DNA from: Xylanimonas protaetiae
GTDB lineage: Bacteria > Actinomycetota > Actinomycetes > Actinomycetales > Cellulomonadaceae
DNA length: 64,000 nt
Reading direction: 5' to 3'
Assembly: GCF_004135385.1 (NCBI RefSeq)
Contig: NZ_CP035493.1
Location: forward strand, 744,001-808,000
Part shown: positions 1 to 64,000 of the stretch, piece after piece
How the letters are laid out: each line of letters begins with the position of its first letter
Numbering within the stretch: the first letter of the stretch is position 1
Program-made: the position numbers and the translations under genes
The notes under the pieces: generated by a model
Told to the model about the DNA's origin: nothing
Databases searched by the model: none
What the model saw: the letters and a program-made list of their open reading frames with translations, nothing else

Positions 1-799
1 CCAGGACGACGAGCCGGACCTCCTGCGGCAGGTGGGCGAGCGCCTGGACGAGCACGTCGGGGCCCTTGAGGAGCTGGACGCGACCCGCGAAGAGGATCAC
101 CGGGGCGTCGCCGGGCAGGCCGAGCCGGGCGCGCAGGCGGGCACGGGCGCCGGGCGCCGGCGTGAACGTCTCCAGGTCGACGCCGGGCGCGACGACGTGG
201 ACCCGGCCGGGGTCGGCGCCGTACTCGCGGACGAGCTCGCCCGCCTCCTCGCGCGTGCTCGCGACGAGGGCGTCGGCGGCCGCGACCACCTGCTCCTCGC
301 CGATGACGCGGCCCTGCGGCTCGGGGGCGTCGCCCGGCGCCAGCGCCGCGTTCTTCACACGGGCCATGGTGTGCATGGTGTGGACGAGCGGCACGTCCCA
401 GCGCTCGGCGGCGAGCCACCCGGCCTGGCCGGAGAGCCAGTAGTGGGTGTGCACGACGTCGTAGAACCCCTCGGGGCGGTGCGCCTCCGCGCGCAGCACG
501 CCCGCGGTGAACGCGCAGAGCTGGCCGGGCAGGTCGTTCTTGTCGAGGCCCTCGAAGGGGCCCGCGGGCACGTGGAGCACGCGGATGCCGGGCTGCACGT
601 CGACGACGGGGTGCTGCGCGGAGCTCGTGGCGCGCGTGAAGATCTCGATCTCCGCGCCGCGCCGGGCGAGCGCACGGGACAGCTCGAGGACGTAGACGTT
701 CATGCCGCCGGCGTCGCCCGTGCCGGGCTGGTCCAGCGGGCTCGTGTGCACGCTCAGCATCGCGACGCGCGGGCCGCGGAGGGCGTCGGGGCTGGTCAT
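1..799 (-). CDS. mshA: D-inositol-3-phosphate glycosyltransferase MshA (3' part off the left edge)
   Basis: Transfers GlcNAc from UDP-GlcNAc to 1D-myo-inositol 3-phosphate, the first step of mycothiol synthesis. It is a cytoplasmic GT-B fold (GT4) enzyme. The translation from ATG 799 reads [20 protein letters not shown], then the MshA signature [12 protein letters not shown] near residue 28 and the inositol-phosphate-binding stretch [11 protein letters not shown] near residue 144. About 266 residues are present; the usual length is about 420-450, so the C-terminal UDP-sugar domain lies outside the window. The start overlaps the lactonase stop as ATGA (796-799), indicating translational coupling. 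I checked the frame codon by codon from 799 to about 240 and found no break. Confidence 0.93.
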
Positions 800-1905
800 G
801 ACGCCTCGAGCACGCAGGCGGGCGGGGTGGGCAGCGGCAGGGCGTCGACGACGTCGCCCTGCCCCGTCGCCGGGTCGACCAGCACGGCGGCCAGGTCTCC
901 GGTCCCCTGCCGCGCGACGACGACCAGCAGGCGCCCGTCCGCCACCGGGCCGAGCACGGCGTGGTGGCGCGGCCAGGCGCCGTCCCCCAGGGGGACGTCG
1001 GCGAGGTGCTCGAGCCGGGGCGCCGCACCGGCGTCCCCGACGGCGCGGTGGAGGGAGAGCACGTCGGCGCCGCGCACGCCCAGCGCCAGCAGGTCGCCCG
1101 TCAGCGTGAGGTGCGACGGGTAGCTGCGGTCGGCGGTGTGCAGGAGGGTGCCCGTGCGGTACCGGTGCTCGGGGCTGCTCGCGTCGACGACGGTGGCCGG
1201 GTACGACGCCGCGGGCTCCCAGGTGCCCGGCGCCGCGGGCACGAGCACGTGCAGGCGCGCGTCGAGCTCGCCGGCGACGACGAGCGCGCCACCGGGGAGC
1301 GCGACCAGGTGCCGGGGGCCCGTGCCCGCGGGAAGGGTGGCGGCCAGCGCAGCCGGGGACCCCGCGGTGGGCTGCGGCGGGTAGCGGCGCAGCACGTCGG
1401 CGCCGAGGTCGACGACGAGCGCGTCGCCGCCGACGGCCGCGGTGAAGTGTGCGTGCGGGCCCTCCTGCCGGTCCTCCTGCGGGCCCGCGCCGCGTCCCGG
1501 GAACCGTGAGACCGCGTCGGCGGCCCACGCCCCGGTGGCCGGGTCCAGCGGGACCGCCGCGGCCACGCCGTCGCCGTAGTTCGCGATCCAGAGCATGTCC
1601 GGCAGCGCGAGCAGGTGGCACGGGAACGACCCGCCGGACGCGATGGTGGCCGGGGCGCCGAGCGCGCCGTCGTCGAGCACGGGGTACGCGCTGACGGCTC
1701 CGGGCGCGTCCTCCGCGACCGCATAGAGCGTGCGGCCCGACGGGTGCAGGGCGACGAAGGACGGGGCCGCGGCCTCGGCGGCGAGCACCGGGGCACCGAA
1801 CGTGCCGTCGGCGCCGACCGGGACCCGCCAGACGCCCTCGCCCGAGCCTGCGGCGCGGTCTGGGGCAGGGTAGGTGCCGACCCAGAGGTCGCGAGGTGCC
1901 GTCAT
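796..1905 (-). CDS. lactonase-family beta-propeller protein
   Basis: A 369-residue protein of the YbhE/Pgl-type lactonase family, whose known members hydrolyse 6-phosphogluconolactone. Substrate here is uncertain. It begins [15 protein letters not shown] and shows the family's repeated blade texture: [10 protein letters not shown] near residue 50, [18 protein letters not shown] near residue 93 and [20 protein letters not shown] in the middle. There is no signal peptide. I chose the ATG at 1905 because similarity starts there and a strong hairpin lies just upstream; a longer in-frame extension to 2232 runs through that hairpin and is not credible. It is coupled to mshA by a 4-base overlap. Confidence 0.8.
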
Positions 1906-1958
1906 GGTGCAAGAGCGTAGAACGCCACGGTCACGCCTGGGGACCGCACCACCCCTGA

Positions 1959-2010
1959 CGCCCGACGGCGGTGGCACCGTCCCGGGGAACGGTGCCACCG
2001 CCGTCGGGCG
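1959..2010 (-). terminator. 22-bp hairpin after lsr2
   Basis: Perfect 22-bp inverted repeat (1959-1980 with 1989-2010) with an 8-nt loop, lying 16 nt past the lsr2 stop and before the lactonase. No U-tract follows, as is common in high-GC actinobacteria. It separates lsr2 from the lactonase-mshA unit. Confidence 0.7.
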
Positions 2011-2026
2011 ACCGGTGGGCGCGGTG

Positions 2027-2362
2027 TCAGTGCGCGGCCTCGAAGGCGGCGATGACCTCGGCCGAGATGCGGCCGCGGTCGGAGACCTTGTGGCCGTTCT
2101 CGCGGGCCCACTCGCGGATCTTGGCGAGCTGGGCGCGGTCGGCGCTGGTGCGGCGGCCGGCGGGTCGCGCGGTCGCGGCAGCACGGCTGCCGGACTTGCG
2201 CCCGTGACCGATCCACGTCGCGAAGGCCTCACGGAGCTCGGAGGCGTGCGCGGACGTGAGGTCGATCTCGTAGGTCACGCCGTCGAGAGCGAAGGTGACG
2301 GTCTCGTCGGCCTCCGTCCCGTCGATGTCATCGATGAGCACGACCTGAGTCTTCTGAACCAC
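2027..2362 (-). CDS. lsr2: Lsr2 nucleoid-associated protein
   Basis: A 111-residue xenogeneic silencer of the Lsr2 family: a DNA-bridging protein that binds AT-rich DNA and is functionally like H-NS. The N-terminal dimerisation domain shows [20 protein letters not shown] (residues 7-26). A basic Ala/Arg-rich linker (residues 53-75) joins it to the C-terminal DNA-binding domain with the minor-groove-inserting RGR at residues 96-98. I chose GTG 2362 because AAGGCGG sits 6 nt upstream and family members begin at this VQKTQ position; the ORF could extend to 2428. It is a single gene with its own promoter and terminator. Confidence 0.95.
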
Positions 2363-2405
2363 GAAGGACCGCCTTTCCATAAGCAGAGATTGTCCGTCGC
2401 GGCCG

Positions 2406-2435
2406 AGCATGACCGAAGCGCATCGCATTTGTCAA
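2406..2435 (-). promoter_or_regulatory. sigma-70-type promoter of lsr2
   Basis: On the minus strand TTGACA (2435-2430), an 18-bp spacer and CATGCT (2411-2406) lie about 45 nt before the GTG start. The local AT content is higher than the surroundings, which fits Lsr2 autoregulation (inference). Confidence 0.6.
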
Positions 2436-2448
2436 CGCAACACACTTG

Positions 2449-2469
2449 TCGGCGTTAATCTGACGCCGA
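2449..2469 (-). terminator. weak hairpin after the lysS operon
   Basis: A 7-bp perfect stem (2449-2455 with 2463-2469) with a 7-nt loop, 6 nt past the stop of the 58-aa gene and before the lsr2 promoter. Short for a terminator, but well placed. Confidence 0.35.
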
Positions 2470-2474
2470 AAGCC

Positions 2475-2651
2475 TCAGGAAGTCTTCTCCTGCTGCTCGA
2501 CATAACGTGCGGCGTCTTCCGCGTCGAGCTTCGCGAGCGCGTCACGCTCGTTGCGGTCGGCACGGACGATCTTGCGCATCGCGAACCAGAAGACGAGCCC
2601 GACACCGATGGACGGGAAGAGGCCGGCGACGATCGCCCAGAACGTGTCCAT
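2475..2651 (-). CDS. 58-residue single-pass membrane protein
   Basis: Unrecognised small protein coupled to lysS: its ATG overlaps the lysS stop as TGATG. It has one transmembrane helix at about residues 5-25 (IVAGLFPSIGVGLVFWFAM), then a positively charged RKIVRADRNERDALAK and a mixed-charge C-terminal helix ending VEQQEKTS. The positive cluster after the helix suggests a cytoplasmic C-terminus. Similar lysS-linked small proteins are annotated as hypothetical in related actinobacteria (recollection, not checked). No function is proposed. Confidence 0.7.
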   Translation of the reverse strand: MDTFWAIVAGLFPSIGVGLVFWFAMRKIVRADRNERDALAKLDAEDAARYVEQQEKTS

Positions 2652-4165
2652 CAGGCGTGCGGCTTCACGAGCGGGAAAAGGATGGTCTCGCGAATACCGA
2701 GACCGGTCAGCGCCATGAGCAACCGGTCCAGGCCCATTCCCATGCCTCCGGTGGGCGGCATCGCGTACTCCATCGCCACGAGGAAGTCCTCGTCGAGCTT
2801 CATGGCCTCGTCGTCGCCCGCGGCGGCCAGGAGCGCCTGCGCCTCGAAGCGCTCGCGCTGGACGACCGGGTCGACGAGCTCCGAGTAGCCGGTGGCGAGC
2901 TCGAAGCCGCGCACGTACAGGTCCCACTTCTCGACCTGGCCGGGCACCTCGCGGTGCGCGCGCACCAGGGGGCTGGTCTCGACGGGGAAGTCGCGCACGA
3001 ACGTCGGCGCCGTGAGGTGGTCGCCCACCCGGTGCTCCCACAGGGTCTCGACGAGCTTGCCGTGGTTGACCGCCTTGTGCTCGAGCTCGAGCTCGAGACG
3101 CGTGCCGATCTTGAGCAGGTCCTCGACCGAGGTCTCGGGCGTGATCTCCTCGCCCAGCGACTCCGAGAGCGACCCGTACATGGTCAGCTGCGCCCAGTCG
3201 CCGCCGAGGTCGTACTCCTCGCCGTCGGGCAGCGTGACCACCGTGGTCCCGAGCACGTCCTGCGCGGCCTTCTGCACGAGATTCTGCGTGAGCGCGCCGA
3301 TGGTGTTGTAGTCGCCGTACGCCTCGTAGGCCTCGAGCATCGCGAACTCGGGCGAGTGCGTCGAGTCGGCGCCCTCGTTACGGAAGTTGCGGTTGATCTC
3401 GAAGACGCGCTCGACGCCGCCCACGACGGCACGCTTGAGGAAGAGCTCCGGGGCGATACGCATGAAGAGCTCGATGTCGTACGCATTCATGTGCGTCGTG
3501 AAAGGACGCGCCGACGCGCCGGACGCAATCGTCTGGAGCATCGGCGTCTCGATCTCGACGAAGTCGCGCGCGTGGAAGTTCTCGCGCAGCGACCGGACCA
3601 CGTTCGCGCGCAGGCGCACCATGTCTCGCGCGGCCGGGCGCGCGATGAGGTCCACGTAGCGCTGGCGGACGCGCGACTCCTCGCTGAGGTCCTTGTGGAG
3701 GACGGGCAGCGGGCGCAGCGACTTCGCCGCCATCTGCCACGCGTCGGCGAAGACCGACAGCTCCCCGCGGCGCGACGACCCGACGCGGCCGTGCACGAAC
3801 AGGTGGTCGCCCAGGTCGACGTCCGCCTTGAACGCCGCGAGCGCGTCCTCGCCCACCGCGGCGAGGCTCAGCATCGCCTGGAGGCGGTTGCCCGCGCCGT
3901 CCTGGAGCGTGACGAAGCACAGCTTGCCGGTGTTGCGCAGGAACACGACGCGGCCCGCGACGCCGGCGACGTCGTCGGTCTCCTGGCCGGCCTCGAGGTG
4001 GCCGTACCCGTCGCGGACCTGGGCGATCGTGTGCGTGACCGGGACGCCGACGGGGTAGGCCTCACCCCCCTGCGCGAGGAGCCGCTCGCGCTTCTCGCGA
4101 CGGATGCGCAGCTGCTCGGGCAGGTCGTCCGTCGTCTCGGCGGGGGCGGGGTTCTCAGAAGTCAC
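2651..4165 (-). CDS. lysS: lysyl-tRNA synthetase, class II
   Basis: A 504-residue class II lysyl-tRNA synthetase that charges tRNA-Lys in the cytoplasm. The N-terminal OB-fold anticodon-binding domain occupies about residues 55-165. Class II motifs follow: [11 protein letters not shown] (motif 1 region), [20 protein letters not shown] (motif 2) and [15 protein letters not shown] (motif 3) near the C-terminus. Length matches the family. The start is GTG 4165. It lies 76 bases downstream of the DUF2520 gene, where relatives often carry panC, panD and coaX; these are missing here. The 58-aa membrane protein is coupled behind it. Confidence 0.97.
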
Positions 4166-4241
4166 CCCAGGATTCTACGTTCCTGGCACCCGCGCCCTCC
4201 CCCGGAGAAGCACGCGACGACGGCGCCCCGTCGACGCGCGC

Positions 4242-4961
4242 CTACGTCGCGGGCGGGGTGTCGTCGGCGCGCAGGTCGGCGGCGTGCGCGGCGGCGGCGA
4301 GCGTCGTCGTCAGGAGCGGGTGGAGCAGGCGGCCCGGGCGGTCCACGCCCGCGGCCTCCAGGGCCTGGGCGGTGCGCGCGACGAGCGCGGCGAGCTGGTG
4401 GCGGCCGTCCTCGAGGGCCGCGTGGTAGACGGCGCGGGACTCCTCGCCGACGACGACGGGCTCGCCGCCGAGCTCGATGACGAGCGCCTGCCCGATGGGC
4501 AGCACGGGCGCCGGGGCGGTCACCGCGAACGTGGTGCCCTCGAGGCGCGCGAGGTCGAGCGACGTGCCCGTGAACGTCATGGCGGGGTGGATGGCCAGCG
4601 GGATCGCGCCCGCGCGGAACGCGGGCTCCAGCACGCCCGTGCCGTACCGGCCCGCGGTGTGGACGACGAGCTGGCCCGGCTGCCAGCCGCCCAGGCGCGC
4701 GATGCCCGCGACGAGGTCCGGCAGGGCGTCGTCGGGCACCGTGAGCAGCACCAGCTCGGCGCGCTCGACGACGTCGCCGACGTCGAGCAGCGGGACGCCG
4801 GGCAGCAGCGCCTCCGCGCGCTCGCGCGTGTCCTCGCTGATGCCGCTCGCGCCGACGACGGCGTGGCCCACGGAGCGCAGCGCGCTGCCGAGGACGGCGC
4901 CGACCTTGCCCGCGCCGACGACGCCGACGCCCAGCCGGCCGGGCCGGCGGGACTCGCTCAC
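4242..4961 (-). CDS. Rossmann-like and DUF2520 domain protein
   Basis: A 239-residue NAD(P)-binding protein. The N-terminal Rossmann fold has VGVVGAGKVGAVLGSAL (from about residue 12) and the C-terminal DUF2520 helical region contains HPAMTFTGT and HHQ-type conserved positions. The family is often next to panC and has been suggested to act like a ketopantoate/prephenate-type reductase; its reaction is not established. It starts with GTG 4961, overlapping the stop of the upstream PH-domain gene as GTGA. That placement, the last of a coupled PH-PH-DUF2520 run, is typical of actinobacteria. Confidence 0.85.
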   Translation of the reverse strand: MSESRRPGRLGVGVVGAGKVGAVLGSALRSVGHAVVGASGISEDTRERAEALLPGVPLLDVGDVVERAELVLLTVPDDALPDLVAGIARLGGWQPGQLVVHTAGRYGTGVLEPAFRAGAIPLAIHPAMTFTGTSLDLARLEGTTFAVTAPAPVLPIGQALVIELGGEPVVVGEESRAVYHAALEDGRHQLAALVARTAQALEAAGVDRPGRLLHPLLTTTLAAAAHAADLRADDTPPAT

Positions 4962-6603
4962 TCCCCCGGCTCCGGGGCGACGGGCGCGGGCCGCTCCATC
5001 CAGCGTTCCGGCCCGGCGGTCGCGCGGGCGGCGCGGGCGCGGGCGGCCTGCTCGGTGAGGAGCCGGGCGGCGTCGTCGGAGGCGAGGTGCTGCACGGTGG
5101 GCAGCACGAGGCCGGGCGTCGAGTGGACGGTGAAGGTGGCCACGCCGAGCCGGCGCTGGAGCGGGCCCTGCGCGACGGCGAGCGACTGCGTCCGCTCGTG
5201 CGGCACGACGTCGAGGCGCCGGATGAGGCGGCCGCCGCGCAGCAGCAGCGCGCGGTCGGTGACGGCGAAGGCGTCGCGGCGCCACGACAGCGGGTCGAGC
5301 CAGCGGGCGCGCCGCGGCGCGTTGGTGAAGCGGCGGTCCTCGGTGGGCGCGACGGCGGGCCGGACGATGCCGTCGGGCGGGACGATGCCCGTCATGCCCT
5401 CGTCGAGCAGGCCGAGCGGGTCGTCCGTGCCGAGGTCCGGCAGCACGAGCCACAGCGCGGTGAGCGCCTGCTCGCGCGGGCCGACGGGCAGCAGGATGGT
5501 CTGGTTCTGCTTGCCGTTCGTGTCGGGCCCGTACCCTGCGACGTTGACGCGCACGCGCCACCAGTCCGGGCCGCGCCACAGGGGGCCCTGCGTGAGGCGG
5601 ACGGCCTGCACGCGGCCCGGCGGGATGGTCTGCGCGCGGGTCTCCAGGAGGCCGTGCCGCAGGCGGATGCCGTCGGGCGACAGCGCGGCGCGGAAGCCGA
5701 ACTCCCCCGCGAACCGGTTGAACAGGTAGCTGCCGCCCGCGAGCACGATCGGGAGCATCGAGGCCAGGACGCTGGGCTGCCGCGTGACGACGACGGCGAC
5801 GACCACGCCGACGAGGCCCAGCGTGACGAACCACAGGGCCGGCGAGCGCAGCAGCGAGCGCACGAGCAGGCCGGGGGCGACCTCGTAGAGCTTCTCCTCG
5901 GGCGCCTCCTCGACGTCGTCGACGACGGGCAGGGCCGGGACGGGTGGGCCCGCGGGCGCGGCGCCGCCCGGGACAGGCGCGGCGGCGACGCCCGGGGCGG
6001 GTGCGGCGGCGGCGCCCGGGGCGCCGGCGAGGCTCGCGGGGTCCGCCTCCGGCGCGACGGCGGGGGCCGCCGGGGCCTCGTGCGGGCGGCTCCGCACGCC
6101 CGCCGCCCGGGCCAGGAGCTCGGCGCGCAGGCGGCGGGCGTCGCTCTCCTTGAGGAAGCCGATGGCGACGGCGGAGCCGCTGCCGCCCGCGACCTCGAGC
6201 GTCAGCTCGGCCAGGCCGAAGAGGCGGGCCAGGAGCGGCTGGCGGATGTCGACGGCCTGGAGCCGGTCGAGGCGCGCGTGCCGCTGCTGGCGGAACACGA
6301 CGCCGCGTCGCATGTGCACGGAGTCGTCGTCGACGGCGTACGCCGTCATGCGCCACGAGAGCGCGGAGAAGCCCAGCGCGACGACGGCCAGCGCGACGAC
6401 GCCGAGCAGGAGCTTCCACCACAGGCCCGCGACGGCGGCCTGGAGCTCGGCGGCCTCGTTGATCCGCTCGATCGACTGCTGGCCCACGAACACGAGCGCG
6501 ACGGCCACGATCGACCAGCTGCGCACCAGCGGGGTGACCGGGTGCAGGCGGTGCCAGACGAGGCCCTCGGCAGGCTCGCCGGCCGGGGGACGGGCCCGTT
6601 CAC
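4958..6603 (-). CDS. large PH-domain (YdbT-type) membrane protein, one-base frameshift near its start
   Basis: About 548 residues when repaired. The protein has bacterial PH (bPH_2) domains: the first follows two N-terminal TM helices (SWSIVAVALVFVG and LLLGVVALAVVALGF), an Ala/Pro-rich linker follows, then two more TM helices and further PH domains (AFAVTDRALLLRGGRLI). The conserved opening WHRLHPVTPL is in the main frame, but no start codon in that frame precedes it. GTG 6603 overlaps the upstream stop as GTGA but is in another frame. Adding one base to the five-base run 6585-6589 joins them as MNGPVPPAGEPAEGLVWHRL. Without repair the first usable start is GTG 6526, which loses the motif. 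Membrane function is unknown. Confidence 0.8.
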
Positions 6604-7091
6604 AGGCCCGCCAGCCGGGCCTCGCCGCGCGCCGAGAGGCGGTCGCGCAGGCGTGCGGCCTCCTCGGGCGGCAGGCCGGGGATGTTCGCGTCGGTCGCCG
6701 CGGCGGCCGTGTGCAGCTGCACGGAGGCGATGCCGAGCTTGCGGTCCAGCGGCCCCACCTTCACATCGACGTACTGCATGCGCCCGTAGGGCACGACGAC
6801 GAGCTGGCGGAACAGGATGCCCTTGCGCACGAGCAGGTCGTCGTCACGCTCGGCGTACCCGATGGCCTTGACCTGCCGGGTCACCAGGACCGCGGCCCAC
6901 GCGAAGAGCAGCGCGGGCGGGCCGGCGAGCAGCCAGAACCACGGCGAGACCGTGAACGCGAGGATCACGCCCGCCAGGAACGGGATACCGGCGGTGATGC
7001 CGCCGCTGACGAGGCGTGCGGTGATCAGCCGGTGGGAGACGCCGTGGAACTCGACGCCGGCGGGGTCGAACAGGGCGGCAGGGTCGCTCAT
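6600..7091 (-). CDS. small PH-domain membrane protein
   Basis: A 163-residue partner of the large PH protein. Two TM helices (GGITAGIPFLAGVILAF and WFWLLAGPPALLFAWAAVLV, about residues 28-68) precede one bPH_2 domain with the typical RKGILFRQLVVVPYGRMQYV and GIASVQLHTAA stretches. Small-then-large PH pairs are common in Firmicutes and Actinobacteria, where some act in export or envelope stress; no specific role can be assigned here. The start is ATG 7091. The stop overlaps the next gene's GTG. Confidence 0.88.
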   Translation of the reverse strand: MSDPAALFDPAGVEFHGVSHRLITARLVSGGITAGIPFLAGVILAFTVSPWFWLLAGPPALLFAWAAVLVTRQVKAIGYAERDDDLLVRKGILFRQLVVVPYGRMQYVDVKVGPLDRKLGIASVQLHTAAAATDANIPGLPPEEAARLRDRLSARGEARLAGL

Positions 7092-7114
7092 GTGGCCATC
7101 CTGGCAGAGGCAGG

Positions 7115-7603
7115 TCAGCCCGTGAGCGCCTCCGGGCCGCGGTTGCCGTTCCCCTCGGCGTCGTCGTCGGACGGCGGCAGCTCGCAGAACCGTTCGGCGA
7201 CGAGGCTGACGACCGTCAGCAGGATCGCGCAGAGCATCGCGATGCCCGCGGCGAGGGCCCGGTCCCGCTGCGCGCTGATGCCCAGGTCGCCGACGACGTC
7301 GAGCACGGAGGCGAGGTAGCGGCCCGTGAGGATCGCGCCCGTGAGCGCCCCCGCCTTGGCCAGCACGAGCGTGCGGGCCGCGCGCAGCGCGCCGAGGTCG
7401 GGCTTGTTGCCCTTCTGGTACGCGCGCACCGTCCACCCGAGCCAGAAGATCAGCGCGGACAGCGCGACGAGCGCGACGTCCTCGATCCACGCGACGGGCG
7501 GGAGCCGGGTGCCCTGTGCCTCGAGCGCGCGCAGCACCAGCAGGACGACGACAGCGACGACGACGACCGTCAGCACGAGCACGCGGATCGAGGTGCGGCG
7601 CAA
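7115..7603 (-). CDS. DUF3180 four-helix membrane protein
   Basis: A 162-residue integral membrane protein of the DUF3180 family, which is actinobacterial and normally sits right after folK, as here. TM helices are at about residues 7-27 (VLVLTVVVVAVVVLLVLRA), 40-58, 85-103 and 122-145. The C-terminus is acidic (SDDDAEGNGNRG). The proposed start is TTG 7603, one base past the folK stop; a GTG seven codons downstream is possible. Function unknown. Confidence 0.82.
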   Translation of the reverse strand: MRRTSIRVLVLTVVVVAVVVLLVLRALEAQGTRLPPVAWIEDVALVALSALIFWLGWTVRAYQKGNKPDLGALRAARTLVLAKAGALTGAILTGRYLASVLDVVGDLGISAQRDRALAAGIAMLCAILLTVVSLVAERFCELPPSDDDAEGNGNRGPEALTG

Positions 7604-7604
7604 G

Positions 7605-9706
7605 TCAGCGCTCCTGGTCGGGGTCGTAGGGGATCCAGCGCTCGGCGTCGGGGTCCGGGGCCTGCTCGCCCTCCGGGGCGCCGGCGGCGACCGGCTGCCA
7701 GTGCGGGGCGGGCGGGACCGGGGCGTGCGGTGCGGAGGCGTGCGGTGCGGACGCGTGCGGCTGCCCGGGGACGGCGGGCGCCGGCGCGAACGGCGACGGC
7801 GGGGCCTGCTCCGCGGGCGGCGCGACCGGGGGGAGGGCACGGCGGGCTGCGCGGGCTGGTACGGCGAGGCGGGGGGCGCGTCGGCGGCGTAGGACGTGGC
7901 GGCCTCGGGAACCCGCGGGAACGGGGCGACGGGCGTCGCGGGGCCGGCCGGCGGGAAGGCTGGACCGGCTGGCGGGAAGGCTGGACCGGCCGGCGGGAAG
8001 GCAGGACCGGCCGGCGGGAACGGCGGTCGGACGGCCGGGGCGGGCGGCGGCGGCTCGGCGGCCGGAGCGGCCGGCACGCCCGGTTCGGCGAGGAACGGCG
8101 GCGGCACGACGCGCGGGAACGGTTCCGCCGGGACGGGAGCCGGGAACGGCACTGCCGCACCCGGAGCCGGGACCGGGTCCCGGAACGGCAGGGCGCGGAC
8201 GCAGTCGTGGGGTGTCGCGTCCGGGTCCGCGCCGTGCGGCTCGCCGGACTCCGGGCCGGCCTGCTCCTCGGCGGGCGCTGCGACCTCGGACGGCGCGCCC
8301 GGCGCGACGGGCTCGGGCGCTCCTGCCCCGGCGTCGTACCGCGGCGTGGCCTCGGGCTGCCCCTCCGCGTCGAACCGGGCGACGTCGAAGACCTCGGACG
8401 CGTCGTCGCGGCCGGCGTCGACGACCTGCGGCGCCTCGGCGGGGTCGAAGGCGAGGTCGGAGGCGGGGTCGAGCGCGGGGGCGGCTGCCGGGGCCGCCGC
8501 CGGCACCGGGTACGACCCGGTCCGTACGGACGGCTCGGACAGCCAGTCGAGGGCCATCCAGCGGATGCCCGCGCGGTCGGGAGCCGTCTCGGCGAGCACC
8601 GCGACGGGGCCGCCGCCCAGGCCGGGCAGGTCGGCGCCGGGCTGCACCTCCGCCCACGGGACGAGCACGAACGCACGCTCGTGCGCGCGCGGGTGCGGCA
8701 GCTCGAGGTCGTCGGCGCTCGCGACGAGCGAGCCGTACCGCACGATGTCGACGTCGAGCGTGCGCGGGCCCCAGCGCTCCTCGCGGACGCGGCCGTGCGC
8801 GTTCTCCACGGCCTGCGTCGCGCGCAGCAGCGCGCGCGGCGACAGCGTGGTGCGCGCGACGAGGACGGCGTTGAGGTAGTCGGGCTGGTCCTCCGGGCCG
8901 CCGACGGCGGACGTGCGCGCCAGCGGGGACACGTCGGTGACCTGGATGCCGGGCAGGCGGTCGAGGTCGGTCACCGCGGCCCGGAGCGTGGCCTGCGGGT
9001 CGCCCAGGTTGGCGCCGATGGCGAGGACGACCTCGACGGGCTCGTCCGGGTCGGCGTCGAGACGGTCGACGGGTTCGGGGGCGGGCTCGGGCTGCGCCGG
9101 CGCGGGGACAGGCGCGGGGACCGGCAGCGCGGCCGGGACCGGCGGCGTCACCGGGAGCGGCGTCGGCACCGGGAGCGGCGTCGGCACCGGGAGCGGCGTC
9201 GGCACGGGCGCCGGGAGCGGGGTGGCGCCGAGGAACGGGGCGGCGTCGCCGTCGTCGAACGACCCGGTGACGACCGGCTCGGGCGCCTCGACGACGGGCG
9301 TCTTGACGCGGTCGCGGCGGATGGCCACCTCGACGTCGGCGAACGGCACGGCGATGGGCGCCTGCGGCTTGTGGACGCGCACGTCGACGGCGACGACGGC
9401 GGGCCACGTGAGCACCGCGGCGGCGATGCGCTCGGCGACGGTCTCGACGAGGTCCGCGGGCGAGCCGGCGAGCACCGCGTGCACCTCCTCGGCCACCTCG
9501 GCATAGCTCACGGTGTCGGCCAGGTCGTCGCCCGTGGCGGCGGGCCGGGTGTCGAGGTGCAGCACGACGTCGGCGCGGAACTCCTGGCCCTCGGCACGCT
9601 CGTGCGGCAGCACGCCGTGGTGGCCCGTCGCGGTGACGCCGGTCAGGCGGATCTGGTCGAACGGTCGCCCGTCCGGGCCGAGCACCGCGCTGGCGAAGAT
9701 CGTCAT
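7605..9706 (-). CDS. folB-folK: folB-folK fusion (dihydroneopterin aldolase / HPPK) with long proline-rich tail; one-base frameshift
   Basis: About 700 residues when repaired. Residues 1-120 are dihydroneopterin aldolase (RLTGVTATGHHGVLPHERAE). A Pro/Ala-rich linker of about 90 residues with PLPVPT repeats follows. Then comes 6-hydroxymethyl-dihydropterin pyrophosphokinase (VVLAIGANLGDPQATLRAAV, RWGPRTLDVDIV, LPHPRAHERAFVLVPW), and last a tail of about 275 residues rich in Pro/Ala, including four FPPAGPA repeats, ending ERWIPYDPDQER. The main frame breaks in the run 7828-7833 (six G): one added base joins AQPAVPS to PVAPPAEQAPPSPF and reaches TGA 7605. Both catalytic domains lie before the break. 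It makes two successive folate steps and sits between folP and DUF3180. Confidence 0.88.
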
Positions 9707-9713
9707 GGCCTTG

Positions 9714-10651
9714 CTACCTCTCCTCGGTTCCCGGGCCCGTCGCCGAGCCCTCGCATCCGCCTGCCGCCCATGCTGCCGCGACCCGTACGGCGTCGTGGCT
9801 GGCACGCGCCGCGTGGACGCGTACCGCCCAGGCGCCTGACGCCGCGGAGAGCGCCGAGACGGCGGCCGTCGCGTCGTCCCGGGCCAGCGGGGGACCGGCA
9901 CGGCGACGTCCACGGACGCGTCCCGGTGCGCCGTGGCCAGCAGCCGCCCCAGGAACCGCTTGCGCGACGCCCCCACGAGCACCGGCCGGCCGAGCTCCAT
10001 GAGCTCGCCGAGGCGGGCCAGCAGCGGCCAGTTGAGGTCGCCGGACTTGGCGAACCCGAGCCCAGGGTCGAGCACGACCTGCTCGCGCCGCACGCCGTCG
10101 GCCTCGAGGTCCGCCATCCGGGCGGCGAGCTCGTCGCGGACGTCGGCGACGACGTCCGCGTACACCTCGAGCGAGTCCATGACGTCGGCGTGCCCGCGCC
10201 AGTGCATGCAGACGTAGGCGGCGCCCGTCTCGGCGACCGCGCGGCCCATGCCCGGGTCGGCGAGCCCGCCGGAGACGTCGTTGACGATCCGCGCGCCCGC
10301 GGCGACGGCCCGCTCGGCCACGCGCGCCCGCGTGGTGTCCACGGAGACGACGGCGCCCGCGGCGGCCAGCCGCTCGATCACGGGGATGACGCGGGCGAGC
10401 TCCTGGTCCTCGGGCACGCGCGCGGACCCCGGGCGGGTGGACTCCCCGCCGACGTCGAGGATGTCGGCGCCCTCACCGAGCAGCTCCAGCCCGTGCCGGA
10501 CCCCGGCGTCGGGCGAGAACCACTCGCCGCCGTCGGAGAACGAGTCGGGCGTGACGTTGACGACGCCCATGACCAGGCACCGCCCGACTCCGGAGAGCTC
10601 GGGCAGCCCCGCCACGGGGACGTCGCGGGACCACGCGCGCGAGGCCGCCAC
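9714..10651 (-). CDS. folP: dihydropteroate synthase, one-base frameshift near the 3' end
   Basis: Condenses DHPP with p-aminobenzoate (folate pathway). About 312 residues when repaired, the normal length. It has the pterin-binding signatures GVVNVTPDSFSDGGEWF (about residue 29) and GGESTRPGSARVP, then RIVNDVSGG, VVLDPGLGFAKS and GASRKRFLG. After DVAVPVP the frame is lost in the run 9889-9893 (five G). One added base gives PPLARDDATAAVSAL and runs on to the stop at 9714 with the expected C-terminal RVHAARASHDAVRV. The start is GTG 10651, 7 nt after folE. folB begins 7 nt further on, behind GAGGAGAGG. Confidence 0.9.
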
Positions 10652-10658
10652 GTCCCGC

Positions 10659-11263
10659 CTACTTCCCGATGACGAGGCTCATCGCCTCGGCACGGGTCGC
10701 GGGGTCGCGCATCTGGCCGCGCACCGCGCTGGTGACGGTCCGCGAGCCGGGCTTGTGCACCCCGCGCATCGACATGCACAGGTGCTCGCACTCGATGACG
10801 ACGATGACGCCGCGGGGGCGCAGGATCTTCACGAGCGCGTCCGCGACCTGCGTGGTGAGTCGCTCCTGTACCTGCGGGCGGCGGGCGTACACGTCGACGA
10901 GCCGCGCGAGCTTGGACAGCCCCGTGATGACACCGTCGTTGCTGGGGATGTAGCCCACGTGCGCGACGCCGTGGAAGGGCACGAGGTGGTGCTCGCACGT
11001 CGAGTACACCTCGATGTCCTTGACCAGCACCATCTCCTCGTGACCGATGTCGAAGGTGGTGGTCAGGACGTCCTCGGGCTCCTGGCGCAGCCCGGCGAAG
11101 ACCTCCGCGTAGGCGCGGGCCACGCGGGCCGGCGTCTCGCGCAGGCCCTCGCGGTCCGGGTCCTCGCCCACGGCGAGGAGCAGCTCGCGGACGGCGGCCT
11201 CGGCGCGGGGGATGTCGACCGGGGGCACGTCGGCCGCCCGCCGGTTGACGCTCTCCGCGGTCG

Positions 11264-11267
<4 letters not shown>
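10659..11267 (-). CDS. folE: GTP cyclohydrolase I
   Basis: A 202-residue zinc enzyme converting GTP to 7,8-dihydroneopterin triphosphate, the entry to folate synthesis. Family motifs are [20 protein letters not shown] (zinc Cys/His), [20 protein letters not shown] and [12 protein letters not shown] (second zinc Cys), ending in the usual EAMSLVIGK-type tail. The start GTG 11267 overlaps the ftsH stop as GTGA, so it is coupled to ftsH. It leads folP and folB-K in one run. Confidence 0.97.
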
Positions 11268-13285
<2,018 letters not shown>

Positions 13286-13469
13286 CGGTGGCGGGGCGGG
13301 CCCCGCATCCCTTCGTTCGCGCAGGCTTTCCGACGAAACTACACGCCGGTGCTGGAAGTCCGGCGGGTGTTCGCCCAGGGCAGGACGACGACGGCGCAGC
13401 GAGCACGAGTCGCTGGCGTCCTCGTCGATCCGTTCTCAGGGCAACGCGCAGGAGCGCTCCACAGTTCCG

Positions 13470-14021
13470 TCAGGAGTAGACGTGCGGCGCGAGCGTCGCG
13501 ACGAACGGCAGGTTGCGGTACTTCTCCGCGAAGTCGAGCCCGTAGCCGACGACGAACTCGGTGGGGATGTCGAAGCCCACGTACTTGACGTCGACCTCGA
13601 CCTTCGCGGCGTCGGGCTTGCGCAGCGCCGCGGCGATCTCGACGGACTCCGGCCCGCGCGAGCGCAGGTTCGCGACGAGCCACGACAGCGTCAGGCCCGA
13701 GTCGATGATGTCCTCGACGATGAGCACGTTGCGGCCCGTGAGGTCCGTGTCGAGGTCCTTGAGGATGCGGACCACGCCCGACGACTTGGTGCCCGAGCCG
13801 TACGACGAGACGGCCATCCAGTCCATCTCCGCCTTGGTGTGCAGACGACGGGACAGGTCGGCCATCACCATGACCGCACCCTTGAGCACGCCGACCAGCA
13901 GCAGGTCCTTGCCCTCGTAGTCCTTGTCGATCTGCGCGGCCATCTCGTCGAGCTTGGCGCCGATCTGCTCCTCGGTGAGCAGGATGTTGGCGATGTCGCC
14001 GGCGACGTCCGAGTGGTCCAC
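13470..14021 (-). CDS. hpt: hypoxanthine phosphoribosyltransferase
   Basis: A 183-residue purine-salvage enzyme transferring the phosphoribosyl group of PRPP to hypoxanthine or guanine. It shows LLVGVLKGAVMVMADL, the PRPP loop VLIVEDIIDSGLTLSWL and the purine-binding VKYVGFDIPTEFVVGYGLD. The start is GTG 14021, 3 nt past the tilS stop, so it is probably cotranscribed with tilS. Length is normal. Confidence 0.96.
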   Translation of the reverse strand: MDHSDVAGDIANILLTEEQIGAKLDEMAAQIDKDYEGKDLLLVGVLKGAVMVMADLSRRLHTKAEMDWMAVSSYGSGTKSSGVVRILKDLDTDLTGRNVLIVEDIIDSGLTLSWLVANLRSRGPESVEIAAALRKPDAAKVEVDVKYVGFDIPTEFVVGYGLDFAEKYRNLPFVATLAPHVYS

Positions 14022-14024
14022 GGG

Positions 14025-15242
14025 TTACTCCTCAGGGGTCTGATCAGGGATCTCTGTGGTGGGCGCGCCAGCGGGCCCGGATAGCAGCACCAGCGTGCCA
14101 TACGCGCGCCGCGCGATCGCACCGGAGGGCAGGGAGGCGTCACCCTGCCCCCGCCACGCGACCACGAGCGCGTCGAGGGCGGCCACGTGCCTGCTCGACG
14201 TCGCCCCGGCGGGCGCGCCGACGGCGATCGCGGCGGCCCGCAGCGCGCGCCGCCGCACGGCCGCGGGGGCCGCGGCGAGGACGGCGACGTCGAGCACGAG
14301 CCGCGTCGTGGCGCGCCCGGGTCGGGGGGCGTTCGGGGCTGTCACGTCGTGCGGCGGGCGCGGCGCACGGGCGGCGTCCGCGGGCAGGTCCCGCGGGCAC
14401 GACGACGGACGCTCCGCGTCCGCGGGCAGCCCCGTCGGACGCGTCGCCTCCGCGAGCAGTGCCGACGCCGCGGCGTCGAGCGCGTCGGCGTCGGTGCGCA
14501 GCAGGGCCGCCGAACGCGCGAGCGCCTCGAGCGTGCCCGGCCCGAGCACGTCCTCGAGCAGGGGCAGCACCTCGTGCCGGACGCGCGTGCGCAGCGGCAC
14601 GGCACCCGAGAGGTCGGCGGTGGGGTCGCCGGTCAGGTCGTTGGTGGGGTCGTCCCACCACGCGAGGCCCTGGGCCTGGCAGGCGGCCCGGGTCTGCGCG
14701 CGCCGCAGCGCCAGCAGCGGGCGCCGGTAGACGCCGCGCGCCGTCGGCATGCCGCCGAGGGACCGCGCCCCGCTCCCCCGCGCGAGCCCGAGCAGCACCT
14801 GCTCGGCCTGGTCGTCGAGGGTGTGGCCGAGCAGCACGGCCGCGGCGCCGGTCTCCGCGGCGGCGGCGTCGAGGGCGGCGTACCGGGCCGCGCGGGCCGC
14901 CGCCTCGATCCCGTCGCCGCCGTCGCGCACGACGTCGGCGCGCCGCACCAGCACCGGGTCGAGCCCGAGCGCGCGGCACTGCGCGGCGGCGGACGCGGCG
15001 ACGTCGTCGGACCCGGGCTGGAGGCCGTGGTCGACGACGACGGCGCCGGCGCGGACGGCGAACCCGCGCGAGCGGACGGAGCGCCCCACGCGGCGCGACT
15101 CGTGGGCGAGCGCGGCCGCGAGCGCGAGCGAGTCGGCGCCGCCGGAGCAGGCGACGAGCACGAGGTCGCCGGGGCCGCTCCCGGCGAGCGCGCCGCGCAC
15201 GGCGAGCCGCACTGCGGCCACGTCCGGGTCGATGCGCGGCAT
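14025..15242 (-). CDS. tilS: tRNA(Ile)-lysidine synthase
   Basis: A 405-residue enzyme that modifies the wobble cytidine of tRNA-Ile(CAU) to lysidine. The PP-loop ATPase motif [13 protein letters not shown] lies near residue 34, followed by [32 protein letters not shown] and [13 protein letters not shown]. The C-terminal half carries a less conserved Pro/Arg-rich insert (about residues 255-300). I chose ATG 15242 because family members begin shortly before VRLAVR. An in-frame extension to 15308 would be translated from palindrome 1 and is rejected. Confidence 0.93.
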
Positions 15243-15265
15243 GCGCTCCCTCGCTCTCTCCTGCG

Positions 15266-15326
15266 TTTCGCCGTCGTACTTTCTTGCGTTCTGGCGCCCA
15301 GAACGCAAGAAAGTACGACGGCGAAA
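15266..15326. repeat. palindromic element, copy 1
   Basis: Perfect 29-bp inverted repeat (15266-15294 with 15298-15326) around a 3-nt loop CGC. It fills most of the 94-nt spacer between the metallopeptidase stop and the tilS start. The arm runs TTTCGCCGTCGTAC, then TTTC, then TTGCGTTCTGG. It belongs to the same family as 33591-33657 and 43002-43068. No U-tract follows on either strand. Confidence 0.9.
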
Positions 15327-15336
15327 GGGGGGTGGG

Positions 15337-16716
15337 TCAGCCGTGGACGCGGCGGACCCAGGCGCGCGCGTCCGCGATCTCGCGCGCCGTCGGCAGCGTG
15401 TCCGGGGACGTCCAGACCGCGTTGAGGCCGTCGCGGCCCACCTGCCGCTCGACGTCGCGGACGAACGCCGCCCCGTCGCGGTACTGGGCGAGCTTGGCGT
15501 CCATGCCCAGGAGGCGGCGCAGGACGACGTCGAGGCCCGGCGCGCCCTCGCCGTCGCGCCGCTTCTCGAACCGCTGGCGGATCTGCCGCACGGTGCGCAC
15601 GACGCGCGGGCCGACGGCGTCCATCATCACGTCGGCGTGGCCTTCGAGGAGGGCCATGACGGCGGTGACCTGGGCGAGGTCGTCCTTCTGCCCGGGCGTG
15701 AGCAGGCGCTCGAACGGGGCCGCGCTGCCGGGCTTGAACGCGCCCGTGACGACGTCGGCGACCGTGCGCCCGGCCGTCGCGAGCTTCTCGTGGAGGGGTG
15801 CCTTGGCCAGGCCGACGGCCGTGCGCGTCATGTCCTCGAGCAGCCCGCCGACGCGGCCTCGCAGGTGCTCGGCCAGCCAGGGCGCGGCGGCGAACTGGAG
15901 CGCGTGCGTCTGCTCGTGCAGGCAGACCCACAGACGGAAGTCGCGCGGGTTCACGCCCATGGTGCGCTCGGCGTGCAGGACGTTCGGGGCGACCAGCAGG
16001 AGGCGGCCGGGGGCGGCGGCGCCCGCCACCGCGGGGCGTCGCACGTGCGCTGAGGCGGGACCGGGCTCGCCTGCCACGGACAGTCCCGGTTCGCCGTCTG
16101 CGGACAGGTCGGGCCCGCCTGTCGCGGACGGGCCGGGCTCGCCTGCCATGGACGGGCCGGGCGCGCCCGCCGCGGACGGGCCCGCGGCCTCGGCGTCGGC
16201 GGACAGCCGTGCGTACGGGTCGAACTGGCCGAGGACGCGCGGGGCGAGCAGCGCGAGCAGCGCGCCGATCTCGAGCGCGCCGCCCAGTCGCGCGGCCTGC
16301 GACGTCGGCATGTCGGCCTCGTCGAGCGCCGCGGCGACGGGGTCCGTCATCGCGGCCATGACCTGCGTGTTGGCGAGCGCCCATGTCGCCCGGTCGACGA
16401 CGTGGACCGAGCCGAGCGTCGCGGCGCCGTCGCGCGGGCCGCCCGCGACGCGGCGGACTCCCCCCGCGGGTGTCATGCGGGTGGTGGCCAGCACGTGGTC
16501 GACGGCGTCGGACGCGGCGTCGCGCAGGCCGCCCACGAGCTCGGCGAGCTCGGCGCGGGTGGCGCGCGGACCGGGCGGGGCCACGCGGGCGGCGAGCTCG
16601 GCGGCCGCGGACCAGTCCACGACTCCCGGGGCGCCCGCGGGGCGGGGCGCGGAGGCGCCCGGGGTGGGGGCGGGCCGCGGGTCGGTGGTCACCGGCCCAC
16701 CGTAGCCGTCCCTCAC
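15337..16716 (-). CDS. zinc-dependent metallopeptidase (DUF2342, zincin-like)
   Basis: A 459-residue member of the actinobacterial zinc-dependent metalloprotease family found between dacB and tilS. The zinc motif is [19 protein letters not shown], and the family's C-terminal [16 protein letters not shown] is present. It lacks a signal peptide. Residues about 175-222 are an 8-residue repeat of the type G(E/A)PGPS(M/A)A, five or six copies, an insertion matching a degenerate 24-bp repeat at about 16055-16190. The start GTG 16716 overlaps the dacB stop as GTGA; GTG 16692 is an alternative. The substrate is unknown. Confidence 0.85.
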
Positions 16717-18124
16717 GCCCCGGCGCCGAGCGCGGCGAGCTGCCCGACGAACCGGTCGAAGATCATGCGGGCGCCGACGGTCGCGCCCGGCTCGACGGCG
16801 TCGGCCGCGAGCGAGAAGACGAGCAGGCGGTCGTCGGATGTCACGACCGTGCCGGACAGGCCGACGATGCTGGGCAGCGAGCCGGTCTTGGCGCGCACGA
16901 ACCCGCGCGCCGGGTTGTCGCCCCCGAAGCGGGACTCGAGCGTGCCGGACAGCGCGCCGACGGGCAGGTCGACCATGACGTCGCGCAGCTGCGGGTGCGC
17001 GGGGTCGGTGGTCAGGAGCAGCACGTCGGCGAGCTGGTGGGGCGTGAGCAGCGAGCCGCGGCCCAGCCCGGAGAGGTCGACGAGCGTCGCCCCGTGCAGG
17101 TCGACGCCGAGGCCCCGACGACGGAGAGCACGGCCTGCACGGCGCCCTCGCCCGACCCGGGCCGCCCGGTGTCGAGGGCGACGAGCCGGCCGAGCACCTC
17201 GGTGATCGTGTTGTCGGAGTGCTGCATCGCCCAGCCGGAGACGTCGCGGAGCGGGGCCGAGCTCACGCTGCCCACCACGCGCGCGCCGTCGTCCGCCTTG
17301 CCGCGTGCGACGTCGCCCGTCACGGTGACGCCCTGCTCCGCGAGCGCGCGGGCGAAGGTCTGCGCGGCGGCCAGCGCCGGGTCGGCGGCGCGCGGCCCCC
17401 ACGAGCCGGCACCGAGCATGGCGACGTCGACCGCCATCGACGCGACCGGTGCGACGAACCCCATCTCGGCCTCGACGGGCGGCACGGCGGGCGCGACGGC
17501 CGGGCCGGTGAACAGCGCGTCGTCGAAGGACAGCCGCACGGTGGTCCGGCCCGTGACGTGCAGGGCGGCGGCCACCTGCTGGGCGAGGTCGCCGAGCCCG
17601 GCGCGGCCGTTGACGGCCTGCGGGTCGCCCGCCCCGGCGGCGAGCAGCATGTCGCCGCCGCCGACGAGCACGAGCCGGTCGCCGTCGAGCAGCGCCCGGG
17701 TGTCGAGCGTGGCGTCCGGGTCGAGCTGCGTGAGCGCGGCGACGGCGGTGAGCACCTTCTGCGTCGACGCCGGGGCGAACGCGACGTCCGAGGCGTTCTC
17801 CCCGAGGGTCTGCCCCGTGGTGGCGTCGACGACGACGGCCCCGACCCGCGGGCCGAGCCGCGTGTCGTCGGCGAGCGCCCGGACGAGCGGCGCGACCTCC
17901 TCGGCCGACGGCTGGGGCGCCTCGGGGGCGAGCGGCGGCAGGACGGCGGCGGGCGCGGGTCCGGGGACGGCGCCGGGCGCCGTCGGGAACGGGGCGGGCT
18001 CGGGGTGCGGCGGGGCGAGCGTGAGCATGCCGGGCACGACGTCGTGAGCGTCGGCGACGAGATAACCGCCCAGCAGCGCGACGACCGCGAGGGTCGTGGC
18101 CCCGGCGCGCAGCCGCCACCCCAT
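16713..18124 (-). CDS. dacB: D-alanyl-D-alanine carboxypeptidase/endopeptidase (S13), one-base frameshift
   Basis: About 470 residues when repaired. An exported penicillin-binding protein that trims peptidoglycan stem peptides. An N-terminal TM/signal segment ([17 protein letters not shown], residues 7-24) is followed by a Pro-rich linker. Catalytic motifs are SxxK in [11 protein letters not shown], SxN in [12 protein letters not shown] and KTG in [12 protein letters not shown]. The first frame ends in nonsense after SVVGAS, and the second carries [20 protein letters not shown]. One base added to the run 17113-17116 (four C on the plus strand) joins them and reaches TGA 16713. KTG lies after the break, so as written the gene would be inactive. 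It is divergent from ppa. Confidence 0.9.
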
Positions 18125-18301
18125 GTGCGTCTCCTCACCGTGCTCCGTCGCGCGTGCGCGCCTGCCTCCTCAAGGGTCGGCCACGCCGCAGTGCCCTTGC
18201 CGCATCCTGGCACGTCGGGCGCGTCGTCCGGGCGTCCCCGATGCCCCTGGGGTGCATGGCAGACTTGTCCTCGCGTACGCACCCCCGCATCAGGAGGAAC
18301 T

Positions 18302-18796
18302 GTGGAGTTCGACGTCACGATCGAGATCCCGAAGGGACAGCGGAACAAGTACGAGGTCGACCACGAGTCTGGTCGCATCCGTCTGGACCGCATGCTCTTC
18401 ACGTCGACCCGCTACCCGGACGACTACGGATTCATCGAAGGCACCCTCGGCGAGGACGGCGACCCGCTCGACGCCATGGTGCTGCTCGAGGAGCCGACCT
18501 TCCCCGGCTGCCTGATCAAGTGCCGCGCGCTGGGCATGTTCCGCATGCGCGACGAGGCCGGCGGCGACGACAAGGTGCTGTGCGTGCCGCTGGGCGACCA
18601 GCGCGCCGCGTGGCGCCAGGACATCGACGACGTCTCGGACTTCCACCGCCTGGAGATCCAGCACTTCTTCGAGGTCTACAAGGACCTCGAGCCGGGCAAG
18701 TCGGTCGAGGGCGCCCACTGGGTGGGCCGCGCCGAGGCCGAGGCCGAGATCGAGCGCTCGTTCGAGCGCGCGCGCAACGCCGGCTACCACCACTGA
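18302..18796 (+). CDS. ppa: inorganic pyrophosphatase
   Basis: A 164-residue family I soluble pyrophosphatase, hydrolysing PPi to drive biosynthesis. It has the signature [20 protein letters not shown] with the metal-binding aspartates, and [16 protein letters not shown] at the N-terminus. The start is GTG 18302 behind a strong AGGAGG Shine-Dalgarno sequence. It is monocistronic: divergent from dacB and followed by a hairpin terminator. Confidence 0.97.
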
Positions 18797-18800
18797 TCGC

Positions 18801-18845
18801 CGACGACGACGGCGCCGCGCCACGGGTGCGGCGCCGTCGTCGTCG
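18801..18845 (+). terminator. hairpin terminator of ppa
   Basis: 18-bp inverted repeat (18801-18818 with 18828-18845) with a 9-nt loop, 4 nt after the ppa stop. It lies upstream of the dehydrogenase start. Confidence 0.75.
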
Positions 18846-18869
18846 TCCCGCCGGGATAGCGTGAGCGGC

Positions 18870-19931
18870 ATGCTTGCTGCCGTCATCCATGGGGCGCGCG
18901 ACGTGCGCGCCGAAGAGCGTCCCGAGCCCGCGATCCTCACCCCCGACGACGCCGTGGTCCGCGTCGTCGCCGCCTGCGTGTGCGGGTCCGACCTGTGGCC
19001 CTACCGCGGGGTGACCCCCACGAACGCACCCCACCCGATCGGTCACGAGATGGTCGGCGTCGTCGAGCTGCTCGGCGCGGACGTGACCTCGGCGCGCGTA
19101 GGCGACCTCGTCGTCGTCCCGTTCTCCCTGAGCTGCGGCACGTGCCAGGCCTGCCGCAACGGGTACCCGGCCGCGTGCGACCAGGTCACGTTCTTCGGCT
19201 CGACGGACCGCCAGGGCCACCCCGTCGACGGTGCCCAGGGCGAGAAGGTGCGCATCCCGCTCGCGCAGCACTCCCTGTTCCCGGTGGGGCTGAGCGAGGA
19301 GGAGGCCGAGGCCCGTGGGCTCGTCCCCCACCTGCTCGCGCTCGCCGACGTCATGTCGACGGGCCTGCACGCGGCGACGGCCGCGACCGTCGGTCCCGAC
19401 GACGTCGTCGCCGTCGTCGGCGACGGGGCCGTGGGCCTGTCCGGCGTCATCGCCGCCCGCCTGCTGGGCGCACAGCGCGTCATCGCGATGAGCCGCCACG
19501 CCGACCGCACGGCGCTGGCCCGGAAGCTCGGCGCCACCGACGTCGTCGCCGAGCGCGGCGACGCCGCCCCGGACGCGATCCGCGCCCTGCTGGGCGGCGA
19601 CCTCGCGGACGTCGCGCTCGAGTGCGTGGGCACCGAGGAGTCGATGGCCCAGGCCATGGCGGTGGTGCGCGGCGGCGGGCGCATCGGGTTCGTGGGCGTC
19701 CCCAACGGCGGCTCGCAGCTGCCCATCCGCACGGTGTTCAGCCGCAACCTCACCGTCGGCGGCGGCATGGCCTCGGCCCGCCGCTACATGGAGGAGCTGC
19801 TCCCCCGCGTGCTCGACGGCACGATCACGCCCGGCGACGTCTTCGACCTCACGCTGCCGCTCGCCGAGATCGCCGAGGCGTACGCCGCGATGGACGAGCG
19901 CCGCGCCACCAAGGTGCTGGTGCGTCCGTGA
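18870..19931 (+). CDS. zinc-dependent alcohol dehydrogenase family protein
   Basis: A 353-residue medium-chain dehydrogenase (MDR). The catalytic zinc site is Cys in CVCGSDLWPYRG plus GHEMVGVVE. The structural zinc lobe is SCGTCQACRNGYPAACDQV and the NAD(P) fold is VVAVVGDGAVGLSGVIAARLLGA. The natural substrate cannot be read from the sequence. I took ATG 18870; GTG 18861, three codons earlier, is possible. Its stop overlaps the next gene as GTGA, so the dehydrogenase and LLM enzyme are coupled and may share a pathway. Confidence 0.88.
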   Translation: MLAAVIHGARDVRAEERPEPAILTPDDAVVRVVAACVCGSDLWPYRGVTPTNAPHPIGHEMVGVVELLGADVTSARVGDLVVVPFSLSCGTCQACRNGYPAACDQVTFFGSTDRQGHPVDGAQGEKVRIPLAQHSLFPVGLSEEEAEARGLVPHLLALADVMSTGLHAATAATVGPDDVVAVVGDGAVGLSGVIAARLLGAQRVIAMSRHADRTALARKLGATDVVAERGDAAPDAIRALLGGDLADVALECVGTEESMAQAMAVVRGGGRIGFVGVPNGGSQLPIRTVFSRNLTVGGGMASARRYMEELLPRVLDGTITPGDVFDLTLPLAEIAEAYAAMDERRATKVLVRP

Positions 19932-20806
19932 AGCTCTCGCTCTGGCCCAGCTCCACCTTTCCCGTCGCCGACATCCTCGCGGAGGCCCGCGCGGCCGACG
20001 CCGACGGCTGGCACGGCGTCTGGCTCGCCGACCACTACATGCCCAGCACGGGCGACCTGACCCGGGCCGACGGGCCGATGCACGAGGTGTGGGGCCTGCT
20101 GCCCGCGGTCGCCGCGGTGACGTCGCGGGTGCGGGTGGGCACGCTCGTCAGCCCGACGACGATCCACCACCCCGCGCTGCTGGCCAAGCGCGCCTCCGCC
20201 GTGGACCACGTGAGCGACGGGCGCATGGTGCTCGGGCTCGGCGCCGGCTGGCAGGTCAACGAGCACGCCGCCTACGGGTTCGAGCTGCCCGGCCCGAAGG
20301 TGCTCGTCGACCGGTTCGACGAGGCGCTGCGCATCACGCGCTCGATGCTCGACGAGCGCCGCACGACGTTCCAGGGCACGTACTTCCAGGTCGACGACGC
20401 GCCCGCCGACCCGCACCCGGTCCAGGAACGCCTGCCGATCCTCGTGGGTGCGAAGGGGCCGCGCATGCTGCGGCTCACCGCCCGGTTCGCGCAGGAGTGG
20501 AACACGTGGGGCCTGCCGGAGTCGGCGGGCGCCGTGCGTCGCCAGCTCCTCGAGGCGGCCGAGCAGGTGGGCCGCACCGCACCCCTGTGGACGACGACGA
20601 ACTGGATGCTCGACCTCGACGGCGAGACGCCGATGCCCGGCCGCGTCGCCATGGGCTCACTGACCGCGCTGCAGGACCTCGCGGGGGCGTGGGCCGAGCA
20701 GGGCTTCGACGAGTTCGTCCTGCCCACGTGGAACCTGGGCGCGACGACGGCCGAGCGGCAGGACCGCGCGGCGCAGCTCAAGGCGGAGGTGTTCGACCGG
20801 CTGTAG
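19928..20806 (+). CDS. LLM-class flavin/F420-dependent oxidoreductase
   Basis: A 292-residue luciferase-like monooxygenase fold (TIM barrel). It starts KLSLWPSSTFPVADILAEAR and has GVWLADHYMP, VRVGTLVSPTTIHHPALLAK, DGRMVLGLGAGW and RLPILVGAKGPRMLRL, typical of actinobacterial F420-dependent members. cofD and cofC at 33.7-35.2 kb show this genome makes F420; use of F420 rather than FMN is an inference. The start is GTG 19928, overlapping the dehydrogenase stop. Confidence 0.85.
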   Translation: MKLSLWPSSTFPVADILAEARAADADGWHGVWLADHYMPSTGDLTRADGPMHEVWGLLPAVAAVTSRVRVGTLVSPTTIHHPALLAKRASAVDHVSDGRMVLGLGAGWQVNEHAAYGFELPGPKVLVDRFDEALRITRSMLDERRTTFQGTYFQVDDAPADPHPVQERLPILVGAKGPRMLRLTARFAQEWNTWGLPESAGAVRRQLLEAAEQVGRTAPLWTTTNWMLDLDGETPMPGRVAMGSLTALQDLAGAWAEQGFDEFVLPTWNLGATTAERQDRAAQLKAEVFDRL

Positions 20807-20812
20807 GCCCGG

Positions 20813-22170
20813 TCAGGGGCGGCCCGCGTACGGCATGAGGTCCGCGTCCCACCGGACCGCGACCTCGCGGACCGCGACGCCCGGCCGCGGCGCCTCGATC
20901 ATCCGGCCGTTGCCGGTGTACATCGCGACGTGCCGGATCTGCGACGCGTCGCCCGGGACGTCGGTCCAGAAGATCAGGTCGCCGGGCCGCATGGCGGCGT
21001 AGGCGACCTTCGCGACCGTCGTGTACTGCGAGCGCGACGAGCGCGAGATGCTCACGCCCTGCGCGTGCCAGGCGGCGGCCGTCAGGCCCGAGCAGTCCCA
21101 GCCAGGGTTGCCGTTGCCACCCCACTGGTACATGACGCCCAGCTGCGTGCGGGCCCACTCGACCGCGCGCTGCCCTGGGCGGCGGTGCCGTGGCTCGTGC
21201 CCGTCGTGGGCGGGGGCGTCGGGGGCGTCGGGGTCGGGGTGGGCGTCGGCGCCGGGGTCGGGGTGGACGTCCCCGGGGGCGTCGGGGTGGGAGTCGGGGT
21301 CGGCGCGGGCGTCGTCGGGTGCGGCGCCGGGGTGCTGGGCGCCGGCGTGCTGGGCGTCGGCGGGTGCGGCGTGCTCGGCCCCGGCGGGGGTGCCACGGGC
21401 GGGTTCTCCCGGTCATGCCGCGCGGCCTCCTCGGCCTGCCGCTGCCGCTCGGCGTCGCGCGCGTCCTGCCGCTGCCGCTCGAGCCGGACGCTCCTGTTGT
21501 TGAGCTCCGCGAGGCGCTGGATGAGGCCCTCGCGCTCCACCTCGGCGGCGGCCGTGCGCGCCTCGAGCGCGCTGTAGGCCTGCTCGGCGACGGCGAGCGC
21601 GCGCTCCGCGTCGACCTTCGCGTCGGCGAGCGCGGCCGCGGCGGCCTCCCAGCGGGCGCCGGACGTGGCCGCGGCGGCGCGCGCGTCGGCGAACGCGGCC
21701 AGGCTGGTGGCCACACGCCGGTCGACGGCGCGGCGCGCCGAGCCCTCCGCGACGACGTCGCTGACGCTCCCCGCCCCCGTCACCACGGACAGCGTGCCGA
21801 ACCCGTCGCGGCGCGCCTCGATGCGGTACGCCTCCGCGAGCAGGTTCCGCGCGGCCCGCTCCGCGGCGCCCGCGGCGTCGGCGGCCGAGCGGGCGTCGTC
21901 GGCCTCCTGGGTGGCGACGTCGAGGCGTTCGAGGGCCTCGCTGTAGTCCGCGCCGGCGGTCTGGAGGGCGCGTTCGCCCGCGGCGAGCTCGTCCCGGAGC
22001 TGGTCGAGGCGCCCCTCGGCCCCGGCGACGTCGAGCGCCGCGGCGGCCGCGGCGTCGTGCGCGGCGGCGACGTCGTCGTCGGTGGGCGGGGCGCCGAGGG
22101 CGACCTGGCCCCCGCACGCGACGGCACCCGCGACGGCGAGGGCGATGACGCCTCGTCGCGCTCTGCGCAC
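20813..22170 (-). CDS. exported NlpC/P60 peptidoglycan hydrolase with coiled coil, one-base frameshift
   Basis: About 452 residues when repaired, RipA-like. A signal peptide (RRGVIALAVAGAVACGGQVA) is followed by about 200 residues of Ala/Glu-rich coiled coil with the usual AEAYRIEARRDGFGTLSVV stretch. A Thr/Pro-rich linker of about 75 residues comes next, then the C-terminal NlpC/P60 domain: Cys in GWDCSGLTAAAWHAQG and His in QIRHVAMYTGN. The domain frame starts at WARTQLGVMYQWGG, out of frame with the rest. One base added in the run 21173-21175 (CCC, plus strand) gives AAQGQRAVEWARTQLG and joins both parts. It probably cleaves D-Glu-mDAP bonds during division. The start is GTG 22170. Confidence 0.88.
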
Positions 22171-22525
22171 GGTCCACCTCCGTCCGGCACACGCCGGAGG
22201 CGCGCCGGTCCCTACCCTCACCCGTGTCGGCAGAGGCCGCCAACCGGGCGTGGCACGCGGTGATCGACCCCCTGACCTGCGCATCTCATTTTTTCGTCTC
22301 AGGATGCAAGATCCTGGTTGGCGAGGGTCGGGGCCAGCGGATACGGTCCCTCCATGACTCGTCGAATGTGCAGCTGACCCAGCGCACGTTCGCCTGCCCG
22401 GATCCTCCGGCACCGCGTGCGCAGACGCTCGCCGCGGACCCTCCCTCCGACGCAGCAGGCCCCCGCAGGGACCTCCGCGGCTCGCACGTCAGCACCCCGC
22501 AGATGCCCTTACCGGAGGAGTTCCC
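22171..22525. promoter_or_regulatory. 355-bp divergent upstream region of metY and the NlpC/P60 gene
   Basis: No gene is seen here. On the plus strand TTGGCG (22318-22323), an 18-bp spacer and TACGGT (22342-22347) could be the metY promoter, which would leave a leader of about 170 nt. A T6 tract lies at 22289-22294. Leaders of metY in other bacteria often hold SAM riboswitches, but I could not match this one to the SAM-I or SAM-IV core. GGAGGAG at 22515-22521 is the metY ribosome site. Confidence 0.4.
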
Positions 22526-23926
22526 ATGAGCACGCAGTCGAACAACCAGACCCAGTGGTCCTTTGACACTCGTCAGATCCACGCCGGCCAGACCCCCGAC
22601 CCCGTCACGGGCGCCCGCGCCCTGCCGATCTACCAGACGACGTCGTACGTCTTCCCGTCGGCCGAGGTCGCCGCCGACCGGTTCGCCCTGAAGGACCTCG
22701 GTCCCATCTACACCCGCATCGGCAACCCGACGCAGGAGGTCATCGAGAACCGCCTCGCGAACCTCGAGGGCGGCGTCGGCGCGCTCCTCGTCGCGTCCGG
22801 GTCGTCCGCGATCCACCTCGCGGTGCTCAACGTCGCGCAGGCCGGCGACCACATCGTGTCGTCGTCGTCGCTCTACGGCGGCACGTACAACCTGTTCCAC
22901 CACACGCTGCCCAAGCTGGGGATCGAGACGACGTTCGTCGAGGACCCGCACGACCCGCAGCAGTGGCGCGACGCCGTCCGCCCGAACACCAAGCTGTTCT
23001 TCGGCGAGACGATCCCCAACCCGAAGTCCGACGTGCTGGACATCGAAACGGTCGCCGAGATCGCCCACGCCGCGGGGGTCCCGCTCGTCGTCGACAACAC
23101 CGTCCCCACGCCGTACCTGCTGCGCCCCATCGAGTTCGGCGCCGACGTCGTCGTGCACTCGGCCACCAAGTACCTGGGCGGGCACGGCTCGTCGATCGGC
23201 GGCGTGATCGTCGACGGCGGCACGTTCGACTACGCGCAGCACCCCGACCGCTTCCCCGGCTTCAACGAGCCCGACCCGTCGTACCACGGCCTCGTCTACG
23301 CCCGGGACCTGGGCGTGGGCGGCGCGTTCGGCGCGAACCTGTCGTACATCCTCAAGGCGCGCGTGCAGCTGCTGCGCGACCTCGGCCCCGCCATCAGCCC
23401 GTTCAACGTGTTCCTGCTCGCGCAGGGCCTGGAGACGCTCTCGCTGCGCCTCGACAAGCACGTCGCCAACGCGCAGGCCGTGGCGCAGTGGCTCGAGGGG
23501 CGCGACGACGTCGCCGTCGTGCACTACGCCGGCCTGGAGTCCTCGCCGTTCCACGCCAACGCGCAGAAGTACACGCCGAAGGGTGCCGGCGCCGTGCTCG
23601 CCTTCGAGCTCGCCTCCGCGACCGACGAGGACGCCCGCGCTGCCGGGCAGGCCTTCGTCAGCGCGCTCCAGCTGCACTCGAACGTCGCGAACATCGGCGA
23701 CGTCCGCTCGCTCGTGATCCACCCGGCGTCGACGACGCACAGCCAGCTCACGCCCGCCGAGCAGCGCCTCTCCGGCGTGACGCCCGGCCTCGTGCGCCTC
23801 GCCGTCGGCATCGAGAACGTCGAGGACATCCTCGCCGACCTGGAGCTCGGCTTCACGGCAGCCAAGGCGTCGCTCACGCCCGAGACCGGGGGCACCTCGC
23901 GGGAGACCACGGTGGCCGAGGCCTGA
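22526..23926 (+). CDS. metY: O-acetylhomoserine aminocarboxypropyltransferase (sulfhydrylase)
   Basis: A 466-residue PLP enzyme of the Cys/Met metabolism family making homocysteine from O-acetylhomoserine and sulfide. It has ALPIYQTTSYVF, YTRIGNPTQEVIENRLANLE, ASGSSAIHLAVL and the PLP lysine in HSATKYLGGHGSSIGG. The long family-specific insert between YLGGHGSS and the C-terminal domain, as well as the length, separate MetY from MetB/MetZ. metX follows 71 nt downstream, so the two form a methionine unit. Confidence 0.95.
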   Translation: MSTQSNNQTQWSFDTRQIHAGQTPDPVTGARALPIYQTTSYVFPSAEVAADRFALKDLGPIYTRIGNPTQEVIENRLANLEGGVGALLVASGSSAIHLAVLNVAQAGDHIVSSSSLYGGTYNLFHHTLPKLGIETTFVEDPHDPQQWRDAVRPNTKLFFGETIPNPKSDVLDIETVAEIAHAAGVPLVVDNTVPTPYLLRPIEFGADVVVHSATKYLGGHGSSIGGVIVDGGTFDYAQHPDRFPGFNEPDPSYHGLVYARDLGVGGAFGANLSYILKARVQLLRDLGPAISPFNVFLLAQGLETLSLRLDKHVANAQAVAQWLEGRDDVAVVHYAGLESSPFHANAQKYTPKGAGAVLAFELASATDEDARAAGQAFVSALQLHSNVANIGDVRSLVIHPASTTHSQLTPAEQRLSGVTPGLVRLAVGIENVEDILADLELGFTAAKASLTPETGGTSRETTVAEA

Positions 23927-23997
23927 GCGTGAGACGCTGTCCGTCCACCTCGGCGGGTCACGCACCCCTGGCCGAGCCCCGATCCCCGAGGAACCCC

Positions 23998-25224
23998 GTG
24001 ACCGTCCCCCGCGTCCCCGCGCAGCCCGGCCCCCGGCCGGGCGCCGCGTCGGCGTCGCGCGACCGCGTGCAGCCGCCGGCACCGTCGTCGGGCGCGTGGT
24101 TCCCGGGGGACGACCCGGGCCCGCGGCAGTTCGCGGACCTGGGCGGGCTCGAGCTCGAGAACGGCAGCCTGCTGCCGGAGGTGACGCTGGCGTACGAGAC
24201 CTACGGGACCCTCGACGCCGACGGCGGCAACGCCGTGCTCGTGCTGCACGGCTTCTCCGCCGACTCGCACGTCGCACGGCACCCCGAGATCCCGGACGAC
24301 TCGCCCGGCTGGTGGGAGCAGATGGTCGGCCCCGGCTGCCCCATCGACACCGACCGGTACTTCGTCGTCGTGCCGAACTCGCTGGGCGGCTGCCAGGGGT
24401 CGACCGGCCCGTCGTCGGAGGCCCCGGACGGGCGGCCGTGGGGCGCCCGGTTCCCGCGCATCACCACACGGGACCAGGTCGCGGCCGAGATCCTGCTGGC
24501 GCACGCCCTGGGCGTGCGCTCGTGGGAGCTCGTCATCGGGCCGTCGATGGGCGGCCTGCGGGCGCTCGAGTGGTCCCTCCTGGGGCCCGAGGTGGGCATC
24601 GAGGTGCGGGGGCTCGCCGCGGTCGGCACGGCCGCGGCGACCCCCGCCGACCTCATCGCCTGGTCCCACCCCCAGGTCGCGGCCATCCGCCTCGACCCGG
24701 GCTGGCACGGCGGCGACTACTACGGGCTGCCCGACGGCGAGGGGCCGCACGCCGGCATGGCCGTCGCCCGGCAGATCGCGCACACCACGTACCGCTCGGC
24801 GGAGGAGCTCGACGTCCGCTTCGGGCGCCTGCCGCAGGGCGGCGAGGACCCGTTCACCGACGGGCGGTACGCCGTCCAGTCGTACCTGGACCACCACGGC
24901 GACAAGCTCGCCCGGCGGTTCGACGCGAACTCGTACATCGTGCTCACCGAGTCGATGAACACCCACGACCTGGGCCGTGACCGCGGCGGCGTCGAGGCGG
25001 CGCTCTCGCAGATCACGGCCCGCACGCTCGTCGTCGCGATCGACTCGGACCGGCTGTTCCCCGCGTCGCTGTCCGCCCGCATCGCGGCGTTCGTGCACGG
25101 GGCCGACGGGCTGCGGGTGATCCACACGCCGTACGGGCACGACGGGTTCCTCATCGAGTTCGACCAGCTCGGCCCGATGGTGCGCGACTTCCTGGAGGTG
25201 GAGCGGGTGCGCCCGCTCCACTGA
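23998..25224 (+). CDS. metX: homoserine O-acetyltransferase
   Basis: A 408-residue alpha/beta hydrolase-fold enzyme acylating homoserine, the substrate-making step for MetY. It has LPEVTLAYETYGTLDADGGN, the nucleophile elbow GPSMGGLRALEWSLL and the catalytic Asp and His in VVAIDSDRLFPA and PYGHDGFLIEFDQL. The first 35 or so residues (PAQPGPRPGAASASRD) are low complexity and not part of the fold. I chose GTG 23998; the true start could be slightly different. Acetyl versus succinyl specificity cannot be read directly. Confidence 0.93.
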   Translation: MTVPRVPAQPGPRPGAASASRDRVQPPAPSSGAWFPGDDPGPRQFADLGGLELENGSLLPEVTLAYETYGTLDADGGNAVLVLHGFSADSHVARHPEIPDDSPGWWEQMVGPGCPIDTDRYFVVVPNSLGGCQGSTGPSSEAPDGRPWGARFPRITTRDQVAAEILLAHALGVRSWELVIGPSMGGLRALEWSLLGPEVGIEVRGLAAVGTAAATPADLIAWSHPQVAAIRLDPGWHGGDYYGLPDGEGPHAGMAVARQIAHTTYRSAEELDVRFGRLPQGGEDPFTDGRYAVQSYLDHHGDKLARRFDANSYIVLTESMNTHDLGRDRGGVEAALSQITARTLVVAIDSDRLFPASLSARIAAFVHGADGLRVIHTPYGHDGFLIEFDQLGPMVRDFLEVERVRPLH

Positions 25225-25318
25225 CGCGCCAGGCTGGTCGTACGGGCTCGGCGATGAGTCCGGCGGGGTGTCGTCGTCTACGGCGTGACACACCCGTACG
25301 TACCCGAGGGGACCAGCC

Positions 25319-25741
25319 ATGGCCAAGCTCAACCCGTACCTCAGCTTCAAGGACCAGGCGAAGGACGCCCTGGAGTTCTACCAGTCGGTGCTCGGCGGCG
25401 AGCTCAACATCTCGACGTTCGGCGACATGCCGGGCATGCCGGGCGTTCCCGAGGACGAGGGCTCGCTCGTCATGCACGGGCAGCTGGAGACGTCGGGCGG
25501 CCTCACGCTCATGGCGTCCGACACGGGCTCGATGATGCCGTACGTCGCCCCGACGTCGGGCGTCACCGTGGCCCTCACCGGCGGGCCCGCGGACCTCGAC
25601 TCCATCCGCGGCGCCTACCAGAGCCTGGCCGAGGGGGCCACGGAGACGCTCCCGTTCGAGCTCGCCCCGTGGGGCGACTACTACGGGCAGCTCACCGACA
25701 GGTTCGGCGTGAGCTGGATGTTCGACGTCGGCACGGAGTGA
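25319..25741 (+). CDS. VOC (PhnB-type) family protein
   Basis: A 140-residue vicinal-oxygen-chelate fold protein of the PhnB/3-demethylubiquinone-like group: MAKLNPYLSFKDQAKDALEF, GELNISTFGDMPGMPG and FGVSWMFDVGTE. These small dimeric proteins are widespread and mostly of unknown function. The start is ATG 25319 behind GAGGGG. It stands alone between metX and a convergent gene. Confidence 0.85.
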   Translation: MAKLNPYLSFKDQAKDALEFYQSVLGGELNISTFGDMPGMPGVPEDEGSLVMHGQLETSGGLTLMASDTGSMMPYVAPTSGVTVALTGGPADLDSIRGAYQSLAEGATETLPFELAPWGDYYGQLTDRFGVSWMFDVGTE

Positions 25742-25770
25742 CCCGCGCCCGACGACCTCACCCCACGACC

Positions 25771-26538
25771 TCACCCCACGACCTCACCGATGACCTGGCC
25801 CGCTGCGCCGGCCGGCACGCGCTGTGCCGGCCGGCGCAGCGCCGCGTCCACGGTGAGACGGCGCGCTCGCTGCTCGACGACGACTGGGGTCGGGCCCACC
25901 GCGTCGGCGTCCGGGACGGGCGCTCCCGCGACGCGGCGCAGCGGGATGTGCCCCGCCCACCCGCCACCCGCGACGTCCTCCGGCTCGTCGACCGCGCCGC
26001 CCGCGCGCGCCTTCATCGACGCCTCGTGCAGCGGGACGGCGAGCACCGCCGTGGCGGCGAGCTCCTTGCGCGTGCTCGCCCGCAGCGTCGCGGAGCGCCC
26101 GGGGATCATGTGATCGACGACGAGGTCGAGCGCCCGCGCCCGCTCCGCAGCGTCCGTGACGACCCGGGCCGCGCCGATGATCACCGCCGAGCGGTAGTTC
26201 ATCGAGTGGTGGAACGCGGAGCGGGCTGTGACCAGCCCGTCGAGCTCGGTGACCGTCACGCACACCGGGCGCCCGTCCGCCGCGCCGAGCCAGCGCGCGG
26301 CGACGGAGCCGTGCACGTAGAGCGTGCCACCCTCGTCCGGCCCGTCGAGGTCGATGCCGAACGCCACCGGCAGCACCACGGGGTGGTCCCCCGTGACGAC
26401 GCCGAGGTGCGCGACGAGCGCGTCGTCCAGCAGGTCGTGCAGGGCCGCGCGGTCCTCCACCAGACGCTTGCGGCCGCGGCCCACGGTGGTGCGGGGCGTC
26501 GGGGAGAGCGGGGCGAGGGCGGCGTCGGTCGTGGTCAT
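25771..26538 (-). CDS. pyridoxamine 5'-phosphate oxidase-family (PNPOx-like) protein
   Basis: A 255-residue split-barrel FMN-binding-type protein: TVGRGRKRLVEDRAALHDLL, VLPVAFGIDLDGP, TLYVHGSVAARWLG and RSAFHHSMNYRSAVIIGAAR. It is divergent from a MocR/PdxR-type regulator 71 nt away, and may be that regulator's target. Whether it acts on B6 vitamers is unproven. The coding end runs into a tandem repeat of CGACCTCACCCCA (about 25754-25790), from which the stop at 25771 is read. Confidence 0.82.
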   Translation of the reverse strand: MTTTDAALAPLSPTPRTTVGRGRKRLVEDRAALHDLLDDALVAHLGVVTGDHPVVLPVAFGIDLDGPDEGGTLYVHGSVAARWLGAADGRPVCVTVTELDGLVTARSAFHHSMNYRSAVIIGAARVVTDAAERARALDLVVDHMIPGRSATLRASTRKELAATAVLAVPLHEASMKARAGGAVDEPEDVAGGGWAGHIPLRRVAGAPVPDADAVGPTPVVVEQRARRLTVDAALRRPAQRVPAGAAGQVIGEVVG

Positions 26539-26609
26539 GGTCCTAGGCTGGTGCCCTGGTGGCCTGTCGACACGGGCCAATCCCGACCGACTTCGACAGG
26601 ACACTTTTC

Positions 26610-27977
26610 ATGGCCACCCTGCCCGTCCGGCTCGACCGCGCCGCACCCGTGGCGCTCGGCACGCAGCTCGCCGGGCAGGTCCGCGCGCTGATCCTCGGCG
26701 GCACCCTCGCCCGCGGCGACCGCCTGCCGAGCAGCCGCGCGCTCGCCGCCGACCTGGGCGTGAGCCGGTCCGTGACCGAGCAGGCCTTCGAGCAGCTGCA
26801 CGCCGAGGGCTGGATCGAGGCGCGGCGCGGGTCCGGAACGTTCGTCGCCCCGACGGCCGCGCCGGCGCCGGCCGCGCCCGTCCCGCCGCGCACGCCGGCA
26901 CCTCCCGCGCTCGTGCCGCTCGGCACGGGCGTCCCGTGGATCGACCCGCGGCACGCGGCCGGCTGGCGGCGCGCCTGGCGGGAGGTCTCCGCGGCGCGGC
27001 CGCCGCGCGGGTACGCCGACCCGCGCGGCATCCCCGAGCTGCGCGCCGCCCTGGCCGACCGGCTCGCCCGCACGCGCGGCCTCGTCGTCGACCCCGACGA
27101 GATCCTGCTGACCCAGGGCACCACCGACGGGTTCCGCCAGCTCCTCCAGGTGCTGCGGCCAGGCCCGGTCGCCGTGGAGGACCCCGGGTACCGCGCGGCC
27201 GTCCTGGCCGTCCAGCACCTGGGCCGCGAGGTGCGCGACCTGCCGGCCCTCGAGCCCGTCACCGACCTGGACGGCGTCGTCGCGGCCTACGTGACGCCCG
27301 CGCACCAGCACCCGCTCGGCCGGGTCATGCCCGCGGCCGACCGGTTCGCGCTCCTCGCGGCGGCGCACGCGGCGGACGCCGTCGTCGTCGAGGACGACTA
27401 CGACTCGGAGTTCCGCTACGACGTCGCCCCCGTGCCCGCCCTCGCCGCGCTCGACCGGCACCGCGTCGCGTACCTCGGGACGGCGTCGAAGGCCGTCGCG
27501 CCGTCGCTGCGGCTCGGCTGGCTCGTGCCGCCGCCCGCGCTCCTGGAGCGACTCCACGCGCACCGCCGCGTCACGCACGACGGCGCCTCGTGGCCGGCCC
27601 AGCGCGCGCTGCTCGCGCTGCTGCGCGACGGGTACGTCGACAAGGTGGTCCGCTCCGCGCGGCGCGTCTACGCGGAGCGGGCGCCGCGCGTCGCGGCCGC
27701 GCTCGCGCCGTACGCGCAGCAGGCGGGGCCGCTCGCGGGCATGTACTCGGCCTGGCTCCTGCCGCACGACGACGCCGTCCGGGCCGTCGACGCGGCGCGC
27801 GCGGCCGGCTACCGGGTGTCGCTGCTGACGGAGTACACGCGCACCTCGCGCGCGACGGGCCTGGTGGTGGGCTTCGGCGGCGTCACGGACGCCGAGCTGG
27901 ACGGCGCGCTGGCGGCGCTGGTTCGCGGGCTGACCGGCAGCTCGTCGTCAGGCCGTGCGCCCGAGGGCACGGCCTGA
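26610..27977 (+). CDS. MocR/PdxR-type transcriptional regulator (GntR HTH + aminotransferase domain)
   Basis: A 455-residue protein: an N-terminal GntR winged helix (residues about 10-75; LPSSRALAADLGVSRSVTEQ and ARRGSGTFV) is joined by an Ala/Pro linker to a fold-type I aminotransferase domain. That domain has LTQGTTDGFRQLLQVL, VEDDYDSEFRYD and the PLP lysine in YLGTASKAVAPSLRLGW. Family members sense PLP and control vitamin B6 or related genes. I chose ATG 26610, at the start of homology. Its last codons lie within a 27-bp inverted repeat. Confidence 0.9.
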   Translation: MATLPVRLDRAAPVALGTQLAGQVRALILGGTLARGDRLPSSRALAADLGVSRSVTEQAFEQLHAEGWIEARRGSGTFVAPTAAPAPAAPVPPRTPAPPALVPLGTGVPWIDPRHAAGWRRAWREVSAARPPRGYADPRGIPELRAALADRLARTRGLVVDPDEILLTQGTTDGFRQLLQVLRPGPVAVEDPGYRAAVLAVQHLGREVRDLPALEPVTDLDGVVAAYVTPAHQHPLGRVMPAADRFALLAAAHAADAVVVEDDYDSEFRYDVAPVPALAALDRHRVAYLGTASKAVAPSLRLGWLVPPPALLERLHAHRRVTHDGASWPAQRALLALLRDGYVDKVVRSARRVYAERAPRVAAALAPYAQQAGPLAGMYSAWLLPHDDAVRAVDAARAAGYRVSLLTEYTRTSRATGLVVGFGGVTDAELDGALAALVRGLTGSSSSGRAPEGTA

Positions 27978-27993
27978 CGACGAGCTGCCGGTC
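27932..27993 (+). terminator. 27-bp perfect hairpin spanning the mocR stop
   Basis: 27932-27958 pairs perfectly with 27967-27993 around an 8-nt loop. The left arm encodes the last residues of the regulator (TGSSSSGRA) and the stop lies in the right arm. Terminator is the likeliest role; the overlap with coding sequence is unusual. Confidence 0.6.
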
Positions 27994-28057
27994 CGAGCTG
28001 CTGGACCGGGGCGTCCGGCGGCGGCAGGTGGACCTCCGCGTCGGGCCGCCGCCCGGG

Positions 28058-29014
28058 TCAGGACGCCCGCAGCAGCGCGGCGCGACGCGACTCCAGGGCG
28101 GCCGCCTCGGTCGCGAGCGCCGTCGCACGCGGGCCGAGCCCGTCCAGGACGGCCATGACGCCGCGGACCGCCGCCTCGACGCGCCCGCCCGCCTCGTCGA
28201 TCCGGTTCTTGACCGCCCAGTCGCTGAAGATGTTGTCGAACCAGAAGTCGAGCGTGCCCGTCAGCGAGTCGACGCCGATCGTCCCGACGCCGGCACGGCC
28301 GACGTCGCCGAGCTCGGTGCTGAGCTGGCGCAGGTCGAGGTCGGCCCGCCGCATGAGGTCGGCGGCCTTGTCCATCTTGGAGCGCTTGACCAGGTCGCCC
28401 ATCATCCCGCCGCCCAGGAACGTGTCGTACGTGGCCCAGCCGCCCGCGCTGCGCAGCTCGTCCCAGGCGGCCTGGAGGGAGGCGAAGGCGCGCTGGCCGG
28501 CCGCCTGGGCCTCGGCGACCTCCTTGCGCTCGGCCGCCACGCGGGCGGCCTCGCGCAGGAGCGCGTCCAGGTCCGCGGCCGCGGCGCCGCCGTGCGCACG
28601 CACCCAGTCCTCGAGCGCCCGCAGCGCCGCGGCGCGCCGCGCGTCGACGTCGCGGGACGCGTGCAGCTCGGCGTCGAGGGCCACGAGCTCGCGCTCGGCG
28701 GCCGCGACGCGCGCCTCCGCGACTCCGACGGCATAGCGCGCCGCCTGCTCCTCGGCCCGCTCCCGGTCGAGGCGCTCGGCGTGGTCGCCTCGCAGAGACG
28801 CCCAGATGCGCGTGGGGCTCAGGTGCTCCAGCTTCACGACGTCGTCGGCCTCGACCGCGTGCTTCGCGCGGGCCTCGGCGGCCGCCTCGCGCACCGCCTG
28901 GAGCGACCCGGCGACGACGGCGCGGCGGCCGCGCAGGCGGTCACGCTCGGCGAGGTCGTGCTCGGCGGCGGCCAGCAGGGTGCGGGGGTGGGCACCGTCG
29001 CCCGGGATCGTCAT
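28058..29014 (-). CDS. coiled-coil protein of unknown function
   Basis: A 318-residue cytoplasmic protein, not recognised. Residues about 15-190 are Ala/Arg/Glu-rich helix with heptad-like spacing (LRGRRAVVAGSLQAVREAAAEARAKH split by short loops). The C-terminal part is more globular with AGGWATYDTFLGGGMMGDLV, MDKAADLMRRADLDLRQL and LDFWFDNIFSDWAVKNRI. It has no signal peptide or TM helix. The start is ATG 29014. It is transcribed away from the nested operator array at 29138-29209, so it may share that control region with the quinone oxidoreductase. Confidence 0.7.
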   Translation of the reverse strand: MTIPGDGAHPRTLLAAAEHDLAERDRLRGRRAVVAGSLQAVREAAAEARAKHAVEADDVVKLEHLSPTRIWASLRGDHAERLDRERAEEQAARYAVGVAEARVAAAERELVALDAELHASRDVDARRAAALRALEDWVRAHGGAAAADLDALLREAARVAAERKEVAEAQAAGQRAFASLQAAWDELRSAGGWATYDTFLGGGMMGDLVKRSKMDKAADLMRRADLDLRQLSTELGDVGRAGVGTIGVDSLTGTLDFWFDNIFSDWAVKNRIDEAGGRVEAAVRGVMAVLDGLGPRATALATEAAALESRRAALLRAS

Positions 29015-29137
29015 GCGCGCACGCTACCGCCCACCGGGGCGCGGGCGGGGCCGGGTGAGGCGGGGCCGGGCCGGGCAGGCCGGGCCGAGTGAAGCGGGCC
29101 GGGCCCGGCCCGGCTGGGCGGGCGGGCGGGCGGAGGT

Positions 29138-29209
29138 GATCGGAACGTGTGGTTCGGATCGGAACGTGCATCGCACGCCACGTTCCGATCCGCAACGCAC
29201 GTTGCGATC
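29138..29209. promoter_or_regulatory. symmetric array of four 12-mers (nested dyad)
   Basis: GATCGGAACGTG occurs at 29138-29149 and 29157-29168. Its reverse complement occurs at 29179-29190, and with one change (CACGTTGCGATC) at 29198-29209. Spacing within each half is 19 bp, and the whole has two-fold symmetry about 29173/29174. It lies 54 nt before the quinone oxidoreductase ATG. A multi-site operator is the simplest reading. Confidence 0.6.
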
Positions 29210-29262
29210 GGGTTCCGCCGTCCGACGACGTCGGCCGCCGTTCCCCGCGCTACCTTGGCGGC

Positions 29263-30222
29263 ATGCTCGCCGCCTACGCCGCCCGGTTCTCGCCCGACTC
29301 CCCCGTCGACGGACTGGAGGTCGGGCAGCGGCCCGACCCCGTCGAGCGGGAGAACTGGTCGGTCGTCGAGGTGCGCGCCGCGAGCCTCAACCACCATGAC
29401 CTGTGGTCGCTCCAGGGCGTCGGCCTGCGCGAGGACCAGCTGCCGATGATCCTCGGCACCGACGCCGCAGGCGTCGCCCCCGACGGCTCCGAGGTCATCG
29501 TGCACGGCGTCATCGGCGCGGACGGGCACGGCGTCGGGCCGAGCGAACGACGCACGCTGCTGTCCGAGAAGTACGACGGGACGCTCGCCCAGTACGTCAC
29601 CGTGCCCACCGCGAACCTGCTGCCCAAGCCGGCTGAGCTGACCTTCGCCGAGGCCGCCTGCCTCGGCACGGCGTGGCTGACCGCCTACCGGATGCTGTTC
29701 ACGGTCGCCGCCCTCAAGCCGGGCCAGTCCGTGCTGGTGCAGGGCGCGGGCGGTGGCGTCGCCACCGCCGCCATCGTGCTCGGCGCCGCCGCCGGCCTCG
29801 ACGTCACCGTGACGTCGCGCTCCGGCGCCAAGCGCGAGCGCGCGAAGTCCCTCGGCGCGCGGCACGCGATCGAGCCGGGCGCGCGCGTCCCGGCGCGCGT
29901 CGACGCCGTCGTCGAGTCCGTCGGCGCCGCCACGTGGGGCCACTCGGTGCGGTCCGTGAAACCTGGCGGCACGATCGCCGTCTGCGGCGCGACGTCGGGC
30001 GACGCTCCCCCGGCCGACCTCACGCGCGTCTTCTTCCAGGAGCTGAACATCCGGGGCGTGACCATGGGCACGCGCGAGGAGCTCGCCGCACTCACGGCGT
30101 TCTGCGCGCGCACGGGCGTGCGTCCCGTCATCGACTCCCGGTTCGCGCTCGAAGACACCGCCGCGGCGCTGACGCGGCTCCACGAGGGCGCCCAGACGGG
30201 GAAGATCGTCGTCACGCCGTGA
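29263..30222 (+). CDS. zinc-free quinone oxidoreductase-like MDR protein
   Basis: A 319-residue medium-chain reductase of the quinone oxidoreductase group. The zinc ligands are absent: the N-terminal stretch reads EVRAASLNHHDLWSLQGVG. The cofactor fold is SVLVQGAGGGVATAAIVLGA with TSRSGAKRERAKSLGA, which suggests NADPH. I chose ATG 29263 because the family starts at MLAAYAARF. A longer ORF from 29149 would translate the 12-mer array and is rejected. A strong terminator follows. Confidence 0.87.
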   Translation: MLAAYAARFSPDSPVDGLEVGQRPDPVERENWSVVEVRAASLNHHDLWSLQGVGLREDQLPMILGTDAAGVAPDGSEVIVHGVIGADGHGVGPSERRTLLSEKYDGTLAQYVTVPTANLLPKPAELTFAEAACLGTAWLTAYRMLFTVAALKPGQSVLVQGAGGGVATAAIVLGAAAGLDVTVTSRSGAKRERAKSLGARHAIEPGARVPARVDAVVESVGAATWGHSVRSVKPGGTIAVCGATSGDAPPADLTRVFFQELNIRGVTMGTREELAALTAFCARTGVRPVIDSRFALEDTAAALTRLHEGAQTGKIVVTP

Positions 30223-30234
30223 CGCCGCGATGAC

Positions 30235-30272
30235 GAGACGAGCCCGGCGCTTGCGCATGGCGGGCTCGTCTC
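30235..30272 (+). terminator. hairpin terminator of the quinone oxidoreductase gene
   Basis: 12-bp perfect stem GAGACGAGCCCG (30235-30246) with its complement at 30261-30272, 12 nt after the stop. Confidence 0.75.
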
Positions 30273-30575
30273 GAAGTCACTCACGCGAGCTGCGCCGGCT
30301 CGTCTCAGCGGGCGCTCGCGGACGCCGAACCAGGGTCCGTCTCAGGTGCGTTCGACGCCGTCGGGCGGGAGGTCGCGGACGTCCCCCGACGCCTCCAAGT
30401 CCGTCGCGCCGTCCGCGCGACGCCGATGGGTCCTGCCCGCATGCGTCCAGCACCGTCGGCCCGGTCCCTCCGGGCGTCCGATGGCAGTCCTCCCGACGTA
30501 CGCCCGACGCAGGCGACCCGGGTCCGTCTCGCTGTCCGCCCGACGCGCCGATGGCAGTCGTCGCGGCGGGCGTCG
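30273..30575. other. spacer between convergent genes with degenerate repeats
   Basis: About 300 bp without a believable gene. It holds repeated short motifs: GGTCCGTCTC twice (near 30333 and 30513) and CCGATGG three times (near 30421, 30478 and 30547), parts of a diverged repeat. No codon-usage signal stands out in either strand. Confidence 0.4.
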
Positions 30576-32896
30576 TCAGGCGAAGCGCGCGCGGAACGCC
30601 TCCGTGAGCGTCTCGCCCGTGCGGTACAACCGCCACACGGTCCAGCCGTCCGCCGTGTACGAGCCGGACGCCGCGGACGCCGCGACGTCCGGGTGGCGGT
30701 AGCGGGCGCCGTCGGCCAGCTCGATCGTGCCGTCCGGGTGCAGCAGCGCGTCGTGCCGCTCGCCGCGGCGCGGCCGCTCCCACACGAGCGGCGTCGGCAC
30801 GCCCAGCGCGGCCGCGAGCGCTGCGAGGTCCGGGTCGTTGTCCTCGTCGAGGACCATGGGGGTCGACGACGTCTGGCGCTCCGGCTCCCACCACGAGGAC
30901 GGCGCTGGCTCGGACAGGCGCGGCGGCTCGTACGGGGGCTCCCAGGCCGCGGGCTCCGCCTCCGCCGCGGGGGCACGCTCCCAGGGCACCGGTGCGTCGG
31001 TGGGCTCCGACTCCCAGGGGGCGGGGTCGACCGGACGCGCTGACTCCCACGGTGCCGGCTCGGCAACGGGCGCCGACTCCCACGGTGCCGGGTCGGCCGG
31101 AGGCGACGGTTCCCACGGAGCCGGTTCGGCGGCCCGTCCGGGCTCCCACGCACGTGGCTCCGTGGGGTGCGGCGACTCCCACGCAGCCGGTTCGGTGACG
31201 CGTGCCGGCTCCCACGCAGCGGGCTCTGCAGGGCGCGACGGCTCCCAGGGCGCCGGGCCCGACGCGGCGCGCGAGTCCCACGCCGGGTCGAGCGGGCTGC
31301 TGATCACGGAGAACACCTCGCCGAACGCGATCGCGTCGCCCTCGCCGCGCGCGGGCGCGGGGATCGGGTCCTCGCCCGACTCGGGGTCCCACGACCGCGA
31401 CGGGCGCCACGCGAGCGGGTCCTCGCCGGGGGCGCTCGGGCCGAGGTCGAGGTCGCGTGGGAAGCGGTACGGCTCGTCGTGGCCGAGCGACGGGAGGTAG
31501 GTGGTCGCCTCGACCTCGGTGGGCTCTTCGGGGCCGTCGGCGCGGGCGTCGTGAACCGGTCGGCCCGCGACCGGCGTCGGACCGCGGGACGCTCCGGGGC
31601 GCGCTCGGGCGCCGGGGTCGCGGATGCCGTCGGCTCCGCGACCGGCGCCGACGCAGCAGGCCGCCGCGTCGACGTCCGCGGCGGCACGGCAGACGACGGC
31701 GACGTCGCCGAGGAAGCCGGTGACGGCGCGGCGGACGGCGCAGGCAGGTCGGCCGACGGCGCAGGCACGGACGCCGACCACGACGACGCAGCGGCCGAAG
31801 ACCGCGGCACGGAGCCCGGCGACGGCGGCGCAACCGCGTCCCCGGCAGCGGGCGACGACGGCACGGACGCAGCCGCCGAGGACGAGTCCCACGACGACGC
31901 AGCGAACGACGACGCAGCAGGCAAGGAGGAGGCAGCAGCCGAGGACGTCCCCGGCACCGAGGCAGAGGACGCAGCCGACGAGGCAGAGGCAGACGAGACG
32001 ACCGTCGGCGCAGCAGACGGCGCGGCGTCCTGCGCAGGCGCCGGCGCGGTCCGCGACCTCCGGCCCACCGTCCGACGTGCCCCCGTCGTCGTGCCGCCAG
32101 AGGCCGCCTCCGACGCCGACGGCTCAGCATCGGACGGACGCGCTCCGGCCCGCCGAGCAGGCGCCGGCACGGCGGGCTGCGCCGGCGCCGGCACGGCCGA
32201 CGGGACCGGCGCCGGCACGCCGGGCAGCGGGACGGGGTCGATGCGCGTCGGCTCGTGCACGACCACGGGCGGGCGCGGGGCCAGCGCCGTCAGCGGTGCG
32301 ACGCCCTCGGGCCGGGCGACGAGCTCGGGCCGGTCCGGCGCGGACGCCGGGTGGATGACGAGCGGCGACACGTCGACGAACCGCCGACCGTCCTCGCCGT
32401 GCACGAGCCCGAGCCGCAGCACCTCGACGGGCATGGTCGGCTGGCGGAGGAAGTCGACGGCGTTGAGCACGTCCTCGTCGGCGTCCTGGCAGATGACGAT
32501 GAGGCGCACGCCGGGGCGGCCCGGCTGCGAGCGCGTGATGGGCACGGCGTCGTAGAACTCGGCGACGTCGCGCTGGAACGCGGCGGGACCGCCGCGGTAG
32601 AGCGAGGCGAGCTGCGAGCGCGTCATCCGGCCCGCGGCCCCGGCGTGGTCGAGCGCGCGGGACAGCGCGGCGTCGTCCAGGCGGGAGACGAGCTCGACGA
32701 CGACGGGCGCGCCGGACGCGTCGAGCGCGAGCAGGTGCGGCTCGTCGGGGCCGTTGCCGGGCGACACGGGGAAGATCTGCTCGCCGAGCAGCCCGTCGAT
32801 GTGCGTCTCGACGACGCGGTGGGCCGTCGTGCCGACGCCGGGGCGCGGCCCGGGGACGATCTGCGGACGGTCTCCCTCGACCTCGAAGAGCGGCAA
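30576..32896 (-). CDS. RAMA-domain protein with nuclease-like N-terminus and Pro-Trp-Glu repeats; one-base frameshift
   Basis: About 773 residues when repaired. Residues 1-190 are globular: ETHIDGLLGEQIFPV, ALDASGAPVVVELVSRLDD and VRLIVICQDADEDVLNAVDF resemble a PD-(D/E)xK-like fold, but the usual ExK lysine is replaced, so activity is doubtful (inference). A Ser/Ala/Pro linker of about 280 residues follows, then about ten 11-residue repeats around PAPWES. The last 100 residues end in a RAMA-type motif, GTIELADGARYRHPDVAASA with TADGWTVWRLY. The frame breaks in 31544-31546 (GGG); one added base gives RFTTPRADGPEEPTEVEATT. TTG 32896 has GGAGGT 7 nt upstream and is preferred; ATG 32959 is in frame. 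Its role is unknown. Confidence 0.72.
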
Positions 32897-32959
32897 GGGA
32901 TCCACCTCCGTGGTGTGTCGTTCCGTCGTGCGCGTAGCCTGCTCCGGGCTCGGACCCAT

Positions 32960-33255
32960 ACCTTACGCGCCCCGCCTGCGCCACAGGGACGGTCGACCAC
33001 CCGCGGGTGTACGGACCGTGTGAAGGGTCTGCGGCGGGGTCCGGGGCGCGCGCCGTGGTGGTGGCCCGCGTCGCGAGGATGGGTCCCGTGACCGCCGTCG
33101 ACGCGCCGCGCCTCGGGCGCCGCACCACCCCGCTCGGCGTCGTCGCGCACGCGCTGTGGATCGGCCCGGTCTGCGCGACGGGCGCCTGAACCTGCACGGG
33201 CGCCCGCGGACGTCTGAGCCCGCCAGCGTTCGAGCCCGCGAACACCACGGGAGAC
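32960..33255. other. spacer upstream of the RAMA-domain gene
   Basis: About 296 bp. I see no convincing gene, hairpin or promoter. A 36-codon plus-strand ORF (ATG 33079) has its GAGG only 2 nt from the ATG and no recognisable product. Confidence 0.35.
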
Positions 33256-33576
33256 TTACGAGCGCCCCTCGTCGACCGCCTCGTCGGCCAGGATCGCCTC
33301 GACGCGGGACACCTTGGCGTCCAGCTGCCCCGTGAACCCGGGGCGGATGTCGGCCTTGAGCACGAGCGAGACGCGGTGCCCGCCGATGCCCACGGCCTCG
33401 GTCGCCTTCTTGATGACGGGCATGACCTCGTCCCACTCCCCCTCGATCTCGGTGAACATCGAGGAGGTGCGGTTGGGCAGCCCGGACTCGCGCACGATGC
33501 GCACGGCCTCGGCGACCTGCGGGGCGACGGACTCGCCCGCGCCGAGCGGGGCGACGGAGAAAGCGAAGACGGCCAT
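33256..33576 (-). CDS. MTH1187/YkoF-type thiamine-binding family protein
   Basis: A 106-residue ferredoxin-like-fold protein of the MTH1187 family. It opens MAVFAFSVAPLGAGESVAP and continues AVRIVRESGLPNRTSSMFTE and EVMPVIKKATEAVG. Family structures bind thiamine or related ligands; a physiological role is not settled. The start is ATG 33576. It is divergent from cofD and separated from it by 111 nt, of which 67 are palindrome copy 2. Confidence 0.88.
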   Translation of the reverse strand: MAVFAFSVAPLGAGESVAPQVAEAVRIVRESGLPNRTSSMFTEIEGEWDEVMPVIKKATEAVGIGGHRVSLVLKADIRPGFTGQLDAKVSRVEAILADEAVDEGRS

Positions 33577-33590
33577 GCGCCCATCCTGCC

Positions 33591-33657
33591 CCCTTTCGAC
33601 GTCGTACCTGGTTGCGTTCTGGGGCTCAGAACGCAACCAGGTACGACGTCGAAAGGG
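33591..33657. repeat. palindromic element, copy 2
   Basis: Perfect 31-bp inverted repeat (33591-33621 with 33627-33657) around GGGCT. The arm runs CCCTTTCGACGTCGTAC, CTGG, TTGCGTTCTG. It lies between two divergent genes, 14 nt from one start codon, so it must fall in or beside both promoters. That location rules out a general terminator role for the family. Confidence 0.92.
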
Positions 33658-33687
33658 AGGGGGCTCCCGGCGCGTAGGCTCGACGAC

Positions 33688-34611
33688 GTGACCTCTCCTC
33701 GTGTGACCGTGCTGGCCGGTGGTGTCGGAGGGGCGCGGCTCGCGCACGGGTTCGCGCTCGCCGGGGTGCCGCTGGACGTCGTCGTCAACGTCGGCGACGA
33801 CACCGAGCTGCACGGCCTGTGGATCTCCCCCGACCTCGACACGGTGCTCTACACGCTCGCGGGGCTCAACGACGAGGAGCGCGGCTGGGGCCTGCGCGGC
33901 GAGTCGTACGCGACGCTCGCGCAGCTCGCGGTGCTGGGCGAGGACACGTGGTTCACGCTCGGCGACAAAGACCTGGCCACGCACGTCGCACGCACGGCCC
34001 GCCTGCGCGCCGGCCTGCCGCTGAGCGCGGTGACCGCGCAGCTCGCGGCCTCCCTCGGCGTCACCGCCCGGCTGCTGCCCGTCACGGACGACCCGGTCGC
34101 CACGGTGCTCGACACCCCGTCCGGGCGCCTGGCGTTCCAGGAGTACTTCGTGCGCCGGCACCACGCCGACGCCGTCCTGGGCATCACCTACGAGGGCATC
34201 GACGCCGCACGCCCCGCGCCCGGCGTGCTCGACGCCGTCGGCGGCGCCGACGTGCTCGTGCTCGCTCCGTCGAACCCGTTCCTGTCGCTGCTGCCCGTGC
34301 TCGGGGTCGCCGGGGTGCGCGACGCCGTCGAGCGGACGTCGGCGCGGCGCGTCGCCGTCAGCCCCATCGTGGGCGGCCAGGCGATCAAGGGCCCCGCCGC
34401 GCAGATCCTCGAGACGCTCGGCCACGACGTCTCCGCGCTGGGCGTCGCCCGCCTGTACACGGGCCTCGTGGACGTCATGGTGATCGACGACGCCGACGCC
34501 GCGCTGGCCCCCGCGATCGAGGACCTCGGCTTCGACGTCGTCGTCACCGACACGGTCATGGGCGGCCCGGACGGCCGCGAGCGCCTCGCCCGCGAGCTCC
34601 TGGCGGTATGA
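33688..34611 (+). CDS. cofD: 2-phospho-L-lactate transferase (CofD/FbiA)
   Basis: A 307-residue enzyme of coenzyme F420 synthesis, joining the activated phospho-(enolpyruvyl/lactyl) group to the deazaflavin Fo. Motifs are VLAGGVGGARLAHGFAL, VNVGDDTELHGLWISPDLDT, RHHADAVLGITYEGID and APSNPFLSLLPVLGV. The start is GTG 33688. Its stop overlaps cofC as ATGA. cofE/fbiB and fbiC are not in this window. In actinobacteria the activated donor is probably PEP-derived (known from mycobacteria). Confidence 0.94.
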   Translation: MTSPRVTVLAGGVGGARLAHGFALAGVPLDVVVNVGDDTELHGLWISPDLDTVLYTLAGLNDEERGWGLRGESYATLAQLAVLGEDTWFTLGDKDLATHVARTARLRAGLPLSAVTAQLAASLGVTARLLPVTDDPVATVLDTPSGRLAFQEYFVRRHHADAVLGITYEGIDAARPAPGVLDAVGGADVLVLAPSNPFLSLLPVLGVAGVRDAVERTSARRVAVSPIVGGQAIKGPAAQILETLGHDVSALGVARLYTGLVDVMVIDDADAALAPAIEDLGFDVVVTDTVMGGPDGRERLARELLAV

Positions 34612-35228
34612 CCCCGGTCGTCGCCGTGGTGCCGCTGCGCGACGGCGTCTCCGGCAAGTCCCGCCTGGCCGCGCACCTCACGCCGGCGCAGCGCCGGGGG
34701 CTCGTCACGGAGCTCGCCCGCCATGTGCTCGGCACGCTGGCGGCGTACCCGTTCGACGAGATCGTCGTGGTGACGGCCGACCCGCTGTTCGCCGCCGAGG
34801 TGCTGGGCGACGTGCTGCCGCCCGTCACGGTGCTGGCCGAGCCGCCGGGGCGCCCCGGCCTCAACGCGGCGCTCGACGCGGCCCGCGCATCCGTCCGCGA
34901 GGCGACGTGGGGAGCGCGGCTGCTCGTCGCGCACGCGGACCTGCCGCTGCTCACCGTCGACGACGTCGAGGCGCTGCTGCGCGCGGAGGCCGACGTCGTG
35001 GTCGCGACCGACCGGCACGGGACGGGCACCAACCTGCTCCGGCTGCACGCCGACGACGAGTACGCGTTCCGGTTCGGCGCGGGGTCGCGGGCCGCGCACG
35101 AGGCCGAGGCGGCGCGGCAGGGGCTGCGCGCCGTCGTCGTCGACCGGCCGGGGACGGCCGCAGATCTCGACACGCTCGACGACTGGGCCGACCTGCCCGC
35201 CCCCACCCGAGAGCACCTGGCGGGCTGA
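34608..35228 (+). CDS. cofC: 2-phospho-L-lactate/PEP guanylyltransferase (CofC/FbiD)
   Basis: A 206-residue nucleotidyltransferase that activates phospholactate or phosphoenolpyruvate with GTP for CofD. Motifs are VAVVPLRDGVSGKSRLAAHL (nucleotide-binding), HADLPLLTVDDVEALL and ATDRHGTGTNLLRL. The ATG at 34608 overlaps the cofD stop by four bases. The spacer after it holds two tandem copies of an 18-bp unit GCACGACGCGCGGCGGCA (35231-35266). Confidence 0.92.
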   Translation: MTPVVAVVPLRDGVSGKSRLAAHLTPAQRRGLVTELARHVLGTLAAYPFDEIVVVTADPLFAAEVLGDVLPPVTVLAEPPGRPGLNAALDAARASVREATWGARLLVAHADLPLLTVDDVEALLRAEADVVVATDRHGTGTNLLRLHADDEYAFRFGAGSRAAHEAEAARQGLRAVVVDRPGTAADLDTLDDWADLPAPTREHLAG

Positions 35229-35343
35229 CCGCACGACGCGCGGCGGCAGCACGACGCGCGGCGGCAGCGCCGCACCCGGTGGCCGGGACCGGCGCCCGCG
35301 AGGATCGTGGTGCGGGTACGCACACACCCTCTGGGAGACGGTC

Positions 35344-35769
35344 ATGGCCAACCTCGTGGTGCACTTCGAGATCTACGGCACGGAGCCCGAGCGGCTCGTC
35401 GACTTCTACTCCGCCCTGTTCGGCTGGACGATCGACCGCTACGGCGAGATGGAGTACTGGGGCGTCCAGACCGGCGAGGGCTCGGTCCAGAGCTCCGCCG
35501 GCACGCCCGGCCTGGGCATCAACGGCGGCATCGCCAAGCGCGACGGCCCCGCGCCGACGCCGGGCGGGCCGGTCGCGGGCGCCAACATCGTCGTCGCGGT
35601 CGACGACGTCGACGCGACGTTCAGCAAGGGCCTCGAGCTGGGCGGCACCGACGCGATGGCGCCGACGGACATGGAGGGCGTCGGACGGCTCGCCTACCTG
35701 CACGACCCGGCCGGCAACCTGTTCGGCTTCCTGTCGCCGGTCCTGTCGGACGGCACGAGCGCGATGTAG
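35344..35769 (+). CDS. VOC family protein (glyoxalase-like)
   Basis: A 141-residue vicinal-oxygen-chelate protein: MANLVVHFEIYGTEPERLVD, FYSALFGWTIDRYG, NIVVAVDDVDATFSKGLELG and DPAGNLFGFLSPV. Two beta-alpha-beta-beta-beta modules are recognisable. It begins at ATG 35344 behind GGGAGACGG. Function is not predictable from sequence. Confidence 0.87.
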   Translation: MANLVVHFEIYGTEPERLVDFYSALFGWTIDRYGEMEYWGVQTGEGSVQSSAGTPGLGINGGIAKRDGPAPTPGGPVAGANIVVAVDDVDATFSKGLELGGTDAMAPTDMEGVGRLAYLHDPAGNLFGFLSPVLSDGTSAM

Positions 35770-35794
35770 CGGCCCCGGGGCCGCCCGTCCCCTG

Positions 35795-36433
35795 CTACCA
35801 GGCGCCCCGGTGCAGCACCGACTCCAGCGGGCGGCGGGCCCGGCGCGCCGGCGAGCCCGCCGCGCCCCGCGCCGGCTCGTCCGGGTGGCCCACCGCGACG
35901 ACGCCCGTCGGCTCCCACTCCGCCGGCACGCCGAACGCCGCGTGGAACGCCGGGCGCTCCGGACCGCCGATGCCGAAGAAGCACGCTCCCAGGCCCAGGT
36001 CCACCGCCGTCTGGAGCATGAGCAGCGACGCCATGCCCACGTCGACGTGCCAGTACGGCACGGGCCACCTCGCCTGGTCCTCGGGCGTGAACGCGCCCGG
36101 CGTGACGAGCCGGGCGCCCGCCTTGTCGCGCTCGGCGTAGCGGCGCAGGTAGGCGTCGCGCGACGCCATGGGCACCACGAGCAGCGGTGCCCGCCGCAGC
36201 CCCGCCTTCCACCGGGTCATGTCCCGTTCCGACGACGCCGGCGTCGCCGCCGCCCAGAAGCGCTCGCGGTCCGCCGCGGACTCCAGCACGAGGAACGCCC
36301 ACCCCTGCGTGAACCCGGCCGACGGCCCGCGCACGGCGTTGCCGAGCACGCGCTCCACCTGCTCGGGCGTCAGCGGCTCGTCGGTGAAGGACCGCACCAT
36401 GCGGCGGCGGCGGACGACGTCCTGGAACTCCAT
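35795..36433 (-). CDS. nitroreductase-family protein
   Basis: A 212-residue FMN-dependent nitroreductase fold: MEFQDVVRRRRMVRSFTDEP, GPSAGFTQGWAFLVLE and VDVGMASLLMLQTAVDLGLG with CFFGIGG. Similar domains form the C-terminal half of FbiB in F420 synthesis. The nearness to cofDC makes a link possible, but nitroreductases are common and no gamma-ligase domain is present. It is convergent with the VOC gene. Confidence 0.85.
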   Translation of the reverse strand: MEFQDVVRRRRMVRSFTDEPLTPEQVERVLGNAVRGPSAGFTQGWAFLVLESAADRERFWAAATPASSERDMTRWKAGLRRAPLLVVPMASRDAYLRRYAERDKAGARLVTPGAFTPEDQARWPVPYWHVDVGMASLLMLQTAVDLGLGACFFGIGGPERPAFHAAFGVPAEWEPTGVVAVGHPDEPARGAAGSPARRARRPLESVLHRGAW

Positions 36434-36473
36434 GCCGCCATCGTCGCGTGCGGCGTGGACGCGCTCAAGCGCG

Positions 36474-37424
36474 TCAGCGGGGGCCGGTGACGGGGGGTGC
36501 CGGCACCACGGGCCGGCGCAGCGCCTCCGTGACGACGCCGAACCCGAGGGACTCGTACAGGCCGCGCGCCACGACGTTGTGCCCGAACACGCTCAGGCCC
36601 AGCACGTCGACCCCCCGCTGCCGGCACCAGCCCGCGCCCGCGAGCATCGCCGCCCGGCCGAGCCCGCGCCCGCGCGCCGGCGGCGTGAGCCACACGTCGT
36701 ACACGAACGCGGCCGACGGCGGTCGCAGCCCCAGCCACAGCGCACCGACGTCGGCGCCCGTCGCGGTCTCGACGACGTCGAGCAGCACCTGGCCGGGCGT
36801 CGCGAGGCCCTGCGGCAGCAGCTCGTCGTAGTCGGCGCGCGAGCGGTCGAGCGCGTCGTCCCACCGCAGGGCGTCGACGCGCCGGATCTCGCGCGCGTAC
36901 TCGTCGATCGCGGCGGCCAGGTAGGCCTCGAAGGAGCGCTGCGTCATCGGGCGCAGCGTGACGCCGGGGGCGGCGTGCGACGGCTCCGCGGTGAGGTCGA
37001 GCGCCATCGTCTGGCTCACGACGGCGAAGCCGTCCGCGGCCGCGAGCGCCGCCGTCGCCGGGGCGGCGACCATGCGGTCGAGCACGAGCTGGCGGGCGTC
37101 GGCCGAGCGGGCGTGGGTCTCGAGCAGCGTGAGCAGCTCGTCGGCGGGGGCGTCGGTGTCGGCGTCGAGGAGCAGCAGGTCCTGGTCCTGGCGCGAGAGC
37201 CACAGCCAGCCGGCCTCGCCGTGGTCGCCGAGCACGCGGAGCAGGTAGGTGCCCGTCAGGCCGTCCTCGGGGGCGAGCTCCGCGACGGCGGTGCGCGCCT
37301 GCGCGGCGGCGGCCGCGGCGTCGGCCCACAGCGGGCCGAACTGCCAGCGTCGCCGGCGCTCCACCTGGGCCGTACGCCAGGCGGCGTAGTCGGCCGCGGG
37401 GAACGGCAGCAGCTGGAGGGTCAC
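36474..37424 (-). CDS. GNAT-family N-acetyltransferase
   Basis: A 316-residue protein. The C-terminal GNAT domain (about residues 155-300) has VYDVWLTPPARGRGLGRAAM (acetyl-CoA loop) and FGHNVVARGLYESLGFGVVT. The N-terminal half is also GNAT-like but degenerate (RVLGDHGEAGWLWLSRQDQD). The acceptor is unknown. The start is GTG 37424. Confidence 0.84.
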   Translation of the reverse strand: MTLQLLPFPAADYAAWRTAQVERRRRWQFGPLWADAAAAAAQARTAVAELAPEDGLTGTYLLRVLGDHGEAGWLWLSRQDQDLLLLDADTDAPADELLTLLETHARSADARQLVLDRMVAAPATAALAAADGFAVVSQTMALDLTAEPSHAAPGVTLRPMTQRSFEAYLAAAIDEYAREIRRVDALRWDDALDRSRADYDELLPQGLATPGQVLLDVVETATGADVGALWLGLRPPSAAFVYDVWLTPPARGRGLGRAAMLAGAGWCRQRGVDVLGLSVFGHNVVARGLYESLGFGVVTEALRRPVVPAPPVTGPR

Positions 37425-37492
37425 GCCCGGCAGCCTAGGGGGAGACTGGCCGTTGCCCGAAATTCACCCGAAAGAGACCTTGACGGCATTCG

Positions 37493-40400
37493 TCAGAGTC
37501 TCTCGGCGATGATCTCGACGAGCGCCTTGCCCTCGACGCCCGCGAGCTGCACCGCCTGGGTGCGGCAGGAGAACCCGTCGGCGAGGTACTCGGTGCCCTC
37601 CTCCGCGGAGCGCAGCGCGGGCAGCAGCGCGTTCTCCGCGACGGCGACCGAGACGTCGTAGTGACCCTTCTGCATGCCGAAGTTGCCCGCGAGGCCGCAG
37701 CAGCCGGCCAGCACCTCGAGCTGGGCGCCGGCGGAGCGCAGCAGGTTCTCGTCGGCCTGGTAGCCCATGACGGAATGGTGGTGGCAGTGCGGCTGGACGA
37801 CGGCCTTGAGGTCGGAGAGGTCCGGGACCTGCCAGTCCTTCGGCGCGGTCGCGGGCTCGGTGAGCAGCTCGGCGAGCGTGCGCGTCGCGGCCGCGACGGC
37901 CGCGGCGCGCGGGTCGTCGGGGAAGAGGTCGAGCAGGTCGGAGCGCAGGACGGCGGTGCACGACGGCTCGAGGCCCATGATGGGGATGCCGTTGACGGCG
38001 TACGGCCCCAGCACCTTCAGCAGGTTGTCGAGACGGCGGCGGGCGCCGTCGAGCTGGCCCGTGGAGATCCACGTCAGGCCGCAGCACGCCTCCTCGTCGG
38101 GCACGATCACGTCGTAGCCGGCGGCCTGGAGCACCTTCACAGCGGCCTGCGGGACGGACGGCGCGAGGGCGTCGCTGAACGAGTCGGTCCACAGGACCAC
38201 CTTCGGGCGGCCCTGCGGCGCCACGGGGTGCCCGGGCGTCGCGCCGAGGGCGACGCCCGGCACGCCGTGCGTCGCGCCGCCGCTCTTCCACCACGTGTGG
38301 AAGGGCACCTCGGCGAACGTCATCATCTCGCGGCGCGGGTCCATGCCACCGAGCCACAGCACCGTCTTGGCGATCCAGCGCACGCCGAGCAGCGCGTTGA
38401 CCGGGCGGGCCAGCGGGCCGCCCACGAGGCGCGTCCAGCGCGGCAGCCAGCCCAGCACGTAGTGGTCGACGGGGCGCAGCTTGCCCTTGTAGGTGCGGTG
38501 CAGCACCTCGGACTTGAACTGGGCCATGTCGACGCCGGCCGGGCAGTCGGCGCTGCACGCCTTGCACGACAGGCACAGGTCGAGGGACTCGCGCACCGCG
38601 GGGGCGTTGAGGCCGCCGACCAGGGTGCCGTTGACGGCGTCCTGCAGCACGCGGGCGCGGCCGCGCGTCACGTCCTTCTCGTCCTTGGTGGCCTGGTAGC
38701 TCGGGCACATGAAGCCGCCCGACGCGTGGTTGTCCGCGCGGCACTTGCCGACGCCGACGCAGCGGTGCACGGCCTGCGTGAGGTCGTGGTGGTCGTGGCC
38801 GAACGAGAACCCGGCGTGGCCCGCCTTCTTCTCGATGCCGCGCAGCCTGCCGCCCTCGCGGGCGCCGCCGTCGCGCGGGTCGATCGGGAGCGTTGAGCGC
38901 ACCGGCCGGGCCGCCGGGCGGCGCAGGTTCGCGTCCACGGCGGCCGGGCGCACGACGACGCCCGGGTTGAGCACGTCCTGCGGGTCGAACAGCGCCTTGA
39001 ACCTCTCGAGCAGCGCGATCGCCTCGGGGCTGTACATGAGCGGCAGCAGCTCCGAACGGGCGCGGCCGTCGCCGTGCTCGCCGGACAGCGAGCCGCCGTA
39101 GCGGGCCACGAGCTCGGCGGCCTCGGTCATGAAGGTGCGCAGCACCGACCCCGACGCCTCGAGCGGGATGTCGATGCGCAGGTGCACGCACCCGTCGCCG
39201 AAGTGCCCGTAGGGCAGGCCGTCGACGCCGTAGCGCTCCATGAGGGCGTCGAGGTCACGCAGGTACGCGCCGAGCCTCGCGGGCGGCACGGCGGAGTCCT
39301 CCCAGCCCGGCCACGCCTGTTCACCCCCCGGACTCCCTTGCTTCGCTGCGGGAGTCCGCGGGGACCCCGAGCTCGCTGTGCCTTCTGGCGCCGCCTCCGG
39401 CGGCCGCGGGGGGTGCGCCCGGCGAGGCCCGCGCCGTCGGCGCGGATCTGCCACATCTTGGTGGCCTCGGGGCCGGCCGGGTGGATCTGGGAGGCGACGG
39501 CGCTGGACGCCGCGACGACGGCCTCCGCGTTGGCCAGCGCCTCCTCCTGCGTGGCCCCGGCGACCTCGATCATGAGCCAGCCCGCCCCCTCGGGCAGCGG
39601 CGGCACGGCGTCGGCCCCGCGGGCCTTGCGCACGACGTCGACGAGGCGGGCGTCGAGGCCCTCGATCGCCAGGGCGGTGCCGCGGCCGAACCCGGTGCCG
39701 CCCTCGGACGCCCCGACGGCCAGCAGCGGGGGCACGTCGTCGGCCGCCGACGGCATGTCGGTGTACCCGAGCACCACGAGCGTCGGCTTCTGGGGCAGCG
39801 GCACGAGCCGGAGGGTCGCCTCGAGCACCGTGACGCACGTGCCCTCGGTGCCCACGAGCGCCTTGGCGAGGTCGGAGCCGTTCTCCGGCAGCAGGTGCTC
39901 GAGCGAGTAGCCGGACACCTGGCGGCCGAACCGCCCGAACTCGGTGCGGATGAGCGCGAGGTTCTCGCGCACCAGCTCCTTGAGGCCGGGGACGGCCGCG
40001 AAGTCCGCGTCGCCCGCGCCGGCGGTGAAGCGGCGCCCGCGCCCGTCGACGACGTCGAGGCTCACCACGTTGTCCGCGGTGCGCCCGTACGCGACGGCGT
40101 GCGGGCCGCACGCGTTGTTGCCGATCATGCCGCCGAGCGTCGCCCGGTTCTGCGTCGACGGGTCGGGCCCGAACCGCAGCCCGTGCGGCGCCGCGGCCGC
40201 CTGGAGCGTGGACATGACGGTGCCGGGCTGCACGACGGCGGTGGCGTTCTCGGCGTCGACCGACACGACCTGGTTCAGGTGCCGCGACAGGTCGACGACG
40301 GCACCCGGCCCGACGGCGTTGCCCGCCACGCTGGTGCCCGCGCCGCGCGCGGTGACGGGCACCCTGAGCTCGCGCAGCACCTCCAGGGCACCGACGAGCT

Positions 40401-40644
40401 CGTCCTGCGTGCGCGGCATGACGACGACGTCGGGCACGACACGGTAGTTGGACGCGTCGGTGGAGTACTCGGCGCGGCGACGGGCGCCGGACTCGACGCT
40501 GCCGGCGACGACGACGGTGCGCAGCGCCGTGGCGACGGCGGCGCGGGCGGCGGCCGCGGCGCGCTCCGCCTCGGCCGCGACGCTCGCGCCCGGCGCGGGC
40601 GCCACAGGGGTCGGGTTCTCGGTCGAGGCGGTCGGTCCAGGCAC
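37493..40644 (-). CDS. FAD-binding and (4Fe-4S) dehydrogenase (YdiJ/D-2-hydroxyacid type), one-base frameshift
   Basis: About 1050 residues when repaired. The N-terminal PCMH FAD domain has TARGAGTSVAGNAVGPGAVV and GGMIGNNACGPHAVAYGRT. The C-terminal FAD-oxidase domain has YGHFGDGCVHLRIDIPLEAS and SGEHGDGRARSELLP. Two 4Fe-4S motifs (CVGVGKC and CLSCKACSADCPAGVDM) follow, and CCG-type domains include CCGLAGNFGMQKGHYD. The family oxidises D-lactate or D-2-hydroxyglutarate. Inside the FAD part, a stem-loop-bearing insert of about 30 codons (39318-39413) interrupts GRTP and AWPGWED. Its run 39408-39413 (six G) lacks one base. Adding it gives a continuous frame. The start is GTG 40644. Confidence 0.88.
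39329..39358. repeat. stem-loop inside the FAD dehydrogenase insert
   Basis: 9-bp perfect stem (39329-39337 with 39350-39358) and a 12-nt loop within an insertion that family relatives are not expected to have. The local peptide is low complexity ([18 protein letters not shown]), unlike the rest of the protein. Confidence 0.6.
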
Positions 40645-40718
40645 CCGCCGATTCTTGCATCACGGGCCGCGCGGGGACGCTAGGTGACCGCCGCGGTCCG
40701 CAACCGCGCCCGCCCGGG

Positions 40719-40752
40719 CCCGTCGTCCTGGGCGGCGACCCAGGACGACGGG
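40719..40752 (-). terminator. hairpin terminator of the OsmC gene
   Basis: 14-bp perfect stem CCCGTCGTCCTGGG (40719-40732) with its complement at 40739-40752, 6-nt loop, 17 nt past the osmC stop. Confidence 0.75.
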
Positions 40753-40768
40753 GCCGGTGCGTTCCGGC

Positions 40769-41212
40769 TCAGCCCTCGAACGTCACGTCCAGCGTGACGT
40801 CGCCGACGCCCGCGAGCGCCTTCGACACCGGGCAGTTCTTCTTGGCGCTCTCCGCGGCGGCCGTGAAGCCGGCCTCGTCGAGACCCGCGGCGTAGCCCAC
40901 GACCTTGAGCGTGATGCGCGGGATGCGGAAGCCGCCCGCCGGGTCCGGCCCGAGCGTGACGTCGGCCGTGACCTCGACCTGCTCCGGCGTACCGCCCGCG
41001 GCGGCGATCTCGGCGGAGAACTGCATGGCGAAGCACGCCGAGTGGGCGGCCGCGATGAGCTCCTCCGGGCTGGTGACGCCCTCGGCGTCGTCGGCGGCAC
41101 GACGCGGGAACGAGACGTCGAACGTCGCCGCGCCCGAGCTGGTGAGCTCCACCTGGCCGGAGCCCTGCTCGAGCGTGCCGTTCCAGGCGGTGCGTGCGGT
41201 GCGGATGGGCAT
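40769..41212 (-). CDS. osmC: OsmC-family peroxiredoxin
   Basis: A 147-residue thiol peroxidase reducing organic hydroperoxides. It starts MPIRTARTAWNGTLEQGSGQ. The two reactive cysteines lie in AAHSACFAMQFSAEIA and SAKKNCPVSKALAGV. Length and order are typical for OsmC/Ohr, closer to OsmC. The start is ATG 41212. It is a single gene with its own terminator. Confidence 0.92.
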   Translation of the reverse strand: MPIRTARTAWNGTLEQGSGQVELTSSGAATFDVSFPRRAADDAEGVTSPEELIAAAHSACFAMQFSAEIAAAGGTPEQVEVTADVTLGPDPAGGFRIPRITLKVVGYAAGLDEAGFTAAAESAKKNCPVSKALAGVGDVTLDVTFEG

Positions 41213-41282
41213 TGCGTGCTCCTTCGTGACCAGGGAGGGGTGGCGCCGTGGCGGCACCACCCCGAACCTAGCGCGCGCGTCC

Positions 41283-42907
41283 CTACCGCGGGGCGAAGTC
41301 GAGAGCGTCGTCGGTCACGGCGATCACGGACCACGTGGTGCCGTCGGCGTCGGTGAGCTCGTAGGCGGGCACGAAGAGCACCGCGCCCGACGTCGTCCAG
41401 TGCTGGGTGAGCGCCAGGCGGGCGCCGGTGATCGTCACCTCGGTGACGGGCCAGGCGATGCGGTCGGCCGCGGACGGCGGGGTGGGCACCGACGCGGGCG
41501 CGGCGGGCAGCACCTCCCGCGGCTCCGCCCCCGCCGCGAGGGCCACGGGCGACGACTGCCCGAAGCGCGGGTCGCCGAGCCGGCGTACGGCCTCGTCCGG
41601 GCTGACGACGTCGTAGCTGCCCAGGTCGACCACCGGCGCGAGCGTGCCGTTCATCCAGACGATGCCGGCGTCGGCGACGGTCGCGCCCCAGGTGTCGTTC
41701 GTCAGCGTGCCGCCGACGACGCGCCGGGCGGTGACCCACCGTGCCGCGTCGTTCCCGTCGCCGAGCGGCGCGACGGTGACCTCGAACTGCGCCGGGTCGA
41801 CGCCGAGGGAGCGCATCGCGTCGCCGAGCGCCGCCGCGGCGGTGGCGTCGTCGACGGACGTCGCGGGCGGCGTCGGGCACGAGCCGTCGGCGGCCTGCTT
41901 GGCGCAGGACCACGGGTCGAGCGCGGAGTTCGAGTACCCGAACGAGGCGCCGCCGTCGGACGTCACGTAGACCTGCGGGCCGGTGCCGTCGGTCGCCCCC
42001 ACCGACCATGTCCCGTCCCGCTCCTGCACCTCGCCCGCGACGCCGAACGCCTGCGCGACGCGGGCGGCGGTGTCCGCGGTGGCGGCGGGCCGGGCGTCGA
42101 ACGCGTAGGCCGGCGCGGTGCCGCCCTGCGTGGAGAGCCCCTGGGCGCGGAAGGTGGTGCGGCCGAAGAAGGGCGACCACGCGGAGTCGTAGGCCGCGGA
42201 GGACCGGGCCGAGTCGGGGCCCGCGGGTGCGGGCTCCTGCACCGCTCCCGTGGCGGTGCCCCCGCCGACCCGGCGCCGCCCGCCGAGTCGTCCCCGGACC
42301 CGCCGATCGTGACGGGCGGCTGCGCGGACCCGGGCGGGGCGAACCCTCCCGCCTCCGAGGCGGCACGGTCCGCGACGCCGAGCGACGAGGAGTCGGCACC
42401 CGCCGACCCGGCCCCGCCGGACAGGCTGCCCAGGGCGTAGCCACCCCCGCCGACGGCGACGACGCCGGCCACCGCCGCGGCGACGAGCAGCCCGCGGCGA
42501 CGACGCCGGAGGGCCTCGCGGCGCGCGGCGAGGTCGACGGCGGGGACGCGCGGGGCACGGGCCGCCGACGACCCGGCCGCGACGTGCGCCAGGGCGTCCG
42601 CCGCGGACCCCAGCGGGGCGCCCGGCAAAGCGTCAGGCAAGACGCCCGCCGCGGCGTCCGGCAAGACGCCCGGCAGGGCATCCGGCAAGGCGTCCGGCGA
42701 GCGGCTCGGCAGGGCATCCGGCAAGGCGTCCGGTGAGACGCTCGCCGTGGACCCCACTCCGGCGTCCGTCCGGGAGCCCGCCGCGACATCCGCCTGGGCG
42801 TCCACCTTCGCCCGCAGCACGCCGAGGCGGGGCTCGACGTCGGCGCCGGGGTCGGCGGCGACGAGGCGGTCGAAGGCCTCGTCGGGGGTTCGCGTGTCGT
42901 CGGTCAT
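41283..42907 (-). CDS. membrane protein, likely partner of the ECF sigma factor; one-base frameshift
   Basis: About 541 residues when repaired. Not recognised by family. The N-terminal cytoplasmic part (MTDDTRTPDEAFDRLVAADP) is followed by Asp-Ala-Leu-Pro repeats (residues about 55-100, from a degenerate repeat at about 42605-42740). One TM helix (RGLLVAAAVAGVVAVGGGGYA, about residues 160-180) and an external domain follow. The layout matches an anti-sigma or sigma-linked membrane protein. The frame breaks in the run 42259-42263 (five C); one added base gives GSAGGTATGAVQEPAPAGPD. The palindrome and sigma gene lie upstream in the same direction. The exterior domain is novel to me. Confidence 0.75.
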
Positions 42908-43001
42908 GACGGCCTCCTCGTCGGTCGCGGGCCGTCGGCCCGCACCCTGCCTGTGTCGCCGGCCCCGCGCGGCTTGCACGCCGTCGCGCCGAGACCCTCC
43001 T

Positions 43002-43068
43002 CCGTTTCGATGTCGTACCTGGTTGCGTTCTGGGGCTCAGAACGCAACCAGGTACGACATCGAAACGG
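43002..43068. repeat. palindromic element, copy 3
   Basis: Perfect 31-bp inverted repeat (43002-43032 with 43038-43068) around GGGCT. With one G-T pair it extends to 42999-43071. The arm runs CCGTTTCGATGTCGTAC, CTGG, TTGCGTTCTG. Compared with copy 2, the C-to-T change at 43011 is matched by a G-to-A change at 43059. It lies between the sigma gene and its downstream membrane-protein gene. Confidence 0.92.
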
Positions 43069-43081
43069 GGGGACGGAGGGG

Positions 43082-43627
43082 TCAGGGAGCCGTCGCCACC
43101 CCGGCGTCGTCGCCCGCCTCCCAGGCGACCCGCAGCCGCGCCCGGGCCCGCGACAGCGCCGCGTCGGCTCCCCCGCGCGAGACGCCCAGCACCGTGGCGA
43201 GGTCGTCGCCGCGCAGGCCGTCCCAGGCGAACAGCAGCAGCACCTGCCGGTCGCGCGGGCTGAGCCGGGCCAGCGCCCGGCGCACCTGGTCGTCGTCGAC
43301 GGCGAGGACCGCCGGGTCGACGTCGTCGGGCACGTCGGGGACCGCCGCGAGCGGGACCGCGCGCGCCTTGCGGCGGTGGTTGGCGAGCACGAACCCGGCC
43401 GTCGCGTACAGCCAGGGCAGCTCGGCGCCCTCGGGCACGTCCACGCGACGCCGCCACGCGGTGGCGAGCACCTCTGCGGCGAGGTCCTCGGCGGCGTCGG
43501 CGCGCGTCCCGCCGTCGGGCAGGCGCCGCACGAAGTACCGGTGCAGGGCGCCCGCGTGCGCGGCGAAGAGCGCGTCGAACCACGCCGCGTCGCGCGCGGG
43601 CCGGGTCGCGTCAGGGCGGCCGTCCAT
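43082..43627 (-). CDS. ECF-type RNA polymerase sigma factor
   Basis: A 181-residue sigma-70 family protein. Region 2 has FDALFAAHAGALHRYFVRRL and ELPWLYATAGFVLANHRRKA. Region 4 has LARLSPRDRQVLLLFAWDGL with the HTH LRGDDLATVLGVSRGGADAA. I chose ATG 43627 after the low-complexity upstream extension. It is followed by a membrane protein gene (41283-42907), so it is probably a membrane-controlled sigma factor. The downstream genes 43775-46956 are divergent. Confidence 0.9.
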   Translation of the reverse strand: MDGRPDATRPARDAAWFDALFAAHAGALHRYFVRRLPDGGTRADAAEDLAAEVLATAWRRRVDVPEGAELPWLYATAGFVLANHRRKARAVPLAAVPDVPDDVDPAVLAVDDDQVRRALARLSPRDRQVLLLFAWDGLRGDDLATVLGVSRGGADAALSRARARLRVAWEAGDDAGVATAP

Positions 43628-43774
43628 ACCCCCACTGTGTCGCGGCCGCACCGACCCTTGCACGGGGACGTCCGCCCGTGTCGCCACGGGGACGGTGTCC
43701 GGTTCGGCAGGTTCATCCGTAGTTCACCCGGCCTGGGTGCAGACGGGCGCCCGGGCGGCACCTAGCGTCGGCGT

Positions 43775-45739
43775 GTGTCGACACCTGCACGCGCGCCCGA
43801 ACCGTCGTCCGCGTCGGCCCACGGGCCCGCGCCCGAACCGTCGCCCGTGTCCTCCCACGAGCCGGCCCCGTCCGACGCCGTCGACGCGATCACGTCCTCC
43901 GCCCCGAAGGCAGGCCGCGCGAGCACGCGCCGGAGCCGCACGCGCCGCGTCACGCTCGCCGCGGCCGCCGTCGCCCTCGTGGCCGTCGTGGCCGGCGGCG
44001 TGCTGCTCGCGCTCGACACGCTCGCCGCGCGGTCGGCGCTGGAGTCGGCCGCGGACCGCGTCCCGGCCCTCCAGCAGGCTCTCAGCCCCGACGCCGACCC
44101 GGCCACGCTCGATGCCGGGCTCGCCGCCCTCCAGCACGACGCCGCGACCGCCCGCGCGCGCACGGACGGGCCGGTCTGGGCGGTCGCCCGCAGGATCCCG
44201 CAGCTCGGCCCCAACCTCGACGCCGTCGCCCGCATCTCCGCCGCGCTCGACGACGTGGCGCGCACCGCGGTCCCCGCCCTCGTCGACGCGCGCGCCGCCG
44301 TCGCCGGGACGCAGCGCACGGCCGACGGCGGCATCGACCTCACGGCGCTGGGCGCCCTCGCCCCGCGCCTCGCCGACGCCCGCGCGGCCGTCGCGTCGGC
44401 GGCGACCCTCGCCGACGTCGACCCGGCGAGCCTGCTGCCCGAGATCGCCGACCCGCTCGTCCGGCTGCGCACGCGGCTCGCGACGGTCGCCGACGCGGTC
44501 GCGACCGCCGACCGGGTCGCCGGCGTCGTCCCGCCCATGCTCGGCGCGGACGGCCCGCGCACCTACCTGGTGCTCGCCCTGACGAACGCGGAGCTGCGGT
44601 CGGGCGGCGGCCTGCCCGGTGCGGGCCTGCTGGTCCGGGTCGACGCGGGGCACGTCGAGGTGCTCCGCCAGGTCGCGGGCGTCGACATCGGCCCGTTCGC
44701 GACGCCCGTGGCCGACCTGGACCCGGAGACCGCCGCGATCTTCACGACGCGGCCCGCGCAGTTCATCCAGGACGTCACCCTCACGCCCGAGTTCCCGACG
44801 GCGGCCGCGCTCGCCGCGCGGATGTGGGCCCTCGACCAGGGCGAGCAGGTCGACGGCGTCGTCGCCACCGACCCGGTCGCGCTCGCCGGCCTGCTGCGCG
44901 CCACGGGGCCGGTGGACGTCCCCGGACCGGGCGGGTCCGCCCCCGTGCGGCTCGACGCGGACAACGCCGTCGCGGTCCTGGAGAGCGACGTCTACGGCGA
45001 CGGCCCCGACGCCGGGAGCGTCGCCGACGCGTTCTTCGGGTCGGTCGTCGCGGCGACGGTCGCCCGGCTCGAGTCCCCCGACGTCGACCCCGCCGCCGTC
45101 CTGCGCGCCCTCACCGACGGAGCGGGCGAGCACCGCGTCCAGGTGTGGTCGGCGCACGCCGAGGAGCAGGACCGGCTGGCGGGGACCGAGGTGGCCGGGA
45201 CGTTCCTGTCGTCGCCGCGCGCGGCCGACGCCGTCGGGGTGTTCTTCGACGACACCATCTCCGGGAAGATGAGCTGGTACCTGAAGTCGTCGGTGACGCA
45301 CGTGTCCTCCCGCTGCACGCCCGACGGGCGCGAGGACACGCTCGACGTCACGCTGACGTCCACCGCACCGGCGGACGCCGCCACCGCCCTGCCGACGTAC
45401 GTGGTGGGCTGGCCCAACGGCTCGTTCGTGCCCGGCACGGTGCGCACGGTGCTGCGCGTGGCGGGCCCCGTCGGCTCCCCCGCGCCCCGGCTCACGCGCG
45501 ACGGCGTCGTCCTCGGCATGGACACGCACGCGCTCGCCGGACGCTCGATGGCGTCGGGCACGATCACGCTCGCCCCCGGGCAGACGACGACGGTGCGGGT
45601 CACCGCGCGGGCCACGGCCGCGGCGAGCACGGGCGGTGGCCTGCAGCCCGCCGGCACGCTCGACGTCTGGTCGACGCCGACGGCGCACGACGGCGGCCTG
45701 CGGACCGTCGCGGTCCCGGTCTGCGGCCCGCTCGGGTGA
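43775..45739 (+). CDS. DUF4012 envelope protein
   Basis: A 654-residue protein. A cytoplasmic Pro/Ser-rich N-terminus (about 50 residues) precedes a TM helix ([21 protein letters not shown], residues about 60-80). A large external DUF4012 region follows with YLVLALTNAELRSGGGLPGA and TPEFPTAAALAARMWALDQG. DUF4012 proteins are found in Actinobacteria and often sit with polysaccharide or surface genes; their function is unknown. The start is GTG 43775. A sortase-anchored protein follows, which suggests a surface unit. Confidence 0.88.
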   Translation: MSTPARAPEPSSASAHGPAPEPSPVSSHEPAPSDAVDAITSSAPKAGRASTRRSRTRRVTLAAAAVALVAVVAGGVLLALDTLAARSALESAADRVPALQQALSPDADPATLDAGLAALQHDAATARARTDGPVWAVARRIPQLGPNLDAVARISAALDDVARTAVPALVDARAAVAGTQRTADGGIDLTALGALAPRLADARAAVASAATLADVDPASLLPEIADPLVRLRTRLATVADAVATADRVAGVVPPMLGADGPRTYLVLALTNAELRSGGGLPGAGLLVRVDAGHVEVLRQVAGVDIGPFATPVADLDPETAAIFTTRPAQFIQDVTLTPEFPTAAALAARMWALDQGEQVDGVVATDPVALAGLLRATGPVDVPGPGGSAPVRLDADNAVAVLESDVYGDGPDAGSVADAFFGSVVAATVARLESPDVDPAAVLRALTDGAGEHRVQVWSAHAEEQDRLAGTEVAGTFLSSPRAADAVGVFFDDTISGKMSWYLKSSVTHVSSRCTPDGREDTLDVTLTSTAPADAATALPTYVVGWPNGSFVPGTVRTVLRVAGPVGSPAPRLTRDGVVLGMDTHALAGRSMASGTITLAPGQTTTVRVTARATAAASTGGGLQPAGTLDVWSTPTAHDGGLRTVAVPVCGPLG

Positions 45740-45876
45740 GAACCGGGTGAATCCGCACACCACCTGCGGTTTCACCCACCGCTGGGGATTCGCTGCGAGC
45801 CGTGGGCGCCCTACCGTGAACTGCGCACCACGCCACCACAGCCACGAGCGGCCCGGACCGCCGACAGGGGACCACC

Positions 45877-46956
45877 ATGACCCGCACCACGCACCAACCG
45901 AAGCCGCGCGGCCGTGCGCGCGCGGCGGCGCTGACGGCGGCCGTCGTCGCGCTCCTCGCCGTGTCCACGGGCGTCGCCGCGGCGGACACGGAGCCGTCGC
46001 CGGGCGCCTCGACCCCGGCGACCGAGGCGACGACGCCGGCCCCGGCCCCGTCGGACGACCTCCAGTACCCGCCGCCCCCGGCGCCCAGCATCGACGTCAC
46101 GGTGCTGCAGCCGGTCTGCGACGGCGACGTGCCCTACCTCCGGTACGCGGTGGTGCCCACGGGCACGCCGAACGACACGGTGACCATCACCTGGCAGAAC
46201 CCGTCGGGCGACGACGTCGTCATGGCCGACCTGCCGCTCACCGGCCGCGTGCTGTGGCCGGGCGCCAAGGTCGACGCGAACGGCAAGCCGCTCGACTGGC
46301 CCGGCTGGACCCAGCAGGCCGACGGCACATGGGTCCAGGGCGACGAGTTCGACTGGGTCCGCCCGTCGGCCACGGTGGTGTTCAAGGTGAACCCGGAGGC
46401 CACGACCACCGTGACCTACCCGCCGTCGTCGCCGAGCTGCGCGACGAACCCGCCCGGCAAGGCTGAGCCGACCATCAAGGTCGACACGCTCACGCCCGTG
46501 TGCGTCGAGGGCGTCACGTACCTCAAGTACGGCGTCACGGTCACGGGCACCCCGAACACCACCGCCACGCTGACCTGGCACAACCCGTCGGGCGGCGCGG
46601 ACTTCGTCCAGGCGGGCCAGCCGCTGCGCGGCACGGTCCTGTGGCCCGGCGCGTACCCGGAGCGGTTCGTCGACCTGAAGAAGTCGGACGGCTGGGAGCT
46701 CGTCAACAACATGTGGGAGAACACGCGTGACTTCGGCTGGGCCGTCGGCACCGTGGACGTGACCTTCAAGGTCAACCCTGAGGTCACCGTCCCGGTGACG
46801 TTCCCCCAGGACACCGCGGGCTGCGTCCGGGCGGCGGGGGTCGCCGGCCTGCTGCCGCGCACCGGCGCCGAGGTCATGGGCCTCGTCGGGTTCGCGGCCG
46901 GCCTGCTCGCACTCGGCACGACGGTCGTCGTGCTGACCAGGCGTCGCCGCGCCTGA
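45877..46956 (+). CDS. LPXTG-anchored surface protein with two repeats
   Basis: A 359-residue cell-wall protein. A signal peptide (RARAAALTAAVVALLAVSTGVAAAD) is followed by a Thr/Pro stretch, then two related modules of about 110 residues (each with PVCxGxVxYLxYxV, TGTPNxTxTxTWxNPSG and a conserved VLWPGA). The C-terminus has LPRTG, a hydrophobic span and RRRRA for sortase anchoring. It is preceded by the DUF4012 gene and ends at a strong terminator. The role and ligand are unknown. Confidence 0.88.
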   Translation: MTRTTHQPKPRGRARAAALTAAVVALLAVSTGVAAADTEPSPGASTPATEATTPAPAPSDDLQYPPPPAPSIDVTVLQPVCDGDVPYLRYAVVPTGTPNDTVTITWQNPSGDDVVMADLPLTGRVLWPGAKVDANGKPLDWPGWTQQADGTWVQGDEFDWVRPSATVVFKVNPEATTTVTYPPSSPSCATNPPGKAEPTIKVDTLTPVCVEGVTYLKYGVTVTGTPNTTATLTWHNPSGGADFVQAGQPLRGTVLWPGAYPERFVDLKKSDGWELVNNMWENTRDFGWAVGTVDVTFKVNPEVTVPVTFPQDTAGCVRAAGVAGLLPRTGAEVMGLVGFAAGLLALGTTVVVLTRRRRA

Positions 46957-46976
46957 CGGACGCTCGCGCGACGACG

Positions 46977-47014
46977 GCGAAGGCCCCGGTGGTGCGATCC
47001 ACCGGGGCCTTCGC
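46977..47014. terminator. bidirectional hairpin between convergent genes
   Basis: 16-bp perfect stem (46977-46992 with 46999-47014), loop TGCGAT, between the LPXTG gene and dtd, which converge here. Confidence 0.8.
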
Positions 47015-47046
47015 GCTGCCGTGCGCCCGGTGCGGACGCGGTGCTC

Positions 47047-47471
47047 CTAGACCTCCAGGACGAGCGTCACGGGCCCGTCGTTGACCAGCTCGACGGCCAT
47101 CATCGCCCCGAACCGTCCGGTCGCGACCTCGAGCCCGCGACGGCGCAGCCCGTCCACGACGGCGTCGACGAGCGGCTCGGCGACGTCGCCGGGGCGGCGT
47201 GGCTCCACGACGGGCGGCGGCCCTTGCGAGCGTCGCCGTAGAGCGTGAACTGGCTGATGACGAGCACGGGCGCCCCGTCGTCGAGCGCGGACCGCTCGTC
47301 GCGCAGGATGCGCAGCTCGGCGATCTTGCGGGCGATCGTGTCCGCCTGGGCGGGGGTGTCGGTGTGGGTGACACCGACGAGCGCCACGAGCCCGGGCCGG
47401 TCGATCGCGCCGACCACCTTGCCGTCCACCGAGACGTTCGCGTGCGCGACGCGCTGGACCACCGCCCTCAC
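47047..47471 (-). CDS. dtd: D-aminoacyl-tRNA deacylase, one-base frameshift
   Basis: About 141 residues when repaired, the normal length. It removes D-amino acids from mischarged tRNA. It begins [16 protein letters not shown] and has [32 protein letters not shown] and, in the second frame, [17 protein letters not shown] and [18 protein letters not shown]. The break lies at 47189-47190; one added C (plus strand) gives [11 protein letters not shown], exactly the family pattern. The start GTG 47471 overlaps the asparaginase stop as GTGA. Confidence 0.92.
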
Positions 47472-48505
47472 GCGGCCGTCCCTCCCGCGCCGTGCGACGC
47501 CGACGCCGACGTCGACGGGGCCGGGGCCGGGGCCGGGGCCGGGGCCGCGAACGGCACCCGGACCTGCCCGACGACGCGGCCGTGGCCGAGCACCTGCCAG
47601 CTGTCGGCGAGCGCGTCGAGCCCCGCGTGCGGCCCGACGACGCCGAGCGCGGACCGCAGCACGGCCGCGAGGATCGCGGGCCGCGGGCGGGCGGCGCCGT
47701 CGAGCACCTTGAACGCGAACGCGGTCCCGTCGGGCAGCGCGCCGGCGTAGACGCCCTCGGCGCCGTCCTTGGCGACGAGCCCGGGGACGGCCCGCATGGC
47801 GGCGGTGGCGTCCCGGCCCGTGCCGGCGACCATCTCGGGGCGGGCGGCCATGGCGGCGGCGACGCGCGCCTCGGGCGTCCCCGCGGGGGCCGTCGCGATC
47901 CGCTGGAACGCGCGCGCGAGCCCGCGCAGCGACGTCGAGAACAGCGGTGCACCGCACCCGTCCACCGTGACGTGGGGTGCCGCGGCGTCCTCGGTGAGCT
48001 CCGCGACGACGTCGGCGGCCAGCCGCTGGAGCGGGTGGTCGCGGTCGAGGTAGGTGGCGGTGTCCCAGCCGGAGGCGACGCACGCAGCCAGGAACGCGGC
48101 GTGCTTGCCGGAGCAGTTCTGCGTGACCGGCTCGGGGCCGCGCCCGTCCACCTGCCAGGCGAGCGCCGCGGGCGCGTGCAGCGGCAGGTCGGGGGTGTTG
48201 CGCAGCGCCCCGGCGTCGAGCCCCGCCGCCGCGAGGATCGCCCGGACCCCGGCGACGTGGGCCGGCTCGCCGTTGTGCGAGGCGGTGGCGAGGGCGAGCT
48301 CGCCGTCGTCCCGGGGCGCGAACCCTGCCCGCAGGGAGGCGACGGCCTGGACGGGCTTGAGCGACGAACGCGGGTAGACGACGGCGTCGGCGTCGCCGGC
48401 CACGAGCGCGACCGTCCCGTCCGGGCGCAGCACCACCAGGTGACCCTGGTGGACGGACTCCACCAGGTCGCCGCGCACGATCTCCGCGAGGACGGCCGCC
48501 CTCAC
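47468..48505 (-). CDS. asparaginase (thermolabile, AnsA-II type)
   Basis: A 345-residue actinobacterial asparaginase hydrolysing asparagine to aspartate. Family motifs are [46 protein letters not shown] and [20 protein letters not shown]. The C-terminus carries an Ala/Pro repeat ([15 protein letters not shown]). I chose GTG 48505, which overlaps the DUF2516 stop as GTGA; GTG 48508 is immediately before it. dtd follows. Confidence 0.9.
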
Positions 48506-48816
48506 CACTGCGGGCCCTGCGGCCGGCGGGGCCCGCCCGTGCCGTACGGCTTGATGGCGGGACGCACGCCGTACCAGTACACGGCGGCGGGGCCGATCGC
48601 GATGATGTTGAGGACGATCCCGATCATGTTCAGCGTCCCGAGCAGGGCGAACAGCAGCCCGGCGCCCAGGATGAGCATCCAGATCGTCTTGGTGTTCTTG
48701 CCCTCGGACGTGTAGGCACGCTCGGGGCGGCGGACGGCGTCCGCGATCGCGATGATCGCTGCGACGAGGACGGCCAGGGCGATGGCGTCGGCGACCAGGT
48801 TCTGGACGGAGTTCAC
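48502..48816 (-). CDS. DUF2516 membrane protein
   Basis: A 104-residue membrane protein with three TM spans: [37 protein letters not shown] and [20 protein letters not shown]. It is an actinobacterial family of unknown function and usually precedes the asparaginase, as here. The start is GTG 48816. Confidence 0.85.
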
Positions 48817-48844
48817 GCCCCGAGACTACGGGAGACCACCGTGG

Positions 48845-49270
48845 TCAGGGCAGGACGATCAGCGACCGCGCCCGCGCCGCTGACGCGACCTGGTCGTCCC
48901 AGGCGGCCACGACGGTCTCGGGGTGCGCCACCGTGAGCGCGGACGCGACGTGCACGGCGTCGTCGGCCCGCAGCGGGACGGTGCTCGAGGCGAGCAGCGC
49001 GGCGGCCTCGCGCGCCACGCGCTCCCCCACCTCGACCACCGCGAGCGAGGGCCACAGCCGCTCCCAGGCGGCGACGGCGACGGCGTGGGCCTCCGCGTCG
49101 AGCAGTCCTGCACGCGCCCCGGCGCCGAGCGCCGCGCGCACCTCGACGTCGGCGATCCGGCTCGTGACGGCGACGTCGGCGCGGTTGTAGAGCGCGGAGG
49201 CGAGGTCGGAGCCGGACTCGGCGACGACGAGCTTCACGAGCGCCGACGCGTCGAAGTAGACGACGGCCAT
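48845..49270 (-). CDS. vapC: VapC-type PIN-domain toxin
   Basis: A 141-residue PIN ribonuclease, probably cutting tRNA or rRNA. The acidic metal-binding residues are in MAVVYFDASALVKLVVAES (Asp), the central EVRAAL (Glu) and LRADDAVHVASALTV (Asp pair). The final part contains VVAAWDDQVASAARARS. It starts at ATG 49270, one nt past the antitoxin stop, as usual for toxin-antitoxin pairs. Confidence 0.87.
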   Translation of the reverse strand: MAVVYFDASALVKLVVAESGSDLASALYNRADVAVTSRIADVEVRAALGAGARAGLLDAEAHAVAVAAWERLWPSLAVVEVGERVAREAAALLASSTVPLRADDAVHVASALTVAHPETVVAAWDDQVASAARARSLIVLP

Positions 49271-49271
49271 G

Positions 49272-49538
49272 TCAGCGGCGGATGCGGCGGACCAGGCCGG
49301 ACAGGGCGCGCGACCCGTTCCCGGCGGGCGCGGCGGGCGGCTCGTGCACGGGCCGCTCCACCTGCGCGGGCGTGAGCAGCCCGTCGCGCACGAGGCCCTG
49401 GACCAGGTCGGCGGCGGCGATGCCGCTGAGCCGGGCGACGGGCAGGCCGCGGTCGGTGATGATGACCTCCTCGCCCTCGCGGGCTCGCTCGATCCACGTC
49501 TTGAGCTCCGCGCGCAGCGCGCTGACGGCGACCTCCAT
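49272..49538 (-). CDS. vapB: Phd/YefM-type antitoxin
   Basis: An 88-residue antitoxin. The Phd/YefM fold has MEVAVSALRAELKTWIERAR and EEVIITDRGLPVARLSG, and the C-terminal tail (RALSGLVRRIRR) would bind the toxin. It lies immediately before vapC and presumably autoregulates the pair. Confidence 0.86.
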   Translation of the reverse strand: MEVAVSALRAELKTWIERAREGEEVIITDRGLPVARLSGIAAADLVQGLVRDGLLTPAQVERPVHEPPAAPAGNGSRALSGLVRRIRR

Positions 49539-49627
49539 GCCGCGACGCTACCGCCCCCCGGAACCGCCCACCAGGCCCCCGGCGTGCCGGGTTCGCGTGC
49601 CGTCGCGGATCGACGCAGGCCGCGCTC

Positions 49628-50752
49628 CTACAGCTCGTGCAGGGCCGCGCGGGCGGCGTCGGGGGCCGCGCCGGCCGCCTCGAGCACGTCCACGACGGGC
49701 GAGCGCAGCAGCAGCACGAGCGACTGGATCCCCCAGTCCGCGGCGGCCTCGTGCGGGTCGGCGTCGCGCGCCACCTCGGTGAGCGTGCCGCGCGCGGCGA
49801 CGGCGTCCTGCCCCGTCTCGATCGCCGACGCGAGCTGCCGCACGCCCGCGGCGTACCGGTCGAGCAGGTCGGCGAGGACGCCGCGCTCGGTCGCCGAGGC
49901 GTGCTGGAGCCCGTAGGGCGCGCGCCGCACGAGCACGCGCACGGAGCGCATGGCGCGCTCCACGAGCACGGCCTGGTTCTCGAGCCGGCGCAGCTCCTCG
50001 CGGTGCACCCGGTTGACGGTCACGCGCGCCTGCTCGCTCGCGCTGTGCACGCGGTCGAGGAACTCGTGCAGGGCGGGGTCCGCGGCCCGGGCGCGCACGA
50101 GCGCCGCCTCGAGCCCGTCCTCGTCGGCCCCGCGCGCGGCCGTGGCGGCCTGCTCGACGACGGTGGCCAGCGCCGTCGTCGCGACGGTGCCGAGCGTGCG
50201 CAGCCGACGGCGCGGGTCGGTGGGCGTGAGCAGCGCGAAGGCGAGCGCGACGGCGCCGCCCACCATCGCGTCGGCCGCGCGGCCGAACGGCCCGCCGGTG
50301 AGCGACGGCAGGCCCACGATGACGATGGCCTGCGTCCCGGCCTGGGCCGCGAGCACGGCCCCCCGGTCGACGAACCGGGCGACGACCGCCGCGACGACGA
50401 GCACCGTCGACAGCTGCCACCAGCCGGAGCCGATGAGCCGCACCACGAGGTCGCCCACCGCCAGGCCGACGGTGACGCCGAACGCCACCTCGGCGATCTT
50501 GCGCAGGTCGCGGTCGAACGAGAACCCCAGGCACGCCCACGCGGCGATCGACGCGAAGAACGGCTGCGCGTGCCCGAAGACCCACCCGGCCAGCAGGTAG
50601 GCGGCACCGGCGGCCGCGGCCGCCTGGAGCAGCGGCCAGAACGAGGCGCGCACGCGCGAGTACCCCTGCCGCGCGCGGGCCCGCAGCACGACCCGCCGCA
50701 CCACGCGGCGAGCCAGGCGGCTGCCCGGCCGGGCGGCGTCCGCGGTGCTCAC
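49628..50752 (-). CDS. FUSC-family aromatic-acid exporter-like membrane protein
   Basis: A 374-residue protein: about six TM helices (residues about 35-200, e.g. LLQAAAAAGAAYLLAGWVFG, IAEVAFGVTVGLAVGDLVV and LSTVLVVAAVVARFVD) followed by a cytoplasmic helical domain (HSASEQARVTVNRVHREELR). It belongs to the fusaric-acid-resistance-like family. The start is GTG 50752, 4 nt past the ygfZ stop. Substrate unknown. Confidence 0.85.
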   Translation of the reverse strand: MSTADAARPGSRLARRVVRRVVLRARARQGYSRVRASFWPLLQAAAAAGAAYLLAGWVFGHAQPFFASIAAWACLGFSFDRDLRKIAEVAFGVTVGLAVGDLVVRLIGSGWWQLSTVLVVAAVVARFVDRGAVLAAQAGTQAIVIVGLPSLTGGPFGRAADAMVGGAVALAFALLTPTDPRRRLRTLGTVATTALATVVEQAATAARGADEDGLEAALVRARAADPALHEFLDRVHSASEQARVTVNRVHREELRRLENQAVLVERAMRSVRVLVRRAPYGLQHASATERGVLADLLDRYAAGVRQLASAIETGQDAVAARGTLTEVARDADPHEAAADWGIQSLVLLLRSPVVDVLEAAGAAPDAARAALHEL

Positions 50753-50756
50753 GGCG

Positions 50757-51893
50757 CTACAGGGCGGGGCCGAGGGAGCCGGGCGCGGACAGCCCGCGGG
50801 TCAGCGGGCCGCGGGCGGCGGGCCGGTCGGCGGACACGCCCTCGCCCGGCACCACGACCTCCTGCGCCGCCGCGACCTCGACGCGCTCCCCCGAGACGTC
50901 GCCGGCGACGACGAGCTCGGCGTCCTCGGGCACGGACCGCTTGACGACGGCGAGCCCGACGGGCCCGAGCTCGTGGTGCCGCGCCACGGAGGTCAGCGTC
51001 CCGACGGCGCGGCCGTCCAGCAGCACCTCCGCGCCGGCCTCGGGCTGCACGTGCCCCGACCCGTCCAGGTGCAGGAACACGAGCCGTCGCGGCGGGCGGC
51101 CCAGGTTGTGCACGCGCGCGATGGTCTCCTGGCCGCGGTAGCAGCCCTTGTGCAGGTGCACGGCCGTGCGCAGCCAGTCGAGCTCGTGCGGGATGGTGCG
51201 GTGGTCCACCTCGCGGGCCAGGCGCGGGCGGTAGGCCTCGACGCGCAGGGCCTCGGTGGCCCAGGTGCCGGCCAGGCGGGCGCCCGCGGCCTCGCGCGCC
51301 GCGACCTCCGCCGCGAGCGACTCGCGCGGCACGAGCACGAGCCGCCACGGCCGCTGGGCGCCCGGGTGCACGTCCTCGCCCGGCCCGTAGCGGGTCCCGC
51401 CCGCGGCGACGCGCGGCCAGGTGTCCCACCAGGTCAGCGGGCCGCCGGGCGCACCCTCCGCGGCGACGGGCTCGCCGAGGGCGGCCCACTGCGCGGTCGC
51501 GTCGGTGATCTCGACGCGCAGCATGAACTTCATGCGGTCCAGCCAGGCCGCGAGCGGCCCCGCGTGGGAGGCCTCGGTGACGAGCCAGGTCGCCTCGCCG
51601 TCGTCGACGACGCCGGCGGCGTGCTCGACGTGGCCCTGCGGGCTGAGCACGAACAGCTCGGTGGACGTGCGCGGCCGCAGCGACGCCAGGTCCTGGGAGG
51701 TGATGTCGTGCAGCCAGCGCAGCCGGTCCGGCCCGGCGACGCGCACGACGCCGAGGTGCGACTGGTCGACCACGGCCGCGCCCCGCGCGAGCGCGCGCTG
51801 CTCGGCGACGGGGTCGCCGTAGTGCCAGGCGACGCCCTCGTCGGGGCCGGTGGCCGCGACGGCCCCGTGCCGGGCGAGCAGCGGGCTCGCCAT
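50757..51893 (-). CDS. ygfZ: folate-binding YgfZ-like protein (Fe-S cluster assembly)
   Basis: A 378-residue GcvT-like fold protein of the YgfZ family that supports Fe-S enzyme maturation or repair with tetrahydrofolate. The signature is HKGCYRGQETIARVHNLGRP. Other conserved stretches are VDQSHLGVVRVAGPDRLRWL and RPRLAREVDHRTIPHELDWL. The ATG overlaps the nitrobindin stop as TGATG, so the two are coupled. Confidence 0.92.
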   Translation of the reverse strand: MASPLLARHGAVAATGPDEGVAWHYGDPVAEQRALARGAAVVDQSHLGVVRVAGPDRLRWLHDITSQDLASLRPRTSTELFVLSPQGHVEHAAGVVDDGEATWLVTEASHAGPLAAWLDRMKFMLRVEITDATAQWAALGEPVAAEGAPGGPLTWWDTWPRVAAGGTRYGPGEDVHPGAQRPWRLVLVPRESLAAEVAAREAAGARLAGTWATEALRVEAYRPRLAREVDHRTIPHELDWLRTAVHLHKGCYRGQETIARVHNLGRPPRRLVFLHLDGSGHVQPEAGAEVLLDGRAVGTLTSVARHHELGPVGLAVVKRSVPEDAELVVAGDVSGERVEVAAAQEVVVPGEGVSADRPAARGPLTRGLSAPGSLGPAL

Positions 51894-52507
51894 CAGGCGC
51901 TCTCGGGGCCGGCCGGGGCGCCGTCGAGCCGCGTGAGCTGCCCCGACGAGTACGACTGGAGCGGCTGCCCGAACGCGACCAGGTCCTCGCTCCAGAACAG
52001 GCGCCCGCCCACGAGCCCGAGCATGCGGCGCGAGCCGCTGACGTCGGGGGCCGTGGAGGTGCGGACGGTGCGCTGCGACGCGAGCTCGACGCGGCCGCCG
52101 CCCACCCAGCCGAGGAACGCCGTCAGGCGCCCGGAGGCGTCCGCGAGCAGCACCTCGATGGTGTGCTGGTCGGCGGTGAGCCCGTCGAGCGTGTCGGTCG
52201 AGGCGCGCCAGTAGCCCGTCTCGGTGGTCCACACGGCGGCGGCGGCCACCTCGTCGTCCGTGGGGAGCGCGAAGTCGGCGTCGGGTGCGCCCAGGTCGAC
52301 GCGCTCGGGCACGTCACCCTCGAGCACGCGCAGCGTGGCCTCGTAGCGCAGGTACGGCCCGCCGTCGTGGTCGAAGACGACGTCGGCGGCGACGCGCCTG
52401 CGCTCGATGCCGGGGTACGCGAGCACGCCCGCGCCACGCCATCGCCCGACGAGCCAGGCCAGCGGGTAGAGCTCAGGCGCCAGCGTCTCGTCGAACGCGA
52501 AGGGCAT
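51893..52507 (-). CDS. FABP-like / nitrobindin heme-binding protein
   Basis: A 204-residue beta-barrel of the nitrobindin (DUF1794) family. The GxWxGxG signature lies in VGRWRGAGVLAYPGIERRRV, and the barrel strands include VVFDHDGGPYLRYEATL and TTETGYWRAST. Known members bind heme and NO. It is coupled to ygfZ and to the 36-aa peptide before it. The pairing with an Fe-S repair protein suggests a redox or NO-stress role (inference). Confidence 0.88.
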   Translation of the reverse strand: MPFAFDETLAPELYPLAWLVGRWRGAGVLAYPGIERRRVAADVVFDHDGGPYLRYEATLRVLEGDVPERVDLGAPDADFALPTDDEVAAAAVWTTETGYWRASTDTLDGLTADQHTIEVLLADASGRLTAFLGWVGGGRVELASQRTVRTSTAPDVSGSRRMLGLVGGRLFWSEDLVAFGQPLQSYSSGQLTRLDGAPAGPESA

Positions 52508-52617
52508 CAGCGCTGCCCGGCGAACAGCTTGTAGACGACGTAGCCGGCGAACCACGCGATAGCGACCGCGGTGACGACCAGCAGACCGATGAAGAAGGCT
52601 TCCATCCCGGCGTACAT
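52507..52617 (-). CDS. 36-residue single-TM peptide
   Basis: Too short for usual gene finders: ATG 52617 to TGA 52507, overlapping the nitrobindin ATG as TGATG. The peptide reads MYAGMEAFFIGLLVVTAVAI, then AWFAGYVVYKLFAGQR: one TM helix and a basic C-terminus. ATG at 52605 is a second start. No homolog is recognised. The coupling supports it being real. Confidence 0.62.
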   Translation of the reverse strand: MYAGMEAFFIGLLVVTAVAIAWFAGYVVYKLFAGQR

Positions 52618-52665
52618 GGGCAGATCCTAACCGTGGCGGAGGACGTCGGGACGCGGGCCGCGCAC

Positions 52666-53136
52666 TCAGGCGGAACGGAGCCGGCGGCCCAGCAGGTACA
52701 GCTCGCACCCGAGGCACAGCCCGACGACGGCGTTGAGCGCCGCGGCCACGAACGCGAGGGCGGCGGCGACGGGCACGGCCGCCCCCACCCCGGCCAGGCC
52801 CAGCACCACGCCGACGCCCGTGACGACGAGCCCGACGAGCTGCGCGAACCGCGGCGGGCGCGGGTCCTCGAGCTCGGTGGGCGCAGCCAGGCGCGGGCGC
52901 ACGAACCGGCGGAACACCCAGCCCTGCCACGTGCCCTGCGCACCGAGCACGGCACCGACGGCGAAGCTCACCGCGAGCACGACGAGCAGCACGAGGGCGG
53001 CGGTGCGCGTGGACTCGCTCACGCCGAGCACCACGACGACGGCGAGCAGCACGGCGGTGATCCCGGCGGCGACGCGCGGGCCGCGGGGGTCGATCCCGGC
53101 GGGCGCGGCCTTGCCGGTGGTCGAGGAGGTGGTCAT
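52666..53136 (-). CDS. DUF4395 membrane protein
   Basis: A 156-residue protein with about four TM helices (VAAGITAVLLAVVVVLGVS, AALVLLVVLAVSFAVGAVLG and VGLVVTGVGVVLGLAGVG among them). Cysteines in VGLCLGCELYLLGRRL lie at the last helix. DUF4395 usually pairs with thioredoxin-like proteins, as here. It is possibly a thiol-linked membrane partner. Confidence 0.87.
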   Translation of the reverse strand: MTTSSTTGKAAPAGIDPRGPRVAAGITAVLLAVVVVLGVSESTRTAALVLLVVLAVSFAVGAVLGAQGTWQGWVFRRFVRPRLAAPTELEDPRPPRFAQLVGLVVTGVGVVLGLAGVGAAVPVAAALAFVAAALNAVVGLCLGCELYLLGRRLRSA

Positions 53137-53190
53137 CGAGGACTCCGAGGTCGAGCGGGTGGCTGCGGTGGGTTTCAGCTGCGGTGGGGT

Positions 53191-53616
53191 TCAGCCGCAG
53201 AGGGCGAGGGCCTGCCTGGCCTGGGCGGGCGTCATGGCGCCGCTGGCGCGGGCGACCTCGACGCCGTCGGGGTCGAGCAGCAGCACCGTCGGGGTGGTCA
53301 GCACCTTGAGCTCCTTGACGAGGTCGAGGTGCTCGTCGACGTCGAGCTCGTGGTGGGCGACGCCGGGCTCGTTCGTGGCGAGCGTGCCGAGCACGCGCGC
53401 GGTGGCCCGGCACGGGGCGCAGACCTCGGCGGAGAGCTGCAGGAACGTGGCGCGCTCGCCGAGGGCGACGCCACGGCCGGCCCAGCGGGCGGCCTGGTCC
53501 TGCGCGGGCGCGGCGACCGGTGCGGTGACGCGGACGCGGCCCTGACGGGCGCGCCACGCGACGCCGACGAGGGCGGTCACGGCAAGGAGAGCGGCGAGCG
53601 CGACGACCTGGGGCAC
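53191..53616 (-). CDS. membrane-anchored thioredoxin-family protein
   Basis: A 141-residue protein with an N-terminal TM helix (QVVALAALLAVTALVGVAW). The active site is SAEVCAPCRATAR (CAPC). The cis-Pro region is VLTTPTVLLLDPDG. It probably acts outside the membrane as a thiol oxidoreductase with the DUF4395 partner behind it. The start is GTG 53616. Confidence 0.88.
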   Translation of the reverse strand: MPQVVALAALLAVTALVGVAWRARQGRVRVTAPVAAPAQDQAARWAGRGVALGERATFLQLSAEVCAPCRATARVLGTLATNEPGVAHHELDVDEHLDLVKELKVLTTPTVLLLDPDGVEVARASGAMTPAQARQALALCG

Positions 53617-53795
53617 GTCGGTCCCTTCCTGCTCGATCGGTATGGTTGAACCTTGAATCTATAGAGTACTCATGGCCCAGCGATCTATGATCGCCCCTCT
53701 GTCCACATGCTCGCCACCATGCGTCCATATGTCGGACAGCCCCGCCCGGTGGGTGAATCCCGCCGCCACCAGCCGTCGTGACCGGAGGACCCGAG
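53617..53795. promoter_or_regulatory. AT-rich divergent control region of thioredoxin and yceI
   Basis: Direct repeat TTGAACCTTGAA (53646-53657) is followed by overlapping palindromes TCTATAGA (53658-53665) and GAGTACTC (53664-53671), then CGATCTATGATCG (53681-53693). The segment is clearly AT-richer than its surroundings. It probably binds a regulator; the family cannot be named. Confidence 0.45.
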
Positions 53796-54458
53796 TTGAC
53801 CGACCTGCCCGTGCGGACCTGGAACGACCTGATCGTCCCCGCCCCTGGCGCCTACCACCTCGACACCGAGCACATGCGGCTCGGGTTCAACGCCACGCAC
53901 ATGATGGTCAGCGCCGTGCGGGGCGAGTTCGCCGAGGGATCGGCCCAGGTGTGGGTGGCCGAGGACCCGCTCGACTCCTGGGCCGTCGCGACGCTCGAGT
54001 CGGCGTCGATCGACACCGACAACCCGGAGCGCGACGGGCACCTGCGCAGCGCCGACTTCCTCGACGCGGCCAACCACCCCGCCATCACGTTCCGCTCGAC
54101 GGGCCTGACGTGGCAGCCGCAGCCCGACCCGATCTTCTCGTGGGCGCGCCTCAAGGGCCACGGCGCGGCACCGGTGCCCGGCACCACCGCCGTCCCCCGC
54201 TTCCAGCTGCACGGCGAGCTCACCATCCGCGCCACGACGCGGCCGGTCACGCTCGACGTCGAGTACGGCGGGGCCCGCCGCGACCTGTTCGGCCGCGACA
54301 TCTGGGGCTTCTCCGCGACGGCCCAGATCAACCGCGAGGACTACGGCCTGCTCTGGAACGTGGCGCTCGAGGCCGGCGGCGTGCTCGTCGCCAAGACGGT
54401 GCGCCTCGAGCTCGCCGGCGAGCTCATCCGCTCGGACGGCGTCACGACCCGCGGCTGA
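53796..54458 (+). CDS. YceI-family protein
   Basis: A 220-residue lipocalin-like YceI fold: GAYHLDTEHMRLGFNATHMM, VRGEFAEGSAQVWVAEDPLD, RSADFLDAANHPAITFRST and GRDIWGFSATAQINREDYGL. It probably binds polyisoprenoids or similar. There is no signal peptide. I chose TTG 53796 because GGAGG sits 7 nt upstream; GTG 53778 is an alternative six codons earlier. It ends 3 nt from a convergent gene. Confidence 0.88.
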   Translation: MTDLPVRTWNDLIVPAPGAYHLDTEHMRLGFNATHMMVSAVRGEFAEGSAQVWVAEDPLDSWAVATLESASIDTDNPERDGHLRSADFLDAANHPAITFRSTGLTWQPQPDPIFSWARLKGHGAAPVPGTTAVPRFQLHGELTIRATTRPVTLDVEYGGARRDLFGRDIWGFSATAQINREDYGLLWNVALEAGGVLVAKTVRLELAGELIRSDGVTTRG

Positions 54459-54461
54459 CCG

Positions 54462-55199
54462 TCAGCCCAGCAGCACGCGGCCCACGGAGAACACGAGCAT
54501 CCCGCCGACCGCGACCGGCACGGTCGCGGCGGCCACCCCGGCACGCCGGCCCCGCACCGCGGGCACCCGCTCCAGCAGCACGCGCAGCGCGGCCACGCCC
54601 AGCCCGCCCGCCACGCCCGCGACGAGCCCCGTGACGGGCTCGACGTCGGGCACCAGGGCGGCCGCGACGGCACCGGCCACGGCGGCGGCCGCGACGGCCA
54701 GGAGCGCACCCACCCACCCGCGCGCGGCCGCGAGCGCCGACACCGCGGCCGCGACGGCGACGGCGACCGCGGCCGTGACCACGAGCGACACCCCGCCCAC
54801 GGAGCGGACGGTCGCGATCCAGCCGCCCGCCGCGGCGGCGACGAACGCGCCCGCCACGGTGCCCGTCACCGACTCGACCAGGCGGGGGCGCCCGTCGCGC
54901 CGCAGCATCTCGGCGAGGAACGCCAGCACGAGCGCCATCGCGACGACGATCGGCAGGTGCCGCAGCACCGGCTCGCCCAGGGTGCGCCACGCGACGGCGG
55001 CGGCGCCGAGCCCCGCGCCGAGCAGCACGATGGTCGACCCGCCCGGGGCCGGCAGGTCCAGCAGCGCCGACCACCCGACGGCGAGCAGCACCACGAGGAG
55101 CGCGGCCACCCCGACGAGCGGCACCTCGCCGAGGAAGGCGGCGCCGGCGACGGCGGCACACAGGACGGCGGTCGTCACGGCGCGGGTGCTGAGGCTCAC
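54462..55199 (-). CDS. hydrophobic membrane protein of unknown function
   Basis: A 245-residue protein with about eight TM helices (AVLCAAVAGAAFLGEVPLVG, LLVVLLAVGWSALLDL, GSTIVLLGAGLGAAAVAW and others), no charged catalytic motif, and Ala/Val composition. It is not recognised. I chose GTG 55199; an extension to 55280 is a poor N-terminus. It is divergent from glnR. Confidence 0.72.
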   Translation of the reverse strand: MSLSTRAVTTAVLCAAVAGAAFLGEVPLVGVAALLVVLLAVGWSALLDLPAPGGSTIVLLGAGLGAAAVAWRTLGEPVLRHLPIVVAMALVLAFLAEMLRRDGRPRLVESVTGTVAGAFVAAAAGGWIATVRSVGGVSLVVTAAVAVAVAAAVSALAAARGWVGALLAVAAAAVAGAVAAALVPDVEPVTGLVAGVAGGLGVAALRVLLERVPAVRGRRAGVAAATVPVAVGGMLVFSVGRVLLG

Positions 55200-55361
55200 G
55201 GGACGAGTATCCCGGACGCGCCCGCCGACCGGCGTCCCCGCGCGCGGCCCCGACACATGCCCGACACACAGCGCAGGCATACTGCGCCACCAGACGCCAC
55301 GTCACGTTTCATGGGAAAGACGGGGACGGGACGGTAGTTTGCTGCCGGGAGGAGGGACACC

Positions 55362-56099
55362 ATGGCCGAGCTGTTGATCCTCACGCCTGCCACGGGCGGT
55401 TCGGTCGAGGTGCTGCCCGCGCTGGGCCTGCTCTCGCACCGGGTGCGCGTCCTGCCCATGGAGCCGTCGGCGCTCGTCGACGCGCCCGACTCCGACGTGG
55501 TGCTGCTGGACGCCCGCCGCGACCTCGTCGCGGCCCGCACCACGGCCCGCCTGCTGCACGCCACGGGCCTGACGGTCCCGCTGGTCCTGGTGCTCACCGA
55601 GGGCGGCCTGACCGTCGTCACGCACGAGTGGGGCGCCGACGACCTGCTGCTGGAGCACGCGTCGCCCGCGGAGGTCGAGGCGCGCCTGCGGCTCGTCGTC
55701 GAGCGGGCCGCCCGGGGTACGGTCGACGACGGTCCCGAGGAGATCTCCGCGGGCGACCTGGCGATCGACGCGGGCGGCTACACGGCCCGCCTGCGCGGCC
55801 GCCCGATCGACCTGACGTACAAGGAGTTCGAGCTGCTCAAGTACCTGGTGCAGCACCCGGGCCGCGTCTTCACCCGCGCCCAGCTCCTCCAGGAGGTGTG
55901 GGGCTACGACTACTACGGGGGTACCCGCACCGTGGACGTCCACGTCCGGCGCCTGCGCGCCAAGCTCGGCCCGGAGCACGAACAGCTCATCGGGACGGTC
56001 CGCAACGTCGGCTACCGCTTCGACCCGCCCAAGGAGCGCGCCGCCCGCGAGGAGACGGGCGACGACGTCCGCCCCGCCGTGACCCGGAAAGCCGGATGA
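55362..56099 (+). CDS. glnR: GlnR-type response regulator
   Basis: A 245-residue OmpR-family regulator of actinobacterial nitrogen metabolism. The receiver region has [30 protein letters not shown] and [19 protein letters not shown]; the canonical phosphorylation residues are unclear, as in known atypical GlnR. The winged-helix effector has [40 protein letters not shown] and [13 protein letters not shown], closely matching GlnR. Its stop overlaps the next gene as ATGA. No adjacent histidine kinase is present. Confidence 0.9.
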
Positions 56100-57016
56100 C
56101 GCCGACCGCCGACTACTCGGCCGCGCTCGTCGAGGGCCCGTGGCGGCACGAGTTCGTCCCCGCGAACGGGGCCCGGTTCCACGTCGCCCTCGCCGGCCCG
56201 GAACGCACCGCGGCGCCGCTCGTGGTGCTGCTCCACGGCTTCGGGCAGTTCTGGTGGACGTGGCGGCACCAGGTCACGGCGCTGGCCGACGCCGGCTACC
56301 GCGTCGCGGCGATGGACCTGCGCGGCGCGGCGGCGTCCGACAAGCCGCCGCAGGGCTACGACACCCCCACGCGCACGCGCGACGTCGCGGGCGTCGTGCG
56401 GTCCCTGGGGCACGAGCGCGCCGTCGTCGTCGGGCACGGGTTCGGCGGGACGGCCGCCTGGGCGATGGCGGCGATGCAGCCGGCGGCCACCGCGGGCGTC
56501 GCGGCCTTCTCGAGCCCGCACCCCGCGCGCGTGCACATGCCGCTCATGCACCAGCTGACGCCGCAGGCGATGCGCCTCATGGCCCTCGCCCAGCTGCCGA
56601 CGCTGCCCGAGAAGCGGCTGCGCGACACCGACCTGCTCGAGCGGGTCTTCGCGCTCGGCGCCGCGCGGCCCCTGCCGGCCGAGGCCGTGGAGCTGTACCG
56701 CACCGTCATGCGGATCCCGTTCGCGGCGCACACGGCCGCGGAGGCGCTGCGGTGGACGCTGCGCTCGTCCACCCCGCGGCCCGACGGGCTGCGCTTCACG
56801 TCGGCCGTCCGCCGCGTGCTGGAGCTGCCGACGCTCCAGCTGCACGGCGAGCTCGACGGCCTGGTCCGCCGCGACCGCGCCGACGCGGACGGCGCGGCGT
56901 TCAGCCGCGACTTCCGCTTCGAGGTGCTCGACGACGTCGGCCACTTCCTGCCCGAGGAGGCCCCCGAGCAGACGACGGCGATCCTGCTGGACTGGCTGCC
57001 GCGCGCGACGCGCTGA
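56096..57016 (+). CDS. alpha/beta hydrolase
   Basis: A 306-residue alpha/beta hydrolase. The oxyanion region is [16 protein letters not shown], the elbow is [20 protein letters not shown] and the catalytic His is in [14 protein letters not shown]. The elbow residue is Phe in GHGFGG, with no Ser at the usual nucleophile spot, which points to an atypical or inactive enzyme. The ATG overlaps the glnR stop. Substrate unknown. Confidence 0.85.
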
Positions 57017-57020
57017 GCCG

Positions 57021-57737
57021 CTACCGCGGCGGCCCGTCCTTCACGAGCCTGGCCGCCGCGACGGGGTCGGTCTCCCCCGCCCCGTAGGACGGGCACAGCC
57101 CCGCGACCGGGCACGCCCCGCACGCGGGCTTCTTGGCGTGGCAGATCCGCCGCCCGTGCCAGACGACGTGGTGGGACAGCATCGTCCAGTCCTTCCTGGG
57201 GACGAGCTCGCCGACCTCGAGCTCGACCTTGACCGGGTCCTCCGACGTCGTCCACCCGAACCGGCGGGCCAGGCGCCCGAAGTGCGTGTCCACCGTGATG
57301 CCCGGGATGCCGAACGCGTTGCCCAGCACGACGTTGGCCGTCTTGCGCCCGACGCCGGGCAGCGTCACCAGGTCCGCCATGCGCGGCGGCACCTCGCCGT
57401 CGAACCGCTCGACGAGCGCCTGGCCCAGCCCGATGACCGCGCGGGCCTTCGCGCGGAAGAAGCCGAGCGGCCCGAGGATCGCCTCGAGCTCGGCAGGGTC
57501 CGCGGAGGCGTACGCTGCGGCGTCGGGAAAGCGCGCGAACAGCACGGGCGTCGTCGCGTTGACCCGCACGTCGGTGGTCTGCGCGGACAGGACGGTCGCG
57601 ACGAGCAGCTCGAGCGGCGTCGTGAAGTCGAGCTCGGCCTTGGCATCCGGGTACCGCTCGGCCAGGATGCGGTCGATGCGGCGAGCGCGCCGCACGAGCG
57701 CGAGCCGGCTCTCGCCGGTCGGGGTGGACGGTTCCAT
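57021..57737 (-). CDS. nth: endonuclease III
   Basis: A 238-residue base-excision-repair glycosylase/AP lyase. It has [20 protein letters not shown], the HhH motif [18 protein letters not shown] with the catalytic Lys, [14 protein letters not shown] with the catalytic Asp, and the C-terminal 4Fe-4S cysteines ([20 protein letters not shown]). The start is ATG 57737 or GTG 57743. It is convergent with the hydrolase. Confidence 0.95.
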
Positions 57738-57942
57738 CGGCACGCTCGCAGCGTACCGAGCACCACCGACGCGCACGCGGCGTCGGCGTGACGGCCGTCC
57801 AGGCGTCACGTGCACGCCCAACGCCACGCTGACCGGCGGAATGGCCGGTGTGAGGCAGTATTGAGAACTGGAACACATTTCTGACCCGGGCCGGTGCGGC
57901 GCCCCTCGGCGCACGTCGGCCCCGAGAACGTGAGGAACCTCA

Positions 57943-58620
57943 GTGGACGACACCACAGTGCTCTCCGCCCCGCTCTTCGCCGACATGGACGACGTCGAGT
58001 CGCGTGCCCTCCTGGAGACCATGGTCCCGGTCGAGCTGTCACGGGGCGACGTGCTGTTCCGCGAGGGCGAGCCGGGCGACCGCCTGTACGTGATCGCGCA
58101 GGGCAAGATCAAGCTCGGCCGCCGCTCCAGCGACGGCCGCGAGAACCTGCTCTCGGTGCTCGGCCCGGGCGAGATGTTCGGCGAGCTCTCCCTGTTCGAC
58201 CCGGGCCCCCGCACGGCGACGGCGTCGTCGGTCGCGGACTCCGTCTGCTACGAGCTGCGGCACGCCGCCCTCGTCCAGTGGGTCACCGCGCACCCCACGG
58301 TCGCCACGCACCTGCTCGGCGCGCTGGCGCGCCGCCTGCGCCGCACCAACGAGACGCTGGCGGACCTCGTGTTCTCCGATGTCCCCGGCCGCGTGGCCAA
58401 GGCGCTGCTCGACCTGTCGACCCGCTTCGGCGAGCCGTCCGACGAGGGCGTGCGCGTGGCCCACGACCTCACGCAGGAGGAGCTGGCCCAGCTCGTGGGC
58501 GCCTCGCGCGAGACCGTGAACAAGGCCCTGGCCGACTTCGCCGCCCGCGGTTGGGTGCGCCGCGAGGGCCGCGCCGTCGTCCTGCTGGACCTCGACCGCC
58601 TGGAGCGCCGCGCGCGCTGA
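57943..58620 (+). CDS. Crp/Fnr-family transcriptional regulator
   Basis: A 225-residue regulator of the Crp (GlxR/Cmr) type. The cNMP-binding domain has [20 protein letters not shown] and [20 protein letters not shown]. The HTH is [20 protein letters not shown]. The cAMP-contacting residues look typical. The start is GTG 57943 behind GAGGAAC. It is divergent from nth, with 205 nt between. A strong bidirectional terminator follows. Confidence 0.93.
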
Positions 58621-58631
58621 GTCCCGGACAT

Positions 58632-58671
58632 GACGGTGGCCCGGTCTCTCCGGAGAGACCGGGCCACCGTC
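58632..58671. terminator. 40-bp perfect palindrome between convergent crp and ridA
   Basis: 58632-58671 is a perfect palindrome (18-bp stem with TCCG at the tip). It is placed to stop transcription from both sides. It shares no sequence with the intergenic palindromic element family. Confidence 0.85.
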
Positions 58672-58690
58672 GTGTCGGGCGGGCGTCGCG

Positions 58691-59152
58691 TCAGGCCTTG
58701 AGCTCGACGACCAGCTCGACCTCGACCGGGGAGTCCAGCGGGAGGACGGCGACGCCGACGGCGCTGCGCGCGTGGACCCCGGCGTCGCCGAAGATCTCGC
58801 CCAGCACGTTCGAGGCGCCGTTGACGACGCCCGGCTGGCCCGTGAACGACGGGTCGGAGGCCACGAAGCCGACGACCTTGACGATGCGGGCGACGTCGTC
58901 GAGCGAGCCGACCAGGGCCTTGACCGCGGCGAGCGCGTTGAGCGCGCACTGGCGGGCGTAGCCCGTCGCCGCCTCCGGGGTCACGCCGGCGCCCACCTTG
59001 CCCGCCTCGGGCAGGGCGCCGTCGACGAACGGCAGCTGGCCCGACGTGTAGACGTACGCGCCGCTGCGGACCGCGGGCACGTAGGACGCGACGGGCGCCG
59101 CGACGTCGGGCAGGGCGATGCCGAGATCGGCCAGGCGGGCCTCGACGGACAT
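58691..59152 (-). CDS. RidA-family protein
   Basis: A 153-residue Rid (YjgF/UK114) protein that hydrolyses reactive enamine/imine intermediates in known members. It has YVPAVRSGAYVYTSGQLPFV, ARQCALNALAAVKALVG and VNGASNVLGEIFGDAGVHA. The ATG at 59152 overlaps the stop of the preceding DUF4177 gene as TGATG. Confidence 0.9.
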   Translation of the reverse strand: MSVEARLADLGIALPDVAAPVASYVPAVRSGAYVYTSGQLPFVDGALPEAGKVGAGVTPEAATGYARQCALNALAAVKALVGSLDDVARIVKVVGFVASDPSFTGQPGVVNGASNVLGEIFGDAGVHARSAVGVAVLPLDSPVEVELVVELKA

Positions 59153-59316
59153 CAGCGTTCGCCCGTCGGGCGCTTGAGGTAGGCCACCAGACCGGTGCCG
59201 TCGGGCCCGGGGACCACCTGCACGAGCTCCCAGCCGTCGGAGCCCCACTGGTCAAGGATCGCCTTGGTGTTGTGGATGAGCAGAGGGATGGTTGCGTACT
59301 CCCACGTCGTCGCCAT
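59152..59316 (-). CDS. DUF4177-type small protein
   Basis: A 54-residue protein: MATTWEYATIPLLIHNTKAI, then LDQWGSDGWELVQVVPG. It matches DUF4177, a small beta-rich family with the WELVxV pattern and no known function. It is coupled to RidA. It is divergent from the PBP gene. Confidence 0.8.
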   Translation of the reverse strand: MATTWEYATIPLLIHNTKAILDQWGSDGWELVQVVPGPDGTGLVAYLKRPTGER

Positions 59317-59412
59317 GGGGCACACAGTAGCCCGCCCGCTTCCACAGGACCTGCACACGGGCCCGTGCCTCCAGCCGACGACGCCTGCGTGCGACCACGT
59401 ACGCTGGCACGC

Positions 59413-61767
59413 ATGGCGAGCAGACGAGTCGCGACACCGCACGAGCCGAGGCGCATGACGCGGACCATCCCGGCGACCCAGCTGGTGGCGCTCCTCCTGG
59501 CGTTCGTCCTCGTCGCCGGCGCGGGCGGCGTCCTGACCGCCGGTCTCGCCATCCCGCTCGCCGCGGCGACCAACAAGACCACCGACACCACCGTCGCGCT
59601 CTTCGACGAGGTGCCCGACGAGCTCAAGCCCGGGCCCCTGTCCCAGGCGTCGACCGTGTACGCGGCCGACGGGACGAAGCTGGCGACGTTCTACGCGCAG
59701 AACCGCATCGTCGTCCCCCTCGACCAGGTGTCCCAGGCCATGAAGGACGCCGTCGTCGCCATCGAGGACGAGCGCTTCTACGACCACGCGGGCGTCGACC
59801 CGCGCGGCGTGCTGCGCGCGTTCGTCAACAACGCGATGGACAAGCCGACGCAGGGCGCCTCGACGCTCACGCAGCAGTACGTCAAGAACGTGCTCATCGA
59901 CGAGGCCGAGCAGGCCGGCGACCCGTTCGGCATCATCGAGGCCCGCGAGGACACCATCGCCCGCAAGGCGAAGGAGATGAAGCTCGCCATCGCGCTCGAG
60001 AAGACGATGACGAAGGACGAGATCCTCCAGGGGTACCTGAACGTCGCGCAGTTCGGGACGTACAACATCTACGGCGTCGAGACCGCCGCCCGGTACTTCT
60101 TCGACAAGTCCGCCAAGGACCTCACGCCCGTCGAGGCGGCGACCATCGCCGGCGTCACGAAGGGGCCGGCCAAGTTCGACCCGTCGGTCGAGGCGAACCT
60201 CAAGCTCGCCCAGGACCGGCGCGACGTCATCCTGAACAAGATGTGGTCGCTGGGGATGCTGCCCACCGACCAGCGTGACGCCGCCCTGGCGACACCGATC
60301 CAGGACACGCTGCACATCACGCCCGTGCCGACGGGCTGCCAGGCCGCGGCGGGCGCGGCGTTCTTCTGCGCGTACGTGATCTCGGAGATCACGAACAACC
60401 CGGTGTTCGGCGACACCAAGGAAAAGCGGAGCGACCTGCTGTACCGCGGCGGCCTGACGATCCGCACGACGCTCGACCTCGGCAAGCAGCGCGCGGCCGA
60501 GGCGACGGTCAGCGCCCACGTGCCGAACGGGAACGACGCCGGCCTGGAGTCGGCCGTCGTGTCGGTCGAGCCGGGCACCGGCAAGATCCTCGCGATGGCC
60601 CAGAACGTGCCGTTCGACGCGCGCACCGAGGACCGGGCACCCGGCACCACGTCGGTGAACTACGCCGCCGACCCGCTGCACGGCGCGTCGAAGGGCTTCC
60701 AGCCCGGCTCGAACTTCAAGCCGTTCGTGCTGGCCGAGTGGCTCAAGGAAGGGCACACGCTCTACGACACCGTCGACGCCACCAAGCGGGAGCGCCCCCA
60801 GAGCGCCTGGCACTCGTCGTGCAGCACGTTCGGCGGCAAGCCCTGGGCGCCCGCGAACGCCGAGGGCAACCTCTCCGGCCCCATCACCGTGCTGCGGGCC
60901 ACCTACGAGTCCGTCAACACCGCCTTCGCGTCGATGGCCACCGAGCTCGACCTGTGCGGCGTGCGGAACACCGCCTGGGACATGGGCTTCCGCCCGACGA
61001 CGAAGCCCGGCAAGGGCGGCACCGTCGTCACGCTGTTCAACCCGCAGCCCGACGACATCCTGATCACGCCCGCCATGGTGGTCGGCACGCAGACGACGTC
61101 GCCGCTCCAGCTCGCCGCCGCCTACGGCACGCTCGCCAGCAACGGCACCTACTGCGCGCCCATGGCGATCACGCAGGTGACCAAGGCCGACGGCACCGAC
61201 GTCCCCGTGCCCGGCCCCGCCTGCAACCCGAACGCCCTCGCGCCGAACGTCGCCGCCACCGTCGTCGACGCGATGACGCACGTGTTCACCGAGCGCACCG
61301 GCACCGCCCGGACGGGCAAGCTGCCCGACGGGCGCGCGGCCGCCGGCAAGACCGGCACGAACCAGGGCTCGGCGCAGACGTGGTTCACCGGGTTCACCCC
61401 GAACCTCGTCACGACCGTGTGGGTCGGCGAGGAGTCCGGCGAGCAGGACCACCTCAACATCGTGTTCAACGGCAAGCGCCTCAAGCCCATGTACGGCAGC
61501 TCGGTGGCCGTGCCGCTGTGGCAGGACTACATGACGCAGGCGCTCGTGGACGTGCCCGCCACGGAGTTCCCGGCGCCCGACCCGAACCTGGTCGGCACCC
61601 CGCCGGCCCCGCCCGCGCCCCCCACGCCGCCCGCACAGCCCACCCAGCCCACGAACCCGGGCGACGGCGGCGGGCAGGGTCCGCAGATCCCGCAGATCCC
61701 CGAGATCCCGCAGATCCCGAACCTGCCGAACGGCGGGGGCAACAACGGCGGCGGAGGCGGACACTGA
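59413..61767 (+). CDS. class A penicillin-binding protein
   Basis: A 784-residue bifunctional peptidoglycan synthase. A TM anchor (VALLLAFVLVAGAGGVLTAG) is followed by the GT51 glycosyltransferase domain (EDERFYDHAGVDPRGVLRAF, TQQYVKNVLI). The transpeptidase has SxxK in PGSNFKPFVLAEW, SxN in SVNTAFASMAT and KTG in AAGKTGTNQGSAQTWFTGF. The C-terminus is Pro-rich and Gly-rich (PQIPQIPEIPQIPNLPNGG). I chose ATG 59413; ATG 59455 is possible. It is followed by the metallophosphoesterase, with overlap. Confidence 0.93.
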   Translation: MASRRVATPHEPRRMTRTIPATQLVALLLAFVLVAGAGGVLTAGLAIPLAAATNKTTDTTVALFDEVPDELKPGPLSQASTVYAADGTKLATFYAQNRIVVPLDQVSQAMKDAVVAIEDERFYDHAGVDPRGVLRAFVNNAMDKPTQGASTLTQQYVKNVLIDEAEQAGDPFGIIEAREDTIARKAKEMKLAIALEKTMTKDEILQGYLNVAQFGTYNIYGVETAARYFFDKSAKDLTPVEAATIAGVTKGPAKFDPSVEANLKLAQDRRDVILNKMWSLGMLPTDQRDAALATPIQDTLHITPVPTGCQAAAGAAFFCAYVISEITNNPVFGDTKEKRSDLLYRGGLTIRTTLDLGKQRAAEATVSAHVPNGNDAGLESAVVSVEPGTGKILAMAQNVPFDARTEDRAPGTTSVNYAADPLHGASKGFQPGSNFKPFVLAEWLKEGHTLYDTVDATKRERPQSAWHSSCSTFGGKPWAPANAEGNLSGPITVLRATYESVNTAFASMATELDLCGVRNTAWDMGFRPTTKPGKGGTVVTLFNPQPDDILITPAMVVGTQTTSPLQLAAAYGTLASNGTYCAPMAITQVTKADGTDVPVPGPACNPNALAPNVAATVVDAMTHVFTERTGTARTGKLPDGRAAAGKTGTNQGSAQTWFTGFTPNLVTTVWVGEESGEQDHLNIVFNGKRLKPMYGSSVAVPLWQDYMTQALVDVPATEFPAPDPNLVGTPPAPPAPPTPPAQPTQPTNPGDGGGQGPQIPQIPEIPQIPNLPNGGGNNGGGGGH

Positions 61768-62720
61768 GCGGGTCCGGCGCCCGGCGCGCCGGCACCACCC
61801 TCGGCGGGGCGCTCGCGGTCGCGGCCGCGGGTCTCGCGTACGCGTACGTCGAGACGAAGCTCTTCACCGTGCGGCACGTGACCGTGCCCGTGCTCCCGGC
61901 CGGGCAGGGCGACGTCCGCGTGCTGCACGTCAGCGACCTGCACCTGGTCCCGCGCCAGCGCCGCAAGCTGGCGTGGATCCGCTCGCTCGCCGAGCTCCGG
62001 CCCGACCTCGTCGTCGACACGGGCGACAACCTCGCCGACGTCGGCGCCGTCGACCCGCTGCTCGACGCGCTCGATCCCCTGCTCGCGACGGCGCCCGGCG
62101 TCTTCGTCATGGGCTCCAACGACTACTGGGCGCCGCGCCCCAAGAACCCGGCGCGGTACCTGCTCCCGGACGCGCGCGTGCACCGGCCCGAGCCGGTCCC
62201 GCTGCCCTGGGACCGCATGGCGGCGGCCTTCACGGCCGCCGGCTGGAAGGACCTCGACAACCGCCGCGACGACGTCGTGCTCGCCGACGGGCGACGCCTG
62301 TCGTTCGTCGGCACCGACGACGCGCACCTCGACCTCGACGCCATCCCGGAGCGCCCCGCCGGTGCACCCGCCGCAGGCGCGACGCACGACGACGCCGTGC
62401 TGCACCTCGGGGTCACGCACGCGCCCTACCAGCGCGTGCTGAACGGCTTCCAGTCCGACGGCGCCGACCTGATCATCGCCGGCCACACGCACGGCGGGCA
62501 GCTGCGGGTCCCGGGCTTCGGCGCCCTCGTCACCAACTGCGACCTCGACCGCCGCCGGGCGTCGGGGCTCCACGGCTGGCCGGGCGCCCGCCCGGACCGC
62601 CGCAACGGGGCAGGCTCCACCTGGCTGCACGTCTCGGCCGGCGCGGGCACGTCCCCGTACGCGCCCGTGCGCTTCGCGTGCCGCCCCGAAGCCACGCTGC
62701 TCACCCTCACGGCACGGTGA
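61764..62720 (+). CDS. metallophosphoesterase, likely CTG start
   Basis: A 318-residue calcineurin-like phosphoesterase with an N-terminal TM helix ([20 protein letters not shown]). Metal-site motifs are [36 protein letters not shown] (GSND replaces the usual GNHD) and [13 protein letters not shown]. In-frame ATG/GTG starts occur only inside or after the TM helix. CTG 61764 overlaps the PBP stop as CTGA and has GGAGG 7 nt upstream, which makes it the best candidate. It commonly pairs with PBP genes in actinobacteria. Confidence 0.87.
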
Positions 62721-62742
62721 GCCCCCTCACCCCGGACCGGTT

Positions 62743-62771
62743 TTCGTCCTGGGCCGATGCTCCGCTATGCT
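62743..62771 (+). promoter_or_regulatory. promoter of the tRNA-Pro gene
   Basis: TTCGTC (62743-62748), a 17-bp spacer and TATGCT (62766-62771) lie 50 nt upstream of the tRNA. Confidence 0.6.
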
Positions 62772-62821
62772 GAGCAGGCTTCACCGACCGGGTAGCCCTC
62801 GGATCGGTGCAGGCAGTCCCT

Positions 62822-62899
<78 letters not shown>

Positions 62900-62900
62900 C

Positions 62901-62948
62901 CGAAAGGCCCTCTGTCCAGCGGAAATGCTGAGTTCGGAGGGCCTTTCG
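62901..62948 (+). terminator. hairpin terminator of tRNA-Pro
   Basis: 12-bp stem CGAAAGGCCCTC (62901-62912) with its complement at 62937-62948, 2 nt after the encoded CCA. It is followed by a mildly T-rich stretch. Confidence 0.75.
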
Positions 62949-62996
62949 CTTTGCCTGGAGAAGCCCCGAACCCCCGTGGAGGGCTTAACCGAGGGC

Positions 62997-64000
62997 TTAC
63001 GCATGAGCGGTGCGCTCCTCTCCGGGCAGCCTGAACAGCGGTTCCATGTGCCAGTCGGGCGCGACGACGTCGACGGCGGCGAACCTGTTCATGAACGTCG
63101 CGCCGGTCTGGATCACCGGCCGCAACTCGTGCCGGTAGATGCGTTCCGTCGTCGAGGTATCGGAGTGCCCGACGACGTGTGCGATTTCTTCCACCGCTGC
63201 GCCGCCTGCCGACATGAGCGAGACGAACGAGTGCCGCAGCTCGCGCGGAGTCCACTCGGCAGGGTTAACGCTCGGCACCGCGCCGAGTGCTGACCGGAAC
63301 CCGCGTCGCACGTTCGCGGAGTCGAGAGCGGTGCCGAGTGTCGTCGTGAACACCAGGCCGGTGTCCTTCCAGTCGGCGCCCGCCTTGACGCGGTCGGCGT
63401 CCTGGTCCCGACGTCGTCGCCGGAGCACATCGACGGCGAGGTCCGGCATCGCGAGGGTCCGCCTGGACTTCCGGGTCTTGGTGTCCCCCGACTTCCGGAC
63501 CGACCGCCACACCGCGACCGTGGCGGGTTCGCTGTCGAGGTCGACCCGATCCCACGTCAGCGCCCGCATCTCCTCGGTGCGGATGCCCACGAGCATCGAG
63601 ACGACGATGTACGCGTACATCCAGTGCGCCTTGGTGAGCGTCAGGACTTCAAGTGCCTGGCGTTCCGTGAGGGACTTGGACTTCCGGCCGGTCGTGCCGC
63701 GCGGCGTGACGACCAGCTCGACGACGTTCCGGTCGACGAGGTCACGCGCCATGGCCCGCTTGATGGCTGAGTTCAGGCAGGCCCGGACGTCCGCGATGGT
63801 GCGGGTCGAGTGCGTGGCGACCATCGAGCGGAGCAGCTTCTCGACGTGCTTGGTCGTCAGCTTGCGGAGCAGGACGTCACCGATCCCGGCGTCGATGTGT
63901 GCGCAGTTGAACTCGCGCGTCTTGACCGTGTTGTCGTCGACCTGGCCCTGCCCGTAGAGGATCCAGTCCTTGACGACGTCGCTCACGGTCGTCTTATCGG
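62997..64000 (-). CDS. tyrosine recombinase (phage/ICE integrase), 5' part off the right edge
   Basis: At least 334 residues remain, open to the window end. The core-binding domain (VSDVVKDWILYGQG, VEKLLRSMVATHSTRTIADV) is followed by the catalytic domain: the Arg in VGIRTEEMRALTW, PRELRHSFVSLMSAGGAAVE, VGHSDTSTTERIYRHELRPV with the Tyr nucleophile. The N-terminal DNA arm domain and the true start lie beyond 64000. GTG 63986 is only an internal start. It uses TAA, unlike most genes here. Orientation, 3' end toward the tRNA, is typical of tRNA-integrated elements. Confidence 0.9.
   Translation of the reverse strand, partial: DKTTVSDVVKDWILYGQGQVDDNTVKTREFNCAHIDAGIGDVLLRKLTTKHVEKLLRSMVATHSTRTIADVRACLNSAIKRAMARDLVDRNVVELVVTPRGTTGRKSKSLTERQALEVLTLTKAHWMYAYIVVSMLVGIRTEEMRALTWDRVDLDSEPATVAVWRSVRKSGDTKTRKSRRTLAMPDLAVDVLRRRRRDQDADRVKAGADWKDTGLVFTTTLGTALDSANVRRGFRSALGAVPSVNPAEWTPRELRHSFVSLMSAGGAAVEEIAHVVGHSDTSTTERIYRHELRPVIQTGATFMNRFAAVDVVAPDWHMEPLFRLPGEERTAHA

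Follow-up and report, generated by a model that had tools for sequence, protein, structure and literature searches.

The window analysed here, a stretch of 64,000 nucleotides from the genome of Xylanimonas protaetiae (G000), raises the question of what three long, related palindromes are doing in three separate gene spacers. Copy 1 (15266..15326; genome 759263-759329 as a 67-nt unit) lies upstream of tilS, which encodes a PP-loop ATPase with a TilS domain. It is flanked by the start of this gene (14025..15242, minus strand) and by the 3' end of a Zincin_2 metallopeptidase gene on the same strand (15337..16716). Copy 2 (33591..33657; genome 777591-777657) is located between two divergent genes, a Thiamine_BP (PF01910) gene (33256..33576, minus strand), whose start codon is 14 nt away, and cofD (33688..34611, plus strand), which starts downstream of the palindrome. 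Copy 3 (43002..43068; genome 787002-787068) is found just downstream of a sigma-70 family gene with regions 2 and 4 (43082..43687, minus strand) and is flanked by its 3' end, in a spacer between co-directional genes. The palindromes themselves are assigned no strand. The first-pass annotation had described them as perfect palindromes in these settings, and it proved exact: copy 1 has 29-bp arms and a 3-nt loop, and copies 2 and 3 have 31-bp arms and 5-nt loops. Its count of four differing arm positions between copies 1 and 2 also holds; between copies 2 and 3, where it had one, there are two compensated differences (alignment columns 3 and 10).

In windows resampled under a first-order Markov model (n = 20), the longest perfect stem was 10-15 bp each time. 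The window contains six matches to the half-site pattern at up to three mismatches, whereas shuffled sequences averaged 0.10. At the gathering threshold of Rfam 15, the palindromes gave no match, the sole match in the window being a tRNA. Long hairpins unrelated to these also occur at gene ends in the window.

Further copies were sought across the 3.86 Mb genome, and 25 were found in total, so that the family exceeds the three window copies included in this number. The genome-wide half-site pattern (up to three mismatches) gave 54 rows, 27 per strand, against 2 and 4 in the reversed control. Eight unpaired rows, one with two mismatches and seven with three, were discarded as chance, and the remaining 46 were merged into 25 places. 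Both arms are listed at 21 of these, and at the other four one arm is listed and the second is visible in the sequence. The common layout, without gaps, consists of two arms of 28-31 bp and a loop of 3-5 nt, giving an element of about 61-67 nt. No description of the family was found in the literature searched; within that literature and Rfam, the remark that no named family is known is thus borne out, and a dispersed palindromic family is supported. By a simple codon-usage gene caller, 24 of the 25 copies are intergenic, and one is in frame inside a gene, whose homologue in the genome G010 has a different, shorter linker.

The two arms change together. Among the G000 copies, 62 cells carried changes on both sides; shuffles averaged 24.4, and none of 500 reached that number. 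In an alignment of 34 copies, each of the 31 pairs shows at least one two-sided change, although pairing in this alignment leans towards structure because a structure model had supplied most of its rows. The related genomes G079 and G124 have 18 copies in common at orthologous positions; across these pairs, 48 of 396 stem cells were changed on both arms and still paired, where about five would be expected if the arms were independent. The symmetry is not strict, since 31 of the 396 cells were changed on one side only with the pair broken, and 10 more were changed on both sides with the pair broken. Among the mismatches, G-U was not preferred over A-C (15 vs 21; one chance hairpin, G079 716120, is included), and therefore the symmetry may be kept at the DNA level. 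This weakens the suggestion that the hairpin is kept for an RNA role, yet the preference of the copies for the 3' ends of genes remains.

The covariance-model search of related actinobacteria, proposed in the first-pass annotation, showed that relatives in the family and the order carry the same layout. At least 38 of 200 family genomes were matched, G000 among them, with up to 25 scored candidates per genome; eight of the 38 were matched by one row only. A broader model, with 13 scored candidates per genome, matched at least 28 genomes out of 396 from the order, which we take to be Micrococcales. Of these, 21 belong to nine other families, eight of them being matched by one row only. The sequence is lineage-specific, each lineage having its own version: the ATGAGGG half-site, with at most one mismatch, occurs 19-49 times in six genomes of one genus (g8) and 0-7 times in the other 194. 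G079 has at least 35 copies by the model, which missed some hairpins found later. Oerskovia flava is one carrier. A short-pattern scan of genome contigs gave at least 119 stretches, mostly chance by the palindrome check, and two Oerskovia flava loci (L069 and L104) were retained as relatives among the matches listed. Viral contigs gave no exact match to the G000 half-site.

How such copies persist can be read at orthologous sites. For 13 G000 copies, the orthologous spacer in G010 was readable; nine of these spacers have no palindrome, and four have one with G010's own sequence. In the case of copy 2, the G010 spacer has a palindrome of different sequence, and that of copy 3 has a palindrome as well. 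The cofD spacer carries one in two of the 13 genomes read (21 genomes had a cofD match), and the presence or absence of copies differs between species of one genus. At the compared sites, the flanks are too diverged for a clean empty site with target duplication. Nine of the 18 sites shared by G079 and G124 have unlike 7-bp middle blocks in the two genomes, GTTGCTG-like versus ATGAGGG-like, and on both arms. The elements of these two genomes, here and in the tests of mismatches, convergent spacers and the third half-site, were selected from de novo hairpins by means of listed block motifs, and degenerate copies are under-sampled as a result. The comparison goes beyond the first-pass view in showing that a copy can remain at its orthologous position even as its two arms are altered.

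Of 36 elements in G079 and G124, 23 have a third half-site at a distance of exactly 22 bp beyond one of the arms; these 23 represent only 16 distinct sites because seven orthologous pairs are included. The third half-site is never present on both sides at once, which is only mildly unexpected (3.7 expected). The offset peak reached z = 6.5, 6.5 and 3.6 in three genomes, with the chance hairpin G079 716120 counted in; the same offset test did not detect a third half-site in the genus of the window genome.

No mobilising or binding protein for the palindromes was found in the searches made. The Y1 transposase (PF01797, E <= 1e-5) is present in only two of the 200 genomes (G103 and G216), in none of the 38 carriers, and in neither G000 nor G010, and a RAYT (Y1) transposase was rejected as the mover. 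Here, the Y1 and carrier counts are taken as the same 200-genome draw, the handles agreeing wherever both lists show them. DUF222/HNH genes were likewise rejected as a partner: they occur in 119 of the 200 genomes, only 16 of the 38 carriers, and are absent from the window genome. Of 30 DUF222 loci scanned, one had a second-family motif and none a palindrome of the present family. No transposase was found among ten proteins encoded between or near close copies; nine belong to metabolic, transport, regulatory, division or unknown-function (DUF779) families, and one is without match. In the MITE test, for a full-length IS with these arms as its ends, no convincing unpaired arm was seen in G000. 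The proposal of a small mobile element served by a distant transposase is upheld as to a dispersed family; the mover is unproven, its obvious candidate, Y1/RAYT, not having been found.

The explanation that we favour, with confidence about evenly balanced, is that the palindromes are REPIN-like, non-RAYT, non-coding DNA elements of fixed size, recognised by a putative DNA-binding protein or recombinase. At the sequence level, it is supported by dispersed copies, fixed geometry, lineage-specific sequence, species-variable presence, persistence at sites and block change on both arms. A sequence-specific protein, probably a recombinase or a domesticated transposase other than Y1/RAYT, would read the element in double-stranded or cruciform form and would now and then insert a further copy into a spacer. 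Symmetry of the arms would be maintained by repair through the palindrome, in which one arm serves as template for the other, and the genome-wide shift of the middle block might arise from conversion between copies or from a change in the protein's specificity. The 3'-end preference would also fit a role in transcription, which counts against this explanation, as do the negative searches for a mobilising or binding protein, the lapses of symmetry and the failure to detect the third half-site in the genus of the window genome.

Such a role is the core of one rival, in which the palindromes are RNA hairpins at transcript ends, acting without a U-tract as bidirectional terminators or protectors of mRNA ends and selected for pairing. 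Convergent spacers are enriched in G079 (8/20, p = 0.008, with a chance match to the motif at 716120 counted among the 20) and in G124 (8/18, p = 0.004), with no such enrichment in G010 (3/15). Ten of 11 codirectional G000 copies lie nearer the 3' end of the upstream gene (p = 0.012), sites are conserved between G079 and G124, and the unrelated hairpins at gene ends in the window also speak for it. However, no TTTT occurs within 15 nt on any of the 50 sides of the 25 G000 copies, and the three window spacers hold no terminator-like site. An intrinsic (Rho-independent) terminator was rejected, the position not being confined to gene 3' ends: three of the 25 copies lie between divergent genes and one is intragenic, which agrees with the earlier argument that a terminator cannot explain the divergent case. 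The lack of a G-U preference also tells against RNA hairpins, and they leave the sequence common to the copies and the 22-bp half-site unexplained. We consider this rival unlikely.

It is similarly improbable that the palindromes are fixed binding sites of a host chromosome protein that serves nucleoid occlusion, segregation or condensation and that, as its specificity changes, carries every site along with it. The phased third half-site fits this idea, as does an origin-proximal bias. The half of the chromosome nearer dnaA holds 21 of the 25 G000 copies (p = 5e-4) and, in G079, 33 of the 35 copies found by the model (p = 2e-8), and 53 spacers of 100 kb far from dnaA gave no hits against 20 (one of them chance) in 224 near spacers (p = 0.018). 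The bias is, however, not significant in G124 (12/18 by model; 20/35 once the listed pattern places are included), species within one genus differ in which copies they have, and strict pairing over 28-31 bp would go beyond the need of a dimeric operator. Least probable, and in our judgement a poor prospect, are neutral relics, that is, dead inverted repeats for which template-switch (quasipalindrome) correction would be the sole source of symmetry. That imperfect palindromes undergo correction is well established, both arms do change together, and in the G000 alignment the tips are often unpaired with most of the stem paired. Yet drift would not yield a similar new block at nine of 18 unlinked sites, nor would random drift be expected to hold the length constant from family to family or to place a half-site at a single exact offset.

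The favoured REPIN-like reading may be carried further, although more doubtfully, to a system of species dialects in which a putative DNA-level machinery would recognise palindromes of fixed length and replace the middle block on the two arms, in place at orthologous sites and genome-wide, which would amount to a RAYT-independent REPIN-like class across the order. Sites would then be inherited and sequence replaced in concert. Neither ordinary mutation nor ordinary transposition readily accounts for palindromes whose sites are conserved and whose sequence is replaced. If confirmed, the system would represent bacterial concerted evolution acting on 60-bp elements and would indicate that many actinobacteria of the order have a DNA-binding protein or recombinase yet to be characterised. 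Species pairs like G079 and G124 make the question directly testable.

Rickettsia palindromic elements also have a copy in frame inside a gene; they differ in size, sequence and phylum. DNA uptake sequences are motifs of 10-12 bp, mostly single and very high in number, unlike the present palindromes of 60-67 nt in tens of copies, and copy number speaks against identity with them. The likeness lies in the species-level motif dialects and the inverted pairs at gene ends described for Neisseriaceae (PMC3630211). GTAG- and CGTC-tagged REPs are also palindromic intergenic DNA repeats, with units of 20-40 bp, unlike ours; six actinobacterial name stems had no occurrence in the main text of that source (PMC3733652). 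REPINs, as Bertels and Rainey (2011; PMC3116915) present them, share with our family two inverted half-elements forming a hairpin of fixed length, compensatory changes, an extragenic position (24/25 here) and lineage-specific sequence. A cognate Y1/RAYT gene was not found in the carriers, unlike in REPIN/RAYT systems, and copies number in the tens (25 in G000), not hundreds, over 100 being usual for REPs according to a published account. The present family further differs from REPINs in pairing over the whole arm and in keeping orthologous sites while both arms change.

The palindrome family is real, and it is bigger than the first-pass annotation could show from the sequence alone. The three palindromes that it reported in the window (15266-15326, 33591-33657 and 43002-43068) are indeed exact and perfect, with stems of 29, 31 and 31 bp. 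In 20 Markov resamplings of the window, which has a G+C of 75%, the longest stem was 10-15 bp. The arm motif, or half-site, matches at 6 places in the window, where shuffled sequence gives a mean of 0.10. When the whole Xylanimonas protaetiae genome (one contig of 3.86 Mb, with the window at 744001-808000) was searched with this pattern at up to 3 mismatches, 27 forward and 27 reverse rows were obtained; the reversed control gave 2 and 4. Eight unpaired rows were left out and the remaining 46 were merged; the search for further copies suggested by the first-pass annotation thus yielded 25 palindromes. They align over 67 columns without gaps as CCCTTTCGAYGTMGTACYTNSTTGCGTTCTG, 5 nt and the complement, the degenerate letters being a reading of the alignment.

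In this alignment, changes on both sides occur at 12 of the 31 pairs and in 62 cells, while the shuffle mean is 24.4 and none of 500 shuffles reached as high. True partners pair in 91.7% of the cells, compared with 36-46% when the partners are slid by 1-3 columns. The unpaired cells are concentrated at the tip (at most 11 of the 25 copies at one pair) and in the outermost three pairs.

The strongest new fact is that both arms change in pairs at orthologous sites. Two related genomes of the genus g8, G079 and G124, were compared site by site, with 19 elements in 380 kb of the former and 18 in 420 kb of the latter. There are 18 orthologous pairs, one with a degenerate G079 palindrome; two G079 elements have no syntenic match, and one G124 element lacks a G079 counterpart. 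In nine of the 18 pairs, both arms have a GTTGCTG-like 7-bp middle block in G079 and an ATGAGGG-like one in G124. Among these nine, ATGAGGG is exact on both arms at 3 and on a single arm at another 2; the other 4 carry a variant block such as ATGGGTG, ATGAAGG, ATGGGGG or CTGAGGG. At the pair 685021/3131980, site-specific letters persist in the tip and the inner stem; therefore, in at least one pair, the element was not simply swapped whole. Across the 396 stem cells of these pairs, 48 changed on both arms and are still paired, whereas about 5 are expected from independence and chance pairing. One-side changes that break pairing account for 31 cells, both-side changes with a pair broken for 10, and one-side changes in cells unpaired in both genomes for 7. 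With up to 1 mismatch allowed, the ATGAGGG half-site is abundant in six genomes, G141 (49), G136 (46), G124 (44), G094 (25), G115 (23) and G171 (19), against 0-7 in each of the remaining 194 genomes.

Thirteen of the 25 X. protaetiae sites could be matched on both flanks to another surveyed genome, G010. A palindrome is present there at four (500361, 777591, 787002 and 892932) and at none of the other nine; at readable sites of G002, it was found in 0 of 5. The spacer next to cofD, read in 13 of the 21 genomes with a cofD match, holds a palindrome in only X. protaetiae and G010, and the palindrome differs in sequence between them. At the X. protaetiae site 731252, the orthologous G010 spacer is occupied by a member of a second palindromic family, GGTGGTTGAGCCTGTCGAAACCACC and its complement. 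In 800 kb of G010 (L223-L262) this family has 23 hairpins and 132 motif matches; G002 has 9 matches over 400 kb (L263-L282), and the window has none.

Does the pairing reflect RNA or DNA? If an RNA stem were under selection, G-U mismatches should be in excess. As read in the transcript, the mismatches of 40 codirectional copies from four genomes are 15 G-U, 21 A-C and 36 others (p=0.41). The absent excess fits symmetry at the DNA level, arising via selection or template-switch correction, but does not settle the matter, since either kind of mismatch can be accommodated in a long stem. TTTT lies within 15 nt of the X. protaetiae copies on 0 of 50 sides, and the three window spacers yielded no terminator-like and no sigma-70-consensus site. 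An extra CGANNACG stands exactly 22 bp outside one arm in 23 of the 36 elements of G079 and G124, with a chance expectation of 0.19 matches per 70-nt flank; seven orthologous pairs are counted twice, which leaves 16 distinct sites. It is on the left in 11, on the right in 12 and on both sides in none (two elements gave no anchor on the right), the lack of double cases being only mildly unexpected (3.7 expected). The offset scan peaks at 22 bp in G079 (z=6.5), G124 (6.5) and Oerskovia flava (3.6, 7 elements), and shows no such peak in X. protaetiae and G010. A spacing of two helical turns between half-sites points to a candidate protein binding double-stranded DNA, and such an arrangement would give the element polarity.

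A simple codon-usage gene caller placed 24 of the 25 X. protaetiae copies in spacers, of which 10 are convergent, 11 codirectional and 3 divergent. The remaining copy, at 411738, was unplaced by the caller; frame reading puts it in frame within a coding sequence, where it adds a stop-free peptide; the linker at this place in the G010 homologue is shorter and different. Ten of the 11 codirectional copies are closer to the 3' end of the upstream gene (p=0.012). Convergent spacers are enriched in G079 (8/20) and G124 (8/18), and this enrichment is absent in G010 (3/15). The half of the chromosome proximal to dnaA (at 1.18 Mb in X. protaetiae and 0.33 Mb in G079) holds 21/25 copies in the former and 33/35 model-found copies in the latter; in G124 the bias is not significant (12/18 by model, 20/35 with listed pattern places). 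In G079, 380 kb nearer dnaA gave 20 matches, one of them by chance, in 224 spacers, against 0 in 53 spacers of 100 kb far from it (p=0.018).

A first model, built from 32 copies (E<=1e-3, up to 25 candidates scored per genome), matches at least 38 of the 200 genomes surveyed in the family, including X. protaetiae and O. flava, eight of them by a single row. The layout is kept while the sequence varies by lineage, as in CCGCCGAGCACGACGTTGCTGTCGTTATC and its complement in genus g8. A second model was built from 34 sequences; in its alignment, each of the 31 pairs has two-sided changes in at least one row (246 cells in all), a count that leans towards structure because most of the rows were found with the first model. 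At E<=1e-4 with 13 candidates scored per genome, this model matches at least 28 of the 396 genomes searched in the order: 7 in the same family and 21 across nine others, eight of the 21 by one row. Of 12 loci inspected, the eight readable ones outside the family all have a long hairpin, and the tip CGTTCTG or its complement is exact in four; therefore, the weaker matches across the order may be other hairpins.

As outlined in PMC3116915, REPINs are inverted REP doublets of fixed length that can form hairpins, commonly show compensatory changes and are associated with a RAYT. The present element shares all the traits described there except the RAYT and high copy number, and is therefore called REPIN-like rather than filed as a REPIN. 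A search for Y1 transposases gave matches in 2 of the 200 genomes, both outside the 38 carriers. The presence of DUF222 does not track the element, and no transposase was seen among 10 proteins looked at between close copies. Among the papers listed by literature searches on actinobacterial palindromes, none describes the element, and of those containing one of five short motifs, the ones listed look unrelated. RepRanger is noted to count REPs in Arthrobacter livingstonensis (PMC12306157); these could possibly overlap the family.

Other features were also observed in the window. Three hairpins are unrelated to the family in sequence: a perfect 27-bp one with an 8-nt loop at a gene end (27932-27993), one with a 20-bp stem between convergent genes (58632-58671) and one with a 22-bp stem between two minus-strand genes (1959-2010). 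The gene after the sigma factor (41283-42907, minus strand) seems split, with one frame covering 42907-41963 and another 42242-41283 and no Pfam match to either, perhaps by a frameshift or sequencing error. A divergent spacer contains an imperfect 46-nt inverted repeat (29123-29224) in which CGGAACGTG recurs; this may be an operator region. In G079 and G124 (e.g., L375 at ~124872 and L387 at ~2644552), one further hairpin class resembles GCCGAACCCGGGGTTG and its complement, and another carries GAGAGCCCTGGTCG or GTAGAGCCCTGGTCG.
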